From: Acidobacteriota bacterium
GTDB lineage: Bacteria > Acidobacteriota > Thermoanaerobaculia > Multivoradales > J023
DNA: 64,000 bases
Assembly: GCA_029263395.1 (NCBI GenBank)
Contig: JAJCXO010000018.1
Coordinates: 1 to 64,000 of the forward strand
Reading direction: 5' to 3'
Shown here: piece by piece, positions 1 to 64,000 of the stretch
How positions within the stretch are numbered: position 1 is the first letter of the stretch
How the letters are laid out: each line of letters starts with the position of its first letter
Made by a program: the position numbers and the translations under genes
The notes under the pieces: generated by a model
Databases searched by the model: none
Seen by the model: only the letters and a program-made list of their open reading frames with translations
What the model was told of the DNA's origin: nothing

Positions 1-236
1 GCCGGTAGCCGCTCGACCCGCAGACCAGCGTCGACCAGTCGACTGGTGTAAAGGGTCTCGATGCCTTCAGCCCGTAGCAGCTCGAGGGCCTCGGCGAGGG
101 AATAATCCTCAACCGCCTCGGCGAGCAAGTCACCAGAGTCGGGCCCTACCGGCAATCGTGTCAACCACACGATCGCCAACAGCACAACCATCCAGCATGA
201 CCTACGCAGCGCGCTCATGACTGGATTATCAGTCAT
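1..236 (-). CDS. Partial secreted protein with STN-like N-terminus
   Basis: The minus strand is open from an ATG at 236 (alternative in-frame ATG at 218) to the left edge, so only about 78 N-terminal residues are present. A hydrophobic segment (WMVVLLAIVWLTRLPVG) is a likely signal peptide. The following stretch with DYSLAEALELL and IETLYTSRLV resembles the short secretin/TonB N-terminal (STN) domain that precedes TonB receptors and anti-sigma-linked proteins. No Shine-Dalgarno sequence is obvious. The STN assignment rests on pattern only, and the rest of the protein lies outside the window. Confidence 0.4.
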   Translation of the reverse strand, partial: MTDNPVMSALRRSCWMVVLLAIVWLTRLPVGPDSGDLLAEAVEDYSLAEALELLRAEGIETLYTSRLVDAGLRVERLP

Positions 237-556
237 AAGTCGAGGTCCGAGCCAGCGCCATGTAGAAACCACAGACGATAGCTGGCACCATACGGAGCTA
301 CGCTAAGTCCTCTGTTTGCACCGTTCTCTTCCGAATACGGCCGGCCGCCTCAAAAAGGGTTCGCGAAGAAAACTCAACGTTCGGTGTACACAGCCTGGCA
401 AGTCATCGCGTCTCGCAGAATCTACTCCAACCCGCTACCCATAGATGGTCTGCTATGATTGCGCCGGTGTCATCAATCGATAAACTGAGGACACCTGCGC
501 GGCGAATATCGATCTTCAATTTTGTACAGGATACGAAACCGAATAGCGAGGGACCG

Positions 557-982
557 ATGAGGCTAACTCAAAAAACGACTCTGAGTGCTCTATTCGTCAG
601 TTTTATGCTGGTGTCAGCCGCGTCGGCGCAGACCGACGGTATTCCCAATTGTGGTGTGGCGTTAGCCACGAACTGCTCGGGCTCCACCGGAATGAGGGCC
701 TGCAGCTTCCGACGCAACATCGGCACCGGCGCCGGTATGGCGACCTCTTGTGCTGTGACGATGTCGAACAATGCAAACTGCACCCTCACTATGGCAACTA
801 TGTACATTCATACTTTCAATGCGGTGCAGACCGGCCCCAACCCGTCGTGCCAATGGAGTTGTAGCGCCTGCCCGACCGTGACGTTGGACACTGCTGACGG
901 CCTCCCCGTCGAGCTCCTCGAATTCGATATCGAGGATGGCGATACGGAGCAAGAGCAGGGAGACGGCAAAGGCAAGACCTAA
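557..982 (+). CDS. Small secreted Cys-rich hypothetical protein
   Basis: The frame is open from 455, but the ATG at 557 is preferred because GCGAGGG lies just upstream and translation there gives a clean signal peptide (MRLTQKTTLSALFVSFMLVS, cleavage near ASAQ). The mature part of about 115 residues has eight Cys, several in closely spaced pairs (CSWSCSAC-like region near the C-terminus: CQWSCSACP), suggesting disulfides in an exported protein. The C-terminal tail is acidic then Gly/Lys rich. No family is recognised. The last codons lie in a repeat shared with 8490-8564. Confidence 0.6.
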   Translation: MRLTQKTTLSALFVSFMLVSAASAQTDGIPNCGVALATNCSGSTGMRACSFRRNIGTGAGMATSCAVTMSNNANCTLTMATMYIHTFNAVQTGPNPSCQWSCSACPTVTLDTADGLPVELLEFDIEDGDTEQEQGDGKGKT

Positions 983-1022
983 GCCCTGGACTGAGTCGTC
1001 TTACCTGTCTGCTGATCACCCG
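947..1022 (+). repeat. Dispersed ~75-bp repeat, copy A
   Basis: This stretch aligns in the same orientation with 8490-8564 at roughly 80% identity. The shared core is CTGGANTGAGTCGTCTT followed by CTGTCTGCNGATCA. Copy A covers the last codons and the 3' flank of the small secreted gene. Origin is unknown; it may be the tail of a duplicated gene or a small mobile remnant. Confidence 0.55.
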
Positions 1023-1263
1023 CCTCCCGACACAGTTGACGTGGTCGAGACCCTGAAGCAGGAAAATAGGCGCTCGATCTGGATCTGTGGAGTAACGTTG
1101 GCGTCTCGCTCGCCTTGCCCCATAATCCACGAAGCTGCCTGGCGTCGTCGGCCAACAGCCTAGGAAACAGGTCGCCCCGTCGAAGCGCGTGCGGTGTCTC
1201 TTGGTGACTTTCCATCCCGGAGGAACAGGGACCCATCACCGTGCGGTGCCCATATCAGGCGTT

Positions 1264-1855
1264 TCCTCAACGTTGAGGACGGTGTTCTCAGATTCTCTAG
1301 GGGGTGTCCTCAATAGTGAGGAAGACCATTTTTAGTTTCCGAGTTTGGCGTCCTCACCATTGAGGAAGCCCTTCCGCGCCGGAGAAATCGTCGCCTTCAG
1401 AGGAAATGCACACGACCTGAGAGTCTCAGGTCGCTCGCCTCACGGCTTTGACGGTAACCTGGGCGTCTCGGGTCGCCGTCCTCATCATTGAGGGCATCTT
1501 GGGAGATCCCGGGCAAGGTCTCCTCAGCGCTGAGGAAGGAACCGACGTTCTGGGATGACCGTCCTCACTGGTGAGGAGGCCTCTCGCGTCAGGCAGAAGG
1601 TGGACCTCAGTGGTGAGGCAGACGACCCGAGACACTCTGGTCACATGCCAAACGGTGAGGAAGGTCACCGGAGCCTCTCGGGTTGCCGTCCTCGCGGCTG
1701 AGGAAGGCAGGCCAGTGTCTCGGGTCGGCGTCAAAACCATGAGGCGAGCGACTGGAGACTGAAGGAGGGGTTCCTCAATGGTGAAGACGGGGTCCAGAGA
1801 TTCTCGGGTTACTGTCCTCGTAAGAGAGGCCTCCTCGGTCGTGGTTCCGCCCTTT
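1264..1855. repeat. Non-coding 42-bp tandem array 1 with dyad per unit
   Basis: About 14 degenerate units start near 1264, 1307, 1351, 1394, 1437, 1479, 1521, 1562, 1604, 1646, 1689, 1731, 1772 and 1815, a period of 41-44 bp. Most units open with the palindrome TCCTCA-N4-TGAGGA. Many then carry a weaker shared block ending in CTCTCGGGTNGCCG. A second hairpin lies about 21 bp after the first: CGACCTGAG-AGT-CTCAGGTCG at 1413-1433 and GACCCGAG-ACA-CTCTGGTC at 1624-1642 are the best. The period is not a constant multiple of three, so no frame is preserved and the array is not coding. It lies between two small secreted-protein genes. Confidence 0.85.
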
Positions 1856-1869
1856 CAGGTCACCGCGCA

Positions 1870-1899
1870 CGCTCGCCAGGAGCTTTGGCCTGGCGAGCG
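1870..1899 (-). terminator. Hairpin after the Cys-rich minus-strand gene
   Basis: CGCTCGCCAGG, an 8-nt loop and CCTGGCGAGCG form a perfect 11-bp stem about 50 bp beyond the stop codon of the minus-strand gene that ends at 1952. There is no clear U-tract on either strand, so an intrinsic terminator is plausible but not proven. Confidence 0.45.
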
Positions 1900-1951
1900 C
1901 GCTGGCTAGCCGCTGATCAGACGAAAACCGTGGCAGCAACGTGACGAGAGA

Positions 1952-2281
1952 TCAGTTGTAGCAAACGAAGGCATTGGAGACGCAACTGCACCAAAACCAC
2001 TCACAGTAGGCGGAGTCGTAGCACCGGGGTCGACCCGCCGGACCCGAAGCTTCGCAATACGTCCCCTCGATAAGGCTACATTCCGAGGGGTGCAGTTGAG
2101 ACAGGATCGGAAGCATTGGGGAGGGCAGCCCAAAGTTATCCCCGGTGAGGCTGGTGGCCGGATCGAGTTGCTCCAAGGTCCCTGTGTTCGAGGGCTCCGA
2201 GGACGTAGCGGCCTCCACACCGGCGGTCTGAAGAGCGAAGACAAGCAAGAGAACAGAAGCGACAGTCAATAGAATCTTCAT
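1952..2281 (-). CDS. Small secreted Cys-rich protein
   Basis: The frame is open further upstream, but the ATG at 2281 has AAAGGA seven bases before it and opens a strong signal peptide (MKILLTVASVLLLVFALQT, cleavage near GVEA). The product is 109 residues. The last 45 residues contain all seven Cys, in a compact arrangement ending CEWFWCSCVSNAFVCYN, so the exported part is probably a small disulfide-bonded knot. No family is recognised. It could be a secreted effector, a surface protein or a precursor peptide; no modifying enzyme is adjacent. Confidence 0.65.
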   Translation of the reverse strand: MKILLTVASVLLLVFALQTAGVEAATSSEPSNTGTLEQLDPATSLTGDNFGLPSPMLPILSQLHPSECSLIEGTYCEASGPAGRPRCYDSAYCEWFWCSCVSNAFVCYN

Positions 2282-2812
2282 TTGAATTCCTTTGGTGATG
2301 AACAAACGTTGAGAAAAACCTTTTGATGCGTTACTGAGTCGCAGTTGGTCGTAGAAAGCAACGATCCCATCGGAACCACGCAGACTACGCCAGAGTCTGG
2401 ACCTCAGACTGGGACGAGTGTGGACCTTGGGAGAGGCCGGGGCCTTCGGGTCCATTAGAAAGTTGATATCGGATCTAGCGGATCGCACCTCCTCTCACCG
2501 TTTGCAGGTTAGCTAGAGATGCCACGGAGACGTTGACCAGGCCGGCGCCTGATCGCGGCATCTCAACTTCGACTTGCGACATGACCATCACTATTAGCAA
2601 GCTTGATACCAATTTCGACTACAGCCCCAAAGGGGCTGTTGCGCCCCCTGCGAAAACAAAGTTGCCCATGGAGTGAACAGGACCCTGCGCACACTCTGGG
2701 CAAACAGGGCGCCAGCAGTGGCGCCAGCAGACCGTTGTATGCTCGTCCTCGGGTGAACAAAAAAGAGTCGCGGCCGTAGCTCCGGGCAGGTGAAGCCTCG
2801 AATATCGCCACG
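2282..2812. other. Gene-free region with one strong hairpin
   Basis: About 530 bp without a convincing gene. It holds the 5' region of the minus-strand Cys-rich gene and the upstream region of the decayed kinase. ACAGCCCC-AAA-GGGGCTGT at 2621-2639 is a perfect 8-bp hairpin, and GGCGCCAGCAG is directly repeated near 2709-2732. Minus-strand open frames here have no start signal or family resemblance. Confidence 0.4.
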
Positions 2813-4595
2813 ATGAAACATGCCAAGACTCCCAAGCATCCCAAGACCCCCAACCCCAGCGCCCCCGGCAAGACGCTGGAGAGCTCCCGGCGTGTGACCA
2901 CAGAGCCCCAGGAAAACGAGCAGCCCGCCGCCGAAACCCAGGCGACAGACTCTCTAGCGACAGCAACTCTCAGCCCCGAGACCCTTGGCTCAAATCGGCC
3001 TTGGCAAGAGTTGCAACGCGGCGACTGCCTGGGCCGGTATCTGGTGCTGGAACTGATTGGCCGCGGCAGTATGGGGCAGGTCTACTCTGCCTACGATCCC
3101 AAGCTCAACCGCAAAGTGGCACTCAAGCTGCTCGCTGCCTCGCGAGGTCATCGCGAGGCTTTACGTTGCCGACTGATCCGCGAAGCACGGGCGCTCGCAC
3201 GACTGAGCCACCCCAATGTGGTGGCGGTCTTCGATGCCGAGACGGTCGACGGCCAAGTTTTCATCGCCACTGAATTCGTCGTCGGGCAGACGCTTTCTGA
3301 ATGGCTCCGGAACGGGCGCCGCTCACGCGCTGAGATCCTCGGAATCCTTGCCGACGCCGGCCAAGGGTTGGCCGCCGCCCACGAGGCCGGTCTCGTACAT
3401 CGAGACTTCAAAGGCAGCAACATCATGGTGGCCGACAACCACCGCGTGGTGGTGCTCGACTTTGGGCTGGCGCGCCAACTCGGCCCCTCGACTGATCAGC
3501 AACCTTCCGTCTCTCGCTTCTTGCTCGGATACGCGGGCGCTACGCTCGCCCTCGCCGCCGCCCCAAGCTCCGGCAAGGCGCCGCCAGCTCGACCAACTCC
3601 GTGAGGGACTGGCCGACGTCAAGGCTCTGTGGCTGGTCGGCGACTACGAGAGCGGCCTGAAAGCAGCCAAAGACCTCACCCAAGCCGCACAAGGCTTCGG
3701 CTACTGGCCGTTGACCGCTGAGGTTCTGATCGAAAACGCACGTTTTCTCGAATCCCGGGGAGACGCTGCAGCAGCGGATCAAGCTTTGATCGAGACCCTG
3801 CTCGCCGCCCAGGCCGGCGGCCACGCGCGCGTCGCTGCCGAAGCCCTGGTACGGCGTGTTCGCGTCCAGGGTTCTGCAGCTCTCGATATCCGCCGCCAGG
3901 CTTTGGGGCAGGAGCACGTGCGAGTGGCCATGTCGCTGACCGACATTGCCAACGCACTGAGTGGGCTCGGGAGATTTGAAGAGGCCGTGGCGAGCTTCGA
4001 GCAGGCCGTGCAGATCTTCGAACACAAGCTAGGCCCAGACTCCCCATTTCTCGCCATCGCCCTGTCGAATCTGGCCGCTGCCCACATCCGGCAGTCGCGG
4101 GCGGGGCAGGCTCTGCCGCTCTATCAGAGAGCCCTCGATATCCAACGCCAGCACCACGGCGCAGAGCATCCGCGAGCCTTGCAAGCGACCTTCAACCTTG
4201 CCGAGACTCTGCGCCGGAGCGGCCGGGCCGAGCAAGCGATTCCCCAGCTCCAGAGGGTCATCCGACACATGCCTCAGCAGGTCGAGACACCGTCCTCCCT
4301 GCTCACCGACGCAAGAACCGCACTCGGCGAAGCCTATTTGGATTTGGGTTTTGCGCAGCGCGCTGTGCCTCTCCTCACCGAGTCTTTGGCGGCCAGGCCC
4401 GAGGCGGGCAGGCGACCCGATCTATGGGCCAAGAACGCATTCGCCTTGGCACGGGCTTTCCAGGCACTCGACCAAGAGCCGCAACAGGCCCTCGAGCTGG
4501 CACGCTCGGCGCTGGATCGCTACCGCCACCGGCCAGCGAGCTACCGGGCAGAGATCGAAGCGATCGAGCGGTGGCTGAAGCTCTGCGAGCCTTGA
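2813..4595 (+). pseudogene. Decayed Ser/Thr kinase-TPR protein
   Basis: The first frame (2813-3604) encodes an N-lobe with the glycine loop IGRGSMGQVY, VALK lysine, catalytic HRDFKGSN and DFGLA, then stops abruptly. The activation segment, APE motif and the rest of the C-lobe are missing. A second frame, shifted, continues to 4595 with RRRQLDQLREGLADVKALW and TPRs with ALGQEH and KLGPDSP repeats typical of the C-terminal half of kinase-TPR proteins. The missing C-lobe plus the frame change near 3540-3604 point to an internal deletion of several hundred bases. The TPR half might still be translated, but no ribosome site is evident. The N-terminal extension is Pro/Lys rich with small repeats. 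Confidence 0.75.
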
Positions 4596-4704
4596 GCTCT
4601 CTGGATGCCATCGAGATCACTTGAAAACCGATGGCCCGAACTTTGCTTAGGACATCTCTTGTCTCGACTCTCTGCGTCCTAGAATCCAACAGGAGGAACT
4701 CCAT

Positions 4705-5862
4705 ATGACTCTATCTTTTGTGACGCGCTTCTTGACCTCTTTGATCATCTCATGGATCTCACTACCACTCCTGGCCCAAGACGACTTCTGGGCTCTGCTT
4801 CAGGAGCAGCCGTTCGAATTCACCGTCGCCGATTTGATCGCCAACGACCCAAGGGATGACGCGGGTCTCGATGATGTTGAGCCACACATCACTATTGAGC
4901 CCGAACCCTCGAAAGGAGTCCTGACGAGATCAGGAAACCAGTTCTCCTACCAACCTAAAGCATACTTCTTCGGCATCGACACTTTTCGTTACTCGTGGAT
5001 CGGCCCATCCGGCCCGATCGAGGGCGTCGTCGAGCTCTTCGTCGCGCCGTGGTTCACTCCGCTTGCGGGTCCAATGGGTTTACTGGGCCCAAATGAAGAC
5101 CCGGGGCCAGAAGGGATCGGCTATTACAACAGCCATAGCGGTACCTTCTACTTCTGCCTTCTCCCTTCTGGCCAAGCCATGGACTGCACGCCCTATCGCT
5201 ACCCTGGATTCAAACCAGGCTGGTTGCCCTTGCTCGGCACCTGGCAGACCCAAACAGGCCAGTTCCGGCCGAATCGACCAGGTCTCTACGATCCGGTGGC
5301 GCGCCGGATCTATCTTCTGGATGAGAATCCGGCGGACTGCCAAACCTGCTCCGACGCGCGACCCTTGCAAGTGCTCGACCAATTCGAGCTCGACAGCGCC
5401 AACCCTTCGGCGGTGATTCCGATCGCCGCCGACCTGGACCGCGGTGGCATCGACTCAGTGGCCTTCTTCCGGCCGAGCGAGCGGCGATTCGACGACACCT
5501 CGGGTTCGTCCGCGCTCGATCCTGAGCTTGAGGACCTAACTCTGTGGCCCTTGACAGTTCCTGACGAATATGGCTTTGACGAGCTCGCGGTTTTTGGCCA
5601 GGAGAGTGGCGACTTGAACGTGCTGGCGCCACAACGCGAACCGGCAAGGCTGCGGTCCGGCACGGCGAGCCTGGCGACGGCTCGCCAAGTCGGGTCCATG
5701 GTCGCCTACGGAGTCTACGATGCCTGCGATCATTCCCTGTTGGAATTAAGACTGGAGTGGTCCGAGATCGACCGTCCCGTCAGGTCGGGTACCCAGATTC
5801 TGCAATTCCCGAACGATCCTGACCCGCCACCAAGCGGCGGCAGGACCTGTGCGCAGCCTTGA
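4705..5862 (+). CDS. Secreted protein with cadherin-like/Ig-like segment
   Basis: ATG at 4705 follows AGGAGG, and the product starts with a signal peptide (SLIISWISLPLLAQ). Residues about 38-115 resemble the tandem cadherin-like fold of surface proteins (FTVADLIANDPRDDAG, then SYQPKAYFFGIDTFRYSW). The remainder (about 250 residues) contains short segments of the type seen in secreted beta-propeller-like repeats (RPNRPGLYDPVARRIYLLDE; IPIAADLDRGGIDSVAFFRP). Likely exported to the periplasm or surface; the function is unknown. It ends 28 bp from the convergent regulator gene. Confidence 0.7.
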   Translation: MTLSFVTRFLTSLIISWISLPLLAQDDFWALLQEQPFEFTVADLIANDPRDDAGLDDVEPHITIEPEPSKGVLTRSGNQFSYQPKAYFFGIDTFRYSWIGPSGPIEGVVELFVAPWFTPLAGPMGLLGPNEDPGPEGIGYYNSHSGTFYFCLLPSGQAMDCTPYRYPGFKPGWLPLLGTWQTQTGQFRPNRPGLYDPVARRIYLLDENPADCQTCSDARPLQVLDQFELDSANPSAVIPIAADLDRGGIDSVAFFRPSERRFDDTSGSSALDPELEDLTLWPLTVPDEYGFDELAVFGQESGDLNVLAPQREPARLRSGTASLATARQVGSMVAYGVYDACDHSLLELRLEWSEIDRPVRSGTQILQFPNDPDPPPSGGRTCAQP

Positions 5863-5889
5863 CGGTCCAACCCTCCATCACCTGACGCT

Positions 5890-7314
5890 TCAGTCGCCGA
5901 GGTCCAGGCGCTCGAGACGTATCGTAAGGCCATTGCGCGAGATGCCCAGCAGTCGGGCGGTGGCTGAACGGTTGCCGCCGGTCTGCTCGAGGGCCCTCTC
6001 CACCAGCCGGCGTTCGAGCGCCTCGAGAAAAACAGCCAAGGGCTGCGACCCGAGCTCGAGGCGATCGGCCAGGAGCTCGATCGGACCGCGAGGCGAGGCG
6101 CGGAATTCGCCGAGCATCGCCGAATCGATGGCCTGACCGTCCGGGCACAAGTAGACGAGACGTCGGATCTCATTCTGTAGCTCGCGGATGTTGCCCGGCC
6201 AGGGCCGCTCTCGCAGGACGCTCATCGCCCTGACCGTCAACCCGCGAACCCGCTTGCCGATCTCGCGGTTGATCTGCCGAATGAAATGACCGACCAAAAT
6301 CGGTAGATCTACCGCGCGATCTCGCAGCGCCGGAACGGCCAGCTCAAAACCGGCCAAACGATAATAGAGATCAGCACGAAACTGCCCTTGCCCGATGCGC
6401 GAACCGAGATCCGCATTGGTTGCCGCGATGAAACGTACATCGACTGACTCGGCGCTCTCACCAAGCGGTATTACCTCCTTTTCCTGCAGAATGCGCAGCA
6501 GCTTGGCTTGCAGAGGTTGCTCCAATTCGCCGACCTCGTCCAGGAAGAGGGTTCCGCCCGCCGCTTGGCGAATCTTGCCACGCCGCGCCGCAACACCCGT
6601 AGCCACCCCTTTGCCGATGCCAAAAAGCTCAGCTTCGAGTAACTCGCTCGGCACGGCAGCGCAATTGATAGCAACAAAAGGACCTCCACGGCGCGGCGAG
6701 CCGAGATGCACCGCCTGAGCCAGGTGTTCCTTGCCGACGCCGGTTTCGCCCGTAATCAAAACCGCCACGTCGCCACGTCGCAGTGCCGCCAGCTGTTGAT
6801 AAAGCTCGACGATGGCAGGCGAGATCCCCGCCACGATGCCGACCGGGAGCTCGACGCCAGCGGGCAAGCTGGGAGACTCCGCGGTGAGAGGCAACGTCTC
6901 GTCCTCGATCGATGTCGCCTCTCCATGGTCACTCGGAGGTTCGACTTCGACCGCCAAGTCGACGTCGTCGTCCGGCACGGCCTCCAACTTCCATCGAGTG
7001 GCACCGAAGGTCACTTCGTCGCCGAGCCTCAGCACATCTTGCTCGATGGGCAGGCCAGCCACCCGCGTACCGTTCTTGCTGCCGAGATCCCTCACCAAGC
7101 AACGCTCAGGCTCGACACGAATGACTGCGTGACGGCGAGAAATACCCCGATCTTCGAGCCGGCAGGCACAATCTCTGTCGCTACCCACCAAGTTGTCACC
7201 TGCTTTGAGAAGCAAATGCCGATACGCATCGGAGCCTGTCTCGCGGAGACGCAGGTGTTCTCCTTGACTGCCCTCTTCCTGGTGGTGTTCTCGGGTTTGG
7301 CGGTCGACTCGCAT
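5890..7314 (-). CDS. FHA-domain AAA+ (sigma-54-type) transcriptional regulator
   Basis: The 474-residue protein has an FHA domain at about residues 38-110 (GSDRDCACRL, ISRRHAVI, DLGSKNGTRVAG), which binds phosphothreonine and links it to Ser/Thr kinase signalling. A NtrC-type AAA+ domain follows with Walker A GETGVGKEH, Walker B GGTLFLDEVGE and the arginine-finger region. A Fis-type helix-turn-helix closes the protein (NRSATARLLGISRNGLTIR). The GAFTGA loop that contacts sigma-54 is replaced by GVATGV, so sigma-54 contact is doubtful even though the fold is clear. Start choice is not certain; an AGAGAG stretch precedes the ATG used. Confidence 0.9.
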   Translation of the reverse strand: MRVDRQTREHHQEEGSQGEHLRLRETGSDAYRHLLLKAGDNLVGSDRDCACRLEDRGISRRHAVIRVEPERCLVRDLGSKNGTRVAGLPIEQDVLRLGDEVTFGATRWKLEAVPDDDVDLAVEVEPPSDHGEATSIEDETLPLTAESPSLPAGVELPVGIVAGISPAIVELYQQLAALRRGDVAVLITGETGVGKEHLAQAVHLGSPRRGGPFVAINCAAVPSELLEAELFGIGKGVATGVAARRGKIRQAAGGTLFLDEVGELEQPLQAKLLRILQEKEVIPLGESAESVDVRFIAATNADLGSRIGQGQFRADLYYRLAGFELAVPALRDRAVDLPILVGHFIRQINREIGKRVRGLTVRAMSVLRERPWPGNIRELQNEIRRLVYLCPDGQAIDSAMLGEFRASPRGPIELLADRLELGSQPLAVFLEALERRLVERALEQTGGNRSATARLLGISRNGLTIRLERLDLGD

Positions 7315-7575
7315 GCGAAAACTCTCTCTGCTCGCATGATAGCCGCAAGCGCATATTGCGAGCTAATCCAGAGAGTTTGGTCGCGATCGGAGGCGGAACA
7401 ATCGCCTTCAGGGATTGATCCGAAGGCGGAAGCGCGCGGCAGTATCTCACACGCAGAACCGTCAGATTTGCGCCTGAGTGATGGTGTCTGTTGGCGATCG
7501 TGGTTGGGGTGGTAGAGTGCTGCCCCCTGAGTACCCCTTGGCTCGTTGACTACGACCCTTTCAGGGCGGGCGAAC

Positions 7576-8001
7576 TCAGAGGTTGTCCAAGAAGCTTTCG
7601 ATCTCTTCAGCGAAAGCGCTGAACGCTCCAAGCTCAACTTGCAAGGAGTCGAAGACGCGCCCGACGTCGAGATCCATGTAACCGTGGACCAGGATGTTGC
7701 GAAACCCTCCGAGCCCTTGGAAACTCTCACGCAAACCAGCGGAGATGACACCTTGATCAGCCAGCCGAGTCAACACGTCTTCATAGTCGGAAGGGTGAAC
7801 ATTGAAGTGGCCGGCCAAGATGTGATTACCGACATCAAAAACCGCTTCAGCCGCCAGGTGTAGCCCCCTTTCCGCCAACCAATAGTGGCGGAAGGAGGTG
7901 ATGAACTCCTGACGCGGGATTTGCTGGACCATCTTCAGGTTGGCGAGCACCTCCCGCAGCTTACGCAACCGCTCGAGGACCACGGCCAATCGCAACGTCA
8001 T
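7576..8001 (-). CDS. hepT: HepT-like toxin (HEPN domain)
   Basis: The ATG at 8001 overlaps the stop of mntA by four bases (ATGA), the usual translational coupling of this pair. The 141-residue all-helical product carries the HEPN RNase motif R-X4-H-X-Y as RNILVHGY in its C-terminal third. In the known family HepT is an RNase toxin that the partner MntA neutralises by adding AMP to the motif tyrosine. The substrate here is unknown. An in-frame start further upstream (8061) lies inside mntA and is less likely. Confidence 0.85.
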   Translation of the reverse strand: MTLRLAVVLERLRKLREVLANLKMVQQIPRQEFITSFRHYWLAERGLHLAAEAVFDVGNHILAGHFNVHPSDYEDVLTRLADQGVISAGLRESFQGLGGFRNILVHGYMDLDVGRVFDSLQVELGAFSAFAEEIESFLDNL

Positions 8002-8390
8002 CGAGTCGCGTCTCGCAGAATCTGCTGCTGAGTCGACCGCAGGAAGGCGGTATCGAAACACTCCATGGCGGCTCGTTCCTCAAAACGATCCGCGGCCTCG
8101 GAATCTCGGGCAAAAAGCCGTCGCCCTGCAGCCACCACTTCATAACGAAGAAGCGGCGGGGCATGGTTCAGCACCACGAAGTCAATATCGTCTCGCCGCA
8201 ATGCCTGCACAACTCGGGAGCGCAAACGTAGCTCGTCTTTGAGACTGAGGCTTCGGTCCAACAGCACGGCCATATCGACGTCACTGCGCGGCCCCGCAGT
8301 CCCTCGGGCGACAGAGCCGAAGCCGTAGACCGCCATCACCCGCGAGTCCTCAGCTAGACGATCCGCGGCAAGTTGTAGAGTACTACTCAT
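7998..8390 (-). CDS. mntA: MntA-like minimal nucleotidyltransferase antitoxin
   Basis: The 130-residue protein has the GSX10DXD motif of minimal nucleotidyltransferases (GSVARGTAGPRSDVDMAVLL), followed by a third carboxylate region near DIDFVVL. This matches MntA antitoxins that AMPylate HepT. The ATG at 8390 starts directly before the helix LQLAADRLAED; upstream in-frame codons to 8468 are low in coding character. It precedes hepT with a 4-bp overlap, so the two form an operon. Confidence 0.85.
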   Translation of the reverse strand: MSSTLQLAADRLAEDSRVMAVYGFGSVARGTAGPRSDVDMAVLLDRSLSLKDELRLRSRVVQALRRDDIDFVVLNHAPPLLRYEVVAAGRRLFARDSEAADRFEERAAMECFDTAFLRSTQQQILRDATR

Positions 8391-8489
8391 GACATTGGCA
8401 GACAGCTTAGCATGTTGAAACGGGAGCCAAGACGCCCTGGGATCACGTCCACTCGTGCCTCCAGGCACACGGATGGCACCACGGGAACA

Positions 8490-8564
8490 GAGCAGAGCAG
8501 GAAGACCGCAAAGTCAAGGTCGAGGCGCTGGAGTGAGTCGTCTTCCTGTCTGCAGATCAGCCCG
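8490..8564 (+). repeat. Dispersed ~75-bp repeat, copy B
   Basis: Second copy of the element at 947-1022, in the same orientation, in the gap between the MntA start and the symporter stop. After it, TGATCA-containing palindromes recur (CTGCAGATCAG, CTGCTGATCAA, CAGCTGATCAG). No gene accompanies this copy. Confidence 0.55.
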
Positions 8565-8592
8565 TCTGCTGATCAATCGGTGGGCCAGCTGA

Positions 8593-10227
8593 TCAGCCGG
8601 TGAAGTACATCCACACCATCGCGACGCAGGCGATCACCCCAACCGACAGCCACAGATCTCGCCGCCGCCAGGCTGGATCGGACGGTTCGAGATGAGGCGT
8701 CGCGGCCGAGGTTTCGTCAGCCGTGGCAAAGGTCAAACCGGCTAGCTGCTCGCGTGACGGTGCCGGTGTCGCCAGACTGACAACCACCAAAATCAGGGTG
8801 CAGACGACGAACAGTAAGATCGCGAAATGCAGGAAGTTGATGTCGGCAAAGGTGTGTAGCGCTCCACTCAGGGAGTCTTTGTTGATCTCTGCTACCAGCC
8901 GACTGAGGCCGAGCACAAAGCCCGAGATCAAGGCGGCGATGGCGCCGCGGGAGTTGACCCGCTGCCAGGCGATACCGACCAGGAATACCGCCGCGATCGG
9001 TGGTGAGATATACCCCTGGACACTTTGGATGTAGACGTAGAGCTGGCCTGAGACCAGCTTGATCATCGGGATCCAAGCCAGGCCCAGGATCACCAGACCA
9101 CCGGTGGCAATCTGGCCAACCCGCACGAGTTGTTTCTCGGAGGCTTCAGGGCGCATTTTGCGGTAAATGTCCCAGGTAATCAGCGTCGAACACGAGTTGA
9201 ATACTGACGACAACGAGCTCATCAACGCCGCCAGCAAACCCGCAACCACGATGCCGCGCAGGCCAACCGGCAACAACACGCCAACTAGGGTTGGCAAGGC
9301 GGCGTCGGTTTCGTCGAGTTGGATCTGCCCGGTCTGCGACAGGGCGTAGGCGATCACGCCGGGGATCACAAAGATGAACAGTGGTAGCACTTTGAGCAGG
9401 CCGCCGAAGATGGTGCCGCGACGCGCCTGATCTTCACCCGCCGCCGACAATACCCGCTGGACGATGAACTGATCGGTACACCAATACCAGACACCGAGAA
9501 TCGGCGCACCGAAGAGGATGCCGGTCCATGGGAAGTCTGGGTCGGACATCGGCTTCCACATGTCGAAGAAGGCCGGGCCAGCGGTCGCCCGCAGTTCGCC
9601 CCAGCCGCCGAGGGCGCTCAATCCATAAAAGGTCACCAAAAGTGAACCGCCCACCAGCACAAACATCTGCACCATATCGGTGTAAAGCACCGCTCGCAGA
9701 CCACCGAAGACGGTGTAGACACCCGTTGCCACCACCACCACCAAGGCGCCGGTCCAGAAGTTGATCCCCATCAACGACTCGAAGACGATGCCACCCGCAG
9801 CGATGGTTGCCGAAATTTTGGTCAGCACATAGCCGACAATCGACAAGATCGCCAGGTACCAACGGGCAGCCGGTGAGTACCGCCGTTCGAGGAACTCCGG
9901 CATGGTGAAAACACCACTCTTCAGGTAGAAGGGTACAAACACCCAGCCCAGCAGCAGCAGGATCAACGACGCCAGGATCTCGAACTGCCCCACCGCCACA
10001 CCGCTAGCGGCACCGGTGCCAGCCAGGCCTACCAAGTGCTCCGATCCAATGTTGGAAGCGAACAACGACGCACCGATGACAAACCAGCCAACGTTACGAC
10101 CTGCGAGGAAATAGCCCGCCGAGGTCTCACGGGTGGCCTCACGTCGTGTCACCCAGATGGCAACCCCGAAAATTCCGCAGAAGTAGAGGACAATCAGCAC
10201 CCAATCGAGCGTTCCAAGCAGTCCCAT
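8593..10227 (-). CDS. Sodium/solute symporter (SSS/SGLT family), sugar-type
   Basis: The 544-residue protein has about 13-14 hydrophobic segments and SGLT-family signatures: an N-terminal YFLAGRNVGWFVIGASLFAS segment, GSEHLVGLAG, and YSPAARWYLAI. It probably couples Na+ entry to uptake of a monosaccharide. GGAAGGAG lies upstream of the ATG. It is the last gene of the minus-strand glycan locus, 100 bp after xylulokinase, and is a clear paralogue of the symporter at 15450-17102. Two paralogues in one locus suggest different sugars, for example xylose and glucose, but this is inference. Confidence 0.92.
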   Translation of the reverse strand: MGLLGTLDWVLIVLYFCGIFGVAIWVTRREATRETSAGYFLAGRNVGWFVIGASLFASNIGSEHLVGLAGTGAASGVAVGQFEILASLILLLLGWVFVPFYLKSGVFTMPEFLERRYSPAARWYLAILSIVGYVLTKISATIAAGGIVFESLMGINFWTGALVVVVATGVYTVFGGLRAVLYTDMVQMFVLVGGSLLVTFYGLSALGGWGELRATAGPAFFDMWKPMSDPDFPWTGILFGAPILGVWYWCTDQFIVQRVLSAAGEDQARRGTIFGGLLKVLPLFIFVIPGVIAYALSQTGQIQLDETDAALPTLVGVLLPVGLRGIVVAGLLAALMSSLSSVFNSCSTLITWDIYRKMRPEASEKQLVRVGQIATGGLVILGLAWIPMIKLVSGQLYVYIQSVQGYISPPIAAVFLVGIAWQRVNSRGAIAALISGFVLGLSRLVAEINKDSLSGALHTFADINFLHFAILLFVVCTLILVVVSLATPAPSREQLAGLTFATADETSAATPHLEPSDPAWRRRDLWLSVGVIACVAMVWMYFTG

Positions 10228-10328
10228 CTGTTGCTCCTTCCGACCGGCTCAGCGGTCGCCATAGGTCAGGCGTCGTGGCGTTCAAAAATTCGTCGTCGAC
10301 ACGGTGTCTTTATCGATACCGTTTGGAT

Positions 10329-11810
10329 CTATCGGTACAGTCGCTTCAAGGCAGGGTAGTGGGCTCTGAATTTGTCATACATGGTTTGGTAACGGTCGCT
10401 CCGTTCAGCGTCCGGACGCGTCACGCTTCCAAGTTGCACGGCTTCACGGCAGGCATCAGCTACCGAGGGCCAAACGTTGGCACCCACCCCGGCGAGCAGA
10501 CCTGCCCCCAACGCGGCACCTTCGGTTGCCTGGATCGTCACCAGATCAACGCCCAACAGATCCGCGACGATTTGGCGCCAGACCGGGCTGCGCGCACCAC
10601 CGCCAGAAATCCGCACTTCGCTGACATCGGTCAGTCCGACATCGGCCATCATCGTCAGGTTGTCGCGCAGGCCACAGGCCACCCCTTCGAGCACCGCCCG
10701 GGTGAGATGAGCACGGCTATGCTTGAGAGTCAGCCCGACAAACGCTCCGCGGGCTTCGGGGTCGGCATGGGGTGTACGTTCACCGGACAGATAAGGCTGA
10801 AAGATCAGACCTTCAGCACCCGGCTCGACGGTGTCCGCTTCGGCCATCAAGGTCTCGAACTCGACTCCCGGAGCAACCACGTCGCGATACCAGCGCAGAC
10901 TACCCGCAGCGGACAACATGACCCCCATCACGTGCCAGGTCTCAGGCACCGCGTGCGGGAAGGCATGCAAACGGCCAGCTGGCTCGACCAACGGCCGGTC
11001 ACTGGCGGCGAAGACGACACCCGAGGTTCCGAGGGTCAGTGCCACAACCCCCGTTTCGACGGCACCGACACCAACCCCCTGGGCTGCCTGGTCGCCACCC
11101 CCACCAACCACTGGCGTGCCAGTCGCCAGCCCGGTGTGTTCGGCGGCCAAGGCGCTGATGTGGCCGGTGATCTGCGTCCCTTCATGGGTCGGCGGTAACC
11201 ACTGGTGCGGTATGTCGAATGCATCCAACAGCTGGGTTGACCAGTCACGCTGCACCAAATCGAGCATCAAGGTACCGCCGGCACCGGCACGGTCGGTGGC
11301 GTAGTCGCCGGTGAGACGGTAGCGCACATAGTCCTTGGGCAACAGCACCTGCCGGATCCGCGAGTAAACGTCGGGCTCGTGCTGACGCACCCACAACAAC
11401 TTGGGGGCGGTGAAGCCGGGGAACGCATCGTTGCCGGTGATCCGCACCAACTCTGCCAACCCCAAGTGTTGGCGCATCGCCGCACATTGTTTGGCGGCCC
11501 GCTGATCGTTCCACAGAATCGCCGGACGCAACACATCACCAGCCTCGTCACAGAGCACCAGGCCGTGCATCTGACCTGTCAGGCCGATCGCCGCAACTGC
11601 CGTCGGATCGATCGCGGTGTCAGCCAGCACCTGGCGCACACTGGCGCAGGTCGCCTGCCACCACAATTCCGGATCTTGCTCGGCCCACAACGGCTTCGGG
11701 GTCGCCAAGTCATAACGACTGGATGCCACCCCGACAACAGCACCGCGGGCATCGAGCACCAGCGCCTTGGTTGCGGTCGTCGAAACGTCGATGCCGAGAA
11801 GGTAGGTCAA
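10329..11810 (-). CDS. xylB: Xylulokinase (FGGY family)
   Basis: A FGGY carbohydrate kinase of about 494 residues. It begins YLLGIDVSTTATKALVLD (phosphate-1 motif), has GLTGQMHGLVL and ILWNDQRA typical of xylulokinases, and the C-terminal adenosine motif RISGGGARSPVWRQIVADLL. It phosphorylates D-xylulose for the pentose-phosphate pathway. No ATG fits; TTG at 11810 with AGGCGAG upstream, or TTG at 11828, are candidates, and both lie at the stop of the GH3 gene, indicating coupling. Gene order with a xylose isomerase-like protein supports the call. Confidence 0.9.
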   Translation of the reverse strand: MTYLLGIDVSTTATKALVLDARGAVVGVASSRYDLATPKPLWAEQDPELWWQATCASVRQVLADTAIDPTAVAAIGLTGQMHGLVLCDEAGDVLRPAILWNDQRAAKQCAAMRQHLGLAELVRITGNDAFPGFTAPKLLWVRQHEPDVYSRIRQVLLPKDYVRYRLTGDYATDRAGAGGTLMLDLVQRDWSTQLLDAFDIPHQWLPPTHEGTQITGHISALAAEHTGLATGTPVVGGGGDQAAQGVGVGAVETGVVALTLGTSGVVFAASDRPLVEPAGRLHAFPHAVPETWHVMGVMLSAAGSLRWYRDVVAPGVEFETLMAEADTVEPGAEGLIFQPYLSGERTPHADPEARGAFVGLTLKHSRAHLTRAVLEGVACGLRDNLTMMADVGLTDVSEVRISGGGARSPVWRQIVADLLGVDLVTIQATEGAALGAGLLAGVGANVWPSVADACREAVQLGSVTRPDAERSDRYQTMYDKFRAHYPALKRLYR

Positions 11811-11817
11811 GACTCGC

Positions 11818-14211
11818 CTATGGATCAACCACGGTCAGCGTGACGGTCTGGAGCTCGGTCGAGTTGGCACCAACCATCAGCGAAAATTCGCCAGGCTCCA
11901 CCACCCGTTCCATTCGATAATCCCACAGCTCGAGTTGCCGCGGCCCGACATCGAACGATACGGTCCGGGTCTCACCCGGTGCGAGGTGCACTCGCTCGAA
12001 GGCTTTCAACTCTTTGATCGGCCGAGTGACCGAGCTGAAGACGTCACGGATGTAGAGCTGCACCACCTCATCGCCGGACCGCTGCCCCGTGTTGGTGACG
12101 TCGACATGCACCGTTGTGGTGCCTGCGACGCCGATCTCCGCCTGGTCGAGCCGCGGCGGCGCGAGCTCGAATGAGGTGTAGGACAAGCCAAAGCCAAACG
12201 GCCACAGCGGCTCGGTGGACTCGAACAGATACCCGCGCCGAGCGGTCGGCTTCCGGTTGTAGAACATCGGCAATTGACCCACCGAACGTGGAATGGTCAC
12301 CACCAGTTTGCCGCCTGGGTTGACATCACCAAAAAGCACATTCGCCAGGGCGGTGCCAGTTTCCTGACCGAGGTACCAGGCATCCAGAATCGCCGGTGCC
12401 TTCTCGGCGATCATCTTGACCGCCAATGGGCGACCATGGATCAGGACCACCACCGTCGGCGTGCCTGTACCTAGGATGGCTTGCACTAGATCTTCTTGTT
12501 GGCCAACCAGATCGAGCCGGGTGCGATCACCGAGGTGACCTTCGGCCCAGGCCTCGCGGCTGGTCTGCTCATTATCGCCAACCGCCAGCAGCACCACGTC
12601 GACCTTGCGGGCAACTTTGACAGCTTCCCGGATCAGCCGACGATTCTCGGCTTCGTCCGCCAACTCGACCTCGTCACCAAACCAGTTGCGGCTGTTGGTG
12701 ATGTGGACCCCTTTGGCAAATAGCACCTCCGCTGCCCCCCCAACGCGGGTCCGGACGCCATCGAGCAGACTGACGGTCTGCCGCGGTACATCGCTATAAC
12801 CACCGAGGATGGTCTCGTCCGCATTTGGACCGATGACCGCAATCTTGCGCAGTTTCGCAGGATCGAGGGGCAGCAGATCGCCATCGTTCTTCAGCAGAAT
12901 TGCCGCCTGCTCAGCAACCTTCACTGCCAACGCTCTCGCCTCGTCGTTGCCGGTGATCTGCTCGGCGTAGGCAGCATCAGCATAAGGGTTCTCGAACAGC
13001 CCAGCTTGGAACTTGGCGCGTAGGGTGCGAGCCGCTGCCTGATCGATCACGGTTTCGTCGACCTTGCCAGCACGCACCAAGTCGATCAACAGCGGGTACA
13101 CCTCTGGATTGGGTAACTCCACGTCAACCCCGGCTGCCAAAGCTTGGGCAGCCGCAGATTCGAGCGTGTCGGCAACAGCGTGCCGTACCTTGAGCTCGCG
13201 GATGGCGTAGTAGTCAGCAACAACAATACCGTCGAAGCTCCATTCCCCGCGCAGCACATCCCCCAACAGCCATTGATTGGCGTGGGACGGCATACCGTCG
13301 ATCTCATTGTAGGAGGCCATCACGCTGGCTGCGCCGGCTTCTTTGATGGCCCGTTCGAAGGGTGGGAAAAACATCTCCCGCAGCACTCGCTCGGAGATGC
13401 TCGCTGGCCCGATGTTGGTACCGCTCTCCGGTTGGCCGTGACCGGTCATGTGCTTGAGGGTGGCAAATACGCGATCGCTCGCCAACGGCTGCCCGGCGAG
13501 GCGACGATAGCCCTGGAACCCACGCACCGCCGCCAGCCCCATTTCCGAGACCAGGACAGGATCTTCACCGTAGGTCTCTTCGATCCTGCCCCAGCGCGGA
13601 TCGCGGACAACATCAACCACCGGCGTTAACACATGGGCGGCGCCGCGGGCCCGAATTTCACGGGCAACAACGGTGTAAACCTCTTCGATCAGCGCTGGAT
13701 CCCAAGTGCTGGCCAACGCAATCGCTTGCGGGAAATGGGTCGCGTCCCGCGCCTGATACCCATGTAACCCTTCTTCATGAAACATCGCCGGGATACCGAG
13801 GCGAGTGTTTTCCAACAGACCGTGCTGGATGGCATTCACCAACTCGACGGTGTCAGCCGCGGTACGACCCGCCGTCACCCCGGGAGTGCCACGGCCCCAC
13901 TGGTCGGACGGTCGAGCGATATGGCCGACGCCGTGGGGCGTGGCCGTTTGGGCGAAATCCGGGAGGACTTTACCCTGCGCGTCCAAGAGGTCATTCTTGG
14001 CCTTCCACAGGCAAATCATCTGAGTGACCTTCTCCTCGAGAGTCATGCGAGACAACAGATCTGTCACCCGTTCATCGATCGATCGCTGCGGATCTTTATA
14101 GGGTGGGGTATCCACGGTTGCACTCAGGACGCCCACTGGGAGCAGAACAGCCAAACTCAAAACGACGAGACCAAGCCGTACCATGCTGCGCTTCATGCCG
14201 GCATTGTTCAT
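11818..14211 (-). CDS. GH3 glycosidase (beta-glucosidase/beta-xylosidase type)
   Basis: The 797-residue protein has an N-terminal signal peptide (LVVLSLAVLLPVGVLSA), the GH3 TIM barrel with RWGRIEETYGEDP and KHMTGHGQPESG, and the nucleophile aspartate in GIVVADYYAI. The alpha/beta sandwich domain and a C-terminal fibronectin-III-like domain (PFGFGLSYTSFEL) follow. It hydrolyses terminal beta-linked residues of oligosaccharides, probably in the periplasm. Next to xylose-pathway genes a beta-xylosidase is likely, but specificity cannot be read from sequence. AAGGGG precedes ATG 14211; ATG 14196 is an alternative. Confidence 0.92.
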   Translation of the reverse strand: MNNAGMKRSMVRLGLVVLSLAVLLPVGVLSATVDTPPYKDPQRSIDERVTDLLSRMTLEEKVTQMICLWKAKNDLLDAQGKVLPDFAQTATPHGVGHIARPSDQWGRGTPGVTAGRTAADTVELVNAIQHGLLENTRLGIPAMFHEEGLHGYQARDATHFPQAIALASTWDPALIEEVYTVVAREIRARGAAHVLTPVVDVVRDPRWGRIEETYGEDPVLVSEMGLAAVRGFQGYRRLAGQPLASDRVFATLKHMTGHGQPESGTNIGPASISERVLREMFFPPFERAIKEAGAASVMASYNEIDGMPSHANQWLLGDVLRGEWSFDGIVVADYYAIRELKVRHAVADTLESAAAQALAAGVDVELPNPEVYPLLIDLVRAGKVDETVIDQAAARTLRAKFQAGLFENPYADAAYAEQITGNDEARALAVKVAEQAAILLKNDGDLLPLDPAKLRKIAVIGPNADETILGGYSDVPRQTVSLLDGVRTRVGGAAEVLFAKGVHITNSRNWFGDEVELADEAENRRLIREAVKVARKVDVVLLAVGDNEQTSREAWAEGHLGDRTRLDLVGQQEDLVQAILGTGTPTVVVLIHGRPLAVKMIAEKAPAILDAWYLGQETGTALANVLFGDVNPGGKLVVTIPRSVGQLPMFYNRKPTARRGYLFESTEPLWPFGFGLSYTSFELAPPRLDQAEIGVAGTTTVHVDVTNTGQRSGDEVVQLYIRDVFSSVTRPIKELKAFERVHLAPGETRTVSFDVGPRQLELWDYRMERVVEPGEFSLMVGANSTELQTVTLTVVDP

Positions 14212-14234
14212 GGTTATCCCCTTGCCTAAAGAGC

Positions 14235-15395
14235 TCAGCCAGCCGTCGACCGAACCGCGTCGGCGAGCGGCGGCAGACTGCTGTTGTGCGGCGCACGGGC
14301 GCGGATGAGGTAAGCCTCGAGCCAGCCACGATGGGTGTCGGGGTGATTCGTCGCTTCGATGATGCGTGCATGGTCGAGGCTGTTGATGCGATCGTTGGCC
14401 GCCCGCATAGCATCGATCGAGTTCTTGATCGCAACGTCGACCGGCATCCGCTCGGGGTTGACGTCGATGCCCATGTAGCCGGTGTAGCCGTGCATCTTGA
14501 GCACATAGAGACCAGCTTCCATCTGCTCTGGCGAAATCACCCCGACGTTGAGATCCTGGTCGTAATTACCCAACGGCTGACTGTTCCAATGGGTGTGTGC
14601 CAAGCGGCCTTCACCGAGCGGCCAGCTGAAGGCGTAGGGCAGATCTTCGAAGCCCATCAAGGCATGCCCAACCTCTGGATTCATACAGAACAGCTTGTGG
14701 CCCTCGTCCAAGAGACGGCGATTTTCCTCGGCCGTCAGCTGGGCTTCAACCTGGTGGCCCAACATCACACCTTCCGAGGTCAAGCCATAGAGGATGCGAC
14801 CGCGGGGCTCGTAGGGTTTGGGCTCGAACGCGAGCCGCACCCCGGGTACCCTGTCCATGGCCTCCACCAGGCCATCGACAAACCGTTGCCGCATAGCGAC
14901 CAAATCGATACCAAACGGATTCTCGTAGCCGTCGATACCAGGCCACACCACCGAGAAGTCGGCGTCCACTTCCTTGGCCAGCGCCAATGATCGCCAGGTA
15001 CGATCGATCGCGTTGCGACGCGGCTCCGGCAGCGGACTCGACAAGGATCCAAACTCGAATTGGGCATCGTAAAACAGCAACGGAATCACGGTGATCAATC
15101 GAATCCCGGTATCACGAGCAAACTGCTGCCAAATGTGAACGTTGTCTTCATTGACCTCGTTGGGATAGTGCGCTTCGAGACCGGCGAGCCCGTACGGCTT
15201 CAGGCTGGCCGCAATCTCCAAGCGCTGCTCGAGGTTGAGATCGGGCTTGTATTTGCCGTGGAAACGACTATCCGCGGGCGAAAAGAACCAGATGCCCGCG
15301 GTAAACCGTAGATCGAGCTCGAAACGTTTGAGATGTTCCACCAGCTCCTCGGGGGAACGCTTTTGTGCTTGGCTACGGAGATCGATCAGCGGCAT
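14235..15395 (-). CDS. xylA: Xylose isomerase-like TIM-barrel protein
   Basis: The 386-residue protein shows xylose isomerase signatures: FEPKPYEPRG (metal-binding Glu and catalytic Lys), MNPEVGHALMGFED, and YDQDLNVGV with the second metal site. WPGIDGYENPFGID and GIDVNPERMP are further family features. It should interconvert aldose and ketose (xylose to xylulose). It lies 23 bp upstream of a GH3 gene and in the same operon as xylulokinase, which fits. AAGGA precedes the ATG. Divergence from classical XylA leaves room for another aldose. Confidence 0.82.
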   Translation of the reverse strand: MPLIDLRSQAQKRSPEELVEHLKRFELDLRFTAGIWFFSPADSRFHGKYKPDLNLEQRLEIAASLKPYGLAGLEAHYPNEVNEDNVHIWQQFARDTGIRLITVIPLLFYDAQFEFGSLSSPLPEPRRNAIDRTWRSLALAKEVDADFSVVWPGIDGYENPFGIDLVAMRQRFVDGLVEAMDRVPGVRLAFEPKPYEPRGRILYGLTSEGVMLGHQVEAQLTAEENRRLLDEGHKLFCMNPEVGHALMGFEDLPYAFSWPLGEGRLAHTHWNSQPLGNYDQDLNVGVISPEQMEAGLYVLKMHGYTGYMGIDVNPERMPVDVAIKNSIDAMRAANDRINSLDHARIIEATNHPDTHRGWLEAYLIRARAPHNSSLPPLADAVRSTAG

Positions 15396-15449
15396 GACAG
15401 TCCTTGGGTTGCAGAAGATCCGATAAGAACACTTCTAGAAGAACGGCTG

Positions 15450-17102
15450 CTAGAAAAACAGCTTCGAGAAGTACACCATGACGATCGCAACCAAGGCGAT
15501 CACGATGAAGGAAAAATTTCGATCCTGGCGGCGCCAGGCGGGGTCGGAAATCGCACGGTCGCTGACCCCGGCGGCGCCCGTGACCCCTTGCTCTTGGGTG
15601 GCAAAGGTCAAACCGCTGACCTGGTCGGCCGACGGCGCCTTCGTCAATAGGCTGGCAACAATCAGCACGACGCAACAAATCAAAAACAGTATCGCCGCGA
15701 AATTCAGAAAGTTGATCGTTGCGTAGGTGTGGAGCACCCCCGAAAGGTTGTCTTTGTCGAGCTCCAAATACAACCGCATCATGCCCAACACAAAACCACT
15801 GATCAGCGACGCCATGGCACCGAACGCATTGAGCCGTTTCCACATCAGGCCGAGCAGGAAAACCGCGGCGATCGGCGGTGAGATATATGCCTGCACACTT
15901 TGCAGGTATTTATACAGCACGCCGGAAATATTGGACATCAAAGGAATCCACGCCAAACCGAGGGCAACCAGCACCACTGTTGCACCCTGGCCAACCAGCA
16001 CCAGGTGGCGTTCCGACGCCTGCGGCCGCAGCTTCTTGTAGATGTCCAACGTGATCAAGGTCGAACACGAATTGAACACCGACGACAAACTGCTCATCAG
16101 CGCGGCCAGGAGTCCCGCTACCACCAGACCTTTGAGGCCAACCGGCAACAAAGCGATCACCAAGGCCGGCAGCGCCTGGTCGGGAGACGGCAGATCGAGC
16201 TGACCGGTCTTCGCTAGACAATAGGCGATCACACCGGGAATCACAAAAACGAATAGCGGTAATTGTTTGAGCGCGGCGCCAAAAATTGTGCCGCGGCGAG
16301 CGTCGTCGATACCGCGGGCCGAGAGTGTTCGCTGAACTATAAATTGATCGGTACACCAGTACCAAATGGCGATAATCGGGGCGCCGAACACCATGCCGGT
16401 CCAGGGAAACTCGGGATGCGACAGGGACTTCCAGATATTGAAGTAATCGGGCTCGGCGGCGGCAACCATAGCGTTCCAGCCACCGAGTTTGGACAGACCG
16501 AGGATGGTGACCGCGGCCGAGCCGACAAGCAACACCACCGCCTGCATCAGGTCGGTGTAAACCACCGCCCGCAAGCCACCGAGAATGGTGTAGACGCCGG
16601 TGATCACCACCACCGTTACCGCTCCGGTCCAGAAGCTGATCCCCATCAACGACTCGAATACCACTCCGCCGGCATAAATCGTCACCGAAATTTTCGTCAA
16701 CACATAACCGATGATGGCAACTACAGCGAGGTACCAACGAGCGGCCGGCGAGTAGCGCCGCTCGAGGAACTCGGGCATGGTGAAGACACCGCTCTTGATG
16801 TAGAACGGCACAAAAACCCAACCCAGCAGCAAGAGGATCAACGAAGCCTGCAGCTCGAGCTGGCCAAAAACCAAACCACTGGAAGCGCCGGCACCGGCCA
16901 AACCCACCAAATGTTCAGAGCCGATATTCGATGCAAAAAGCGACGCACCAACCACAAACCAGCCAATATTCCGACCTGCCAGGAAATAGTCTGCCGAGGT
17001 TTCCTCACCGCTCCGTTCTTTGCGGATCGCCCACAATGCGATCGCGATCACGGCCCCGAAGTAGCCCGCGACCACGATCCAATCGAGCGTTTCTATACCC
17101 AT
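15450..17102 (-). CDS. Sodium/solute symporter (SSS/SGLT family), second copy
   Basis: A 550-residue SSS transporter with the same landmarks as the symporter at 8593-10227 (YFLAGRNIGWFVVGASLFAS, GSEHLVGLAGAGASSG, WYWCTDQFIVQR, and FNSCSTLI). The two are close paralogues throughout, diverging mainly at the C-terminal soluble linker before the last helix. It lies 16 bp downstream of the second GH3 gene and 54 bp upstream of the xylose isomerase-like gene, so it is in the operon core. Likely inner-membrane sugar:Na+ symport. Confidence 0.92.
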   Translation of the reverse strand: MGIETLDWIVVAGYFGAVIAIALWAIRKERSGEETSADYFLAGRNIGWFVVGASLFASNIGSEHLVGLAGAGASSGLVFGQLELQASLILLLLGWVFVPFYIKSGVFTMPEFLERRYSPAARWYLAVVAIIGYVLTKISVTIYAGGVVFESLMGISFWTGAVTVVVITGVYTILGGLRAVVYTDLMQAVVLLVGSAAVTILGLSKLGGWNAMVAAAEPDYFNIWKSLSHPEFPWTGMVFGAPIIAIWYWCTDQFIVQRTLSARGIDDARRGTIFGAALKQLPLFVFVIPGVIAYCLAKTGQLDLPSPDQALPALVIALLPVGLKGLVVAGLLAALMSSLSSVFNSCSTLITLDIYKKLRPQASERHLVLVGQGATVVLVALGLAWIPLMSNISGVLYKYLQSVQAYISPPIAAVFLLGLMWKRLNAFGAMASLISGFVLGMMRLYLELDKDNLSGVLHTYATINFLNFAAILFLICCVVLIVASLLTKAPSADQVSGLTFATQEQGVTGAAGVSDRAISDPAWRRQDRNFSFIVIALVAIVMVYFSKLFF

Positions 17103-17118
17103 GATCGACCCTAACGAG

Positions 17119-19647
17119 TCAGTTGGAGGGACAGATCGCTTCGCCGTCGGCTGCCGACACCAATTTCACATTGGCAAAGGACAGTTTCAGTTTGCCCTCC
17201 GACCGGACCCTGAACGGCACGTCGACTCGGGTCATGTCAGTCCCGGCGTCGTCGAAGCAACGCAATCGGATGCGCAAGGTCTGCCACTCGCCCTTGGGTA
17301 GGCCGGCAAGCACCTCGCCCATCTCGAGTGCACCGGAACAGTCTTTGCCACAGTCCATACCCAGTTGGACCGCACCGGTCGGCGCTTGGTCGACCCGGAC
17401 GTCAAACGCCAACGCCAGGTCGCCATTCGACTCGCGGCTGATATCCACGGGAGTCTCAGCGCGCAGAAAAACCTCCGCCGCCGCTTTGCCCGACCACTCA
17501 GCGGAGCGGGCGTCTTCTTGCACCTTGTAGTCGACTGGGCGCACGATGAGATGTTTCGAACCTTGGGTCGAAGTCATGCTGCCACTGACCGCCACCGCCG
17601 GATCCGCGGCATCCCCCACGAACAGCTGCCAAGGCGCTACCGGGCCGCCGGCAAAGTAGACCTTGCGGCTCGAGCGGGCGGAGGGGTCGATGAATTCGGA
17701 CAGCTGCCCGAGGTCCGACTGGTCGGCATACGTCAGCCCAAAACCGTAAGGGAACAGCGGATCGTACGCTTCGTCGAAGCGATTGAGCACATTCTGAGTC
17801 ACCGACTTCGGCCATGAGTAGGACAGCCGTCCCTTGAAATCGTGATGGACCGCCTCGTCGGCTGCCCGAAAGATGACATCGGCGATGCCGCCGGCTTCAG
17901 TGCCTGGCAGCCAAGCCGCGACGAAGGCGTCGGAGGCGTTGAGCTCGGGGTTGACCCACATCGCTCGCCCAGACAGGAAGACCGAGATCACTGGCACGTT
18001 CTTAGCTTTCAAGCTTTGCAATAGCTCGAGATCGCGCTTGGCACCAGCTTGGTATTCGAGGCTTTCGACGTCACCTTGGAACTCGGCGTAGGGTTGCTCG
18101 CCGAACACCACAATGGCTACGTCCGGCGGGTCATTGAAGCTGCCATCCGGGCTCAGGGTAGCGCTACCCCCCGCCGACTCGACCACCTCGCGAATGCCGC
18201 CCCAGATGGAGGTGGCACCGGGAAAGTCGGCATTGACGTTGCCGGTCCCCTGCCAAGTGATCGTCCAGCCGCCGGTCTGCTGACCGATGGAGTCGGCCCC
18301 GGGCCCGGTCACCAACACCTTCTGCTGGCGCCGCAAGGGCAGCAAACCGTCGTTGTTCTTGAGCAGCACCAGGGATTCACGCACCGCTTGCCGTGCCACC
18401 GCCCGATGTTCCGGCGCGCCAATCAATTCAGTCTTGGCAGCCAATGGCCGGTCCGACGGTTTGCCGCGTTCGAACAACCCGGCGCGCATCTTGACCCGCA
18501 GGATGCGACGGACCGCGTCGTCGAGACGGGCCTGAGTGATCTGACCGCTTTTGACTTGGCCCAACGTGTTGTGAAACAGCGCCTTCCAATCTTCCGGCAC
18601 CATGAACATGTCGACCCCGGCGTTGAACGACGCCGCACAATCGTCATTGGCACAGCCGGCAACCTGACCGTGCCCGTTCCAATCGCCAACCACAAAACCA
18701 TCAAAGCCCATGCGGTCTTTGAGCACTCCGGTCAACAGCTCACCGTAACCATGCAGCTTGCGCCCATGCCAGCTGTTGAACGAAGCCATCACCGTCTGCA
18801 CGCCCGCCTGCAGGGCGGTGAGATAACCCGCGGCGTGGATGTCCCGCAACTCGGCCTCGGTCGCCAGGTTGTCTCCTTGGTCCTTGCCGGTCTCGGTACC
18901 ACCGTCACCCAGAAAGTGTTTGGCGGTAGCGATCAGATGATGGTTGTCGAGAAAACTGTCGGTACCGGCGGGCCCTTGTAAACCTTCCACCATCTTGCCG
19001 GCGTAAGCGCGCACGATGGCGGGGTCCTCGGAGTAGCCCTCATAGGTGCGGCCCCAGCGATCATCCCGCACCACCGCTAGGGTTGGCCCGAACGTCCAGC
19101 CGATGCCGGTAACGGCAACCTCACGGGCAGTGACCCGGCCGATCCGTCGGATCAGCTCTGGGTTACCAGCAGCTCCGAGGCCGATGTTGTGTGGGAAAAG
19201 CGTCGCACCGATCACATTGTTGTGACCGTGAACCGCGTCGCTGCCCCACAGGATCGGGATCGGCTGGCCGCCATCGGAGGTGTCGACCGACGCGTCATAA
19301 AAAGCGTCGGCCAGCGCCAACCAATCCTTGGGGGTGGCATGTTTGTCGTTGCCCGGATGAGAACCACCGCCGTTGAGGATCGAACCGAGATGGTATTCCC
19401 GCGCATCTTCCGGGGTGACGTGGCGGATCTCAGCCTGGATCACCTGGCCAACCTTCTCTTCGAGCGACATCTTCCCCATCAGCTCATTGACCGCGCTCTC
19501 GAGCGCCGCATCAACCGCTACCGGGCTGTGAATTGCGGGCCAAACCTCGGGGTGGACAGCCGACGAGCCTGATTTTTCGTCACTGCCGTAGAGCTCAGCA
19601 GCAGCGGTCAGACTGACGATCAAAAAGACGAAACTTAGGATCCTCAT
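17119..19647 (-). CDS. GH3 exo-beta-glucanase with C-terminal accessory domain
   Basis: ATG 19647, with GAGAGG upstream and a signal peptide (MRILSFVFLIVSLTAAAELY), gives 842 residues; an upstream in-frame start is less likely. GH3 barrel motifs include LWGSDAVHGHNNVIGATLFP, RWGRTYEGYSEDP, KHFLGDGGTETGKDQG and the nucleophile in GFVVGDWNGHGQ. The architecture resembles ExoP-type exo-1,3/1,4-beta-glucanases, with a C-terminal beta-sandwich of about 160 residues that begins after FIDPSARSSRKVY and has the look of a carbohydrate-binding module. Probably acts on beta-glucan or xyloglucan oligosaccharides in the periplasm. Confidence 0.92.
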   Translation of the reverse strand: MRILSFVFLIVSLTAAAELYGSDEKSGSSAVHPEVWPAIHSPVAVDAALESAVNELMGKMSLEEKVGQVIQAEIRHVTPEDAREYHLGSILNGGGSHPGNDKHATPKDWLALADAFYDASVDTSDGGQPIPILWGSDAVHGHNNVIGATLFPHNIGLGAAGNPELIRRIGRVTAREVAVTGIGWTFGPTLAVVRDDRWGRTYEGYSEDPAIVRAYAGKMVEGLQGPAGTDSFLDNHHLIATAKHFLGDGGTETGKDQGDNLATEAELRDIHAAGYLTALQAGVQTVMASFNSWHGRKLHGYGELLTGVLKDRMGFDGFVVGDWNGHGQVAGCANDDCAASFNAGVDMFMVPEDWKALFHNTLGQVKSGQITQARLDDAVRRILRVKMRAGLFERGKPSDRPLAAKTELIGAPEHRAVARQAVRESLVLLKNNDGLLPLRRQQKVLVTGPGADSIGQQTGGWTITWQGTGNVNADFPGATSIWGGIREVVESAGGSATLSPDGSFNDPPDVAIVVFGEQPYAEFQGDVESLEYQAGAKRDLELLQSLKAKNVPVISVFLSGRAMWVNPELNASDAFVAAWLPGTEAGGIADVIFRAADEAVHHDFKGRLSYSWPKSVTQNVLNRFDEAYDPLFPYGFGLTYADQSDLGQLSEFIDPSARSSRKVYFAGGPVAPWQLFVGDAADPAVAVSGSMTSTQGSKHLIVRPVDYKVQEDARSAEWSGKAAAEVFLRAETPVDISRESNGDLALAFDVRVDQAPTGAVQLGMDCGKDCSGALEMGEVLAGLPKGEWQTLRIRLRCFDDAGTDMTRVDVPFRVRSEGKLKLSFANVKLVSAADGEAICPSN

Positions 19648-19736
19648 TACGTAACCTCTCAATGATGTTGGCTGGCGCAGCCCGGTGTGTCTCAGATGCT
19701 CGGCAGTGATGTTGGATTCAAACTCCTCAAACGACA

Positions 19737-19767
19737 ATGGGCCGCGACCTTTAGGATCGCGGCCCAT
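19737..19767 (-). terminator. Strong hairpin between TonB receptor and GH3 genes
   Basis: ATGGGCCGCGA, a 9-nt loop and TCGCGGCCCAT form a perfect 11-bp stem 35 bp after the receptor stop codon (reading the minus strand). The downstream run is only weakly T-rich. It could be an attenuator that lowers expression of the glycosidase genes relative to the receptor, or an mRNA-stabilising element. Confidence 0.6.
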
Positions 19768-19800
19768 CTTCGGTCCGCCCCTAGTTGGGGACCGACAAGC

Positions 19801-22800
19801 CTAGAACAACAGCTTAAAGCCCAACTGGACCTGACGCGGATCGCGCGCCGCCTGGGCTTGCCCGAAGTTGCCCGGGATCTCTGCACTGACGATCTGAGTT
19901 GCGCTTTCCAGCGGACCGTCGAGGGTCACGTTGAACGGCTGGATGTTGTTCCGGACACTCGAGCCGATGTAGTTGTCCCGGTTGAAGAGATTGAAAATCT
20001 CGATCCGGAACTGTGCCTTGAGCCGCTCGCTGATCCGAATGTTCTTGTAGAACGACAAGTCAACTTGGAAGAAATCCGGCCCCTCGCAGGCACCGCGCTC
20101 GGCTCCCTGCGACGTTTCACCCAAGAGCAAACCGGACAGGGTGAAGGCATTCGGATTGATGATCTGATTGCCGCTGCCACCGCAAGGTACCCCGGCGACC
20201 CGAATCGGGCGACCGTTGTCGTCGTAACCGGTACCCGAGAAGCCACTTCCGCCGAGCCCCGGAATGTCGATCGCGAAGACCGTGAGCGGGGATCCCGAGG
20301 CATATTGCACGACACTAGCGATCGTCCAATCACCCAGAATGTAGCGCATGAAGCCGGTCTTGTTCTCGAGCGTCGGAAGGTTCCACACCAGGCTGGCATT
20401 GAACAGGTGATCACGGTGCAGACCGGCGTAACCCCAATCCAGATCGGGATTCTCACGGTCGGTTATCTGATTGTTCTCGGGGCCCGCACTCGAGCTGGTC
20501 AACGGGTCGTTGGCCTTGAACCGTGAGTAGGTGTAGGAGGCCTGGAACTGCGAACCACGGCCGAAGCGCGAGACGAACTGCGTTTGCAAACCGTCGTACT
20601 CCGAGATGCCATCGTTCTCCCAGTACAAGATGTTGTCGCTGCTGCCGGTGAAGAAGGGCCGCACCGAACCGTCACCATTGGCGCCGCGCAGGAAGTCCAA
20701 ACGATCCGAGACTCCATTGCCGTTGCTGTCACCCGATCCAACTTGGTTGATGTCGGATTTGCGCACCAGATGCCGGCCGCGATTGCCGACGTAGCTGACC
20801 TCGATTGTCGAGTTGTTGAACAGCTGTTGCTCCCAGGTCAGGTTGAACTGGAAGTTGTAAGGCGTCTCGTTATTGGGATCGATGCCACGGTTCGGAACGC
20901 CGAAGCCGGGGCTGAAGAAGCCTGGATCCAACGAATCGAGCGGCCGGATCCCGCTGGTGTTCTCGGTAAACGGCGGCTGGCCACCAAAGTCCAACTGGAT
21001 ATTGACCCGCTCGCGCTGAAAGAACTGACCAAAACCAGCTCTGAAGACACTGCGACCGTTGCCGAAGACGTCCCAGGCAAGACCCATGCGAGGTGCGAAG
21101 TTGTTGTCGTCACTATTGACGAACGATCGGCTGACTCCCTCGCCACCACCGATGAGGCCAGCTTCACCACAGGGATTGGTCCCCGGTACCTGCGCGATGC
21201 CGTTACAGGTTTCGTTGCCCAAGGCCGGATCAAAAAGATTCGGATCGAAGCTGGCAATGTTGTTGTCGATCGCATACGGCGCACGATATTTGGAATATCG
21301 AAGGCCGAGATCGAGGGTCACATTGTCATTGATCTTCCAAGAGTCACCAACGTAGACCTCAATGTCCTGCCACTCGAGCTCGGGCGCTGGCTGAAAGGCG
21401 TTTTCGTCGTAGCCATGGAACATGTCGCGAATCAAGATATCCGCGATGCGATTGCCGCTGTTGGCACCCCAAGGGTTGATGCCGACGCCACCCCAGAAAT
21501 GTGGCGCCTCGAAGCCTGACGAGCCACAGCAGTTCTCGTTCTTGGAATTTTCGGCATAGAGGACGCCGGCCTTGACCCAGTGGTTGCCGAAGACCTGCTC
21601 GTAATCATCTTTGAGGGTCGTTATATCGAGCTTGTTGCTCCACGGCGCGATATTCCACAAATCATCACCGGTTGCTCCACCCCAGTAGACCGGATGGCTG
21701 CCGTTGGTGCCAGAGGTCTTTTGATCGGTCGGGAAGAAGGTCGGGATCAAAGATGTGATCTCGTCATTGATGCTGTTGCCCGTACCGCGCGAGATGTCGA
21801 TCTCGTTGCCCGACATCGAAAACGTCACCGTATTGACGATCGACGAACCGATCACTTGGTTGAGCTGGGCAACCAACGAGTCACCGGGTTGATCCCAAGC
21901 AGAGTCGACGGTCGGGAAAGGATCATCTCCCCAGAGGCCATTACTGCCACCGGCGTTGGGCGCTGAATTCTCCCAACTGTCCTCGGTGTAGCGCAGCAGA
22001 ACCTGGGTACGTTGGTTGACACTCCAATCGACCCGTGCATTGATCTGATTCCAGTCGATCTGCGTCGGCACGGCGGCAACCCAGTTGTTGCAAGAGCCAG
22101 CCGACGGCGTCAAGGTGGGATTTGGGTAGAGATTGAGCAGAGCTAGGCCTGCTGGGCTCAAGCGGTCTCCGGGGATGATATTGCCCGGAAACGGATTGCC
22201 GGTGAGCGGATCAACCGGAATCGGCGCAGAGCAACCCGGAATGGAGCTGCTGAAGTCGCCGTTCCGTTCCGCGACGGTTGGCACCGACGCCGATCGCACT
22301 GTGCCACGCTCTTCATCATTCCACTCCGTCGACAGGAAGAAGTGGACCTTGTCCTTGATGACCGGGCCACCGAAGGTAAAGCCAAAATCTTTACGATCGA
22401 GCGGCTCGGTATCCCCTCCCGCTTCTTCCAAGAAGACATTGGTCTCGTTCAACGAGTCGTTGCGGTAGAAGCCGAAGAGGCTGCCTTGGAAACTATTGGT
22501 GCCGCCGCGGGTAACCAAGTTGATCTGCGCGCCACCCGAGCCGCCAAACTCCGGACCGTAGCTATTGCGGTGGATCTTGAACTCTTCGATCGCATCCACC
22601 GACGGTGTCACCAAGATCGTCCGATTGGAACCGGTGTCGTTGTTGGAAGCACCATCAACCGTCCAGTTGTTGCCGGTGACCGAACTGCCGCTCACCGATA
22701 AATCGACACCGGACAACAGCCCTTTATTCTTGAAGTTCAAACCGTCTGGAGCACTGACGCCAGGCATCAGCTGGGTCAACTGGGCGAAGTTGCGACCGTT

Positions 22801-23256
22801 GAGTGGTAGCTCACGGATCTGCTCACCGGTTACCAGGCTGGCCACCTCGCCACTGATGGTCTCGACTGGCGCGGACGATGCCACCGTCGTGATTTCTTCG
22901 GTGACCGCACCCAGTTCGAGCTCGATGTTGACCTGACGGACGTCGGCAACATTGAGACCAATTCCGCTCACTACCGCCGTCTTGAAGCCGTCCAACTCCC
23001 CCGAGAGGTCATACGTGCCAACCGGCAAGGCCGGGACCGAATAGTTCCCCTCTTCGTTGGTCGCCGAAGAACGGGTCAGGCCCGTGTCGACGTTGGTCAC
23101 GGTGACCAAAACACCTGGTATTCCAGCACCCGTTTGATCCGCAACCGTGCCTCGCACACTTGCGGTGGTCCGCTGGGCAAACGCCGCTGGCGCAAAACCC
23201 AGAAGAACGATGAGCATCATCAACCCGGCACGCAGATTTCCGCCTCTAGCGAGCAT
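19801..23256 (-). CDS. Oar-like TonB-dependent receptor with carboxypeptidase-regulatory domain
   Basis: GGAGG precedes ATG 23256, and a signal peptide follows (LMMLIVLLGFAPAAFAQ), giving 1151 residues. Residues about 28-110 are a CarboxypepD_reg-like beta-sandwich (ASVRGTVADQTGAGIPGVLV, EGNYSVPALPVGTYDL). Then come a plug (IRELPLNGRNFAQLTQLMPG) and a long outer-membrane barrel ending QLGFKLLF with a terminal aromatic. It is the first gene of the glycan operon and divergent from the LacI-family regulator. This family is abundant in Acidobacteriota and is thought to import large oligosaccharides; no SusD-like partner is present, so the substrate-capture mode is unknown. Confidence 0.93.
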   Translation of the reverse strand: MLARGGNLRAGLMMLIVLLGFAPAAFAQRTTASVRGTVADQTGAGIPGVLVTVTNVDTGLTRSSATNEEGNYSVPALPVGTYDLSGELDGFKTAVVSGIGLNVADVRQVNIELELGAVTEEITTVASSAPVETISGEVASLVTGEQIRELPLNGRNFAQLTQLMPGVSAPDGLNFKNKGLLSGVDLSVSGSSVTGNNWTVDGASNNDTGSNRTILVTPSVDAIEEFKIHRNSYGPEFGGSGGAQINLVTRGGTNSFQGSLFGFYRNDSLNETNVFLEEAGGDTEPLDRKDFGFTFGGPVIKDKVHFFLSTEWNDEERGTVRSASVPTVAERNGDFSSSIPGCSAPIPVDPLTGNPFPGNIIPGDRLSPAGLALLNLYPNPTLTPSAGSCNNWVAAVPTQIDWNQINARVDWSVNQRTQVLLRYTEDSWENSAPNAGGSNGLWGDDPFPTVDSAWDQPGDSLVAQLNQVIGSSIVNTVTFSMSGNEIDISRGTGNSINDEITSLIPTFFPTDQKTSGTNGSHPVYWGGATGDDLWNIAPWSNKLDITTLKDDYEQVFGNHWVKAGVLYAENSKNENCCGSSGFEAPHFWGGVGINPWGANSGNRIADILIRDMFHGYDENAFQPAPELEWQDIEVYVGDSWKINDNVTLDLGLRYSKYRAPYAIDNNIASFDPNLFDPALGNETCNGIAQVPGTNPCGEAGLIGGGEGVSRSFVNSDDNNFAPRMGLAWDVFGNGRSVFRAGFGQFFQRERVNIQLDFGGQPPFTENTSGIRPLDSLDPGFFSPGFGVPNRGIDPNNETPYNFQFNLTWEQQLFNNSTIEVSYVGNRGRHLVRKSDINQVGSGDSNGNGVSDRLDFLRGANGDGSVRPFFTGSSDNILYWENDGISEYDGLQTQFVSRFGRGSQFQASYTYSRFKANDPLTSSSAGPENNQITDRENPDLDWGYAGLHRDHLFNASLVWNLPTLENKTGFMRYILGDWTIASVVQYASGSPLTVFAIDIPGLGGSGFSGTGYDDNGRPIRVAGVPCGGSGNQIINPNAFTLSGLLLGETSQGAERGACEGPDFFQVDLSFYKNIRISERLKAQFRIEIFNLFNRDNYIGSSVRNNIQPFNVTLDGPLESATQIVSAEIPGNFGQAQAARDPRQVQLGFKLLF

Positions 23257-23278
23257 AAACCGCCTCCAAACGTCTTCG

Positions 23279-23334
23279 GTAAATCGTTTTAGCGAACTGA
23301 CAATACTTAGAACACACTTACCGAACCTTGTCAA
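23279..23334 (-). promoter_or_regulatory. Promoter and LacI-type operator of the TonB receptor operon
   Basis: On the minus strand TTGACA (23334-23329) is followed after 16 bp by TTCTAA (23312-23307), a plausible sigma-70 promoter. About 15 bp further on, the palindrome CTAAAACGATTTAC (23292-23279) has the central CG and AT-rich arms of LacI-family operators. It matches the element at 34078-34091 in 11 of 14 positions. The placement just downstream of the expected transcription start fits a roadblock repressor. Confidence 0.65.
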
Positions 23335-23402
23335 GAGATTTACTCTCCTTTTAACGATCCAAGGGCTTGAACCAACGGGGTTGCCGTGGGACACTACGCC
23401 CC

Positions 23403-24509
23403 ATGGCTGATAGCAAACACAAGCCGAAGCAGACCACCAAGACAGCGGCTGGCGAGAAGCGAGTCACGCTAAAAACCGTCGCTGAGTTTTTGAAGCTCTC
23501 ACCAGCAACCGTGTCGGTGGTCCTCAACCGATCGCCGGTCGCCGACTCGATTCCCGAAGAAACCAAGGAGCGAGTCTTCGCCGCCGCCCAGCAGTTGAAC
23601 TACCGCCCCAACTACCTGGCTCGTTCACTGCGCGGCAAGCGCAGTTTCTCGGTTGGCGTGTTGGTGCCGGAGATCAGCGAAGGTTACGCCGCCGGTGTGA
23701 TGAGCGGAATCGAGGATCATCTGATCGAAGCCGGGTACTTCTACCTCATCGCCAGCCACCGGGCAAAACCCGATCTTCTGGTCGAGTACTTGAACCAGCT
23801 CGAGGATCGATCGGTGGAAGGTTTTATCCTGGTTGCCGCCGAGATCGAAACCCCTCCAAGGCTACCCACGATTGTCGTGTCAGGACATCGCAAGCTAGAA
23901 GGGGTCACCAACGTTGTCATCGACCACAACAAGGCGGTATCTCAGGCTTTGTCTCACTTGGTTGAGCTCGGCCATGAACGGATCGCCTTCTTTCGCGGCG
24001 CCACCGGCAACATCGATGCCGACGAACGCTGGCGTACAATCGAAAGCACTACGAAGACACTCGGTATCGAGATGCAACCCGCACTCGCGCTGCAGCTTGT
24101 CGGCAGCCGCTACGGTGCCGTCTTTTCCCCCGAAGAGGGTTACCAGGAAGGTTATTCCTACGGTCAGAAGCTGCTCGCCAACGGCTCCGTCGGCCGCGGC
24201 AAGAAACCTGAATTTACCGCGCTCTTCGCTTTTAATGACATCTCCGCAATCGGTGCCATTCGTGCGTTTCTCGATGCCGGCCTCAGGATCCCGGAAGACG
24301 TCTCGGTCGTCGGCTTCGACGACATCCAAAGTGCCGCGTTCCACAATCCGAGCTTGACGACAGTTCGACAGCCGCTGCGGGAAATGGGAGTCCAAGCCGG
24401 TGAGATCCTCTTGCAGCGGTTGGCCGGCCAAAACGTCTATCCCGACTCCATCACTGTCGAGCCTCAGTTGATGGTGCGAGCCTCGACCGGCCGGGTACGC
24501 AGCCGATAG
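23403..24509 (+). CDS. LacI-family transcriptional regulator
   Basis: The ATG at 23403 is chosen over an upstream in-frame start because the conserved region begins shortly after. The N-terminal helix-turn-helix is VTLKTVAEFLKLSPATVSVV, with the hinge helix RPNYLARSLRG. A periplasmic-binding-protein-like sugar-sensing domain follows (SFSVGVLVPEISEGYAAGVM; ALFAFNDISAIGAIRAFLDA; VSVVGFDDIQSAAFHNPSLT). The 368-residue length is usual. It is divergent from the TonB-receptor operon, shares a 146-bp promoter region with it, and probably represses it until a sugar ligand binds. Confidence 0.93.
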   Translation: MADSKHKPKQTTKTAAGEKRVTLKTVAEFLKLSPATVSVVLNRSPVADSIPEETKERVFAAAQQLNYRPNYLARSLRGKRSFSVGVLVPEISEGYAAGVMSGIEDHLIEAGYFYLIASHRAKPDLLVEYLNQLEDRSVEGFILVAAEIETPPRLPTIVVSGHRKLEGVTNVVIDHNKAVSQALSHLVELGHERIAFFRGATGNIDADERWRTIESTTKTLGIEMQPALALQLVGSRYGAVFSPEEGYQEGYSYGQKLLANGSVGRGKKPEFTALFAFNDISAIGAIRAFLDAGLRIPEDVSVVGFDDIQSAAFHNPSLTTVRQPLREMGVQAGEILLQRLAGQNVYPDSITVEPQLMVRASTGRVRSR

Positions 24510-24564
24510 CCAGCCAAGCCAACACGATCGGCTCAGCGCCACCGTCCAACAGACCAAAGTACCT

Positions 24565-24615
24565 GTTCGACAGTCAGTACCGTTCGACAGACAGTACCGT
24601 TCGACAGACAGTACC
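24565..24615 (+). repeat. Three tandem copies of a 17-bp unit upstream of the VWFA gene
   Basis: GTTCGACAGNCAGTACC is repeated exactly three times (24565, 24582, 24599) with one internal substitution in the first copy. It ends 31 bp before the VWFA start codon. It may be a slippage product or a set of binding sites in the promoter. Confidence 0.85.
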
Positions 24616-24646
24616 GCCGCTCAACTCACACAATGCTGGAGGTCGT

Positions 24647-26401
24647 ATGGACTCTTTCGTGGCTAGACGGACGGTAATCAGTCACTTCTTGGTGATAGCC
24701 ATTGCGGTGGGTACCGCAGTTACAGCCGTTGGACAAGCTACCCCCGACTCTTCCGCCTTCGGCGACATCGTCGACGTCGAGCTGATCAACGTCGAGGTGT
24801 GGGTCACCGACGCCAAGGATGAGCCGATCCACGGGCTGACCGCTGAGGACTTCGAAATTCGGGAAGACGGCAAGCCCGTGGCGATCAGTCATTTTGCAGA
24901 GCTGCGAGATACCTCGCCAAGTCGGACACAGCAACCCAGGCCACTGGCACCTTCAGCGCCTTCAGCAGAACAGCCGCCACGAACGGTGGACACCGGCCGA
25001 CATCTAGTTCTTTACTTCGACCAGCTTCACCTGCGTCAGGCAAGTCGCAAACAGGTGGTGGACGACGTGCGCCGCTTCCTCGATCGTGAGCAGATCTCTG
25101 CCGACCGGATTCTAATCCTCAGTCAAGAACGCCAGTTGACAACCGAAGCTGGCTTCGGCTCCTCCAGACGGCAGATCGATGCAGCACTTGCCCGCATCTC
25201 AGAGTCGACCGGCGGAGTCAACGATCTCGAGACGCGCCTCGCTGTCACCCGCCTGCAGCAGTTGTGGGAGCAAGCGCAGGACGTCGCCCAGTTCAGCTCG
25301 CCTTGTTCATGGTTTCCACCGCGCGCGGCTCCAGACGTCATCAGTTATGCCAGCGAACAGCGCAACAGAATCGTGACTACGCTGAATCACCTCAACACGA
25401 CGACAAGCTTTTTGGCGGGGGTTCCTGGTGTCAAGACACTGCTTTTCGTCAGCGACTCCCTCGAAAAAACTCCGGGCATCTCCCTCTACACCTTCGTCGA
25501 CGGCCTCTGCCCCGGCCAGCGCGATATCTCACAGCTGGATCTGGTCGGCGACTTGACAACCGACTTTCGACGACTGACCCGCAATGCCAACGCCAATCGC
25601 ATCACCCTCTACACCCTCCAGGCCAGCGGGTTGCAGGGCGGCTTTCTAACCGGCCCCGATCAACGCTCCGTCGAGCTCTCCGCCACCCGGCGGTTCGACA
25701 GCACCCTGCGATCGAGTGAACGGGATGGATTGTTGCTCCTAGCCAAGGAAACCGGCGGCCGCGCCATCATCAATCGCAACAAATTTGCTGGCGAATTGGA
25801 CGAGATAGCCCGCGAAATGGGCACTTACTATTCGCTGGCCTATACCCCAACTCACGGTGGCGACCGCGGGGAACACCGCATCAAAGTCACGGTCCGCCAA
25901 CGGCCGGACTTGGCGAAGAAGATCCAGGTACGCCACCGGCAAGGTTATCGTGACAAAAGTCCGGACGAACGTATGGCCGACCGGCTGGAGAGTGCTCTCT
26001 ACCTGGGATTGATGGCGAACCCGTTGGCGGCTCGCCTCGGAGCGGGTACCGTGCGACAGAGCGCCAAGAAGTTCACGTTGCCTCTCCACGTCATGGTGCC
26101 CGCGGATCGGGTCACCTTCCTCCCGGATAGCGACCCACAGACCCCATCGGCAAGCCTCATGCTGCAAGTTGCCGCGAGTGATGACAAAAATCGAAACGTA
26201 GTTTTCGAGCAAAAGCGGTTTCGCTTCGACCGCCCGTCGACCGCTAACGCCACCGCCCTGCTCGACCTCGCTGTCGATCTCGAGCTCGGCAGCGGCATGC
26301 ACGTCGTCGCGGTTGCGCTGCGTGATGAAGCGACCCGCGAGACATCTTACATTTCGACATCTCTGTCGGTCGAAACTCCAGGGGTCGACGGACCAGGCTG
26401 A
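24647..26401 (+). CDS. VWFA-related protein of the acidobacterial type
   Basis: GGAGG precedes the ATG, and a signal-anchor (LVIAIAVGTAVTAVGQA) follows. The 584-residue protein matches the VWFA-related acidobacterial domain: VELINVEVWVTDAKDEPIHG and LTAEDFEIREDGKPV near the start, a Rossmann-like VWA fold (LVLYFDQLHLR, KTLLFVSDSLEKTPG) and the usual C-terminal YYSLAYTP / HRIKVTVRQ block. The MIDAS sequence DXSXS is not intact (FDQLH), so metal binding may be altered. Periplasmic or surface location is expected; the function is not established. Regulated possibly through the 17-bp repeats upstream. Confidence 0.88.
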   Translation: MDSFVARRTVISHFLVIAIAVGTAVTAVGQATPDSSAFGDIVDVELINVEVWVTDAKDEPIHGLTAEDFEIREDGKPVAISHFAELRDTSPSRTQQPRPLAPSAPSAEQPPRTVDTGRHLVLYFDQLHLRQASRKQVVDDVRRFLDREQISADRILILSQERQLTTEAGFGSSRRQIDAALARISESTGGVNDLETRLAVTRLQQLWEQAQDVAQFSSPCSWFPPRAAPDVISYASEQRNRIVTTLNHLNTTTSFLAGVPGVKTLLFVSDSLEKTPGISLYTFVDGLCPGQRDISQLDLVGDLTTDFRRLTRNANANRITLYTLQASGLQGGFLTGPDQRSVELSATRRFDSTLRSSERDGLLLLAKETGGRAIINRNKFAGELDEIAREMGTYYSLAYTPTHGGDRGEHRIKVTVRQRPDLAKKIQVRHRQGYRDKSPDERMADRLESALYLGLMANPLAARLGAGTVRQSAKKFTLPLHVMVPADRVTFLPDSDPQTPSASLMLQVAASDDKNRNVVFEQKRFRFDRPSTANATALLDLAVDLELGSGMHVVAVALRDEATRETSYISTSLSVETPGVDGPG

Positions 26402-26497
26402 GAAAATGTTGGATCGCGACTGCGGACCAGAGATCGTTTCGTCGCGTGATTGTCGAGAGCCCCATTTTTCTGAGAGGGAAGATGATACGCTCAACAT

Positions 26498-26513
26498 ATA
26501 GATGTCCATCTAT
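26498..26513. promoter_or_regulatory. Inverted repeat upstream of the sugar dehydrogenase gene
   Basis: ATAGATG-TC-CATCTAT is a perfect 7-bp palindrome about 55 bp upstream of the GTG at 26568. It may be an operator or the terminator-like end of the VWFA transcript; no T-run follows. Confidence 0.35.
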
Positions 26514-26567
26514 GTAGGTTTCCCTTGACCCTGACCCATCGAATCCAACCTTGGAGGAATTACTGAC

Positions 26568-27806
26568 GTGGCCAGTTTCGCCCGAGTCTTCATGATTTTG
26601 TGCCTCTTCGCCGTCTCGACACAGCTCGTCGTGTCGACGGAGCCGCTCAACGCTCAACCGCCCGCTGATCTCGAACTGAATTCACTTGGCATATCCGTCT
26701 CCACACCGCTCGCCGTGCGCCATGCCAACGATGGCACCAATCGGCTATTCATCGTCGAGCGTGAAGGGACCATCCTGATCTACACACCCGGGACCGGCCT
26801 TCTACCCTCACCGTTCCTCAACATCGTGGCCCAGGTCGACACCTTTTTTGAAGGTGGCCTGCTCGGTCTTGCGTTCCACCCCAACTTCTCGACCAACGGC
26901 TACTTCTACGTCAACTACACCCGAGACGGCACCGGCGGTGACTCCCTGGAAACAGTCATCGAACGATTTGAGGTTTCGGCCGGCAATCCCGATGATGCGG
27001 ACGAGCTGTCTGGAGTCGAGATCCTGACCGTCGGTCAGCCAGCGGGTAATCACAACGGCGGCGATATTCACTTCGGTCCGGACGGTTTCCTTTACATCGG
27101 TATGGGCGACGGCGGAGCCAGCAGCGCCACCTCACAGGCGGCAACCAACCTGCTCGGCAAGATGCTGCGCATTGACCCCTGCGACACTGTCACCTGCACG
27201 CCGCCGTACACGATCCCGCCGGACAATCCTTTTATCGGCGAACCCGAGAGCGACGAGATTTGGGCGATCGGCTTTCGTAATCCCTACCGTTGGAGCTTCG
27301 ATCGCGACACCGGCGACCTGTTGATCGCCGACGTCGGCTCAGGTTCTCGGGAAGAGGTATCTTTCGAAGCCGCTGGCAGTGCCGGCGGGCTCAACTACGG
27401 TTGGAACTGTCGTGAAGGAGACATTGGCGGACCTGGCGGCTGCACCGGCACCTTCGTCGACCCGGTCATGGTCTATCCTCATACGATGGACAACTGCTCG
27501 ATTACCGGCGGGTTCCGTTACCGGGGCTGTATTCAAGGCCTTCAGGGCACCTACATTTTCGCCGATTTCTGTACCTCCAAAGTCTATTTCGGTACCGAGG
27601 ACACCCCCGGCAACTGGAGCTTCACCGAATGGGACGACCTGTCGGGCAGCGTCTTTGGCTTTGGTGAAGACGAAGATGGCGAGGTCTACCTCCTACAAAG
27701 TAGCACCGTAAATCGCTTCGAGAGCGCCAGTGACTGTCTGGTCGGAGATCCTGTGATCTTCGAAGACGGATTCGAGTCCGGCGATACCACGGCTTGGGGC
27801 GCGTGA
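26568..27806 (+). CDS. PQQ-dependent sugar dehydrogenase-like protein
   Basis: Starts with GTG after TTGGAGGAATT and a signal peptide (FMILCLFAVSTQLVVS). The 412-residue protein shows glucose/sorbosone dehydrogenase (GSDH) beta-propeller motifs: FIVEREGTILIY, GLLGLAFHPNFSTNGYFYVN, NHNGGDIHFGPDGFLYIGMG and EIWAIGFRNPYRWSFD. The family oxidises aldoses in the periplasm with PQQ, passing electrons to a carrier. No PQQ biosynthesis gene is nearby, so the cofactor would come from elsewhere. The C-terminus ends FEDGFESGDTTAWGA, a short tail motif worth noting as a possible export or sorting tag. Confidence 0.9.
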   Translation: MASFARVFMILCLFAVSTQLVVSTEPLNAQPPADLELNSLGISVSTPLAVRHANDGTNRLFIVEREGTILIYTPGTGLLPSPFLNIVAQVDTFFEGGLLGLAFHPNFSTNGYFYVNYTRDGTGGDSLETVIERFEVSAGNPDDADELSGVEILTVGQPAGNHNGGDIHFGPDGFLYIGMGDGGASSATSQAATNLLGKMLRIDPCDTVTCTPPYTIPPDNPFIGEPESDEIWAIGFRNPYRWSFDRDTGDLLIADVGSGSREEVSFEAAGSAGGLNYGWNCREGDIGGPGGCTGTFVDPVMVYPHTMDNCSITGGFRYRGCIQGLQGTYIFADFCTSKVYFGTEDTPGNWSFTEWDDLSGSVFGFGEDEDGEVYLLQSSTVNRFESASDCLVGDPVIFEDGFESGDTTAWGA

Positions 27807-27869
27807 TCCGGCTCAGGCCACGATAGAAGCTGCACCGCTGGCAGCGAGGCTGACTATAATCGTCCAGGT

Positions 27870-30149
27870 ATGCTGAAACGATTCAGTCAGTCTTCGCTAG
27901 CCGCTGTGGCGTCGGTTGCAGTCCTGCAAGCTACCGCGTGGCTGGCGCCACCATCCGCCGCCGCCGCCGAAGACCCAACTGCGCCACTGACTCGGGCGAT
28001 CGCTGCCGCCGAAAGCAGTTTGCGTCTGAACGAAAGTCAGATGGCCGAGAGCAGTTATCGCTCGGCGCTGCTCGAAGGCTGGCTGCTGATCGGCGCCCTG
28101 GAGATTGCTGACCTGGATCTGGTCGCAGCCCAGGCAGCGTACGAAACCGCGGCAAGCTCGACAGCCGATCGAAGCGGAGCGCAGCTCCGGCTAGCGCTTG
28201 TGCATCTGCGGCGAGACGAAGCACCAACAGCCATCCAGCTGCTCACTGGCTTGGTCGCACGCCATCCAGAACGCTTGTATGTCCGGCGCCTCCTCGCCCA
28301 AGCATTGGTGAATGACGGTCGACCAGGACAAGCGGTGCAAGAGCTGACCGAGGCACACGTCATAGCCCCCGACAATGCCGAAATCACCTTCAACCTAGCG
28401 ACTGGACACCTCCGCCTCGGCGAGGTCTCGGCTGCCGAGGAGCTCTTCAACCTGGTGATCAGCCAGCGGCCAATTCCTCAGACGCATCTCTTGGTTGGCC
28501 GAATGTATGGTGATTTCCGTCATTTCGATCGTGCCAAGGCGGCCTTCAAGGCGGCGCTGGCTCTAGATCCGCAAGCTCAGCGCGCCCACTACTATCTCGG
28601 CACGATCGAACTTTTTGCCAAAGGTCGTGATGGGCTGGAGGATGCGATCGAGTCGTTTCGAAAAGCCCTCGAAGCAGAGCCCCAGGATCCGCTGATCAAC
28701 CTTTATCTCGGTACCGCACAACTCTCGAGCCGACGCCTGGAAGAGGCGCTCCGCCCGCTCGAGATCGCGGCGGCTCACCCCTCGACGGCTATCGATGGCC
28801 TGCGTTTCCTCGGCGGCAGCCATCTCGGTCTAGACCAACACCCTGAAGCCGCCGACAAGCTAAGGTCCGCCCTCGAGTTGTCTCGAGAGCATCCGGTGAA
28901 TGATCGACAACTTTCCAACATCCACTACCAACTCGGACTTGCCCTGCGTCGCATGGGCTCTGCAGACGAGGCCAAAGTCCATTTCGAAACCGCCGAGAAG
29001 CTGTCAGGGAACCTGGTCGAAGATGAGCGCGAGGAGCTCACTCGGTTCCTGAACGATACGCAACGTCTGGAGTCCACACCCGACACGATCCAGCCACCCG
29101 CTGAAGTCACTTGGATCCTCAGCCTCAGCCCGACCCAGCGCAAAACACTGCGCTCCAGCGTCTCCCGGCAACTGGCGCGCACTTACCTCAATCTCGGCAT
29201 CCAACAAGTGCAGGCTGAGCGCCACCCTCGGGCGGCGAAGCTCTTTGAACAGGGACGGGCGATCGTCCCCGATTTCCCTCAGCTTCAGCAGGCTTTGGGC
29301 GCCGCCTACTTCAATTCCCAGCAATTCCAGCTGGCCTTGGAACCCTTGTCTCAGGCCCTGACTGCCGATCCCGGAAATCCCAACCTGCGCCGCATGACCG
29401 GCCTCGCGTTCTTCAACGCTGAAGCCTACCCCCGAGCCGTCGAGCTGCTGCGCGATGACAAGCAGCGGCAGACCAACCCATCGCTGCAGTACGCCTATGG
29501 CCTAGCTTTGGTGCGCAGCGGCCAAGGCGCCGAAGCACAGCGCGTCTTCGACCAGTTGCTGCGAGACAACAGTGACTGGGCCGAGTTGCATGTCGTCATG
29601 GGTCAGGCTTATGGCCAACAAGGCAACTACCACTCGGCGTTCGCCTCCTTGCACCGCGCCCTAGAGCTCAAGGCCACTGTCGCCGAAGCTCAGGCGACCC
29701 TCGGTGACCTTTATCTTCGCCAGGGAAAGCTCGAGCAGGCCGAAAGGGCGTTTCGTGCCGAGCTTTTGAGCCAGCCACAAGATCTGCAGTCTCGTTATCG
29801 TCTGGCAACCGTTTTGGATCTCAGTCGACAGCCAGCGCTAGCCGTGGCAGAGCTCGAAAAAGTGCTCGAGGTCCAGCCCGATTTTGCAGACGCCCGATAT
29901 TTGTTGGGCAAAATCCTACTCGCTGGCGGACAGGCCGAACAGGCTTCGGCCCACCTCGAGGCGGCGGCTCAGCTGTCGCCAGAAGATCCCAATATCTTCT
30001 ACCAGCTCGGCCAAGCGTATGCCCGCCAGGACCGAAAGGAGCTGGCTCAGCAACAATTCGAGATCTTCCGGACCCTCAAAAGCGCGCAACGAGCCGATGG
30101 TTCTGCTGGCATCGAGGACCCAGGCGACAAACCGGATTCTGGCCGATGA
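27870..30149 (+). CDS. Large TPR-repeat protein
   Basis: The 759-residue protein begins with a hydrophobic segment (VASVAVLQATAWLAPPSAAAA), a likely signal peptide, and is built of about 15-18 TPR units with family residues (for example AHYYLGTIELFAKGRDG, YLGTAQLSSRRLEEALRPLE and YQLGQAYARQDRKELAQQQF). It overlaps the next TPR gene by four bases (ATGA), so both belong to one operon with the CRTAC1 protein. It is probably a periplasmic scaffold of a multi-protein surface or secretion system; the exact role is unknown. Confidence 0.88.
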   Translation: MLKRFSQSSLAAVASVAVLQATAWLAPPSAAAAEDPTAPLTRAIAAAESSLRLNESQMAESSYRSALLEGWLLIGALEIADLDLVAAQAAYETAASSTADRSGAQLRLALVHLRRDEAPTAIQLLTGLVARHPERLYVRRLLAQALVNDGRPGQAVQELTEAHVIAPDNAEITFNLATGHLRLGEVSAAEELFNLVISQRPIPQTHLLVGRMYGDFRHFDRAKAAFKAALALDPQAQRAHYYLGTIELFAKGRDGLEDAIESFRKALEAEPQDPLINLYLGTAQLSSRRLEEALRPLEIAAAHPSTAIDGLRFLGGSHLGLDQHPEAADKLRSALELSREHPVNDRQLSNIHYQLGLALRRMGSADEAKVHFETAEKLSGNLVEDEREELTRFLNDTQRLESTPDTIQPPAEVTWILSLSPTQRKTLRSSVSRQLARTYLNLGIQQVQAERHPRAAKLFEQGRAIVPDFPQLQQALGAAYFNSQQFQLALEPLSQALTADPGNPNLRRMTGLAFFNAEAYPRAVELLRDDKQRQTNPSLQYAYGLALVRSGQGAEAQRVFDQLLRDNSDWAELHVVMGQAYGQQGNYHSAFASLHRALELKATVAEAQATLGDLYLRQGKLEQAERAFRAELLSQPQDLQSRYRLATVLDLSRQPALAVAELEKVLEVQPDFADARYLLGKILLAGGQAEQASAHLEAAAQLSPEDPNIFYQLGQAYARQDRKELAQQQFEIFRTLKSAQRADGSAGIEDPGDKPDSGR

Positions 30150-31408
30150 ACGTGCGACGAATCCTAACGCTGCTGTGGGTGATGTCGGCAATCACGCCAA
30201 CAGCGTCGCCAGCGGACACCACACCACAGGAGTTGCCAACGGCGTCCGAAATTCTCGAGATGATCGAGGCCAAACGCTGGCAGCCAGCCGAGCAAGCGTT
30301 GCGGGCGCTCTTGGCCCGTGAAGAAGCTCCCCAGGTCTACGACCTGCTGGGTATCGTCCACAGCCAACAGCGCCGGTTCAAAGAAGCCGAGCAAGCCTAT
30401 ACCCGGGCGCTCGAGCTCGACTCGGGGCTGCTTTCAGCACGTCAACACCTGGCTCGTCTCTACTTGTTGACCCAACGGGAAACCGAAGCGGCAACACAGC
30501 TCAGAGCAGCGGCAGCACAAGGTCCGTTGGAACGCGATCTGGCAACGAAACTGGCCACCCTCGAGCTTGCCGCAGGCAATGTCGCCAACGCTGAGTACCA
30601 GCTCCGTGATCTGGCCAACCGGTTCCAGTCGGTTCAGTCTCTTCTCAGCCTGGCACGCATCGCGGCCCGTCAAGGGCAAACCAACGGTGCACTCGAGCAC
30701 CTGCAACAAGCGCTCGAACTTGCCCCCAACTCAGAAGAAGTGCTCGCCACCAAGGCGCGCACCGCTCTTGCCGCGAGATTACCCGTACCGGCACTTATTG
30801 CTCTGGCTCCGCTGGTACGGATGCACCCGTCAGTACCCGAATATGCCTACATGCTGGGGGTGGCGCGGATGCAAGTGGGTGAACTGGCCGATGCGATCGA
30901 AGCGTTCGAAGCGGCCCTCGAGCTCGATCCGAAACGCGCATTGACCTTGATTGGCCTCGGCCTCGCCCTCAATCAGCAAAAACGACATGCAGAAGCCAAG
31001 GAAGTCCTGGTCAGAAGTCTGGGACTCGCCCCCGACAACATCGAGGCACTCGCCGCCCTAGCGGAGTCGAAGGCCGGGTTGACCGAACTCGACGCCGCCG
31101 AGCAGCATGCCCGACGTGCCCTCGCTCAGGATGCCAATCACGCTACCGCCAATCTTGCCCTCGGCATGGTCTGGATGCATCGAGGGAACTATGCTGAGGC
31201 CCGTGAAGTTTTGGCCAAAGTCATTCGATTGGACCCGAGATCGGCCAAGGCGCACTACCAACTCAGCCTCGCCTACGCTCGCTTGGGAGAACGAGAGGCT
31301 TCCCAGAAGCATCTCCAAATCTACCAAAACACATTGAAAGAAGATGTGGAGCATCTTTTGGCTGTGCGGCAGCAAATTGACCTCGACTCAGGAGACACAC
31401 CGCGTTGA
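30146..31408 (+). CDS. Second TPR-repeat protein
   Basis: Overlaps the upstream TPR gene by four bases (ATGA) and the downstream CRTAC1 gene by four. The 420 residues include a signal-like N-terminus (ILTLLWVMSAITPTASPADT) and tandem TPRs such as YDLLGIVHSQQRRFKEAEQA and ANLALGMVWMHRGNYAEARE. The last repeats end in YQLSLAYARLGEREASQKHL. The operon arrangement TPR-TPR-CRTAC1 is consistent with a jointly exported complex; function not known. Confidence 0.88.
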   Translation: MNVRRILTLLWVMSAITPTASPADTTPQELPTASEILEMIEAKRWQPAEQALRALLAREEAPQVYDLLGIVHSQQRRFKEAEQAYTRALELDSGLLSARQHLARLYLLTQRETEAATQLRAAAAQGPLERDLATKLATLELAAGNVANAEYQLRDLANRFQSVQSLLSLARIAARQGQTNGALEHLQQALELAPNSEEVLATKARTALAARLPVPALIALAPLVRMHPSVPEYAYMLGVARMQVGELADAIEAFEAALELDPKRALTLIGLGLALNQQKRHAEAKEVLVRSLGLAPDNIEALAALAESKAGLTELDAAEQHARRALAQDANHATANLALGMVWMHRGNYAEAREVLAKVIRLDPRSAKAHYQLSLAYARLGEREASQKHLQIYQNTLKEDVEHLLAVRQQIDLDSGDTPR

Positions 31409-33198
31409 AAACCCCGACGACGATGCTGATCTTGGCCACGATGCTGACCTTGACCATGATGTGGCCAATCGCCAGCTTGGCACAGGCGCCACAGGCACAA
31501 GCAAAAGGAAGCCAGGCAAAGGGAAGCCAGGCAACACAGTCGCCACCAACACCAGCTTCCGAGGTTCTTTTTCGCGATATCGCCGAGCAAGCCGGTGTCC
31601 AGTTCGAACACCGTTCAGCACCCGAGAAAAAGTACATTCTCGAGTCGATGGCCGGTGGCGTCGCGCTGCTCGATGTCAACAACGACGGTTGGCTCGACAT
31701 CTACTTGGTGAATTCCCTGACGGTTGCCACCGCCAGCCAAACGAAAACAGCCCCCAGCGCGTTGTACCTCAACAAGGGCCTCGGGGCCGACGGCGAGCTG
31801 ACCTTCGAGAACATTGCGTCTAAGGCAGGAGTCGCTTACCCCGGTTGGGGTATGGGGGTCTGTGTTGCCGATGTCGATGGCGATGGCTGGCAAGACTTCT
31901 ATGTCACCGCGGTCGGCAGTAATCATCTCTACCGCAACCAAGGTGACGGCACCTTCATCGACACCACTCGCGCCAGTGGCCTCGGCGCCGGTGGCTGGTC
32001 GACGGGCTGCGGTTTTGCCGACTACGATCGCGATGGTCATCTCGATCTTTTTGTGAGTCGTTACGTCGAAGTTGATCTCGACAACCTGCCGGTTTTTGGC
32101 CAAGGAAAAACCTGCCAGTTCCGGGGTATTGCCGTCCAGTGCGGCCCACGCGGTCTACCTGGCACTACCGATCTGCTGTTCCACAACGACGGCAACGGCC
32201 ACTTCACCGACGTCAGCAAGCAGGCGGGAGTTGATGATCCGGATGGTTATTTTGGCCTGGGGATCGCTTGGTTCGACTTCAACAGCGATGGGTGGCTCGA
32301 CCTTTTTGTCGCCAACGACTCGAATCCCAACTTCTTCTATGAAAACAAGGGTAAGGGACGTTTCGAGGAAGCAGCTTTTCCACTTGGCGTGGCGGTGAGC
32401 GAAGATGGTGGCGAACAAGGTGGCATGGGGGTCGCCATCGGCGACTACGAGAATAAGGGCCGCCCGGACCTCTTCGTGACCAACTTTGCCGAAGAGTACA
32501 ACGCTCTCTATCAGAACAAAGGCGACTACTTCACCGATGTGTCGTTCCGCTCTGCCAGCGCTCCAGCGAGCCTCCCCTTCGTCGGCTGGGGCACCGCTTT
32601 CCTCGATTTCGACAACGACGGCTGGCTTGATCTGATCGTTGTCAACGGTCATGTTTACCCACAGCTGGACAACGCTAATCTCGGTGCCTCAGCCGCGTAT
32701 CGTCAACGTCGACTGCTCTATCGCAACTTGGGTCTAGCCAGCCCGGGCGCGGTCAAGAGCGTGTTGTTCGAAGAGGTTGCGGGCCGTTTTGGACCTATCC
32801 TCACTGACGAACGCGTCAGTCGCGGACTTGCAGTCGGTGATCTCGACAACGATGGTCGCCTCGATGTCGTGATCAACAACCTCGGTGGCAAAGCCCAGGT
32901 GCTGCACAATCAAATGGCGACAGCCAGCAACTGGTTGCTGGTCAAGCTCACCGGCAAGGCCAAGCTGACGAGCGCCATCGGCGCCACCGTCACCGTGCGC
33001 ACCGGCGAGCTGACCCAGAGTCGCATCGTTCGCAGCGGTACCGGTTATCTGTCACAGGACGACCTGCGCCAGCACTTCGGCCTCGGCACGGCGTCGAAGG
33101 TCGACGCCCTCGAAGTCCGGTGGCCGAGTGGATCGATCACCAAGAGAACGAACATCGACGCCAACCGCTTGATTGTGATCGCAGAAGACGCCTCCTGA
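31405..33198 (+). CDS. CRTAC1-family FG-GAP/VCBS repeat protein with ASPIC/UnbV domain
   Basis: The likely start is TTG at 31405, overlapping the previous stop. It has a signal peptide (MLTLTMMWPIASLAQA) and then a beta-propeller of FG-GAP/VCBS repeats with Ca-binding loops of the DVNNDGWLDIYLVN type (also DVDGDGWQDFYVTA, DYDRDGHLDLFVSR, DFNSDGWLDLFVAN, DFDNDGWLDLIVVN, DLDNDGRLDVVINN). The C-terminal ASPIC/UnbV domain is recognisable (NWLLVKLTGKAKLTSAIGAT; ALEVRWPSGSITKRT). A short Lys/Gln/Gly repeat (SQAKGSQAKGSQA) lies after the signal peptide. Extracellular or periplasmic calcium-binding protein; partners are probably the two TPR proteins. Confidence 0.9.
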   Translation: MKTPTTMLILATMLTLTMMWPIASLAQAPQAQAKGSQAKGSQATQSPPTPASEVLFRDIAEQAGVQFEHRSAPEKKYILESMAGGVALLDVNNDGWLDIYLVNSLTVATASQTKTAPSALYLNKGLGADGELTFENIASKAGVAYPGWGMGVCVADVDGDGWQDFYVTAVGSNHLYRNQGDGTFIDTTRASGLGAGGWSTGCGFADYDRDGHLDLFVSRYVEVDLDNLPVFGQGKTCQFRGIAVQCGPRGLPGTTDLLFHNDGNGHFTDVSKQAGVDDPDGYFGLGIAWFDFNSDGWLDLFVANDSNPNFFYENKGKGRFEEAAFPLGVAVSEDGGEQGGMGVAIGDYENKGRPDLFVTNFAEEYNALYQNKGDYFTDVSFRSASAPASLPFVGWGTAFLDFDNDGWLDLIVVNGHVYPQLDNANLGASAAYRQRRLLYRNLGLASPGAVKSVLFEEVAGRFGPILTDERVSRGLAVGDLDNDGRLDVVINNLGGKAQVLHNQMATASNWLLVKLTGKAKLTSAIGATVTVRTGELTQSRIVRSGTGYLSQDDLRQHFGLGTASKVDALEVRWPSGSITKRTNIDANRLIVIAEDAS

Positions 33199-33236
33199 GC
33201 TGACCTCGCAAGGCGGTAAGATACCCCTCAGCGCCA

Positions 33237-34007
33237 ATGATCAACCGTTACATTTTGAATCCGTTCTTTCTCGACGAGCCGATGTCGGGTCTCGAGGAGT
33301 TAGCCAAACCTGGCTGGCATATCAATCGGGCCGAGCTGCCCGAGAGCACGATGCAGACTCGTATGTCGGCGATCCATCAACCTCTCGCCAGCCGGGTAGC
33401 CGAAACCTTACGGCAGGGTGAGCGTCCGATCACGGTGGCCGGCGATTGCTGCGCCGCGCTGCCGGTTGCAGCCGGTCTAGAACACGCAGGCATCAACCCG
33501 ATTCTTATCTGGCTCGACGCCCACGGGGATTTCAATACCTGGGATACAACCCCGAGCGGCTTCATCGGCGGCATGCCGCTCGCCATGCTGGTCGGTTACG
33601 GCGACGGAACGTTGATGGATGCGCTGAACCAACGCAGCCTGCCGGCAGACCGGGTGATCCTGACGGATGCCCGTGACTTGGACCCAGCCGAGCAGACGCT
33701 GCTTGCCCAAACTGCCGTGCGTCATCTGTCAGACCCCCGCGTTTTACTCTCCGCCACGTTGCCGCAGGGTCCAACGTGGGTCCATTTTGATGTCGACATT
33801 ATCGACCCCCGCGATGCTCCGAGCGTCCTCTACCCAGCACCAGGAGGGCTGAGCGCGGCTCGGCTTGCAAAGATCTTTCGCAGCCTGGTGCAACAGCGTG
33901 AGATTGTTGCCGTATCTATGTCCACCTGGGCGCCGGAACAGGATACCGATGGCCATACTCGCGACGTCTGTCTCCGGCTCCTGAGCGCGCTGACCGGCTC
34001 TCCCTGA
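33237..34007 (+). CDS. Arginase/agmatinase (ureohydrolase)-family protein
   Basis: 256 residues with the ureohydrolase fold. Metal motifs IWLDAHGDFNT (DAHXD) and VHFDVDIIDPRDAPSV (DXD) are intact. The first motif, usually GGDH, reads AGDCCAAL, so the His ligand is replaced by Cys. Families with GGDC exist among arginase-like proteins, so activity may persist with an altered metal site or substrate. It starts with ATG 33237, only 38 bp after the CRTAC1 stop, but it looks like an independent cytoplasmic enzyme. No arginine-metabolism neighbour helps to name the substrate. Confidence 0.82.
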   Translation: MINRYILNPFFLDEPMSGLEELAKPGWHINRAELPESTMQTRMSAIHQPLASRVAETLRQGERPITVAGDCCAALPVAAGLEHAGINPILIWLDAHGDFNTWDTTPSGFIGGMPLAMLVGYGDGTLMDALNQRSLPADRVILTDARDLDPAEQTLLAQTAVRHLSDPRVLLSATLPQGPTWVHFDVDIIDPRDAPSVLYPAPGGLSAARLAKIFRSLVQQREIVAVSMSTWAPEQDTDGHTRDVCLRLLSALTGSP

Positions 34008-34037
34008 GCACATCACATCAGCACTACGGCAATCTAT

Positions 34038-34092
34038 TTGGCAAGGGAGTGTTCTTTGTCTACAATAGCGCCACTCACTGAAACGTTTTAGT
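34038..34092 (+). promoter_or_regulatory. Promoter and LacI-type operator of the ROK kinase
   Basis: TTGGCA (34038-34043), a 17-bp spacer and TACAAT (34061-34066) form a good sigma-70 promoter. The 16-bp palindrome ACTGAAACGTTTTAGT (34077-34092) starts about where transcription should begin. It has a central ACGT and only one mismatched symmetric pair. It resembles the operator at 23279-23292, so the LacI-family protein at 23403 is the best candidate regulator. Confidence 0.75.
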
Positions 34093-34153
34093 TGATCAGC
34101 TCCGGGGAGAGCTTTACTCGGAGTCGGCTAAAGAAAGTCAGACTCGAAGATTC

Positions 34154-34978
34154 ATGTCAGCCAAGAAAGCTGAGCCCCAGTACGTATTGGGCATCGACAT
34201 CGGCGGCAGTGGCATCAAAGGTGCCCCGGTGGATGTCTGCCAAGGAAGGTTGTTGGCGGATCGGCTGCGCATACCAACCCCCAAGCCGGCCGAACCCGAA
34301 GCGGTTGCCGACGTTGTCAGTCAATTGGTAGACCATTTCGAGTGGTCGGGCCCCATCGGTTGTGCCTTCCCAGCGGTGATCAAAGCCGGAGTGACCGCCA
34401 CCGCCGCCAATATTGATGAAAGCTGGATCGGATTTGACGCCCAGAGCCTGTTCGAAAGCCGAACCAACTGCCCGGTCTCACTGACCAACGATGCGGATGC
34501 TGCGGGAGTCGCTGAAATGCTGTTCGGGGCCGGACGAGGCCATTCCGGACTGGTCATCCTGCTGACCCTTGGCACCGGTATCGGTAGTGCAATCTTCATC
34601 GACGGCCATCTCGTTCCCAACACCGAACTCGGTCACCTCATCATCCGCGGCAAGAAGGCTGAACATCGCGCCTCGGCTCGAGTCCGAACCGAAAATGATT
34701 GGAGCTGGCAGCAGTGGGCTCGCCGGCTCGACGAAGTATTGTGCAACGTCGCCGCGCTCCTCAATCCTGACCTCTTCATCCTCGGTGGCGGCGTCAGTAA
34801 GAAGCACGCCAAGTATCTCCCCTACCTGACAATGGACGTACCGGTTGTACCCGCCGAGCTGAAAAATAACGCAGGTATAGTCGGCGCGGCGCTCGCCTGC
34901 CCGAGCTTCACAAATTCGGGTCCGGGAGACCAGAAAACAACGGCGCGTCAAACCCTGCTGCAGGCTGTACCGAGCTGA
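34154..34978 (+). CDS. ROK-family glucokinase (polyphosphate-glucokinase-like)
   Basis: The 274-residue protein starts [18 protein letters not shown] (phosphate-1), followed by [18 protein letters not shown] and [20 protein letters not shown], and ends with [10 protein letters not shown]. The fold and length match polyphosphate/ATP glucokinases of the ROK family, which phosphorylate glucose after import. The promoter carries the LacI-type operator, linking it to the glycan locus 11 kb upstream. The Shine-Dalgarno is weak. A small monosaccharide other than glucose cannot be excluded. Confidence 0.88.
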
Positions 34979-34989
34979 GAAGCCAAGGC

Positions 34990-36393
34990 TCAGCCTTGAC
35001 CGACCGGAAGCCGCACTGAAAAAGCCGTCCGACCAGGTTCCGACTCGACGGTGATCTCGCCATCGTGTTGGACGATAATGCGCTGCACGATATCCAGTCC
35101 GAGACCGGTCCCTTCACCGACCGCTTTGGTGGTGTAAAAAGGATCGAAGATACGAGCCTGATGCTCTTCGGAGATGCCGCTGCCGTTGTCGATGACTCGG
35201 ACAAAAGCCGAGCAGCCATCGTGCTCAGTACGGATCTCCAACCTGCCGCCAGGGGCCATGGCGTCGACCGCATTGTCGATCAGGTTGGTCCAGACTTGGT
35301 TGATCTCACTCACCTGGACGGAGACTGCCGGCATCTCCTGAGCGTATTCGCGCTGCAGCTGGACTTCTTTATTCTTGAGCTTGTGCCCCATCATGGTCAG
35401 CGTCGAATCGAGCCCTTGATGAATGTCGGCCGGAGCCTTGTCCGGATTCTGATCCATGTGCGAATAACTCTTGACCGAGCTCACCAACTCGGAGATCCGC
35501 GCTGACGCGGCACTGACTTGCGACAACAACTGACGAGCGGCCAAACCGCTGCCGATCCACGCCAATGCATCAGCCACCGCGGCCTCTGGAAGACAACCGC
35601 AACTGTCACGAACCGCTGTCAACTCGATTCCGGCATCGATAAACGCCTCCGCCAACATCCAGGCATCCTCAACTCCCTGCTCGTCGAGCCAGTCCCCGAG
35701 CTCATCTTCGCGATCACTCCGCTCGAGGGTCGAAAGCTGACCGTCAGTTGCACCAGGCTGCCCCATCTCACGCAGGGACGCGATCGACCGGACCTGTTCG
35801 GGCTCGAGCCGATGCTCGGCCAGTCTCGCCACCAAGGCATTCGAGGTCTGTAACCGTTGTGACAATTCGTCAGCAGCTCGTTGAACCGCCGCCGCTGGAT
35901 TGTTTAGCTCGTGGGACAACCCCGCCGCTAGTTTACCGAGAGCCATCATCTTTTCGCGCTGCTCGGCAATCCGGGTACCTTCGCGAATCCGATCTGAGAG
36001 GATACCGACAAGTCGATAACCCAGCTCTGGAATCTGCTGCAACATATCAGGGAAATCCCGACTCGCGATCCGCAGAACCCGCGTCGGCTCGGTCGCCACC
36101 GTCTTGCCAGTAAACTCGGTCATGCGAGAAAACGGCAGCATGCCCAACACGCCGTTGCGCCACGAGGAGTCGATATTCAAGGTTTGACCGGCGATGTCGA
36201 AATACATCTGCAGCCTCCCCTGGAGCACGACGAACATGGCGTCGGCTGGCTTCCCCGCCGTCCACACCGAACCGCCTTTTTCGAGTTCGAGACAGGTAGC
36301 ATGCTCGATCAGCCACTCCAATTGACAGTCGCTGAGACCCTCGAAGATCTCGTTGTGACGCAGATCCTCAGCACAGACGGCGGACAAGCTCAT
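34990..36393 (-). CDS. Sensor histidine kinase with cyclic-nucleotide-binding domain
   Basis: ATG 36393 with AAAGGAG upstream is preferred over an ATG ten codons earlier. The N-terminus (about 12-125) is a cNMP-binding beta-barrel (IFEGLSDCQLEWLIEHATCL; MFVVLQGRLQMYF). Then come a helical linker and a dimerisation/phosphoacceptor segment with GLSHELNNPAAAV. The HATPase domain has N-box NLIDNAVDAM, DNGSGI and GTGLGLDIVQR. No transmembrane segment, so it is cytosolic. It is divergent from the response regulator fused to a reductase-like protein (195-bp gap), its likely partner. Confidence 0.9.
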   Translation of the reverse strand: MSLSAVCAEDLRHNEIFEGLSDCQLEWLIEHATCLELEKGGSVWTAGKPADAMFVVLQGRLQMYFDIAGQTLNIDSSWRNGVLGMLPFSRMTEFTGKTVATEPTRVLRIASRDFPDMLQQIPELGYRLVGILSDRIREGTRIAEQREKMMALGKLAAGLSHELNNPAAAVQRAADELSQRLQTSNALVARLAEHRLEPEQVRSIASLREMGQPGATDGQLSTLERSDREDELGDWLDEQGVEDAWMLAEAFIDAGIELTAVRDSCGCLPEAAVADALAWIGSGLAARQLLSQVSAASARISELVSSVKSYSHMDQNPDKAPADIHQGLDSTLTMMGHKLKNKEVQLQREYAQEMPAVSVQVSEINQVWTNLIDNAVDAMAPGGRLEIRTEHDGCSAFVRVIDNGSGISEEHQARIFDPFYTTKAVGEGTGLGLDIVQRIIVQHDGEITVESEPGRTAFSVRLPVGQG

Positions 36394-36587
36394 AACACTC
36401 CTTTGCAACTCACGAAGTAGCAATCATCTATCTTGATCGACGGCCAGACCAGCCACAGCTGATTCGATCACTCGAAGCAGATGCCCAAGGGACGCTACAA
36501 TCTCGGCAGGGGTCTGGGCAAGGACCAGCACCTCATCCAAGCTTTCTAAATCAACTTTCAATCTTCCGATAAGGGATTGCACTCTTC

Positions 36588-38246
36588 ATGGCGAAAAAAC
36601 CGACCTTGATGCTTGTCGACGACGATCCCCAAGTCCTCGCGGCAATCCGCCGGGACGTCCGACGCAAGTATCACAAAAACTACCGCGTCATGGGTGCCGA
36701 ATCAGCGGCAGCAGCCTTGGAAGCGCTCGCGGAGCTACAAACTCGTGGCGAACCCGTTGCGATGATGATCTCCGATCAGCGTATGCCAACAATGAATGGC
36801 GTCGATTTCCTTGAAAAAGCGCGTGACTTGCATCCCCAAGCCAAACGATTGTTGCTGACCGCTTATGCCGACACCGAGGTCGCAATCCAGGCGATCAACG
36901 ACGTCAGCCTCGACTATTACCTCATGAAACCGTGGGATCCTCCCGAAGAGAAAATTTATCCGGTGCTCGACGAGTTGCTATTCGATTGGAGGCTCACCTA
37001 TCGCCCCGACTTTCACGGCCTGCGAGTCATCGGCTTCCAATGGTCCCCAAGGTCCCACCGCCTCAAGGACTTCCTCAGTGGCAATCTGGTGCCCTATCGC
37101 TGGCACGATGTCGAGGGCGACGGCGACCAGCTACTGGAGCAACACGGCCTCGATCGTACCGAGCTACCGGCAGTAATCCTGGAAGATGGTACCGTGCTGC
37201 GGAATCCAGAGCTGGCTGAGCTTGCGACTCAGGCTGGCATGCGCTCGAATGCCGTTGCCGAGCTTTATGATGTCGTCATCGTCGGAGCTGGACCGGCGGG
37301 CATGGCAGCAGCCGTTTACGGCGCCTCGGAAGGCTTGCGCACCTTGCTCATCGAGCGCCGCGCACCCGGCGGGCAAGCTGGCACCAGCAGCCGAATCGAA
37401 AACTATCTCGGGTTCCCTACGGGCCTCTCCGGCGCCGACTTGACCCACCGCGCCATCACCCAGGCCAAACGCCTCGGCGCACAGCTCGTGATGCCCCAAG
37501 AAGTGACCCGTATCGAAGTCTCAGGACCGCTCAAGATTTTGTCCTTACGGGACGGTGAACAGATCCGCGCCAAAAGTGTGGTCATCGCCGCTGGTGTCGA
37601 CTACCGCAAGCTCGAAGCCCAAGGCATCGAAAACTTTACCGGTGCCGGCATCTACTACGGTTCGGCTGCCACCGAAGCCCAAGCATGTACTGACGGTGAG
37701 GTCTACATCGTCGGTGGCGGCAACTCCGCCGGCCAGGCAGCGATGCACCTCTCCCGTTTCGCCAAAACGGTCCACATCATCGTACGACGCCCCGACCTGA
37801 TTGCCACCATGTCGACCTACCTGATCCATCAGCTCGAGGCGACGAGCAACATTGTGCTACATGGTCGGACGGTCATCAACGCAGCTGGCGGCAAAAGCCG
37901 TCTAGAGACCGTCGAGCTCACCAACCTCGACACGCAGAAGACGACCGAAGCTCCCGCTACCGCGATGTACATCTTCATCGGCGCCAAGCCTTTCACCGAA
38001 TGGCTAGCAGACCTGTTGATTCTGGAGGATCGTGGTTTTGTTTGCACCGGACTCGACCTCCACAAACACGACAGCTTCAAGACTAGTTGGACACTCGATC
38101 GTGAACCATTCGCTCTCGAATCTTCCCAACCCGGTGTTTTCGCCGCGGGGGATATTCGAGCCGGGGCGATGAATCGTGTCGCCTCGGCAGTTGGTGAAGG
38201 CGCGATGGCCATCAAGATGGTGCACGATTATCTGAGCACCGTCTGA
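36588..38246 (+). CDS. Response regulator fused to Cys-less glutaredoxin/TrxR-like oxidoreductase
   Basis: 552 residues in three parts. Residues 1-125 are a receiver domain with DDD acid pocket, phosphoacceptor Asp in MISDQRMP and Lys in LMKPWDP. Residues about 140-215 look like a thioredoxin/glutaredoxin fold (LRVIGFQWSPRSHRLKDFL; ELPAVILEDGTVLRNPELAE), where the CXXC position reads SPRS. The rest is a thioredoxin-reductase-like FAD/NAD(P) enzyme (VIVGAGPAGMAAAVYGA; GGQAGTSSRIENYLGFP; VYIVGGGNSAGQAAMHLS; GVFAAGDIRAGAMNR). The redox CXXC of TrxR is also absent (GSAATEAQACTDG). It is probably a phosphorylation-controlled flavoprotein, not a disulfide reductase. Confidence 0.92.
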   Translation: MAKKPTLMLVDDDPQVLAAIRRDVRRKYHKNYRVMGAESAAAALEALAELQTRGEPVAMMISDQRMPTMNGVDFLEKARDLHPQAKRLLLTAYADTEVAIQAINDVSLDYYLMKPWDPPEEKIYPVLDELLFDWRLTYRPDFHGLRVIGFQWSPRSHRLKDFLSGNLVPYRWHDVEGDGDQLLEQHGLDRTELPAVILEDGTVLRNPELAELATQAGMRSNAVAELYDVVIVGAGPAGMAAAVYGASEGLRTLLIERRAPGGQAGTSSRIENYLGFPTGLSGADLTHRAITQAKRLGAQLVMPQEVTRIEVSGPLKILSLRDGEQIRAKSVVIAAGVDYRKLEAQGIENFTGAGIYYGSAATEAQACTDGEVYIVGGGNSAGQAAMHLSRFAKTVHIIVRRPDLIATMSTYLIHQLEATSNIVLHGRTVINAAGGKSRLETVELTNLDTQKTTEAPATAMYIFIGAKPFTEWLADLLILEDRGFVCTGLDLHKHDSFKTSWTLDREPFALESSQPGVFAAGDIRAGAMNRVASAVGEGAMAIKMVHDYLSTV

Positions 38247-38254
38247 TTCACGGT

Positions 38255-40357
38255 TCACATCATCTCTTCGTCGACAAAACACCAACCCCACTTCTCCATC
38301 GGCTCCAACGAGCGCATGATCGGATGACCCGAGGCATGGTGATGGGCAGTTGCATGTTTGTGCAGCGAGGTATCACAGCAACCCACATGGCCACAGGTCA
38401 TACAGATGCGAAGATGCACCCAGCTTTCTCCCGCACGTATACACTCCTCACAGCCAGCGGCGCTCGGGAGTACCTTGCGGATCTGGTCGAGGTGGGAACA
38501 CTTCGCATCCGTGGGGACCACAAGCTCAACGTAACAATCGGTGTCGATCCGCCCCGATGCGGCCTCGGCCACCCCCTGTTCGACCGCAACGGCTTCACCA
38601 TCGGCTGCCGGGGTCGGACCATCGAGCTCACCCCGTCGTGCTAGCTCGCGCACGGCTGCGGAGTGTGCGGCAATCTCCTCCGACTCCGCTCCATACAATG
38701 CCAACACATCGGCACAAACCTGCAATGTGCTCTCGAGCTCTTCGGTGACCACCTCGTCGGCTCCGGCGTGGGCGAGGCCAGCGATGTCGACTGGGGAACG
38801 GGTTCGGATAGTGATACGGAGATCCGAATTGAGACTGCGAGCGACGCTGGCGATGCGATGCGCCATTGCCGGTTCGTCGTCGGCGATCACCAGCGCCTTG
38901 GCACGCTCGATGCCAGCGTGCCGTAAGGTCTCCGCCTTGGTCGAGTCGCCGCGCAACGCCGGGATGCCGAGCGCCTCGACTTCGTTGGCGCCGGTCGGGC
39001 TCAACGTGGTGACGATCAACGGGATACCACGCTCCGCAAACACCGGCACCATCCTGCGCGCCCCTTGGGCGTAACCCGAGATGATGACGTGGCCGTCGAG
39101 CTCCGGCACAACCTGCGGAGCGTCGGGCACCATCTCGGCTGCCGCTTTGGCTTTGTCTCGGGCGGTCAGTCGATCCGACAGCTTGGTGCCAAGCCGGGTC
39201 ATAGCCGGTGTTAGCACCATCAGCACCACCGTTGCCGCGATGAAGGTCTGCGAGCCAACTTCCGCCATGCCAGCGGGATAGAGACCAAGCTCACGGCCAG
39301 CGCGCTCCAGCACAAACGAGAATTCCCCAACTTGACCCAGCATCAGCGCCGAGCTGATTACCACCGGCCAGCGGTAACCTAGGACCAACACCGCGACACC
39401 CGTGGTGACGATCTTCAACACCAGCACCGCAGCCAGCGCGGCCAGCACGAGCGGCAAATTCTGAACAAAGAAACTCACGTCGAGCAACATGCCGACAGAG
39501 ACGAAGAAGATCGCACTGAACAAGATCTGCAGCGGCATGATCTCGGCAAAGGCATGGTGACTGAATCGGCTTTCGCTGACCACCAGGCCAGCGAGGAAGG
39601 CCCCCAGGGAAACACTGATCCCCGCCAGGCTAGTCAGGTAAGCCGTACCGAAACAAATCGCGACCACCGTCAGTAGGAAAATCTCCGGCGAACACGTCAG
39701 CGCCACCTTCTCCAGGATCGGCGGCATCAAGCGCCGCGCCAACATCAGCACCACGGCGATGATCAAACCCGCTTGCGCCAACGCCCAGCCGACATCGAGC
39801 GGTGAGCCGCCTTGACCGGCAAGCGCCGGCACCAGCAACACCATGGCGATGATCGCCAGATCCTGAAAAATCAGCAGCCCCAGGCCTACCTGGCCATGAG
39901 GAGCCCCGGTCTCGCCGCGATCCCCGAGCAGTTTGAGCACGATGGCGGTCGAGCTCAGAGCCACTAGGAAACCGGTGAATACTCCAACTTTCCAGTCGAT
40001 TCCAAAGGCCGAAAGCAAAAGTGTGGTGGCCAAGGTCACAAGACCAACCTGGAGCCCGCCGCCACCGAAGATCAGTTTCTTGATCTTGGCCAACTTGTCG
40101 AGGCTGAACTCGATGCCAATGGTGTAGAGCAGCAAGATGACGCCAAGCTCAGCTGCCTCGTTGATCATCTCCAGATTGGTGACCAAGCCGAGGGCGTTGG
40201 GTCCGATCACCACTCCAGTGGCGAGGAAGCCGACAATCGGCACCAGGCCGAGACGGGAACACAGGTAGGCGATCGCTGCGCCAGCGAGAATACACACGGT
40301 CGCTTCCGCCAGAAAATGCGGTGCGGCCGCGGCGAGAATCAATATCTGATCAAGCAT
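38255..40357 (-). CDS. Kef-type cation:proton antiporter with C-terminal UBP zinc finger
   Basis: 700 residues: about 12 membrane helices of the CPA2/KefB family (FLATGVVIGPNALGLV, GLGLLIFQDLAIIAMVLLVP, SVSLGAFLAGLVVSESRFSH), a TrkA-N Rossmann domain (GHVIISGYAQGARRMVPVFA, GDSTKAETLRHAGI), and a C-terminal UBP-type zinc finger with CSHLDQI, CEECIRAGESWVHLRICM, CGHVGCCDTS and HATAHHHASGHPIMRSL. The Cys/His spacing fits the ZnF-UBP fold, which in eukaryotes binds ubiquitin C-termini; its bacterial partner is unknown. It converges with the response regulator/reductase gene, 8 bp apart, and probably belongs to the same K+/electrophile stress circuit. Confidence 0.9.
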   Translation of the reverse strand: MLDQILILAAAAPHFLAEATVCILAGAAIAYLCSRLGLVPIVGFLATGVVIGPNALGLVTNLEMINEAAELGVILLLYTIGIEFSLDKLAKIKKLIFGGGGLQVGLVTLATTLLLSAFGIDWKVGVFTGFLVALSSTAIVLKLLGDRGETGAPHGQVGLGLLIFQDLAIIAMVLLVPALAGQGGSPLDVGWALAQAGLIIAVVLMLARRLMPPILEKVALTCSPEIFLLTVVAICFGTAYLTSLAGISVSLGAFLAGLVVSESRFSHHAFAEIMPLQILFSAIFFVSVGMLLDVSFFVQNLPLVLAALAAVLVLKIVTTGVAVLVLGYRWPVVISSALMLGQVGEFSFVLERAGRELGLYPAGMAEVGSQTFIAATVVLMVLTPAMTRLGTKLSDRLTARDKAKAAAEMVPDAPQVVPELDGHVIISGYAQGARRMVPVFAERGIPLIVTTLSPTGANEVEALGIPALRGDSTKAETLRHAGIERAKALVIADDEPAMAHRIASVARSLNSDLRITIRTRSPVDIAGLAHAGADEVVTEELESTLQVCADVLALYGAESEEIAAHSAAVRELARRGELDGPTPAADGEAVAVEQGVAEAASGRIDTDCYVELVVPTDAKCSHLDQIRKVLPSAAGCEECIRAGESWVHLRICMTCGHVGCCDTSLHKHATAHHHASGHPIMRSLEPMEKWGWCFVDEEMM

Positions 40358-40565
40358 CGAACCTGGAATCCTTCCTCAACGTTTCGGTCTCGACATGTCA
40401 CAGCCTGAAACTCAATCTACGGCAGCCGTTGGCTAATCGATCCGTACCAGACAATCTGGTTCCTTCAACTTCAGATTAGGGGCGTTCTCGCATTCTATCC
40501 GGTGAATCTCTCGTGTCCTGGAGTAGCCTATAGGCCGCTGCCGTTCGGTGCGATACCCTCATCCC

Positions 40566-41459
40566 ATGCTGGGACGCCGGAAGTCTTCCGACATTGAGGA
40601 CGCACTCGCCAAGCTGCAACTCTTCTCGTCGCTGTCAACACAGGATCTCGGCGAGCTCGCCTCCCTATGCCTGCGCAAACAATACGCTGAAGGCGACGAG
40701 ATCCTTGAGCAAGGGAGTACCGGACTCGGTCTCTTTCTGCTGATTTCCGGCCGGGTCGAAGTTTTCAAGGATCGGCAGGGGCACCAGATCCGCTTGGCCG
40801 AATTGGGCAAAGGCGACGTCTTGGGCGAAATTGCCTTGCTCGACCATCAGCCCAGATCAGCCAGCGCAGTCGCCCTCGAAGCCACAGAATGCCTGCTCCT
40901 GACTCGCGATCGATTCCGCTCGCTGCTGGAGCGACGACCGCGGATCGCTTGGGCGCTTGTCCCTGGGCTCACCCAGCAGATCCGAGATTTGCAAGATCAG
41001 TTGCTGACATCGGACGAACGTGCCGCCAAACGATCCCAGCGGCCCTCGGCGACCACTGCCCCACAAGCCCAGACACAGCACACCCGGCCCGAACCGACCA
41101 CAGCGGCAACACCGCCGTCCGATGGTGGAAGTTGCACCGCGACACAAGCTGGGGCAACCACCGAGTCGACCCATGACCACACCCCAACACCAACCTTGCT
41201 ACAAGCGCAGACCGCGCTGCTGATGACCGGTGCCGTCGGCGTCGTCGAATCGGCCCGCCTGCTCGAGACTTTCCTGCGCGCCTTCGAAACCAACGCCGGG
41301 ATCCTGCGCAAACGGCCATGGCTCGACACCGTCCGGGACCTGCCGGCAAGCTTAATGGGAGCTTCGCTGAGCACGTGGCACGGGGGATCTAGAATCCCCG
41401 GCAAGATGCTCGACGTCTTGCAGCAGCAGTTGCGCCCTACCTCCGAGGCCGACGTCTAG
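40566..41459 (+). CDS. Cyclic-nucleotide-binding-domain protein
   Basis: Residues about 15-130 form a cNMP-binding beta-barrel (LQLFSSLSTQDLGELASLCL; GLFLLISGRVEVFKDRQGHQ; GDVLGEIALLDHQPRSASA). Then follows a long Thr/Pro/Gln-rich linker (about 60 residues) and a C-terminal helical region (ALLMTGAVGVVESARLLETF). There is no DNA-binding HTH, so it is a sensor or adaptor, not a CRP-type regulator. The start is uncertain: ATG 40566 or GTG 40548. It abuts the SRPBCC gene (TAG directly followed by ATG). Confidence 0.78.
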   Translation: MLGRRKSSDIEDALAKLQLFSSLSTQDLGELASLCLRKQYAEGDEILEQGSTGLGLFLLISGRVEVFKDRQGHQIRLAELGKGDVLGEIALLDHQPRSASAVALEATECLLLTRDRFRSLLERRPRIAWALVPGLTQQIRDLQDQLLTSDERAAKRSQRPSATTAPQAQTQHTRPEPTTAATPPSDGGSCTATQAGATTESTHDHTPTPTLLQAQTALLMTGAVGVVESARLLETFLRAFETNAGILRKRPWLDTVRDLPASLMGASLSTWHGGSRIPGKMLDVLQQQLRPTSEADV

Positions 41460-42011
41460 ATGCTCCGTTCCGGCGAGGCGAAGACTACTCTCGAAGGGTC
41501 GTGCGAGACGCTCTTCGAGATCGTCTCCGACTACGATCAATATCAGGCCTGGATGCCGATGATCGCACACTCGAAAGTGTTGACCCGCGAAGGCGACATC
41601 ACCATCGTCGAGTTTCGGACATCGCAAGGGTCGGATCGTAGTTACACCGTGGAACTGGTTCACGCCGCCCCGACAGCCATCACTTTCCAACAAATCGACA
41701 GCCTGGATCCCGCCGCCGTGTCAGGGAGTTGGCAGCTGGAAGCTTCCGACACCGGCGTTGAAGTCCAGGCCAAACTTCGAGTTCCCACGGCGTTCTTGCG
41801 GTTCGGCAGCCGACGTCGGATCCGCACCGAACTCCAGGTCACCCTCGACGCCCTCGGGACTCGCTCTCGTCAACTGAACTCGAGCGGCCCTCAAACCGGC
41901 GCCACGCGGCGCAAGGTGCTCGAAGTGGTCCGCGAAGCTCGAGGGCTCAAAATTTGGTACATGGGAGAAAGCTACCTGGTGCCCAAGACTCGAGAGCGGG
42001 AGAGGCAATGA
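41460..42011 (+). CDS. SRPBCC-family protein (coenzyme Q-binding/START-like)
   Basis: 183 residues with the hydrophobic-cavity SRPBCC fold signature of polyketide cyclase/RatA/COQ10-type proteins (CETLFEIVSDYDQYQAWMPM; VEFRTSQGSDRSYTVEL). ATG starts directly after the stop of the cNMP-binding gene, and its stop overlaps the next gene start (ATGA), so three genes form one operon. Likely binds a lipid or quinone; cytosolic. Confidence 0.78.
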   Translation: MLRSGEAKTTLEGSCETLFEIVSDYDQYQAWMPMIAHSKVLTREGDITIVEFRTSQGSDRSYTVELVHAAPTAITFQQIDSLDPAAVSGSWQLEASDTGVEVQAKLRVPTAFLRFGSRRRIRTELQVTLDALGTRSRQLNSSGPQTGATRRKVLEVVREARGLKIWYMGESYLVPKTRERERQ

Positions 42012-42580
42012 TCCGCAAGCTTGGTCGTTTCGACGCTCCGATTCCGGTTGTCCGCAACATGTTCCGGCAAACCGAAGACTGGCCACGCTGGATGCCTGGG
42101 ATCGCATCAACCCGGACGCTTTCCAGCACCGACAGCTCGCGACTAGTCGAAGTAGTCCATCTGGTCCGCGGCCGAAGGTTTGTTCAGCACCTGGAGTGTC
42201 GCGACGTCGGTAGCGGTCTCGAGCATCGACAGCAGACTGGCTTCTTCAAAACCTGGAACGCCGCTTGGTCGTTCCAAAAGCCACCCGACGGCGAGGGCAC
42301 AACCGTCGCCTTGTCCCTCGAGCTCGAGGTGGGTATCACCGCTGGGCTGCTGATCCCCAAAAGACTCTTGCAGAGCTGGATCGGTGGCATGTTGGACGAG
42401 ACGATCGCCAGCGGCCAGAAGCAAGCGATCGGACTAGCCGGACGGCAGCGCGAGCCGACCCAAGTCGTCCACGTCGGCAAACCGATGCTACAAGTCTTCG
42501 AGGTACCGAACGGCTTCGAAGTAGTCTTCGCCGGCCGCACCTTCGTTATCGACGCGCAGAATCCACCCCGCGAGCAGTAA
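42008..42580 (+). CDS. Second SRPBCC-family protein
   Basis: ATG 42008 overlaps the preceding gene by four bases. The 190-residue product has a similar SRPBCC pattern (VRNMFRQTEDWPRWMPGIAS; GFFKTWNAAWSFQKPPDG) but is only distantly related to the first. The tandem pair may form a dimer. Its last 35 bp overlap the 3' end of the convergent subtilase gene. Confidence 0.75.
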   Translation: MIRKLGRFDAPIPVVRNMFRQTEDWPRWMPGIASTRTLSSTDSSRLVEVVHLVRGRRFVQHLECRDVGSGLEHRQQTGFFKTWNAAWSFQKPPDGEGTTVALSLELEVGITAGLLIPKRLLQSWIGGMLDETIASGQKQAIGLAGRQREPTQVVHVGKPMLQVFEVPNGFEVVFAGRTFVIDAQNPPREQ

Positions 42581-44063
42581 CGCAGCCACTGCCCGGAACA
42601 GCCCGATCGAGGGCGGCACAGGCATCGATCGAGTGCGTGGTTTTGCCCTCCAGCCCAGCCACTGAACGCGACGTGGAGCGCAGAATAGCGGCGAGCTGCT
42701 CAGCTTTCAAGCCGGGAGCACGCTCGAGCAACAGGGCGAGGACGCCAGAGACGTGGGCGGCGGCAAACGAGCTGCCAGAGACAAAATCGTAGCGATCACC
42801 GGGGTGGGTGGCGAGGATGTCTTGCCCAGGTGCGCGCAGCAGCGACGTTGGATCTTCGGCAACCCACTCGGCGGCATCCGACTGGACCACCAACACCCCT
42901 TCCAGACACCCAGGAAAGGCCACCGACTCGACATCACGGTCGTAGGCTGTGACTACCGCAATGCCGTCGTCCAAGGCGACGCGCAACAGCCGTTCCAGTA
43001 GTGGATCGCGGGGCCCCGTCAAGCTGAGATTGACAATGTCGGGCCGATGATCGACCACAAACGCCAACGCCTTGGCGAGGGTAAAACTATTGCAGATGCC
43101 GGAGGTGCCCCCCGGTGGTTCCCAACAAGCCCGCAACGCCAGAATACGTGACGCTGGAGCAACACCTACAGTGCCGATGCCATTGTTGGCAACCGACGCG
43201 ATGACCCCGGCCACCGCGGTGCCATGTAACTCGGCCAGCTGGGTCACCGAAATGCCGTGCAACTCGGCCAGCTGACCCGGGCCGGACAGCTGATCCTTAC
43301 GCGACAAGTCACTGACAAAATCTTTGGCCATCACGACGCTGGCTGCGAGGTCCATATGGGCCCGATCCACCCCGGTATCAACCACCGCCAACGTAACACC
43401 TCGGCCGCCGGACGATGGGTGGACGTCAAAGACCCGCATTGTGCTCAGTCCGTGTTGCATCTCGACATAAGGATCGTCGTAGGCGGCAGCCCGTGAGCCC
43501 AAAACTTCAAAACGTTGCATAGGCTGGACCGACTCGACCCGCGCATCCCGCGCCAGGCGGTTGACCATATCGTCCATCGGCTGGCCGGCGGGCACTTCGA
43601 AGACGACACAGTAAACGCCGAGCGCTCGGATCGGCCAACCCTCGACTTCGAGCAAGCGGTACTGCCGAGCAAGCCGAGCAACCACCCGACGAGTCCGTTC
43701 CGAACGTGTGTAAGTTGACGAACCGACATATTGCCGAGACGTCGAACCGGCGGCCCGTAGCGGCTGAGGATCAGTTTGGGTCAAGGTCACCAAGATCCGC
43801 CGCTCTGGAGCAGCTTTAGCGTTAGCCACGACAGACTCTGTGCCTACCGAGACAGACTCGGTGCCTGCCGCGACAGACTCTGTACCTGCCGCCACAGACT
43901 CTGCGTCTTCGGCAACAGACCCTGTCGACTGAGTGACCGGCATCGCGAAACCCGAGCATCCCTCTAGCAGACCCATCGACAAGAGTACCGCCAACATGAG
44001 TCGACGGTGCAGACGCCTGAGGTTTTGAAGGATCGCGGGGTTCAGCATGGCAGGGTTTTCCAA
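42546..44063 (-). CDS. Lipoprotein subtilisin-like serine protease (S8)
   Basis: 505 residues. A membrane-spanning signal (LMLAVLLSMGLLEGCSG) has a plausible lipobox before Cys. A low-complexity segment of ESVAAGT repeats follows (see repeat at 43827), then an inhibitor-like prodomain (VVFEVPAGQPMDDMVNRLAR). The catalytic domain has Asp in VVDTGVDRAH, His in LAELHGTAVAGVIAS and Ser in SGSSFAAAHVSGVLALL. The His segment is preceded by a second copy, LAELHGISVTQ, produced by a 33-bp duplication. Probably anchored to the outer or inner membrane with its catalytic part outside the cytosol. Confidence 0.88.
   Translation of the reverse strand: MENPAMLNPAILQNLRRLHRRLMLAVLLSMGLLEGCSGFAMPVTQSTGSVAEDAESVAAGTESVAAGTESVSVGTESVVANAKAAPERRILVTLTQTDPQPLRAAGSTSRQYVGSSTYTRSERTRRVVARLARQYRLLEVEGWPIRALGVYCVVFEVPAGQPMDDMVNRLARDARVESVQPMQRFEVLGSRAAAYDDPYVEMQHGLSTMRVFDVHPSSGGRGVTLAVVDTGVDRAHMDLAASVVMAKDFVSDLSRKDQLSGPGQLAELHGISVTQLAELHGTAVAGVIASVANNGIGTVGVAPASRILALRACWEPPGGTSGICNSFTLAKALAFVVDHRPDIVNLSLTGPRDPLLERLLRVALDDGIAVVTAYDRDVESVAFPGCLEGVLVVQSDAAEWVAEDPTSLLRAPGQDILATHPGDRYDFVSGSSFAAAHVSGVLALLLERAPGLKAEQLAAILRSTSRSVAGLEGKTTHSIDACAALDRAVPGSGCVTARGVDSARR
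43221..43276 (-). repeat. 33-bp tandem duplication inside the protease catalytic domain
   Basis: On the plus strand AACTCGGCCAGCTG occurs twice, 33 bp apart, encoding LAELHG in both copies. The duplicated block covers the segment around the catalytic histidine (first copy HGISVTQ, second copy HGTAVAG). The second copy matches the family motif. Confidence 0.8.
43827..43934 (-). repeat. 21-bp minisatellite in the protease linker
   Basis: Four to five 21-bp units encode degenerate repeats of ESVAAGT (variants SVSVGTE, SVVANAK at the edges) just after the lipobox. It probably forms a flexible linker between the lipid anchor and the prodomain. The copies differ at a few positions, so it is a little older than the promoter repeats. 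Confidence 0.75.
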
Positions 44064-44114
44064 TGAGATGCTTCAGAGGTTCTAACGGTTAGTACCCCTC
44101 CAGGCTTCAAAGGT

Positions 44115-44864
44115 TCAATCACGCCGCTTCCACGGCAGCTGAGTCGACACGACGAAAGCCCAATTGTCGTCCGCCACATCACCCCAGCGTGGAAAGGACA
44201 CGGCGTTCGAATGGTAATAACCGAGGCTCGTGCTGACACGACCGAACGAGCGACCGATGGCGACGTGGCCGTAGCCATAACCATCTGCGGTTCCCAGTTC
44301 GACCTCGGCGCGACCGATCCCAACGGACAGATCGAGGCCGTAAGCCAATGGATACCGACCCGAAATCTCAACGAAGAGCCCGGAGTCCGCCCCCCCCAAA
44401 AAGCCTGGACTATAAGCCATCGCAACCGAGAACAAGTCGCGGTAGTACAAGCTGACATTGAACTCGTGGTAGGACTTGTCGACCGCCTGATCAACATCGG
44501 GATACTGATAACGCACAAAAAGTGCGCTGCCCGTCCAGCCTCGCCGGAGGGTCGTCGAATAGCCGGCAAATACCTGCAGCTCGACCTCACGGGTGTTCTC
44601 AGCGAAAAACTCATCATAGTCGAACTGCACCGTCGAAGCCCATGCACCGACAATCAAACCACTCCGGTGCCGATAGCCGAAACCTGCCTGAACGGCGGGC
44701 TCAGCAGCAGTCCGTGAGAAGCCACGGATGACGTAATCGCTGACAATCGCGACTTCTGCGGTCAACTGGCTCTTGTCCTGCGCCCCGATGGGAGGTGCCA
44801 ACCACCCCGCGGCCAAGGCCAGCAGCACAAACACCACTGTCTTCACGATGGCAGGTGACTTCAT
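44115..44864 (-). CDS. TorF-type putative porin (TIGR02001-like)
   Basis: 249 residues with a signal peptide (VVFVLLALAAGWLAPPIGAQ). The mature part has the N-terminal pattern of the TorF/TIGR02001 family (LTAEVAIVSDYVIRGFSRTA; PAVQAGFGYRHRSGLIVGAW), then alternating beta strands with aromatic girdles, ending in WAFVVSTQLPWKRRD. Likely an outer-membrane beta-barrel. Role in the family is poorly defined. Confidence 0.78.
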   Translation of the reverse strand: MKSPAIVKTVVFVLLALAAGWLAPPIGAQDKSQLTAEVAIVSDYVIRGFSRTAAEPAVQAGFGYRHRSGLIVGAWASTVQFDYDEFFAENTREVELQVFAGYSTTLRRGWTGSALFVRYQYPDVDQAVDKSYHEFNVSLYYRDLFSVAMAYSPGFLGGADSGLFVEISGRYPLAYGLDLSVGIGRAEVELGTADGYGYGHVAIGRSFGRVSTSLGYYHSNAVSFPRWGDVADDNWAFVVSTQLPWKRRD

Positions 44865-45041
44865 GCCGCCGACCCTAACATTGAGCCAAGGTTTGCGACA
44901 TACGGCAAAACTCTTTGAACCGATCTCGGAGTTCCGGGAACCTATAGGTGATCGGGACCACTGCGCTACGAATGGCAGCGCTCCCCCGGTCAGCAGAAAC
45001 TTCGAAATAATGGCTGGAGTTGATCAGGAGACGAGCCCAGG

Positions 45042-45647
45042 ATGATGATTGTGGTCAAGAATGGGCGCGTGACACCACCAGGCCCGGAAACACCGGCAAC
45101 AAGCCAGGCAGCAGACGAAATTGAACTGATTCGGCGCATCGCAGCCGGTGATCGGGCAGCCTTCGAGTCGGCATATCGACTCTACTTCCCTCGGCTGACA
45201 CGTTTCGTCGCCCGCCTGACGCGACAGGCCGACGTGATCGAAGAAGTGGTCAACGACACCATGGTTGTCGTCTGGCAGCAGGCCAACCGTTTCCGCGGCG
45301 ATTCCCGGCCGTCCAGCTGGGTGCTCGGTATCGCCTATCGCACCACGCTCAAGCGTCTGCGCAATCAGGGTAGACGCCCGGAAGAAGGCCTCACCGCCGC
45401 GCTACATTTGGTGGATCCTCGCGAGCCGGAAGCCTCCTTGGCACGGCGTCAGGCCGGGGAGAGAGTCCGCCGGGCCATTGAACGCCTTTCCCCCGAACAC
45501 CGAGCAGTGATCCAACTGACCTTCTTTGGCGACTACGCCTACCGGGAGATCGCTGAGATCGTCGGCTGTCCGGTCAACACCATCAAAACCCGCATGTTCC
45601 ATGCGCGCAAACGCCTCGAGCGACTGCTACGCACGATGGGAGATTGA
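45042..45647 (+). CDS. ECF-type sigma factor
   Basis: 201 residues with sigma-70 region 2 (AFESAYRLYFPRLTRFVARL; NDTMVVVWQQANRFRGDSRP) and region 4 (RRAIERLSPEHRAVIQLTFF; YREIAEIVGCPVNTIKTRMF). An ECF alternative sigma factor acting with the adjacent zinc-finger anti-sigma protein. The N-terminal 25 residues are not conserved-looking. The stop overlaps the start region of the next gene, so the two are co-transcribed. Confidence 0.92.
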   Translation: MMIVVKNGRVTPPGPETPATSQAADEIELIRRIAAGDRAAFESAYRLYFPRLTRFVARLTRQADVIEEVVNDTMVVVWQQANRFRGDSRPSSWVLGIAYRTTLKRLRNQGRRPEEGLTAALHLVDPREPEASLARRQAGERVRRAIERLSPEHRAVIQLTFFGDYAYREIAEIVGCPVNTIKTRMFHARKRLERLLRTMGD

Positions 45648-45649
45648 TC

Positions 45650-46351
45650 ATGATCGGCGCTACATCGACCGCGACCCACCGTCATTGCTGGAAGCTACTG
45701 CCGTGGTACGTCAACGGCACGCTGGAGACCGTCGAACGGATCGAGGTCGAAGAGCACCTCGAAGATTGCCCAGACTGTCGGCAAGAGATCGAGGCGCTCG
45801 GCGAGTTGCGGCGACAAGTGCATGCCAGCCAAACACTAGCCGTCACTCAGGCGGCGGCGATGGAGTCGCCAACGGCTGCCAGCCGAGGTCTGAGGCAAGT
45901 GCTAGATCGAATCGCCGACGATACGAACAACCGTGATGCGAACAACCGAAATGCGAATAGGAGCTTCTGGCCTGCACCCCCCGTGCGTTGGGTGCTCGCG
46001 GCCCAGATGGCTGCAATTCTGGTGCTCACCCTGTTTCTGGCGTGGCCGTCAACACCACAACCTCCGTCAACTTTCCCAACAGCCGCCAGTTACACAACCC
46101 TATCGGATCCTCGAGCCACCACAGCCGACGCCGACCGCAAGCGTATTCGGATTGTCTTCAGCGAAACGGCGACGGAACTCGAGCTTCGCCACCTGCTGAG
46201 ATCTGTTGGTGCCGAAATCATCGCCGGCCCATCGTCGGTCGGTGCCTACACCTTGCAGGCAAGCCCTGACCTCGACGGCGACTCCGACCTGCTCACCCAC
46301 TTGCGATCCGACCCGTTGGTGCGACTCGCCGAATCCCTCACTCCGCGATAG
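45650..46351 (+). CDS. Membrane-bound zinc-finger anti-sigma factor
   Basis: ATG 45650 lies two bases after the sigma-factor stop codon. The N-terminus has the ZAS motif H-X3-C-X2-C (EEHLEDCPDCRQEI), binding the ECF sigma factor in the cytosol. A transmembrane helix (RWVLAAQMAAILVLTLFLAW) is followed by an exported domain of about 90 residues (RIRIVFSETATELELRHLLR; SVGAYTLQASPDLDGDSDLL) like the N-terminal inhibitor domain of fervidolysin-type proteases. A short Asn/Arg/Asp repeat (NNRDANNRNANR) precedes the helix. Likely senses a periplasmic signal. Confidence 0.88.
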   Translation: MIGATSTATHRHCWKLLPWYVNGTLETVERIEVEEHLEDCPDCRQEIEALGELRRQVHASQTLAVTQAAAMESPTAASRGLRQVLDRIADDTNNRDANNRNANRSFWPAPPVRWVLAAQMAAILVLTLFLAWPSTPQPPSTFPTAASYTTLSDPRATTADADRKRIRIVFSETATELELRHLLRSVGAEIIAGPSSVGAYTLQASPDLDGDSDLLTHLRSDPLVRLAESLTPR

Positions 46352-46461
46352 TCGATTCGCTGCCCGCTCGTCTCCCAGAGGCCACCACTATCCTTCCAGC
46401 CCTTACCGATTCGACGCCGTCGGATCCCCCCTAAAGAAGCCTTACCAACAGGAAGCCTGAT

Positions 46462-47361
46462 ATGAAACACCTGATGCTCGGACTCCTTGCTCTATTCCTC
46501 GTCACTCCATTGATGGCCCAGGAGGTGATCGACTTCCAAAGCGACTTAGACTTCGACGACCCGGAAGCCTGGGCGATGAAATTTTTCACCTCGATGGGCT
46601 TGCTCTCCAGTGTGGGGGCCATCGAGACCCTGGAGCCTGGCGCCGTCGAGTTGGGATTCGAGGTCATGCAGATCCCTCATCTCGACCGCGAACAACGGAC
46701 GGTCGGTTTCGGTGGTTTCAAGGAAGAAGACCTCAACCGTTCGCCGGCCTCCGGTCGTCTAAGGCTGCGGGTCGGGTTGCCGCATCGTTTCGCCTTGACC
46801 CTCGGTTGGGTACCGCCGGCCGAGGTTGACGGCCTCGAGACCAACCTGCTGTCACTGGCGATCGAAAAGGTACTGCTCGAAAAGGCCCCCTGGGCGCTGG
46901 GCCTGCGGGCTTACGGTCAGACCGGCAACACCAAGGGTGATCTCACTTGTAAAGCTGGCGGTGACGAACGGTTCGCCCCAGGCTCGCCTGAAAACCTCTT
47001 CGGCTGTCGCGCACCGTCAGCCGACGAAGTGACCATGGAGTACTTCGGAGTCGAGTTGGTCGCCACTTATCAGCTGCCAGGCAATCGCGCCCCGAACCTG
47101 CACTTCGGAGTTGCTGCCAATCAGCTCGACATGGAATTCCAAGTCGACGCCCTCACCTTCGATCTTCGCGACCGCAGCCTGCTGCGCGCCGACGGCGACA
47201 CCGTGTCCTTCAGTGCTGGCGCCACCTGGTCACTCAAACGCAGCACTCGACTGGGTTTCGAAGTCTTCTACTCACCGCTCGAGGTCCAGCGACGCGGCCA
47301 GGAAAGGGAAAACGACGACCTGCTCCATGTTCGTGGAGCACTACGTTTCCGAATCCGCTGA
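46462..47361 (+). CDS. Outer-membrane beta-barrel-like protein, unknown
   Basis: 299 residues, signal peptide MKHLMLGLLALFLVTPLMAQ. The rest is rich in short alternating strands (GRLRLRVGLPHRFALTLGWV; YFGVELVATYQLPGNRAPNL; FSAGATWSLKRSTRLGFEVF) and ends with a strand (LLHVRGALRFRIR) typical of barrels, though without a terminal Phe. The gene follows the sigma/anti-sigma pair by 110 bp and could be its target. No family is recognised. Confidence 0.65.
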   Translation: MKHLMLGLLALFLVTPLMAQEVIDFQSDLDFDDPEAWAMKFFTSMGLLSSVGAIETLEPGAVELGFEVMQIPHLDREQRTVGFGGFKEEDLNRSPASGRLRLRVGLPHRFALTLGWVPPAEVDGLETNLLSLAIEKVLLEKAPWALGLRAYGQTGNTKGDLTCKAGGDERFAPGSPENLFGCRAPSADEVTMEYFGVELVATYQLPGNRAPNLHFGVAANQLDMEFQVDALTFDLRDRSLLRADGDTVSFSAGATWSLKRSTRLGFEVFYSPLEVQRRGQERENDDLLHVRGALRFRIR

Positions 47362-47401
47362 AACTTCCGAAACCGCTGAGGCTTCCGAAGCCGCTAAGAC
47401 T
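47348..47401 (+). repeat. 18-bp tandem repeat at the 3' end of the barrel-protein gene
   Basis: TCCGAANCCGCTNANNCT is repeated three times (47348, 47366, 47384). The first copy spans the last codons and stop of the barrel-protein gene. A GC-rich inverted repeat follows near 47419 and a 17-bp direct repeat (GTCAATCACAGTGCCGC) at 47457-47490. Confidence 0.75.
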
Positions 47402-47478
47402 GTTACTTCTCTGCCAGGGCTTGGGCCGTTCGGGCCCGGGCCGACGGATCAGAGGCGTCAATCACAGTGCCGCGTCAA

Positions 47479-48786
47479 TCACAGTGCCGCCCGTTTAGTC
47501 TGCCCCAAGCCCCGCGGTAGCGCCAGGGCTCCAGGCCTCGTCGCGCCTGGATCGTCTCGCAGTCGACGTGCTTCGGTAGCAGCAAGCTCCGCGGCTTCGG
47601 GCTCACCAACCAGCTGATGATGCTTAGCGAGCAGCTCATAGTCTTCACTGGTCAGATGGCCACCGAGCTCTTCAGTGACAAGTTTGAGCAGCTGCATCAC
47701 CCGCCTATCCTGACTGCCCGCCTCCAGGTAGAGCGCGGTCAAGAGTCGAATCGAAGGCAGGTGCTTCGGAGGTTTGGCACATTGACCACTGACACAGCTC
47801 GGGGCAATCGCGATTTCCAGACAATCCGCCGCAGCTGCTGGATCTCCCAGCTGCGCCAACACCGAGGCCAGTAAAAATGAAAACTCGGGATGACTTCCGA
47901 AGCGGCTGGCGGCGCTGGCCAGGAAGCTCCGGGCTTGCTCGAGATCACCGACTGCGATCAACGCGCGAGCGAAGCACGAAGACAACGTTGGACGCCCGGC
48001 AGACGGATCACCCAGATCGGCGAGACGGTCGAGCACCGGATTTGCCTCGCCTCGTATCAGCATCGCCTCGGCCCACAGGCCTGGCACCGACAGCTCACCG
48101 CTGAGATCGAGTGGCTGGTCGCCCAAACCTTCCCAGACCGCTTCGAAGTCCGCCACGGCACGCTCGCCATCTCCCATCAGCAGTAGGCAGCGCCCACGTT
48201 CGAAACGTGTCGCCGGATTGTCATCACCCGCGGCCACCAAGTCATCGAGAGCCGCCAAGGCCTGCTCAACTCGCCCTTCGTTGAGGTCGACATAAGCGCC
48301 GCGGAAAGCCTGTGGCAGGTTGGCATAAAGATCCGCCGCATCCTCAACCAACATGCCAACCAATGCTTGATAGTGGACGTCTGGGTCGAGCTCCGTTGCC
48401 AGTTCGTTGTCCAACTCCGGCAGCTGGTAGGCCTCGTCTTCGATCTCCCGAGCCCGAATCTCAACCGCCTTCAAACGCTGCTCGAGCTCCTGACGCTGAG
48501 CCGGATCGTCGACATGTTCGAGGGCACCACGCAACCACTCGGCAGCATCGTCGAAGTAGTCGGACTCGATCGCCAGCCCGGCCTTTTCCAACGCTCCAGC
48601 CGCCAACGCCTCCCGGGCCTGGGCGACCACCGTCGTCGCCCGCTCCTTGTCCACCCCGGTCGCTTGCCGCATGGCACGACGGCCGTAGTCCAGCGCACGC
48701 CGGGCTTCCCCTTTGTCGAGCTCAGCTAAAGCCCGTTCCAGATCTTGGCGCGGATCGCCGGCAAACAAACGCTTCAGAAAACCCAT
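47479..48786 (-). CDS. TPR-like cytoplasmic protein, unknown
   Basis: 435 residues without a signal peptide or membrane segment. The start (MGFLKRLFAGDPRQDLERAL) is followed by helical repeats with TPR spacing (AAEWLRGALEHVDDPAQRQE; RFERGRCLLLMGDGERAVAD; FARALIAVGDLEQARSFLAS). It may be an adaptor. A conserved KRLF start recurs in bacterial TPR proteins near envelope genes. Function not assigned. Confidence 0.72.
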   Translation of the reverse strand: MGFLKRLFAGDPRQDLERALAELDKGEARRALDYGRRAMRQATGVDKERATTVVAQAREALAAGALEKAGLAIESDYFDDAAEWLRGALEHVDDPAQRQELEQRLKAVEIRAREIEDEAYQLPELDNELATELDPDVHYQALVGMLVEDAADLYANLPQAFRGAYVDLNEGRVEQALAALDDLVAAGDDNPATRFERGRCLLLMGDGERAVADFEAVWEGLGDQPLDLSGELSVPGLWAEAMLIRGEANPVLDRLADLGDPSAGRPTLSSCFARALIAVGDLEQARSFLASAASRFGSHPEFSFLLASVLAQLGDPAAAADCLEIAIAPSCVSGQCAKPPKHLPSIRLLTALYLEAGSQDRRVMQLLKLVTEELGGHLTSEDYELLAKHHQLVGEPEAAELAATEARRLRDDPGATRPGALALPRGLGQTKRAAL

Positions 48787-48822
48787 AATGATGCCTCAAA
48801 GTCAGCCTGGACGAGGTTCCAA

Positions 48823-48905
48823 CGATCACTGTCCCTAGCGGTCACTGTTCATGCGATCACTGTTCATGCGATCACTGTTCCTGCGATCACTGTTCCTGCG
48901 ATCAC
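48823..48905. repeat. 15-bp minisatellite between divergent genes
   Basis: CGATCACTGTTCNTG repeats 5.5 times (48823-48905) with a 16-bp first copy. It lies in the 210-bp gap upstream of both divergent genes (TPR-like, minus; VOC, plus). The repeated CACTG blocks could act as iterated binding sites, but the near identity also suggests recent slippage. Confidence 0.85.
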
Positions 48906-48997
48906 AACGCTACCACTCACTACCCGTGCTAGCTTAACGTACGGATTGCAGAATACCCACCGGTTTGCTGACGGCCTCTCTAACCAAGGAGCTCAAC

Positions 48998-49648
48998 ATG
49001 CTCGACCATCTGTTGTGGGGTGTCCCCAACTTGGAAGACGGTATCCAAGACCTTGCACAGCGTAGCGGTGTGACCGCTGCGATCGGCGGCCGCCACCCTG
49101 GCATCGGCACTCACAACGCGCTGCTCGATCTCGGTAGTACTCGTTATCTCGAAATCATCGCCGCCGACCCGACGCAGGATCGTTTCACAGACTTCGGCCT
49201 GCTGCTACGAGAGCTTGCTGAACCAGGCTTGCTGACGTGGGCAGCCCGGACCGACAACATCACTAGCCTGGCCAAGCAGGTTCGCGACGCCGGGCTCGAA
49301 CCCGGCGAGATCGTAACGATCTCACGACGCCGACCCGACGGTGAACTGTTCCAGGGACGACTGCTCCAAATAGCCGGGCATCACTGGGGACCATTGATGC
49401 CTTTTTTTATCCAGATCGACGAAGGCTCCCATCCCAGTCGAGACGCACCCGCTGGCTGCAATTTGGCGAGCTTCGCGCTCGAACATCCAGATGATTCCAA
49501 CTTACACACGATCCTGGTCAACCTGGGCCTCGAAATCGATGTGCGTCAGGCTGATCACTCGACACTACGCGCCGAAATCGACACGCCGAACGGTCGAGTA
49601 CGATTGTCCGGGGCACCAAGCGTTACGCCTGAGAAAAAGCGAGCATGA
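48998..49648 (+). CDS. VOC-superfamily (glyoxalase-like) protein
   Basis: ATG 48998 follows AAGGAG. 216 residues begin LDHLLWGVPNLEDGIQDLAQ, the beta-alpha-beta-beta-beta start of a glyoxalase-like VOC fold, with RYLEIIAADPTQ and a second half with less obvious VOC module (LASFALEHPDDSNLHTILVN). Likely a metal-dependent enzyme or a fold relative of the Glyoxalase_3 group. The substrate is unknown. Confidence 0.8.
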   Translation: MLDHLLWGVPNLEDGIQDLAQRSGVTAAIGGRHPGIGTHNALLDLGSTRYLEIIAADPTQDRFTDFGLLLRELAEPGLLTWAARTDNITSLAKQVRDAGLEPGEIVTISRRRPDGELFQGRLLQIAGHHWGPLMPFFIQIDEGSHPSRDAPAGCNLASFALEHPDDSNLHTILVNLGLEIDVRQADHSTLRAEIDTPNGRVRLSGAPSVTPEKKRA

Positions 49649-50383
49649 TTATCAAAGAATGACAATTTGTGGCCTCACCGCTGACAAAATCTGGGCTTTT
49701 CTGGACCCTTTATGATCAATTAACCTGGCACGATGCTCGCATTACTCATTTATGTGACCCACGACAGCATCATATTTTGAAACTGGCATCCCTGACCTAG
49801 CAGGCCGTGGCAAAAGTCAGACCACGCTGAGAACGGTTCTTTTTCGCCAAACCTGCGTTACGAAATCTCTAGAGATCACCAATATCCATGCGATTTCAGG
49901 CCTTGATTTGACGAAAAATTACTCGCCCTCAGCGCGGAGCACTTTCACCACAGCCGCTAACGGGAAGCGCTCACCTTACGGAGCGGAATATAAAATAGCG
50001 TCGTCATCCGAGATTGCGTTTCGGATTGACCAAGGGTAGGTTGCGAGCATTTTCAGCTTGCCAAGATCAACCTATCCGGAATTCGGAAGAGCTTAGCAAG
50101 CCTTGCCTTGATCACCACAGACCCATCACTTCGCAACCGTGCCTTCTGTTTAGCCGGCTCTATCTGGCACGACAGATCCTTTGCTCTACGGATCACGATC
50201 AAAGCCCTTGCAGGCCTCGACCAAGAGCTCGCTCATCAGAGCCGGAGAAGTGGCTACGAACCGCTGACACGTCGGACAAAAGTCTCCAAAACAAAATCTC
50301 AACTGCTGCAGCATCTCATTCTCTGCGAATCAGCCTCAGCCGATCTTTTTCTGCCGTCGACCCGAGTCTTCGCAATGTCCCGC
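49649..50383. other. Gene-free stretch
   Basis: About 730 bp without a convincing gene. Features visible are an AT-rich motif TATAAAAT near 49989, a 6-bp hairpin ATCCGA / TCGGAT at 50006-50026 and no tandem repeat. Upstream extension of the next ORF across this stretch lacks coding character. Confidence 0.35.
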
Positions 50384-51088
50384 ATGTCCACGGATGACCT
50401 ATTGGTACATTACATGGCTCATCTCGTCAGGATCTGCTGGAGACGGTGTTCGTTCTATGTCAGCCTCGGCATCTGCCGGTTATTACATGACTACTCGACC
50501 GCAGAAGCCCGGTCGATCACCGATGTGATTACGCAGAATCCGGATCGCCTACGAGACGACGTCAGCTATCGACAAGCCAAGCGACTTCTGATGCGAGAAC
50601 TGCAACACCATTTCGGTTCGCTCTTGGAGACCCACCGAGTCGCCCGCGGTGAGTTGCGGTTCCGGTGCCGTCGTCCGACAGACCATGAGAGATCGCTGGT
50701 GCAGACTTACCTGGAGCTGTTGACCCCGTGGCAAACCAGTTGCCCAATACCGGAGTCTTTTGATCCGACGTACGATGTTCTACCTGCTCTTTTCTTCGAT
50801 GGTGGCCGGCCGGACGACGAGCACAGCGTCGAGATGCGACGTATCCACTCTGTCTTACATCCCACTTGTTACGCTCGTACGGCCCAGGCACTTGGTTTGG
50901 ACGCACCGGGAGATCGACTCCTCTTACCTTGCTTCAAGCGTCGCCTCACGGACCAGCAACCGCATTCGACACAGCTCGACGCCACGCGATCGCTCAGCAG
51001 AGAGGAACACTCGATGATCGATGTCGCCTTGGATCACCTGGCTCAACGGCGACGGAGATGGGCAACCCACTCAGCCACGCATAGGTAA
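50384..51088 (+). CDS. Conserved-looking hypothetical protein
   Basis: The frame is open from 50108, but residues after the ATG at 50384 (MSTDDLLVHYMAHLVRICWR) look more like a folded domain; the upstream 92 residues do not. The product of 234 residues has helical segments and a block EMRRIHSVLHPTCYARTAQALGLDAP that looks like a conserved motif. The C-terminus is Arg-rich. No family is assigned. An inverted repeat overlaps the stop. Confidence 0.45.
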   Translation: MSTDDLLVHYMAHLVRICWRRCSFYVSLGICRLLHDYSTAEARSITDVITQNPDRLRDDVSYRQAKRLLMRELQHHFGSLLETHRVARGELRFRCRRPTDHERSLVQTYLELLTPWQTSCPIPESFDPTYDVLPALFFDGGRPDDEHSVEMRRIHSVLHPTCYARTAQALGLDAPGDRLLLPCFKRRLTDQQPHSTQLDATRSLSREEHSMIDVALDHLAQRRRRWATHSATHR

Positions 51089-51106
51089 TGTAAACGCTCT
51101 TACATT
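51087..51106. promoter_or_regulatory. Perfect 7-bp inverted repeat (operator-like)
   Basis: AATGTAA, six bases (ACGCTC) and TTACATT. The TGTAA-N6-TTACA core resembles LacI/BlaI-type operators. It overlaps the stop of the hypothetical gene and faces the divergent or convergent region, so it could also be a weak terminator. No assigned regulator. Confidence 0.4.
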
Positions 51107-51414
51107 CCGTCCTTTGATTGGTGATCGCAATAGCTCACCACAATCTCGGACAACTCCTCTGAGCCCGCAGTGGATCGCGGTACCACTTCGAACAACAGTT
51201 GCTGACTGCTATCGGGCAGGTGTCTCGTCGCCTCAAAAGCTTGCTGGCGGCCGCTCTCAGCATCGAAGGGTAACAACAAACTCACTAGGGAAAATCGGCC
51301 GATATCGTCCTCGGCCCAAACTTCGATGACTTCGACGTGGGAAGCGAGGTCGAATCGGACACTCTGCTCGAGATCGAGATCGAGCCGCGCACAGTCCTCG
51401 CCGTCCGCCGTCAA
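51100..51414 (-). pseudogene. Possible fragment of a secreted beta-rich protein
   Basis: The 104-residue frame reads as a coherent beta-rich segment (LDLDLEQSVRFDLASHVEVI; VSLLLPFDAESGRQQAFEAT) but has no start signal. The adjacent frame upstream (51520-51600 on the minus strand) reads TLTIDVGNERAKLSRENVTL, suggestive of the same protein in another frame. I read it as a possible frame-shifted remnant; a small real gene starting elsewhere is also possible. Confidence 0.35.
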
Positions 51415-51658
51415 CGTCAGAAAGTTGGCATTGCCGGCGGAGGTTCGTCGCTTCGATCCGGTAGCGTCTCGGCTTGTCCGATATTGCTCGATAGTGATGC
51501 AGCGGCCCTTTCGTCAACAAATCTCCGCCAGCGCGACGTCTTGGTCAGCGTAACGTTTTCTCGCGAGAGTTTAGCACGCTCATTGCCAACGTCGATGGTT
51601 AGGGTGTCGGCGTAAATCGTTCACATTTTTCCGCAAACCCTCCAGAAAGGAGCCGCCG

Positions 51659-52156
51659 ATGCACCACAGTTCGAAACAGTCAGGTTTTACCTTGATCGAG
51701 CTCATGATTTGCCTACTGATCCTGGCTTTATTGTTGTCGATTCTCACCTTGAACTTTGGTTCCTTCACACAACAAGCCAAACAAATCAGGGTCTTGAACA
51801 CAGCACGCTCTATCGGCAATGCCTGCATGCCCTGGCTGGCGTCCCAAGGAGGGTCGGCGAGCCTCGGTGAGGCCGTAGACCTCTCGGACTATCCAGTGCC
51901 AATGACACGGGATGAGGTCGCCGCTCTGTTGAAGCCACGATTCATCAATTGGGTCCCAAACCTCGACCGTTGGGGCAACCCATGGGAGTTCTACTTCAGC
52001 GGCAATCTGCAAGGCCCCGAAGTATTTGTCGTGCGCAGCCCTGGCCGAGATGGCGTTTTCGACGGTACGACCTACCAGGTTGGGCCTTTCGTCGCCACTG
52101 ACTACGATCAAGACATCGTCTGGGCCGATGGCAATCTGGCTCGCTGGCCCGAGTAG
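51659..52156 (+). CDS. Type II secretion/type IV pilus-like pseudopilin
   Basis: AAAGGAG precedes the ATG. 165 residues start with a class III prepilin signal: SGFTLIELMICLLILALLLS, with the GFTLIE cleavage site, and the C-terminal part resembles GspG-type calcium-binding pseudopilins (PNLDRWGNPWEFYFSG; VVRSPGRDGVFDGT). It would be processed by a prepilin peptidase and inserted in the inner membrane. No other secretion gene is nearby. Confidence 0.88.
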   Translation: MHHSSKQSGFTLIELMICLLILALLLSILTLNFGSFTQQAKQIRVLNTARSIGNACMPWLASQGGSASLGEAVDLSDYPVPMTRDEVAALLKPRFINWVPNLDRWGNPWEFYFSGNLQGPEVFVVRSPGRDGVFDGTTYQVGPFVATDYDQDIVWADGNLARWPE

Positions 52157-52159
52157 AAC

Positions 52160-53209
52160 TCAGCTGAAGAGCGAAAGTTGATCGCCGCCAGGCCGCCGGA
52201 AGGCGGCGGTCGACAGCACCGGTGGGCCGGCGGTGAGGCCCAGTCGCTTACAGCTCATTTTGAACAACCCTCGCACCTGTTCGGCGAATGGCCCTTGGGC
52301 GTGAAAACGATGCCCGAACCGCGGGTCGTTCAGCCTCCCACCGCGCAACGACCGCACGCGGTTCAGCACTTTCGCTTTGCGATCCGGGAAGTGCTCGTCC
52401 AACCAGGTTTCGAACAACTCCGCGACCACCCCGGGTAGACGGAGAATCGTATAGCGAGCAAAAGACGCTCCGGCATCCGCGGCCGCCGCCAGCACCTGCG
52501 GCATCTCGTGGTCGCTGAAGCCAGGCACAATCGGCGCCACCAACACCCCCACCGGGACGCCAGCATCTGCCAGCTTGCGAATCGCCTTCAAGCGCTCGCG
52601 TGGATGTGAGGTCCGCGGCTCGAGGCGACGAGTGAACTCGCCATCGAGGGTCGAGATCGAGAGCAACACTGCCGCCGCATGGTGGCGCGCCAGCTCTGCC
52701 AACACATCCGAATCGCGTGCCACCATGGTGTTCTTGGTCATCACCAACACCGGATTGCGGACTTCCGCCAACACTTCGAGACAGCCGCGAGCCAGCCCCA
52801 GCTTCCGCTCGACGGGCTGGTAGGCATCGGTCACACCGCTCATCGCCAACACCTTGGGCTGCCAATTCTTGGCTTCGAGCTCGCGCCGCAACAACGCCGG
52901 GGCATCTTCCTTCACCAGGATGCGAGTCTCGAAGTCGAGCCCGGCAGAGAAGCCGAGAAACTCGTGGGTGGGGCGTGCATAACAATAGGTGCAGCCGTGT
53001 TCACAGCCTCGGTAAGGGTTGATCGAGGCATCAAACGGTAGATCCGGACTCTCGTTGGTAGCGATGATCGAGCGGGCGCTATCGCGCAGGAACTGCGTCT
53101 TCGGGCCCTCCTGCGGTACTTCGAGCTCGATCTCTAGACGCTCAAAGCGGTTCGGTGGATTCGCCGAGGTTCCACGACCATGCAGGGGAGTGTTAGTATG
53201 TTGACGCAC
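52160..53209 (-). CDS. PA0069-family radical SAM protein
   Basis: 349 residues. The 4Fe4S radical SAM motif CEHGCTYCYARP follows INPYRG. Conserved landmarks include LAMSGVTDAYQPVERKLGL, NPVLVMTKNTMVARDSDVL and PIVPGFSDHEMPQVLAAAAD. The family is related to spore photoproduct lyase. The last residues GGDQLSLFS contain QLSLF, the consensus DNA polymerase beta-clamp binding motif, which suggests action near the replisome or in DNA repair. The substrate is unknown. Confidence 0.9.
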   Translation of the reverse strand: MRQHTNTPLHGRGTSANPPNRFERLEIELEVPQEGPKTQFLRDSARSIIATNESPDLPFDASINPYRGCEHGCTYCYARPTHEFLGFSAGLDFETRILVKEDAPALLRRELEAKNWQPKVLAMSGVTDAYQPVERKLGLARGCLEVLAEVRNPVLVMTKNTMVARDSDVLAELARHHAAAVLLSISTLDGEFTRRLEPRTSHPRERLKAIRKLADAGVPVGVLVAPIVPGFSDHEMPQVLAAAADAGASFARYTILRLPGVVAELFETWLDEHFPDRKAKVLNRVRSLRGGRLNDPRFGHRFHAQGPFAEQVRGLFKMSCKRLGLTAGPPVLSTAAFRRPGGDQLSLFS

Positions 53210-53458
53210 GCGGGAACCACGTTATCTGAAGGGCAAGCGCATTTCGCGCAAATCGTAGGTCGCGTGCAGACGACGTGAGTCGTCCGGCGAGTGAGGCTCG
53301 GCCGGCACACGCAGACCGTTTGGTGGCTCAGTGGGCATTGGTTCCGTCCAATCTATCCCACGGCAGCGGCCCCGAACCGCCCGGAGTATATTTTTAAAAG
53401 CGATCGCAGCCTTCCCGCTGAACCGCTGACTCGAAACCGATCTCCCGCGAACTTCGCC

Positions 53459-56221
53459 GTGACCCAAACCGTCCCTACTGGGCAGCTGGTCGCTGACCGC
53501 TTCCTCATCGTACGCTTCATTGCCGCTGGCGGCATGGGTGAAGTCTATGAAGCGGAAGACAAAGTCCTCGGCGATCGAGTTGCGCTCAAATTCTTGAGCC
53601 GACACTCGATCGGCGACGAACGCGTGATGCGTCGCTTCAGGCGTGAGATCCAGCTCGCCCGCAAAGTCACCCATCGCAACGTCTGTCGACTCCACGACCT
53701 ATATCAACACACGCCGACCTCAGGCCTATTCGATGGTCGCGAAACAACCTTCGTCACCATGGAGTTGCTGCAAGGTGAAACCCTCGAAGAGTACCTCCAA
53801 CGCAAAGGGCCGTTGAGCGAAGAAGAAGCGCTGCCGATCATCATACAGATGACCGAAGCCCTGACCGCGGCGCATGCGGCGGGCATCATTCACCGCGACT
53901 TCAAAACCTCCAATGTCATGCTGGTGCCGAGCCCTTCGGATGAGCAGCACTTGCGAGCCGTGGTGACCGACTTTGGTCTCGCCCGCCTCGCCGCCCCGAG
54001 TCCCGAAGACACCCGCACACCCTTGACCGGCGAGATGCGCATCGTCGGGACCGCCGACTACATGTCGCCAGAGCAGCTCTACGGCGAAGAGATATCCCCG
54101 ACCAGCGATATCTACTCGCTGGGTGTTGTTCTGTTCGAAATGGTGACCGGTCACCGGCCCTATTCCGCACCCAATCCCATGTCTCTGCTGGCCAAACGGG
54201 TCAGCGAGCCCCCAGCCTCACCGCGGGACTTCGCACCCGACCTCGACCCGCACTGGGAAAAGGTGATTCTCGACTGCTTGGCCCACGATTTCAGGGAGCG
54301 ACTGGCAACTGCCCGGGATGTTGTCATTGCCCTGATGGGGGACGACTACCACACCCAACCGTCCGGCACCGTCACGCCACCCACCGACTGGGTGCGAGAA
54401 AAACGACGCGTGCAGCAACAAGTCCAGGACGTGGCACCCATCCCCAAGCGCCGCGGCGGCTGGATGGTGGCCGCGGGACTGATCGCCGCAATTGTTGCCC
54501 TCGGCTTTTTCTGGGTGCGTTCCAACCCCCGCCAAACACCTTCGCCTTTCTCCAGCTTCAACCCGATTCAGCTGACCACCTCGGCCGGGCTCGAGCTCGA
54601 TCCGACGTTCTCGCCCGATGGCACCGCGCTCGCCTACACCTCCGATCTCAGTGGCTCGTTCGAGATCATGGTCCGCGACCTCGAGGCTGGCGGACAAGAA
54701 ATCCAACTGACCAGTGATGGCGCCCAGAACTTCGAGCCCGCCTGGTCGCCCGATGGTGCAAGCGTGGTTTACCACTCCAAAGAACAAGGTGGCATCTGGC
54801 GGATCCCCGCTGGCGGTGGCACCCCGCAACGGGTCACCCAATTCGGATCGCGTCCAGCTTGGTCACCGGATGGCTCACTGATCGCTTTTCAGAGCGAAAG
54901 CTCACCGCTGTTGTCCGACACCACCTCTCCCGCCCTGTCTCTCTCGACGCTCTGGCTGGTGCGCAAAGACGGCAGCGGTCGGCGACAACTGACCCGTTCG
55001 GGCAAACCCCATGGCGGTCACGCGACCCCCGGCTTTTCGCCCGACGGTCGCCAGATCGTTTTCTCCGCGTCACCCCAACGTGGGGCGACCGAGATCTGGA
55101 TCATCGACATCGCCAACGAGGAGCTGTTCCTAGTTACTACAGGGCCGATGGCCGTTTATGATCCAGCCTACGCTGCTGACGGCCGCAGCCTCTACTTCTC
55201 GTCCCGCTCCCGCGAGGTTAATGCGCTGTGGCAGGTGCCGCTGTCCAAGACCGGCCAACCCGACGGGCCGCCGGTGCAGATCGCCAATCTCGGCCTGGCC
55301 AGTATCCGACAACTAGCGACGTCACCCGACGGCACCCAGATGGCCTACACCGCGATGAAAACGACCAGCAACCTATGGGCTCTGCAGATCGATGCCGAGG
55401 GCCAGCCGGCAGTCGACCCACCCCGCGCCCTCACCCAAGGCACCGGGCGCAACAACCGTGCCGTGTTCTCAGCCGATGGCAGCCAACTCGCCTTTGACCG
55501 CTGGCAACACGGATTCAACGTCAGTGTGTGGCTGATGGACGAGCACGGACAGGACGTTCGACAAGTCACTGTCGACCCCTGGACCACCACTCAGCCGAGT
55601 TGGCTACCGACCGGTGACCAGCTCGCATACCTCTCTCGCAAGGACAGTCAGCGCAGTTTTTGGTCGATTGATTTGCCTTCTAACACCAAGAAGAGGCTCA
55701 CAAGCCTCGACGCGGACGTCGACTGGGTTAAACTATCGCCTGACGGTACTAGGTTGGCCTTCCACTCGCGGTCTACGGAGCTCGGCGTCAACCTGTGGGT
55801 CATGACCCTCGCCGATGGCGAGAGTCGACAAATGACATTCGGCGCCGAGTTCATGGGTTTCCCCTGTTGGTCGCAGGACAGCGAGTGGCTTGCCTTCCAG
55901 AGTAAAGCTGGCGACGAGAGCCACCTCATGGTGATCTCGGCAGCCGGTGGCGAGCCTTTGCAGCTGACCTCTGAATCGGGTCAGAACTGGCCGTTCAGCT
56001 TCTCGCCCGATGGCGACAAAGTTGCTTTCGCGGCCTTGCGTGATGGTGAGTGGAACCTGAGGTGGGTCTCTCGGTCGACCGGTCGAGAGCAACGCCTGAC
56101 CGAATCGCCGCGACTCAACGCTTATGTCCGCTACCCGGCCTGGTCACCAAAAGGCCATCAGATTGTCTACGAGTTAGCAGAAACGACAGGAGATATCTGG
56201 TTAGTCAAAGAGGTTGAATAG
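53459..56221 (+). CDS. Ser/Thr kinase with WD40-like (PD40) beta-propeller
   Basis: GTG at 53459 gives a product starting VTQTVPTGQLVADRFLIVRF, at the expected kinase distance; an upstream start (53291) would add unusual residues. A TATATT-like element near 53387 may be the -10. The kinase has AAGGMGEVYEAED, VALK, HRDFKTSN, DFGLA and GTADYMSPEQ, all intact. After a transmembrane helix (WMVAAGLIAAIVALGFFWV) follows a periplasmic/extracellular PD40 propeller (FSPDGTALAYTSDLSGSFEI; GFSPDGRQIVFSASPQRGAT; LSPDGTRLAFHSRSTELGVN). It probably senses an external ligand and phosphorylates cytosolic Ser/Thr partners such as FHA proteins. Confidence 0.92.
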   Translation: MTQTVPTGQLVADRFLIVRFIAAGGMGEVYEAEDKVLGDRVALKFLSRHSIGDERVMRRFRREIQLARKVTHRNVCRLHDLYQHTPTSGLFDGRETTFVTMELLQGETLEEYLQRKGPLSEEEALPIIIQMTEALTAAHAAGIIHRDFKTSNVMLVPSPSDEQHLRAVVTDFGLARLAAPSPEDTRTPLTGEMRIVGTADYMSPEQLYGEEISPTSDIYSLGVVLFEMVTGHRPYSAPNPMSLLAKRVSEPPASPRDFAPDLDPHWEKVILDCLAHDFRERLATARDVVIALMGDDYHTQPSGTVTPPTDWVREKRRVQQQVQDVAPIPKRRGGWMVAAGLIAAIVALGFFWVRSNPRQTPSPFSSFNPIQLTTSAGLELDPTFSPDGTALAYTSDLSGSFEIMVRDLEAGGQEIQLTSDGAQNFEPAWSPDGASVVYHSKEQGGIWRIPAGGGTPQRVTQFGSRPAWSPDGSLIAFQSESSPLLSDTTSPALSLSTLWLVRKDGSGRRQLTRSGKPHGGHATPGFSPDGRQIVFSASPQRGATEIWIIDIANEELFLVTTGPMAVYDPAYAADGRSLYFSSRSREVNALWQVPLSKTGQPDGPPVQIANLGLASIRQLATSPDGTQMAYTAMKTTSNLWALQIDAEGQPAVDPPRALTQGTGRNNRAVFSADGSQLAFDRWQHGFNVSVWLMDEHGQDVRQVTVDPWTTTQPSWLPTGDQLAYLSRKDSQRSFWSIDLPSNTKKRLTSLDADVDWVKLSPDGTRLAFHSRSTELGVNLWVMTLADGESRQMTFGAEFMGFPCWSQDSEWLAFQSKAGDESHLMVISAAGGEPLQLTSESGQNWPFSFSPDGDKVAFAALRDGEWNLRWVSRSTGREQRLTESPRLNAYVRYPAWSPKGHQIVYELAETTGDIWLVKEVE

Positions 56222-56374
56222 CGAGACACCTGCGCGCCGCCGACGTCGACCTCGACCCGATAGCCGCCGCGACGCGCCGTGACGCCAGCACCACGCACAC
56301 CGGAAGAGAAACAACGCCGATTGTCGGCATTGCTCCCGGCCAAAACCTAAACTCACTTCTGATACCCAATTTGT

Positions 56375-59300
56375 ATGACTGAATCAACCAACGAAGCTCA
56401 ATCGCCGCCCCCTTCGCGCCCGCCGAGACGTCGAGGCCGCAAGCGTTCTCGCGGCAATGCCAAGAACCGTCCGGTACCCCTGCACAAGCGCAGCCGGTCG
56501 CACTTCCAGCAAGGCGACCGCCAACGTGGGGCGCGATACTTCACCGAGGGCCGAGTCAGCCTGGTGATCGATGGCAACCGCGCCAAGGCCCGCGTCAACG
56601 GTACCGAACGCCAAAACTATTCAGTCGGCTTCGATTGGTCCCGAGTGGCCGGGGAGCGAGTTCTCCACGCATTCTGTGACTGTCAACGCTTCGCTGGCGG
56701 CAGTCCGTGCAAACATCTGTGGGCGACCCTCCTCGCTCTGGCCGAAACCGGACCGGAGAACCAACCGCCGGGTAAAGATCGCCTCGGACTGCGCAAGGAT
56801 CGGCTCCAAGCCTGGCCCGATCTCGGCGTGGCCGGTGACCTGCAAGGACAAGTGCCGGTACCGCCGGCACGGCCACGCCCACGCCCCACCCGGCGCAAGC
56901 GCGGCGGTCGCGGTGGCAATGATCACGGCACCGCCATCTCTTGGCGCTCACAATTCGGATCCATCCGCGAGGACATCAACGCATTGTCCAACGCTGCCCA
57001 CACCGCAGCCCTCGCTCCGGCGCGCCCGGCAATGGATATTTTCTTCCTGATCAACACCACTGCCAGTCTCGGCACCAGCGGTTTGGTCCTCGACATCTTC
57101 GGGCGTGGCCGCAACAACACCGGCAAACCCAGCAAACTCAAGCGGGTCAGCGTCAATCTCGAAGAGATCGACGCCATGCTGCTGCCCAAGTCATCCACCG
57201 AATCCTCGGTCGACTCAGTGGCGGTTGTTGCTGCGCTGCCGATCGAGCAGCCGAACCGTCAGGGCCGCCGCGGTCCGGTCAAGGCGCATCCGGCAAAAGC
57301 GCAACGCCTGCGCCTGCCGCAACGGCTCTACGACCCCGTGTTGTCACACCTGTGTGCCAAGGGCACCCTCGGTTGGTGGGACGGTCGCGCACTGCGGGCC
57401 TTACAGCCCCTGTCCTGGAACACTTCCCCGCCGTGGCGACTGGCCCTTCATCTCGAGATCGCCACGGCCGGCAGCGCACGGTTGCGCGGCGGGCTGGAGC
57501 GCGAAGGCGAGAGCCTACCCCTCTCTGCCGCCGAGCTGATTCTGCCTACCGGCCCAGCCGCTGACGGCAGCAGCAATGGCCGAGCACCCAATCCCGTTGG
57601 TCTTGCCAACCTGCCTGCAATCCCTGGGCAACCAGCAGCCATTACGGCTGGCCCGGCCTTGATTCTGCTCGGCGATTCGATCGCCCGACTCGAGGTCGAA
57701 TCGCAGCGAGATCTGCCCTGGTTGTCGCTGCTGCGTGGCGCCGACGAGATTCTGATCCCCAAGGAGGATCTCGAAGAAGCGCTGACGGCTCTGCTGGAGC
57801 TACCTAATCTGCCGCGGCTCGAAGCCCCTATCGAGCTCCAGCTGTCCGAAGAAAAACCGACGCCACAGCCCCATCTGGTGCTCGAAGCTGACCCCGCCCC
57901 GGCGTGGATGAATCCACCGTTGCTCGCCGAGTTGTCCTTCGATTACGGCACCATGCAGCTGAGTGCTGGCGACCCCCGTTCAGCGGTGGTCGATTGGCAA
58001 GGTCAGAAGTTCCTGCGCCGCGACATGGAGTCCGAACACGGCGCCCTGGTGCGGCTGCTCGAGCTCGGACTGCAACCGGTGGCGTCGAGCCAAGGGCACG
58101 GGCTCGAGCTCGAGCCACGGGCTTTGCCCAGCGTCGTCGAGCCGCTGTTGCTCGACGGCTGGTCGGTAGAAGTCCATGGTGCCACCATGCGCCCGCCGAG
58201 CGCACCCGCGTTGCGGGTGGAGAGTGGGATCGACTGGTTCGAGCTGTCGGGCGAAGTCGACTTCGACGGCGATATGGTCGAGCTGTCGAAAGTGCTCGAT
58301 TCGATCTCCCGCGGTGATCGTTTCATCTTGCTCGAAGATGGCTCGAAGGGTCTGCTCCCCGAAGCCTGGATGCAAACCTACGACTCGTTGTCGAAACTCG
58401 CCACCAGCTCGAGTGATGCTGGCCTGCGGTTCATTCCGTCGCAAGCCCTGCTGGTCGACGCCCTGCTCACCGCCATGCCTCCCGCCGTCGACACGGCGTT
58501 TTCCAAACTGCGCGACAAGCTGCTGTCGTTCGACCGCATCAAGCCCAAAAAAGAGCCCCGCGGCTTCGACGGTACTCTGCGCAGTTATCAACGTGATGGT
58601 TTGGGCTGGCTCAACTTCCTGCGCGAGTTTGGCCTCGGCGGCGTGCTCGCGGATGACATGGGTCTCGGTAAAACGGTGCAGGTACTGGCGCTGTTGCGGG
58701 CCAACCGCACACCGTCCAAAACCACCGGTCTTCCCTACCTGGTGGTGGCACCCCGCAGTGTGGTCTACAACTGGCTCGACGAAGCGGCACGTTTCACGCC
58801 CAAATTGAAGGTGGTCGAATACAGCGGCGCCGATCGCGAAGCGATCCGCGCCAAGCTCAACGACTACGATGTGGTGGTGACCACCTACGGCACCTTGCGG
58901 CGGGACATCGGCTACTTGGCGACGGTCGATTTCGACACGGTGATCCTCGATGAGGCCCAAGCGATCAAGAACCCCGGGTCCCAGACCGCCAAGGCCAGTC
59001 GCTTGCTGGTGGCCAGGCATCGCCTGGCCCTCACCGGTACGCCGATCGAGAACCACCTCGGCGAGCTCGGCTCGCTGTTCGAGTTCCTCAATCCAGGGTT
59101 ACTCGGTCGCCTGCCGATCCTCGAAGTGCTCAGTGGTGGCCGCACCGCCAGCAAACAAGAGCTGGCGCTGGTCGCCGAGGGTATTCGCCCGTTCATCTTG
59201 CGGCGTACCAAAGCCCAGGTGTTACCCGACTTGCCCGAGAAGACCGAACAGGTTTTGCTCACCACCTTGCTGCCGGAGCAAAAGAAGGTCTACGACCAGC

Positions 59301-59956
59301 TGCGCGCCAAATACCAAGCCAGCTTGTTGGAGCAGGTGGAGTCGCAAGGGGTCAAGAAGTCGACCATGCAAGTGCTCGAAGCGCTGCTCCGTCTGCGTCA
59401 GGTGGCCTGTCACCCGGGTCTGGTCGACGAGTCGTTCGAAGAGGCTGGCAGTGCCAAACTCGAGGCCCTTTACAGCCAGGTCTCGGAAGTGCTCGACGAA
59501 GGCCACAAGCTGATCATCTTCTCGCAGTTCACCAAGCTGCTCGGCTACGTGCAACGGCATTTCGATCAGCAAGGCACACCCTACGCCTACCTCGACGGCC
59601 AGACCCGCAACCGCGGCGACGTCGTCGATCGCTTCCAGACCGACCCAACCTGCAACATCTTCCTGGTCAGCCTCAAAGCCGGCGGCACCGGTCTCAACCT
59701 GACCGCCGCCGGTTACGTCTTCCTGCTCGATCCGTGGTGGAACCCCGCCGTCGAAGCCCAGGCCATCGACCGTGCCCACCGTATCGGCCAGACCCAGCCG
59801 GTATTCGCCTACCGCATGATCGCCCAGGATACCGTCGAAGAGAAGATCCTCGAACTGCAACGATCCAAACGTCAGATTGCCGACGCCATTTTGGAAGGGG
59901 AAGGCCAGTCGTTGAGTGATTTGACGGCTGATGATTTGAAGATGTTGTTGAGTTAG
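56375..59956 (+). CDS. SNF2-family helicase with SWIM zinc finger
   Basis: 1193 residues. An N-terminal basic tail is followed by a SWIM zinc finger (CDCQRFAGGSPCKHLWA, motif CXCX(n)CXH). A long middle region precedes the SNF2 ATPase with DDMGLGKTVQVLALL (Walker A), LDEAQAIKNPGSQ (Walker B) and the C-terminal helicase domain (VSLKAGGTGLNLTAAGYVFL; WWNPAVEAQAIDRAHRIGQT). The bacterial SNF2-SWIM proteins are thought to remodel DNA-protein complexes or aid repair. It stands alone in the region. Confidence 0.93.
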   Translation: MTESTNEAQSPPPSRPPRRRGRKRSRGNAKNRPVPLHKRSRSHFQQGDRQRGARYFTEGRVSLVIDGNRAKARVNGTERQNYSVGFDWSRVAGERVLHAFCDCQRFAGGSPCKHLWATLLALAETGPENQPPGKDRLGLRKDRLQAWPDLGVAGDLQGQVPVPPARPRPRPTRRKRGGRGGNDHGTAISWRSQFGSIREDINALSNAAHTAALAPARPAMDIFFLINTTASLGTSGLVLDIFGRGRNNTGKPSKLKRVSVNLEEIDAMLLPKSSTESSVDSVAVVAALPIEQPNRQGRRGPVKAHPAKAQRLRLPQRLYDPVLSHLCAKGTLGWWDGRALRALQPLSWNTSPPWRLALHLEIATAGSARLRGGLEREGESLPLSAAELILPTGPAADGSSNGRAPNPVGLANLPAIPGQPAAITAGPALILLGDSIARLEVESQRDLPWLSLLRGADEILIPKEDLEEALTALLELPNLPRLEAPIELQLSEEKPTPQPHLVLEADPAPAWMNPPLLAELSFDYGTMQLSAGDPRSAVVDWQGQKFLRRDMESEHGALVRLLELGLQPVASSQGHGLELEPRALPSVVEPLLLDGWSVEVHGATMRPPSAPALRVESGIDWFELSGEVDFDGDMVELSKVLDSISRGDRFILLEDGSKGLLPEAWMQTYDSLSKLATSSSDAGLRFIPSQALLVDALLTAMPPAVDTAFSKLRDKLLSFDRIKPKKEPRGFDGTLRSYQRDGLGWLNFLREFGLGGVLADDMGLGKTVQVLALLRANRTPSKTTGLPYLVVAPRSVVYNWLDEAARFTPKLKVVEYSGADREAIRAKLNDYDVVVTTYGTLRRDIGYLATVDFDTVILDEAQAIKNPGSQTAKASRLLVARHRLALTGTPIENHLGELGSLFEFLNPGLLGRLPILEVLSGGRTASKQELALVAEGIRPFILRRTKAQVLPDLPEKTEQVLLTTLLPEQKKVYDQLRAKYQASLLEQVESQGVKKSTMQVLEALLRLRQVACHPGLVDESFEEAGSAKLEALYSQVSEVLDEGHKLIIFSQFTKLLGYVQRHFDQQGTPYAYLDGQTRNRGDVVDRFQTDPTCNIFLVSLKAGGTGLNLTAAGYVFLLDPWWNPAVEAQAIDRAHRIGQTQPVFAYRMIAQDTVEEKILELQRSKRQIADAILEGEGQSLSDLTADDLKMLLS

Positions 59957-59986
59957 GTACCATCCAAGAACGCCGGTTGCCCGGTC

Positions 59987-60128
59987 GGCCCCTGTGGACT
60001 GTGCGCGCGCTGCGTAACTCGCCTCGGCGCCTTAGTGTCTGACAAACCTATTGGTTACAACAGTTTGGAGAACTAGGATCTGTTCTCTTGCTCAAACATA
60101 CTCGCCGCGTGCTCGCTCCACAGGGGCC
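59987..60128. repeat. 12-bp perfect inverted repeat bounding 142 bp
   Basis: GGCCCCTGTGGA (59987-59998) pairs exactly with TCCACAGGGGCC (60117-60128). The distance of 118 bp between them and absence of clear direct flanks fits a small mobile-element remnant (MITE-like) or a long-stem structure. GCCTCCC-T-GGGAGGC at 60126-60140 adds a second palindrome at the right end. Confidence 0.5.
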
Positions 60129-60233
60129 TCCCTGGGAGGCGAGAAACGGGTTCTCTGGATACAATCGAGTTAATTGAGATCAGGAGACCGGCGAGGTCGT
60201 ATCACTGATGTTGGCCCCCATGGAGCTCGCCCC

Positions 60234-60683
60234 GTGAAACTGGACATCAACGCGATAGACCTCCGGATCTCGCAGTTCATGGAGCGCTGGGGAGCCCATG
60301 CCCTGCGGTACTCGTTGGCGATGATTTTCATCTGGTTTGGGATGCTCAAGCCGTTGGGAATCTCCCCAGCTGAGACCCTAGTCAAACTCACCGTCGCTTG
60401 GATGCCCCTGTTCAGCGCGGATACCTGGCTAGGGATCATTGGCTGGTGGGAAGTCATCATCGGAGTGACCTTCCTCTTTCGACGCACCACTCGCTTGGCG
60501 ATCGCTCTGCTGGCGATGCAGATGGTGGGCACGTTCCTACCCTTGGTCATCCTGCCCGAAGTGACGTTTCAAGCCGGTCGCTTCCCGTTTGCACCGACGA
60601 TGGAAGGCCAATACATCGTCAAGAACCTGCTGATCATTTCCGCGGCGCTCGTCGTCGGAGGCACGCTGCGACATCGGAACTGA
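60234..60683 (+). CDS. DoxX/DUF417-like four-helix membrane protein
   Basis: GTG 60234 with GGAG upstream gives 149 residues; an in-frame start at 60174 is less convincing. Four hydrophobic helices (LRYSLAMIFIWFGMLKPLG; WLGIIGWWEVIIGVTFLFR; LAIALLAMQMVGTFLPLVIL; IVKNLLIISAALVVGG) match the DoxX/DUF417 membrane topology. The role in the family is oxidative stress or quinone-linked, but not settled. Confidence 0.7.
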   Translation: MKLDINAIDLRISQFMERWGAHALRYSLAMIFIWFGMLKPLGISPAETLVKLTVAWMPLFSADTWLGIIGWWEVIIGVTFLFRRTTRLAIALLAMQMVGTFLPLVILPEVTFQAGRFPFAPTMEGQYIVKNLLIISAALVVGGTLRHRN

Positions 60684-60801
60684 GCGGACTTGCCAGGTTC
60701 TGTGGGTCCAAGATGTGGGTCCAACTCGTCCAACCCCTCACCTGCCCGGCTACCGGAAGGAGTCCGCCAAACGCCAGCCCAGCACCCAGGCCAGACACGC
60801 C

Positions 60802-61052
60802 GTCCCGCAAGGACGTTATCCCTGAGCGAGGGATTTCAATCCCTCAGGATCTTGCCAGGCCATCCACTTCGGGTCCGAACCCCAACGGGGTTCCATACCA
60901 AAGCCCAGGGCAAGCGAAGCGCCGCCCTGGGAGAAGAGGTGCTCTGATTCGAACCCTGTAAGGGTTCTATACCGATCGCGACGGTCGGCGAAGGCATCGA
61001 GCCCCACGAGTGGTTGAAACCACTCGCTACGCGATAATGTCCCTGGCGGGAC
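60802..61052. repeat. Cluster of seven consecutive hairpins
   Basis: Hairpins at 60802-60814 (GTCC-CGCAA-GGAC), 60828-60845 (GAGGGATTTCAATCCCTC), 60877-60893 (GAACCCCAACGGGGTTC), 60904-60931 (CCCAGGGC ... GCCCTGGG), 60951-60967 (GAACCCTGTAAGGGTTC), 60972-60988 (CCGATCG-CGA-CGGTCGG), 61008-61025 (GAGTGGTTGAAACCACTC), 61039-61052 (GTCCC-TGGC-GGGAC). Short sequences between stems. This is the sort of palindromic mosaic seen repeatedly in GC-rich environmental genomes, possibly mobile-element debris or transcript-end structure. Confidence 0.8.
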
Positions 61053-61232
61053 AAAGAATCCAGTGCGAGTCACGACCCTCGAGAAACAGGTCCCATGTCT
61101 CTGCCCAAAGATTTTGACCGGGATGATGCACACCGGAATTCCGGCGTCAAACCCTGTCCTCAAACTACGGCCGGAAACGCTAGCTATCCGGCCCATGCTA
61201 GACTCGTTTACGCCCTGCATTTGGAAGCAACG

Positions 61233-61466
61233 ATGAACGACATCCTCCATCGAATCACGATCGATCCCGAAATCTGCAACGGGAAACCGACGATCCGTAG
61301 CAAGAGGATTACCGTCCAGACAATTCTGGAGTTTCTGACTGCCGGGGAAAGCCGTGAAGAAATTCTGCGCCAGTTTCCGTTTCTGGAAGCTGAAGATATC
61401 GAAGCTTGTTTGGCCTTCGCGACAACCTTGATGAGTCGGCACTATGTGATCCAGGTACCAGCTTGA
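61233..61466 (+). CDS. DUF433-type antitoxin-like protein
   Basis: ATG 61233 gives 77 residues matching DUF433 (ITIDPEICNGKPTIRSKRIT; LEFLTAGESREEILRQFPFL), a small winged-helix-like domain often found as the antitoxin partner of DUF5615. An in-frame ATG at 61095 would extend it by 46 residues without support. It precedes the DUF5615 gene by one base. Confidence 0.85.
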   Translation: MNDILHRITIDPEICNGKPTIRSKRITVQTILEFLTAGESREEILRQFPFLEAEDIEACLAFATTLMSRHYVIQVPA

Positions 61467-61467
61467 A

Positions 61468-61809
61468 ATGCCTCGGTACCTGATCGACGCCAATCTACCC
61501 TACTATTTTTCGGTCTGGCACGGCCCGGATTTCGTCCATGTCAAGGACCTCAATGAGGAATGGAAGGATTCTGAGGTTTGGGCCTACGCCAAACAACATG
61601 GCCTCATCATCGTGTCCAAGGACGCTGACTTCTCTGACAGGGTACTGCTTAGTCAACCGCCACCCCGAGTCATTCATGTCAAGCTCGGCAACATGAAGAT
61701 CGGGGCATTCCACCACGCCATCTCAAAGGTTTGGGACAAAGTGGATGAGCTGAGCCAGAGGTGCAAACTCGTTCAGATTTTTCACGACCGCATCGAAGGC
61801 ATAGGCTGA
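61468..61809 (+). CDS. DUF5615 PIN-like toxin-type protein
   Basis: 113 residues starting YLIDANLPYYFSVWH, with D/N positions of a PIN-like metal site (LIDANLP, VSKDADFSDRV) and the DUF5615 pattern. It pairs with the DUF433 gene directly upstream; the pair is likely a toxin-antitoxin module with RNase potential. No direct proof of activity. Confidence 0.85.
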   Translation: MPRYLIDANLPYYFSVWHGPDFVHVKDLNEEWKDSEVWAYAKQHGLIIVSKDADFSDRVLLSQPPPRVIHVKLGNMKIGAFHHAISKVWDKVDELSQRCKLVQIFHDRIEGIG

Positions 61810-62024
61810 GACTCGACGTCACCCATCGCTGTCGAGCCTCGGACGCCAGCGCGCAGCCCGGCAACGTCACTTGCAGGCGCTGCTGAGCCAATTGGCAAGC
61901 TTCCAGAAGCCACCGCAGACGACGCGAGCCCTTTGCGCGTCCTGCACCCCCTCGAACATCGACTGCTCGGCGTCTGCTCGAATCGTCTCAAGTCTCCACA
62001 GTGACAGTGACGCCAGCGCTCAAA

Positions 62025-62482
62025 TGCGCAACGCGACCACAGGCACTGTGGAGCCGACAGCACAACTGAGCACCTCGACAACCGGCGGTGTAAGCCTCTT
62101 GCTCAGCCCACAACAAGCTCGAACATCCGCTGTTCGGCCCTTGTGCAGACTCAACGGTGCCTCCGCAGGCTCTGCGATGCATTTGCTCAACGGAGCGAAC
62201 CCTTCAACAGTTGCTGTCGGACCGGCGCTCGATTGAGCGACGCCTGGGAACCGCTGGGAGGCACGCCGCGCAAATGAGCAGAGGTTCCGCACCGCTGGTT
62301 GAGCACCCTGCGCGATTGAGCAGAGCCTCAACCAGGCAGTGCGAAGCCTTCGTAAAACTGAGCGAAGCCGTCACAGTTGATGTGGAGCCCACCGTTGAAT
62401 TGAGCAACGCCGCCGCAGGCACTGTGGAGAGGCTGCGCAAATGAGCAACGCCTCCACAGTGCCTGTGTGTCCTCTGCTCAGG
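62025..62482. repeat. Non-coding 42-bp tandem array 2 with two hairpins per unit
   Basis: Eleven units start at 62025, 62067, 62109, 62151, 62193, 62234, 62275, 62317, 62359, 62401 and 62442, spaced 41-42 bp. The unit consensus starts TGAGCAACGCC and has CAG...CTGTGG in the middle. Hairpin one sits across unit borders with varying stems (CGCTC-GATT-GAGCG, GCTC-AACG-GAGC, CTGCGC-GATT-GAGCAG). Hairpin two has a 3-5-nt loop: CCACAG-GCA-CTGTGG, GAACA/TGTTC, CGCAG-GCT-CTGCG, ACAG-TTG-CTGT and CACAG-TGC-CTGTG. Stem letters change while pairing is kept. Units before about 62025 are weaker. No frame is conserved. Confidence 0.85.
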
Positions 62483-62497
62483 ACGTTTTTGGGCCAG

Positions 62498-63742
62498 TCA
62501 ACTGACGAGCAACGATTCCAAGCCATGAAAGTGGTAAGTGTTGACATACACCGGAATTTCCGCCAAATGTAGCTCTGGAAACCTTGCCATCAAAATGGGC
62601 AGCGCCGTTTGCAGCTCTAGGCGAGCCAGCGGAGCACCGATACAGAAGTGAATCCCGGCACCCAAAGACACGTGAGCGTTTTTCGGCCGATCGAGTTTCA
62701 GTTCATCAGCCGATTCGAACACCGCCGGGTCTCGGTTGGCCGCCCCCAGCACCAACGAAACCTCGGTACCCTGCTCCAGTTGCAGGCCGTTGAATTCCAG
62801 ATCTTCCAACACCCAACGATCAAACATGTGTAGAGGCGTGTCGTACCGCATCAGTTCTTCGACCGCGGTGACAGAGAGCTCGGGCCCTGCACACCACCGG
62901 TCCCACTGTGCCCGATGGGTCAGTAGCGCATGGACTCCATTGCCGATCACATTGACGGTGGCTTCGTGGCCCGCGTTCATCAGCAAGATGCAGTTACAGA
63001 GGATTTCGTCTTCCGTTAGTCGACCGCCCTCGGCCTCGACGGCAATCAAGTGCGAGATCAAGTCGTCTTGGGGATGTTGCCGACGGCTTGCCACCAGGCG
63101 TCTCAGGTATTCGGCGAACTCCTGTGCCGCGACCACCGCTGCCTGTTCGTTCTCGGTTGTACAGTCCGGCTCGTACATCTTCACCATGCGATGGGACCAA
63201 TCCAATAAGTGATCAGCCATCGCAATCGGGATACCCAACATCTCAGCCACTACGATCACCGGAATAGGGGTGGCGAACACCTGTTTCAGATCGCAAACTC
63301 CCTCGGCCGCCAGCGCGTCCGCCACGTCATCGCAAAATTGGTGCGCCAGTTCGGCGATCCGGGGCCGTAGGCTCTCCACCTGCCGGGACACGAACGCCTT
63401 CTGCAGCAGGCCGCGCAGGCGAGTGTGATCCAGTGGCTCCAGTTGGAGCATCGAAAAACGCTCGACATCGAAGAACGGTGCAAGCTCGGGCCGGGGCGGA
63501 GCGATCAAGTCCGAGTCAGGCGGCAAAACGTGCGAGATCTGACGACCGAACCTGCGATCACGCAAGATCGCATTGACATCGCGATGATTGAGGAACGTCC
63601 ACTTCTGATAGTCCGACCAGAAGAAGACCGGCGTCCGACGCCTCAGCTCTTCATAATACGGATAGGGGTTGTTGTAGAAATGCGGTTCGCGCACGTTCAG
63701 CTCGACGGTGCGCTGATCGGCGTCGATCTTCAGCCCTTTCAC
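62498..63742 (-). CDS. Cytochrome P450
   Basis: The GTG at 63742 gives 414 residues, the usual bacterial P450 length, starting VKGLKIDADQRTVELN; an extended TTG start at 63919 would translate the upstream 15-bp repeat and overlap the neighbouring gene. Motifs: I-helix NAGHEATVNVIG, EELMRYD (EXXR), and heme loop LGAGIHFCIGAPLARLEL with the cysteine thiolate. It is a soluble monooxygenase; redox partners are not nearby. It runs away from the right-edge gene and is close to the second array. Confidence 0.92.
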   Translation of the reverse strand: MKGLKIDADQRTVELNVREPHFYNNPYPYYEELRRRTPVFFWSDYQKWTFLNHRDVNAILRDRRFGRQISHVLPPDSDLIAPPRPELAPFFDVERFSMLQLEPLDHTRLRGLLQKAFVSRQVESLRPRIAELAHQFCDDVADALAAEGVCDLKQVFATPIPVIVVAEMLGIPIAMADHLLDWSHRMVKMYEPDCTTENEQAAVVAAQEFAEYLRRLVASRRQHPQDDLISHLIAVEAEGGRLTEDEILCNCILLMNAGHEATVNVIGNGVHALLTHRAQWDRWCAGPELSVTAVEELMRYDTPLHMFDRWVLEDLEFNGLQLEQGTEVSLVLGAANRDPAVFESADELKLDRPKNAHVSLGAGIHFCIGAPLARLELQTALPILMARFPELHLAEIPVYVNTYHFHGLESLLVS

Positions 63743-63802
63743 TGTGTCGCCCGCAACCGTGTCGCCCGCAACCGTGTCGCCCGCCACCGTGTCACTGCCA
63801 CC
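63743..63802 (-). repeat. 15-bp minisatellite directly upstream of the P450 start
   Basis: Four 15-bp copies of CGTGTCGCCCGCAAC (one degenerate) touch the P450 GTG. If translation began at the upstream TTG they would encode GDTVA repeats. They parallel the intergenic repeats at 24565 and 48823. Confidence 0.8.
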
Positions 63803-63819
63803 CAGCAGCCGGGCTGACG

Positions 63820-64000
63820 TTACGGCCGACGACGCCGGGGGTGCCGACGACGGGGACGACGTTTGGCTTCGACGTGCGGCTGGGGGCGCCGCGGGCGCTG
63901 GCGTTGGGCGGCTTGCCAATGGTCGAGGACGTCGTAACCTTCACCGGTCGCACGAGCCAGGATCTCGAAAAGCAGCAGGGCGTCGTCGAAGTAGCTTTTG
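63820..64000 (-). CDS. C-terminal end of a partial gene (poly(A) polymerase-like?)
   Basis: From the right edge the frame reads KSYFDDALLLFEILARATGE and DVLDHWQAAQ, then a basic tail rich in Arg/Pro, stopping with TAA at 63822-63820. The motif with a helical end and an Arg-rich tail resembles the C-termini of PcnB-type poly(A) polymerases/tRNA nucleotidyltransferases, but the evidence is thin. It lies upstream of the P450 gene in the same direction, 78 bp before its GTG. Confidence 0.4.
   Translation of the reverse strand, partial: KSYFDDALLLFEILARATGEGYDVLDHWQAAQRQRPRRPQPHVEAKRRPRRRHPRRRRP

Follow-up and report, generated by a model that had tools for sequence, protein, structure and literature searches.

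In P. fluorescens SBW25, according to the portion of the source drawn on here, each of three RAYT genes adjoins a REPIN cluster (PMC3116915). BIMEs are linked to gyrase in the available part of another account (PMC2817692). The accessible text of a survey of the HuH enzymes gives a median length of 325 aa for TnpA-Y1 subclass 2.3, reports no REP-like sequences with subclasses 2.1 and 2.3, lists none for 1.2 in its Table 1, and describes some subclasses with atypical structures that have no tag (PMC6006769). The F-plasmid centromere, sopC, is described, in the excerpt available, as twelve 43-bp tandem repeats with ten inverted-repeat motifs, which are bound by ParB (PMC6238139).

Two arrays of repeats in the window, which is the whole 64,000-nucleotide stretch of Acidobacteriota DNA analyzed here (contig JAJCXO010000018.1), belong to a class of tandem arrays that lie between the genes of this genus and keep a register of 41–43 bp, mostly exactly 42 bp. 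This class holds several sequence families, some of which are dispersed over several loci, while others were met only once. No description of such arrays was met in a literature search, within the portions of text that it covered. Between positions 1264 and 62482, the arrays form two separate loci, and the intervening DNA consists mostly of open reading frames. The features of the window are as follows.

1258–1819, forward strand: array 1, the copy of the S1 element in the window, with units of 42–43 bp and two dyads per unit, from the alignment with four other copies in the same genome.
1264–1279, no strand: dyad TCCTCA-N4-TGAGGA, in the first unit of array 1.
1307–1322, no strand: dyad TCCTCA-N4-TGAGGA again, 43 bp downstream of the copy at 1264.
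1351–1366, no strand: dyad TCCTCA-N4-TGAGGA again, 44 bp after the copy at 1307.
1377–1409, forward strand: central block of array 1 without the CCTCA dyad, conserved among the S1 copies and in the congener G001 (alignment, and the reading of G001).
1413–1433, no strand: dyad of the second type in array 1, CGACCTGAG-N3-CTCAGGTCG, with 9-bp arms and its center at 1423.
1521–1536, no strand: dyad TCCTCAGCGCTGAGGA in array 1.
1562–1577, no strand: dyad TCCTCACTGGTGAGGA in array 1, 41 bp after TCCTCAGCGCTGAGGA.
1605–1618, no strand: dyad CCTCA-N4-TGAGG in array 1, 42 bp after TCCTCACTGGTGAGGA.
60014–63817, no strand: segment with genes for DUF5615 and P450 proteins as well as array 2; the contig of the congener (G001) that is syntenic here has 56 bp in its place.
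61930–62490, forward strand: array 2, of the S2 family, with diverged units of 41–42 bp; approximate limits, from the R2 matches, the list of units, and autocorrelation.
62226–62477, forward strand: best-kept units of array 2, TTGAGC-AA-GCC plus CACAG-N3-CTGTG.

Array 1 is one of five copies, in its own genome, of a dispersed element of approximately 570 bp (S1), whose units each hold two small dyads spaced by about 21 bp, the others being found at C176, C263, C5, and C218 (E 5e-105 to 3e-74 against array 1). In pairwise alignments, the copies are 73–91% identical over 477–584 bp, with 2–23 gap positions per pair; the C218/C5 pair, for example, is 80% identical over 577 bp with 2 gap positions. 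All four alignments to array 1 begin at position 1258, and the longest reaches 1819; the five copies have a common left end and unrelated flanks, in which no target-site duplication was seen on inspection by eye.

The autocorrelation of the dyads of array 1 peaks at lags of 42 (z 5.8) and 64 (z 5.1) against 200 dinucleotide shuffles, which also give an expectation of 2.25 strong dyads, against the 10 observed. A chain of dyads with a spacing of 20–23 bp, traced independently of the sequence, comprises 21 dyads between 1271.5 and 1696.5 and scores 15.25, whereas the highest score in 2.56 Mb of shuffled DNA was 7.9; at a more permissive setting, at which chains extend across unrelated sequence, the respective scores were 31.0 and 18.9. 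The mean dyad score at 89 anchors of the array 1 type has peaks at 0 and −21.5, and lower ones at +20.5/+21.5 and about 42. Array 1 reads alike on both strands, and the covariance model R1 matches it in the same places on either strand.

The earlier note attributed a period of about 42 bp with paired dyads to both arrays, in a geometry to be judged against shuffled DNA. This observation is confirmed, and its extent proves greater than was noted. The signal is strong in array 1, but array 2 by itself shows it weakly (z 2.5 at lag 42 and 1.7 at lag 20), with 2 strong dyads compared with 2.3 expected from shuffles, and a chain score of 3.9, which is within chance. The tandem consensus of array 2 is no more self-complementary than its shuffles (p 0.43), and its two best dyads are 9 bp apart. 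Its identity as a repeat is secured by its relatives at C234 and C253, which have cleaner units of 41–42 bp, and by a lenient tandem-repeat call that covers 62317–62459. Matches to R2, a model built in part from array 2, span 61854–62496, and the mean dyad score at 34 anchors of the array 2 type has its main peaks at −1.5 and 19.0, 20.5 bp apart, with another at 8.0. A pattern search for one array 2 motif returned no match. Most of the 56 bp found in the congener in place of the array 2 segment resembles positions 60802–60845 of the window.

The primary sequences of the two arrays are different, as was first noted, with no detectable homology between their consensus units (shuffle test, p 0.85), and a homology based on the CTCA...TGAG core that they have in common was rejected. 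Nine pairs of consensus sequences were tested, and similarity was found in the three pairs inside S2a/S2b/S3 (p 0.044, below 0.002, and 0.008), but not in the other six. Where a unit is nearly its own reverse complement, as many other array units are, a dyad at the half-period is mathematically implied, so that the two-dyad pattern represents a single property. Half-period dyads had been noted in both arrays, and they are present in families 1 and 2, at the anchor peaks, but in the wider catalogue, dyads lie 20–21 bp apart in only 8 of the 21 arrays that have two dyads of at least 5 pairs (in three more of these, the consensus units are 82–83 bp long, with dyads 41 bp apart). The period is therefore the constant feature.

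The recurrence of this period was surveyed in 600 kb of the same genome, in 30 stretches hand-picked on large contigs, some of them with prior array hits, which contained nine further arrays of 42 bp, and none of 40, 41, or 43–45 bp. No array of 41–43 bp was found in 358 kb from two other genera, where some of the G002 control stretches were sited on weak R1 hits (P 0.012 following a non-coding normalization that rests on a crude ORF caller). One 21-bp tandem array was called in these controls, and a lag-42 scan flagged L191 and L194, in which the repeat units, on reading, measured about 28 and 21 bp, the latter being half of 42. When the score threshold was lowered, giving 44 arrays in place of 36, all nine were retained, with the addition of one of 39 bp and one of 46 bp. 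Stems longer than those of the shuffles (p below 0.05) were found in five of these nine arrays, compared with 1 of the 27 other arrays of this genome (a second was at 0.050) and 1 of the 17 control arrays. Five of the nine belong to three families met at more than one locus. As several arrays lie at contig ends, their density is perhaps underestimated.

The covariance models R1 and R2 located further loci in the same genome (G000) and in the congener (G001), which was the only one of the 30 genomes searched to have clear relatives, with 136–149 of the thousands of first-look candidates being scored per genome. The weak matches in the 28 more distant genomes—all 28 with R1 (best E 7e-7 among the matches listed), and 11 with R2 (best E 1e-3)—are treated as composition noise. 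No array was present, on reading, at the hits at C208, C235, C291, C152, C10, C257, and C156:170293, and the weak R1 hit at C263:54597 is a different 42-bp array. Two loci are common to the two species, with different numbers of units, that is, C267/gC730, where both flanking genes match (98% and 90%), and C234/gC84, where one does so (79%). The proposal of a family of repeat elements with a common geometry and drifted sequences is upheld by the additional arrays in the genome and its congener, and by the lack of 42-bp arrays in the control DNA.

Coding repeats were rejected as a general account, given periods of 41–44 in family 1 and 41 in S2b. The survey arrays L178, L212, L219, and L223 overlap open frames, an overlap favored by any period divisible by three, so that single arrays may still be coding.

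Beside 28 of the 34 Y1 genes, 109 kb of DNA contains 12 arrays of other families at nine loci, in comparison with the nine in 600 kb of the survey (one array, L206 = L249, is counted in both sets). The expected number was 1.6 on a per base pair basis (P 2e-7), and 4.4 following the non-coding normalization (P 0.002), after which the enrichment is moderate. Ten of the 12 arrays sit 5' of the gene, an arrangement found at eight of the nine loci, at five of which the array lies 130–292 bp ahead of the assumed start codon, including L206, at 292 bp. The 5' bias has a p of 0.07 for the 42-bp arrays alone, and a simpler measure, lag-42 identity within 1.2 kb, identified 7 of 27 upstream versus 4 of 24 downstream regions. 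Tandem repeats with other periods are also found near the Y1 genes, eight upstream and one downstream.

All three of the long proteins tried match NCBIfam NF047646 ("REP-associated tyrosine transposase") with E values between 4e-12 and 9e-11, at 41.9–46.4 bits, which is below its cut-off of 80, and two of them are also slightly under the Pfam Y1_Tnp cut-off. Two His residues and one Tyr of the HUH/Y1 type are invariant in all 20 aligned long proteins, one of which (L253) was missed by the exact regular expressions; in the 19 proteins matched, the Y---NP signature is absent, and YxLSNT or YxLSHG is found.

The associated DNA- or RNA-binding gene that the earlier note suggested testing for was found for other families, as these RAYT-like Y1/HUH transposases. 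For arrays 1 and 2, no partner gene came to light in the R1 and R2 searches at the Y1 loci. R1 gave nothing convincing there, with E values of 4e-4 (L261) and 8e-3 (L259), R2 had no match at 0.01, and PF01797 had none on the contig of the window. The sole exception, in S2b, is gC730, where a RAYT-like gene has the array on its 3' side, at a distance of about 1 kb. Some array families are common to Y1 genes of different groups (L170/L246 and L259/L261), which counts against a strict pairing of enzyme and repeat. Inspection of the consensus units revealed no common foot tag (GTAG, GT[AG]G, or CGTC), with CGTC or GACG adjoining the dyad in S1, S2a, and S2b only.

The flanking genes are convergent, co-directional, or divergent, and their comparison, also suggested at the outset, identified no single likely binder among the clustered neighbors of 34 loci. 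The recurrent neighbors, which we take to be response-regulator and sensor-kinase genes, are present at four and three of the 34 loci, respectively, and are of a common kind, 27–44% identical. A neighbor family beginning MRSKASF was found at three places in two of five genomes by a search with a 40-aa fragment, and has no Pfam or PADLOC match. The toxin-antitoxin genes near several arrays have no type in common, and none of the ten proteins examined is par-like.

Our preferred reading, held tentatively and with a little less than even confidence, is that the arrays represent non-autonomous DNA elements of the REP/BIME kind, unusual in their 42-bp register, and we infer that RAYT-related Y1/HUH transposases act on them. 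This reading is favored by the common left end and unrelated flanks of the five copies of array 1, the further covariance-model loci in G000 and G001, together with the absence of 42-bp arrays from the two other genera, the enrichment of arrays beside Y1 genes, mostly on the 5' side, and the differing unit numbers at the loci common to both species. Counting against it are the lack of PF01797 on the contig, of a common foot tag, and of a target-site duplication, as well as the repeats of other periods that likewise lie 5' of Y1 genes. The hairpins of the arrays would be exposed on single-stranded DNA, and then recognized and copied by the transposases, which would spread the families, while unequal recombination would make the arrays grow and shrink. 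The fixed 42 bp, equivalent to four helical turns, with half-period dyads two turns apart, may reflect selection for an equal helical phase of the binding sites or, alternatively, the footprint of the enzyme.

It is also possible, with less confidence, that the arrays are genus-specific DNA elements with a fixed 42-bp (four-turn) ruler, whatever their sequence, and that they provide a substrate or assembly site for HUH/Y1 subclasses for which no DNA partner is known. In this case, the ruler would mirror the geometry of the enzyme or the helix.

It appears rather doubtful that the arrays are neutral minisatellites, formed in hairpin-prone intergenic DNA by slippage and recombination, with no dedicated enzyme, in which case the transposase enrichment would reflect islands rich in mobile elements. 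Such a process is consistent with the variation in unit numbers between the species, the absence of covariation, the lack of the array 2 segment in the congener, and the four of the nine survey arrays with no stem beyond the shuffles, but it leaves unexplained both the single period in different families and the spread of a whole array of approximately 570 bp with a fixed end.

A phased protein-binding DNA track, in which dyads lined up on one side of the helix would build a complex of the nucleoid, partition-like, or gyrase-binding type, with a secondary linkage to the transposases, is unlikely. The register of 41–43 bp across differing sequences, the spacing of 20.5–21.5 bp between the dyads of families 1 and 2, and the scarcity of gaps in copies such as the C218/C5 pair count in its favor, and the 43-bp repeats of the F-plasmid centromere, with their ParB-bound motifs, provide a precedent in the excerpt cited (PMC6238139). 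The many families would, however, require many proteins, or one that is blind to sequence, no likely binder stands out among the clustered neighbors, and many arrays have no half-period dyads.

The RNA roles put forward initially, as a multi-hairpin or decoy RNA or as a scaffold transcript, are not supported. As single-stranded DNA, array 1 forms a far more favorable fold than its shuffles (z −7.7; array 2, z −2.85), although near self-complementarity gives the same result on either strand, and its best fold is one long fold-back. Watson-Crick pairs are at the level of chance (1056 observed versus 1052 expected if independent), with no covariation, and there are 91 G-U versus 63 A-C pairs, in an arbitrary orientation. 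The one-sided excesses in S2b dyad B (on the strand read, 26 G-U versus 1 A-C) and in dyad A of S1b (1 G-U versus 40 A-C, which would be G-U on the opposite strand) arise largely from a consensus that itself holds that pair, or from a shifted register. The other oriented dyads have no steady G-U excess over A-C (S1, 35 versus 49; S2a dyad A, 10 versus 13, or, with the register shifted, 16 versus 12; S2a dyad B, 14 versus 27; S2b dyad A, 10 versus 9). No Rfam family matched the arrays at its gathering score over the window and nine loci, the single match being a tRNA, and the patterns near array 1 are limited to one that is promoter-like and another, at a distance, that is terminator-like. A structured non-coding RNA, with hairpins that act within a transcript, would fit the strong folds and the one-sided G-U excesses, but is very improbable in the light of the chance-level pairing, the unsteady G-U excess, the Rfam result, the paucity of promoter- and terminator-like patterns, and the varied orientation of the genes.

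That one repeat length should recur in unlike sequences is unusual, and the reason for it can be tested. If the RAYT-like link is true, the arrays would represent candidate DNA substrates for the Y1/HUH subclasses that are reported without REP sequences in the accessible text of the survey (PMC6006769), as well as a natural collection of palindromic arrays under phase control with which to study nucleoid proteins, gyrase, or single-strand transposition.

In comparison with the known systems, the likeness to sopC lies in its tandem units of 43 bp and the inverted-repeat motifs found in both, whereas sopC is a single plasmid locus with one cognate ParB, and the arrays described here occupy scattered loci, with many sequences and differing neighbor genes. 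As in the REP/BIME/REPIN systems with RAYT, the arrays are dispersed intergenic palindromes in multiple copies, sometimes in tandem clusters, where the copies here are counted as arrays, rather than as more than 100 identical singles, and the HUH/Y1 enzyme adjoins clusters of families other than those of arrays 1 and 2. They differ from these systems in their head-to-tail units of near-constant 42 bp across families, in having no GTAG or CGTC tag in common, and in a Y motif of YxLSNT/YxLSHG rather than Y---NP, while an inverted REP pair around the gene is not established here. The long proteins, mostly of 315–370 aa and with HUH, are likened to TnpA-Y1 2.1/2.3 by length and motif only, and the short proteins carry YI..Q..HH, which resembles the motif given for 1.2 in the available text (PMC6006769). 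In contrast with subclasses 2.1, 2.3, and 1.2 as surveyed, tandem palindromic arrays are found here 5' of several such genes.

In array 1 (about positions 1258-1819 of the window), the dyad TCCTCA-N4-TGAGGA starts at 1264, 1307, 1351, 1521, and 1562, with looser dyads between and beyond these sites. The geometry of two dyads per unit of ~42 bp, which the earlier note had attributed to both arrays of the window, is borne out here by a dyad autocorrelation with maxima at 42 and 64 bp, and by a chain of dyads spaced ~21 bp apart that far outscores those in 2.56 Mb of shuffles, whereas array 2 (about 61930-62490) is more diverged and, taken alone, stands at most weakly above chance; it can be aligned with cleaner arrays at other loci. 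The consensus units are self-complementary beyond shuffled sequences (p<0.05) in 20 of the 47 distinct arrays, and no such excess was found for array 2 or for two array-1-type arrays (L056 and L057). As a near-self-complementary unit implies a dyad at half the period, the two dyads per unit are not independent facts. We read the symmetry as a property of the DNA.

The genome of the window (10.68 Mb, 291 contigs) contains the pattern TCCTCANNNNTGAGGA 22 times, and a reversed control not once; many matches are spaced 41-44 bp apart, and some are solitary, outside any array. A DNA search of this genome recovered four further long copies of array 1, on contigs C176, C263, C5, and C218, together with shorter ones. 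These long copies are 73-77% identical to that of the window, with coverage from 9-482 to 9-570 of its 601 bases, and identity is 91% between those of C176 and C263. All five share the left end and the central block, vary slightly at the right end, and have unrelated flanks. Unit spacing in the family is 41-44 bp, or multiples of this where an anchor was missed, with the sole exception of 62 bp on C103. In a collection of genomes from 84,980 species, from which the records of this genome may be absent, the exact-dyad doublet matched a single record, a Capnocytophaga contig.

Relatives of array 2, with units of 41-42 bp, are found on C253, C234, C141, C214, and other contigs, as well as in the congener (G001). 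One subfamily, S2b, combines GTTGCTC-GTTT-GAGCAAC with CACC-C-GGTG, and is present at several loci in both species, with a leader that, by eye, is common to them. Contigs C267 and gC730 (of the congener) hold the same locus according to both flanking genes (98% and 90%), as do C234 and gC84 according to one (79%), and the array lengths differ in each pair. The ~3.8-kb segment holding array 2 is absent from the congener, which has 56 bp there. A gene for a DUF5615 protein (window 61468-61809) lies immediately ahead of array 2.

Covariance models of the array-1 and array-2 families (R1 and R2) were run against 30 genomes, among which that of the window (G000) and G001 are outstanding. There are at least 71 matches to R1 in G000 (best E 1.5e-25) and at least 32 in G001 (6e-18), and at least 38 (6e-19) and 25 (3e-7), respectively, to R2. 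Some of the R1 matches listed fall in all 28 remaining genomes (best E 7e-7), and 11 of the 28 have a match to R2 (best E 1e-3); we take these to be background. One array copy, used as a DNA query against 98 genomes, found a match at 0.01 in 11, and long matches only in G000 and G001. The further arrays sought in the genome and its relatives exist, for both families, in these two species.

A tandem-repeat scan for any period up to 120 (at least 2.8 copies, score 60) covered 600 kb in 30 stretches of the window's own genome, chosen without regard to the arrays. The period is 42 in nine of the 36 arrays recovered, 21, 23, 27, and 36 once each, and 15, 16, 18, 24, or 30 in the remainder; a score of 50 yields 44 arrays, including one of period 39 and one of 46. 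Two other genera of the same family, sampled over 358 kb, yielded 17 arrays; none has a period of 40-44, and one has a period of 21. The nine 42-bp arrays represent approximately seven families, with L178 paired with L212, L181 with L217, and L219 matching an array at C263:54400. At their density of 15 per Mb, the genome would hold ~160 of them, with a Poisson range of about 70-300. Over all loci retrieved from the genus, which were selected in part because they hold arrays, the peak of the periods is likewise at 41-43, and the same histogram includes four arrays of 61 bp. Stems are longer than in shuffled sequences in five of the nine 42-bp arrays, versus one of the 27 other arrays of this genome and one of the 17 controls. 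The simplest guess is that the 42-bp ruler would reflect equal helical phase, 42 bp being four turns.

The window also holds a dispersed repeat of ~200 bp (59956-60205), unrelated to the arrays, with at least 35 matches in G001 (72-92% identity) and two further places among the stretches compared. A 21-bp tandem repeat (43825-43931) encodes a recurring AGTESVA-type stretch within the frame of a putative subtilisin-like protease, as read from the translation, and a 15-bp tandem repeat of CGATCACTGTTCCTG type (48823-48921) has about 5.5 copies.

Transposase genes of the Y1/HUH type accompany some arrays. There are 18 matches to Y1_Tnp (PF01797) in G000 and 16 in G001, and the flanks of 28 of these 34, in 109 kb, contain 12 arrays whose period is 41-43 or 82-86 bp, versus nine in the 600 kb; under a crude non-coding correction, 4.4 are expected (P 0.002). 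Ten of the 12 lie on the 5' side of the gene (p 0.07), as do 18 of the 21 tandem arrays of all periods (p 0.007). At eight of the nine loci where arrays occur, one is 5' of the gene, and its distance to the presumed start codon is 130, 174, 274, 284, 292, 544, 1074, or 1156 bp. The array family of L170 recurs near other Y1 genes on C102 and, weakly, on C268, and also on C234, C222, and C156. Three long Y1 proteins resemble the NCBIfam REP-associated tyrosine transposase (RAYT), and one short protein an IS200 model, all below cut-off. The two histidines of HUH and the tyrosine are invariant in 20 aligned long proteins. According to PMC6006769, Y---NP is the signature of class-2 enzymes; in the long proteins, this signature is replaced. 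Searches of the Y1 loci with R1 and R2 convincingly detected neither family, save for an S2b array in gC730, about 1 kb 3' of a RAYT-like gene, so that the associated binding gene sought earlier is found for other array families and, bar this case, not for these two. A further, separate palindrome, dispersed and REP-like (CCGGGGCTGGCG...GCGTGAGCC), is located at L169 1163-1296; L169, L170, L056, L156, L174, L172, and L009 hold similar copies, several of which are near short Y1 genes.

Other genes also adjoin arrays, including a PhdYefM antitoxin at C176 and a frame at C162 that is presumably MazF-like. One protein family without an assigned function, which had no Pfam match for two members and no PADLOC match for one, lies near or beside five arrays (contig coordinates):
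L146 4033-4902, member of this family
L152 9149-10048, member of this family
L157 5031-5978, member of this family
L150 102961-103848, member of this family
L057 29666-30610, member of this family

Genes that we take to be response-regulator-like (36-44% identical) recur in the flanks of four arrays (L006, L055, L148, and L162), three of which also hold what are presumably sensor-kinase-like genes.

The arrays may alternatively be neutral minisatellites or form a protein-binding track. An action of the arrays as RNA, as the earlier note had proposed, is less likely, given that covariation was not seen in the array dyads (1056 Watson-Crick pairs observed versus 1052 expected), that no Rfam family matches the arrays, and that the flanking genes, in a simple ORF reading, run convergently at array 1, array 2, C103, and C267, divergently at C218, C214, C124, and C234, and in one direction at further loci, for example C263 and C116. 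In arbitrary orientation, there are 91 G-U, 63 A-C, and 155 other mismatches. In oriented units, the balance is mixed: A-C exceeds G-U in S1 (49 versus 35) and S1b (40 versus 1), both array-1-type families, and in dyads A (13 versus 10) and B (27 versus 14) of the array-2-type S2a, and G-U exceeds A-C in a shifted register of S2a (16 versus 12) and in dyads A (10 versus 9) and B (26 versus 1) of S2b. The extremes, 40:1 and 26:1, stem largely from consensus positions or register, and would fit wobble pairs on one or other strand.

The nearest known kind for this class of arrays is REP/BIME-like. Arrays of different families keep a near-constant register of 42 bp, share no foot tag, and accompany atypical enzymes, which sets them apart from REP/BIME; they resemble it in their palindromes, their dispersal, and their clusters beside RAYT genes.

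Follow-up and report, generated by a model that had tools for sequence, protein, structure and literature searches.

Three genes occupy positions 34990 to 40357 of the window, the 64,000-nucleotide stretch of Acidobacteriota DNA analysed here, as confirmed by ORF calling and Pfam searches. A sensor histidine kinase of 477 aa is encoded at 34990..36423 on the minus strand, from a TTG start with an alternative ATG at 36393. A response regulator of 552 aa follows at 36588..38246 on the plus strand, assigned from its ORF, Pfam matches, an alignment and a structure model. The third gene, at 38255..40357 on the minus strand, encodes a CPA2 (Kef-type) K+/H+ antiporter of 700 aa with a KTN/RCK domain and a C-terminal UBP zinc finger (Pfam and tree), hereafter Kef-UBP. 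The kinase and regulator genes diverge across 164 bp from the TTG or 194 bp from the ATG, and the regulator and Kef-UBP genes lie tail to tail, 8 bp apart; a preliminary description, which gave this divergent and convergent layout with gaps of 195 and 8 bp, was thus accurate. Beyond Kef-UBP and divergent from it, a possible fourth component, a CNB-domain protein (Pfam 81.3 bits), is encoded at 40548..41459 on the plus strand. It carries the canonical cNMP-binding motif, GEIALLDHQPRSASA, which is missing from the kinase. A gene of this kind occupies the corresponding position in G311, a genome of the same genus, and no counterpart was found adjoining the other Kef-UBP genes.

The regulator has lost both cysteine pairs

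The regulator comprises a receiver, a glutaredoxin-like domain and a thioredoxin-reductase (TrxR)-like flavoprotein, with Pfam matches to Response_reg (59.8 bits) and Pyr_redox_2 (110.3 bits). The receiver (36609..36944, plus strand, from Pfam) is intact, with residues D11/D12, D63, T91 and K114 that are kept in 48 of 49 aligned relatives. The middle domain (37014..37235, plus strand), which had previously gone unnamed, is predicted to fold as β-α-β-α-β-β-α and matches a mycoredoxin model (E = 3e-4). Its likeness to glutaredoxin and mycoredoxin is one of fold only, with SPRS at the position of the active-site CPxC. The FAD/NAD(P)H module (37263..38243, plus strand) keeps the FAD and NAD(P)H glycine motifs GAGPAG and GGGNSAG, and has YGSAATEA at the position of CATC. 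In a structure model of the regulator (pLDDT 87), residues 225–552 superpose on 4up3 with a Z score of 34.0 and an rmsd of 1.9 Å over 304 residues at 27% identity; matches to the TrxR module filled the fold-search list.

Across the 49 aligned relatives, which span many phyla, neither domain retains its cysteine pair in a single case: the reductase module reads YYG(A)A.TEA where CxxC would stand, and the glutaredoxin-like domain reads WSP.S in place of CPxC/CxxC. The earlier label of the regulator as Cys-less is therefore right at the active site. As the redox-active CxxC is missing, we do not file the protein as a thioredoxin reductase and, judged from its sequence, it is not a working one. 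A paralogue in the window's genome, a glutaredoxin-TrxR fusion, keeps both pairs (WCGDC and CATC), suggesting that the regulator probably descends from a thiol reductase. The regulator shares its fold and FAD/NAD(P)H modules with low-Mr thioredoxin reductases (Z 34), and AhpF likewise has a thioredoxin-fold domain ahead of its TrxR module; the regulator differs from both in having an N-terminal receiver and no CxxC in either domain.

Regulators of the REC-TrxB, or REC-thioredoxin-reductase, type are catalogued in surveys (PMC5847659, PMC9739842, PMC9953108). Among them is SCO7298 of Streptomyces coelicolor, classed as TrxB-type and partnered by kinase SCO7297. These regulators (SCO7298; the 'Mycobacterium-like' type) resemble ours in the receiver-TrxR fusion and the adjoining kinase gene. 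The surveys, as far as consulted, give architecture only, and none of the literature found describes the cysteine loss, the glutaredoxin-like domain, the UBP neighbour or a link to Kef-UBP. On acid shock, SCO7298 is strongly up and trxB (SCO3890) down (PMC2631018), and SCO7298, named trxB3, is also induced by sulfane sulfur (PMC9952706). The Streptomyces relatives in our aligned set, from which SCO7298 itself is absent, lack both cysteine pairs.

The kinase retains a degenerate CNB domain

The kinase is cytosolic, with an N-terminal CNB fold followed by a HATPase domain (Pfam cNMP_binding 34.9 bits, HATPase_c 93.4 bits, HisKA sub-threshold). Its H-box reads SHELNNP, and the phospho-acceptor His and N-box Asn are present in all 107 aligned kinases, the window's included. 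The CNB domain, residues 46–130 by Pfam (36034..36288, minus strand), has a degenerate phosphate-binding cassette (GMLPFSRMTEFTGKTVATE). In CNB domains, a Glu and an Arg of this cassette hold the ligand. Both are missing from the kinase (GMLPFSRMTEFTGKTVA); its motif, GMLPFSRM...TGKTVA, does not contain the GE..R that characterises real binders. A cassette like that of true binders occurs in two of the 107 related kinases, L200 and L234, among which an LP[FY]SR motif is common, and in a few kinases adjoining such regulators a PAS-like segment replaces the CNB domain altogether. On these residues, the domain probably no longer binds cyclic nucleotide. The preliminary description had the kinase sensing such a ligand, a step left unsupported by a cassette that lacks the ligand-binding Glu and Arg; cNMP sensing could come from the neighbour at 40548..41459, given its motif.

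Kinase and regulator form a widespread pair

Kinase genes accompany these regulators in many genomes. In the phylum sample, a kinase lies within 1.3 kb and on the same strand for 33 of 34 full-length regulators, the lone exception (L096) having a degenerate receiver. The window pair is transcribed divergently, an arrangement shared with G312, a genome of the same family. Among 80 named loci from many phyla, a non-random sample of the best-scoring hits of a pattern scan, 63 have a kinase gene at most 1.3 kb from the regulator and 67 have one at most 9 kb away; several of the loci with no kinase nearby are near contig ends or in cyanobacteria. Kinase and regulator thus belong together, and their genes constitute a genuine, widespread two-component system, one that is largely unstudied.

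UBP fingers recur beside such regulators

Apart from the zinc finger of Kef-UBP (38258..38500, minus strand; Pfam zf-UBP 39.3 bits, cutoff 22.7), the window's genome yielded no zf-UBP. The finger bears the bacterial signature C..C..WVHLR.C.TCGHVGCCD.S..KHA..H and matches the solved bacterial protein 2ida over 80 residues (E = 7e-36), and its zinc-ligand Cys and His residues are conserved across aligned Kef-UBPs. Bacterial UBP proteins such as 2ida (~90–120 aa) are free, whereas this finger forms the C-terminal domain of an antiporter. Aligned by eye, CCD of the bacterial finger falls where the ubiquitin-tail-binding GRY of eukaryotic fingers would stand, making classic C-terminus binding doubtful. 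We considered whether the regulator's C-terminal tail could serve the finger as a ubiquitin-like ligand and rejected the idea: the tail, VHxYL and a few further residues, is alike with or without a UBP neighbour and so carries no ligand signature.

Of the 80 best-scoring, non-randomly sampled named loci, 20 have a UBP gene no more than 4 kb from the regulator, where UBP gene density leads us to expect well under one. The earlier remark that UBP fingers stand beside such regulators thus describes a recurrent arrangement. The usual UBP partner of the pair is a separate protein of ~90 aa, and gene order differs by phylum: kinase (HK), regulator (RR), UBP in Bacteroidota; RR-HK-UBP in Streptomyces and Tsukamurella; UBP-HK-RR in Balneola. 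Annotated plasmids place a 'UBP-type zinc finger domain-containing protein' immediately after the kinase, and in two Streptomyces stretches a UBP gene adjoins the regulator without a kinase. UBP genes also adjoin other TrxR-like proteins, such as a CNB-TrxR fusion, and one lies immediately before a related CNB-type flavoprotein on an annotated plasmid. The CNB-domain thioredoxin-disulfide reductase (its PGAP name) of Streptomyces angustmyceticus plasmid p1 has the same Cys-less TrxR-like module and a UBP neighbour; it differs from the regulator in that a CNB input replaces the receiver, and no partner kinase was seen.

The association extends to whole genomes. Across 297 genomes of the phylum, a TrxR-like protein is present in 42 of 62 UBP-positive versus 10 of 235 UBP-negative genomes, an odds ratio of 47 by genome (p = 3e-26) and 10 by family (p = 5e-5), family being the furthest level at which phylogeny was corrected. 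A UBP finger occurs somewhere in 37 of 50 named regulator-bearing genomes, compared with 62 of the 297 in the phylum sample. UBP fingers are also fused to LtrA and DAC domains, so the finger may have other partners.

Kef-UBP lacks most glutathione contacts of KefC

Kef-UBP has the membrane domain and KTN/RCK domain of CPA2 Kef proteins (Pfam Na_H_Exchanger 168.7, TrkA_N 57.8 and zf-UBP 39.3 bits; KefC match, E = 1e-55). Its score of 291.6 does not reach the KefC equivalog cutoff of 752, and the Kef-UBPs form a clade apart from ordinary Kef proteins with 100/100 support. A structure model of the protein was set aside for its low confidence (pLDDT 54). The KTN (RCK/TrkA_N) domain was placed at 38744..39088 (minus strand) by alignment to 8bxg and among Kef-UBPs.

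In KefC, the RCK domain, together with AMP and glutathione, keeps the antiporter closed, and full activity requires the flavoprotein KefF (PMC2920069, PMC11150392). Of the KefC residues R409, Q412, R416, R498 and R516, whose roles have been described (PMC11150392), four of the five glutathione contacts are replaced in Kef-UBP (R409Q, Q412R, R416P and R516T) and R498 is kept. The nucleotide-binding acid after the second strand is a Thr within a conserved TLSP.GA. Given the replaced contacts, glutathione gating of Kef-UBP is unlikely.

Kef-UBP is linked to the pair in two lineages

Kef-UBP was found in five of 149 genomes of the window's class, and in all five its gene is linked to a kinase or regulator gene. 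In the window, a leftward HK and a rightward RR are followed by a leftward Kef-UBP. G311 has the same convergent RR-Kef junction on a contig that ends inside the regulator. G238 has RR-HK-Kef in one run, G310 has HK-Kef and a regulator that lies terminally on a separate contig, and G342 has Kef-HK at one contig end and HK-RR at another, giving Kef-HK-RR. There are thus three gene orders, and contig breaks in G311, G310 and G342 mean that the full triple is inferred in those three. The contig ends of G342 and G310 share no exact overlap of at least 15 bases. The G342 kinase halves read through the break (..LMADRI / RIREG..), and the G310 junction is consistent with a triple.

In the Kef-UBP tree, as in that of the regulator, the window and G311 are set apart from G238, G310 and G342, with unlinked lineages in between on well-supported branches. 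The window's regulator falls in a Bacteroidota-type clade, and the others fall outside it. Linkage therefore arose at least twice or was lost several times; two origins are the simplest reading of these trees, the alternative being one origin followed by losses or replacement. As the antiporter seems to have been attached to such pairs on two or more occasions, it is probably their target.

The preliminary description had made a single module of the three genes, to be judged by a neighbourhood survey, and its fortunes are divided. The pair is conserved, and every Kef-UBP found in the class is linked to it. Overall, however, Kef genes seldom stand beside the regulator (one of 34 phylum-sample loci and none of 80 named loci), and Kef-UBP also occurs with no pair within 6–8 kb in four family-f31 genomes and two Deinococcus plasmids. 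In at least three of the f31 Kef-UBP genomes, no TrxR-like protein was matched at E 1e-30. The pair is thus not needed for all Kef-UBPs.

Discussion

We propose, tentatively and with slightly more doubt than belief, that the three genes form one functional module: under the kinase's control, the flavoprotein would dock on the UBP finger and thereby gate the antiporter. The kinase would respond to a signal through its CNB-fold domain and phosphorylate the regulator's receiver. The regulator, a presumed former glutaredoxin-thioredoxin-reductase with both Cys pairs lost and the FAD and NAD(P)H sites kept, would now be a phosphorylation- and redox-responsive binding protein instead of a thiol reductase. 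Its partner would be a UBP zinc finger, here the tail of a Kef antiporter, hanging on a probably flexible linker. Docking on the tethered finger could either move the KTN domain away from the transporter or bring the two together, and gate K+/H+ exchange in that way, similar to the action of the FMN protein KefF on KefC; phosphorylation would set when docking occurs. The analysis shows the domain architectures, the missing catalytic residues, and a gene linkage present in two separate lineages; we infer the phosphotransfer, flavin binding, docking and gating, and likewise its direction.

If glutathione gating is unlikely, the adjoining flavoprotein is the simplest replacement, and protein docking would take the place of glutathione adducts. 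KefC-KefF offers the closest parallel: there, too, a soluble flavoprotein binds the cytosolic part of a CPA2 antiporter with a KTN/RCK domain and raises its activity (PMC2920069, PMC11150392). Kef-UBP differs in its added finger and its replaced glutathione contacts, and KefF has an FMN quinone-reductase fold whereas the window's flavoprotein is FAD/TrxR-like with a receiver. The acid-shock link of SCO7298 would suit a proton-coupled antiporter output without proving one.

It is possible, if on balance doubtful, that the pair and Kef-UBP merely share a response to acid, electrophile or redox stress and are co-inherited with no contact, the regulator acting elsewhere, perhaps as a flavin reductase that depends on NAD(P)H. 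Most pairs have no Kef adjoining, Kef-UBP exists without the pair, and the induction of SCO7298 by acid shock and sulfane sulfur (PMC2631018, PMC9952706) looks like general stress. Such sharing fits poorly with the co-occurrence of UBP and TrxR-like proteins, genome-wide and as neighbours, even where Kef is absent, and linkage of Kef in two lineages and three gene orders exceeds what stress alone leads one to expect. A finger that works by itself on Kef as a zinc, redox or C-terminus sensor, with the flavoprotein regulating other UBP proteins or none, is improbable: some f31 genomes with no detectable TrxR-like partner and the fusions to LtrA and DAC speak for it, but UBP fingers accompany TrxR-like flavoproteins much more frequently than would be expected, and CCD in place of GRY makes C-terminus binding questionable. 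A circuit opened by cyclic nucleotide at the kinase is very improbable, since its 34.9-bit Pfam match, and a neighbour whose canonical motif could supply the sensing, stand against a cassette without Glu and Arg, both present only in L200 and L234 among 107 kinases, and the PAS-like segments that some kinases beside such regulators carry instead.

Our preferred reading, docking of the flavoprotein on the finger, could be widened to a class of ion antiporters gated by a phosphorylation-controlled, catalytically retired thioredoxin-reductase flavoprotein, with UBP as a general bacterial docking tag for such flavoproteins that also serves LtrA- and diadenylate-cyclase-like proteins; this wider form is rather unlikely. 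The idea of a module emerges strengthened, with the cyclic-nucleotide step removed from the circuit and docking as its conjectural part. REC-TrxB regulators were known before; of their linkage to UBP and to Kef-UBP we found no description in the open-access literature.

One member of this pair is annotated as a thioredoxin reductase (SCO7298 is trxB3; PMC9952706), and every aligned relative lacks the cysteines needed for that activity. Kef-UBP gives the pair a candidate output, K+/H+ exchange, and a candidate binding site, the UBP finger. If the proposal is true, bacterial UBP fingers would gain a function, and Kef-type antiporters would have a glutathione-free route to gating, relevant to bacteria without glutathione.

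Origin of the regulator

The window regulator (36588-38246) has a paralogue in its own genome, a glutaredoxin-TrxR fusion (L161:8001-9164; G000:C213), which is likely a relative of the regulator's ancestor. Both cysteine pairs are intact in this fusion. The window regulator groups with Bacteroidota regulators, at about 60% identity, and apart from the regulator of a same-family genome (G310), with which it shares 54% identity; this grouping suggests horizontal transfer.

Gene neighbourhood

On the kinase side, a polyphosphate-glucose phosphotransferase gene (34154-34978, + strand; NCBIfam NF045942, 353 bits against a cutoff of 250) is convergent with the kinase gene. At five other loci (L082, L224, L262, L263 and L264), the kinase next to such a regulator carries a PAS-like segment where the CNB domain would otherwise be. 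Beyond Kef-UBP, and divergent from it across 190 bp, lies a gene for a CNB-domain protein with a canonical cyclic-nucleotide motif (40548-41459, + strand), followed by two SRPBCC genes. The same arrangement of CNB-domain, Kef-UBP and SRPBCC genes occurs in a genome of the same genus (G311, L249).

UBP fingers in other contexts

Streptomyces genomes (L274 and L275) carry an additional REC-Grx-TrxR regulator with a UBP gene immediately ahead of it, and no kinase was detected within the few kilobases around each. Elsewhere, a UBP gene adjoins an ordinary thioredoxin reductase with CATC (L113:933-2236). An LtrA membrane protein (278 bits) bears a C-terminal UBP finger (L141:6771-8195, + strand), and on a Deinococcus aetherius plasmid (L244) an LtrA gene lies close to the kinase-regulator pair. 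Lastly, a UBP finger is fused to a diadenylate cyclase-like DAC domain (DisA_N; L129:7920-8927, + strand), which keeps the DGA motif and has RHL in place of RHR. In other bacteria c-di-AMP acts as a regulator of K+ transport, so this fusion may represent a second link between UBP fingers and K+.
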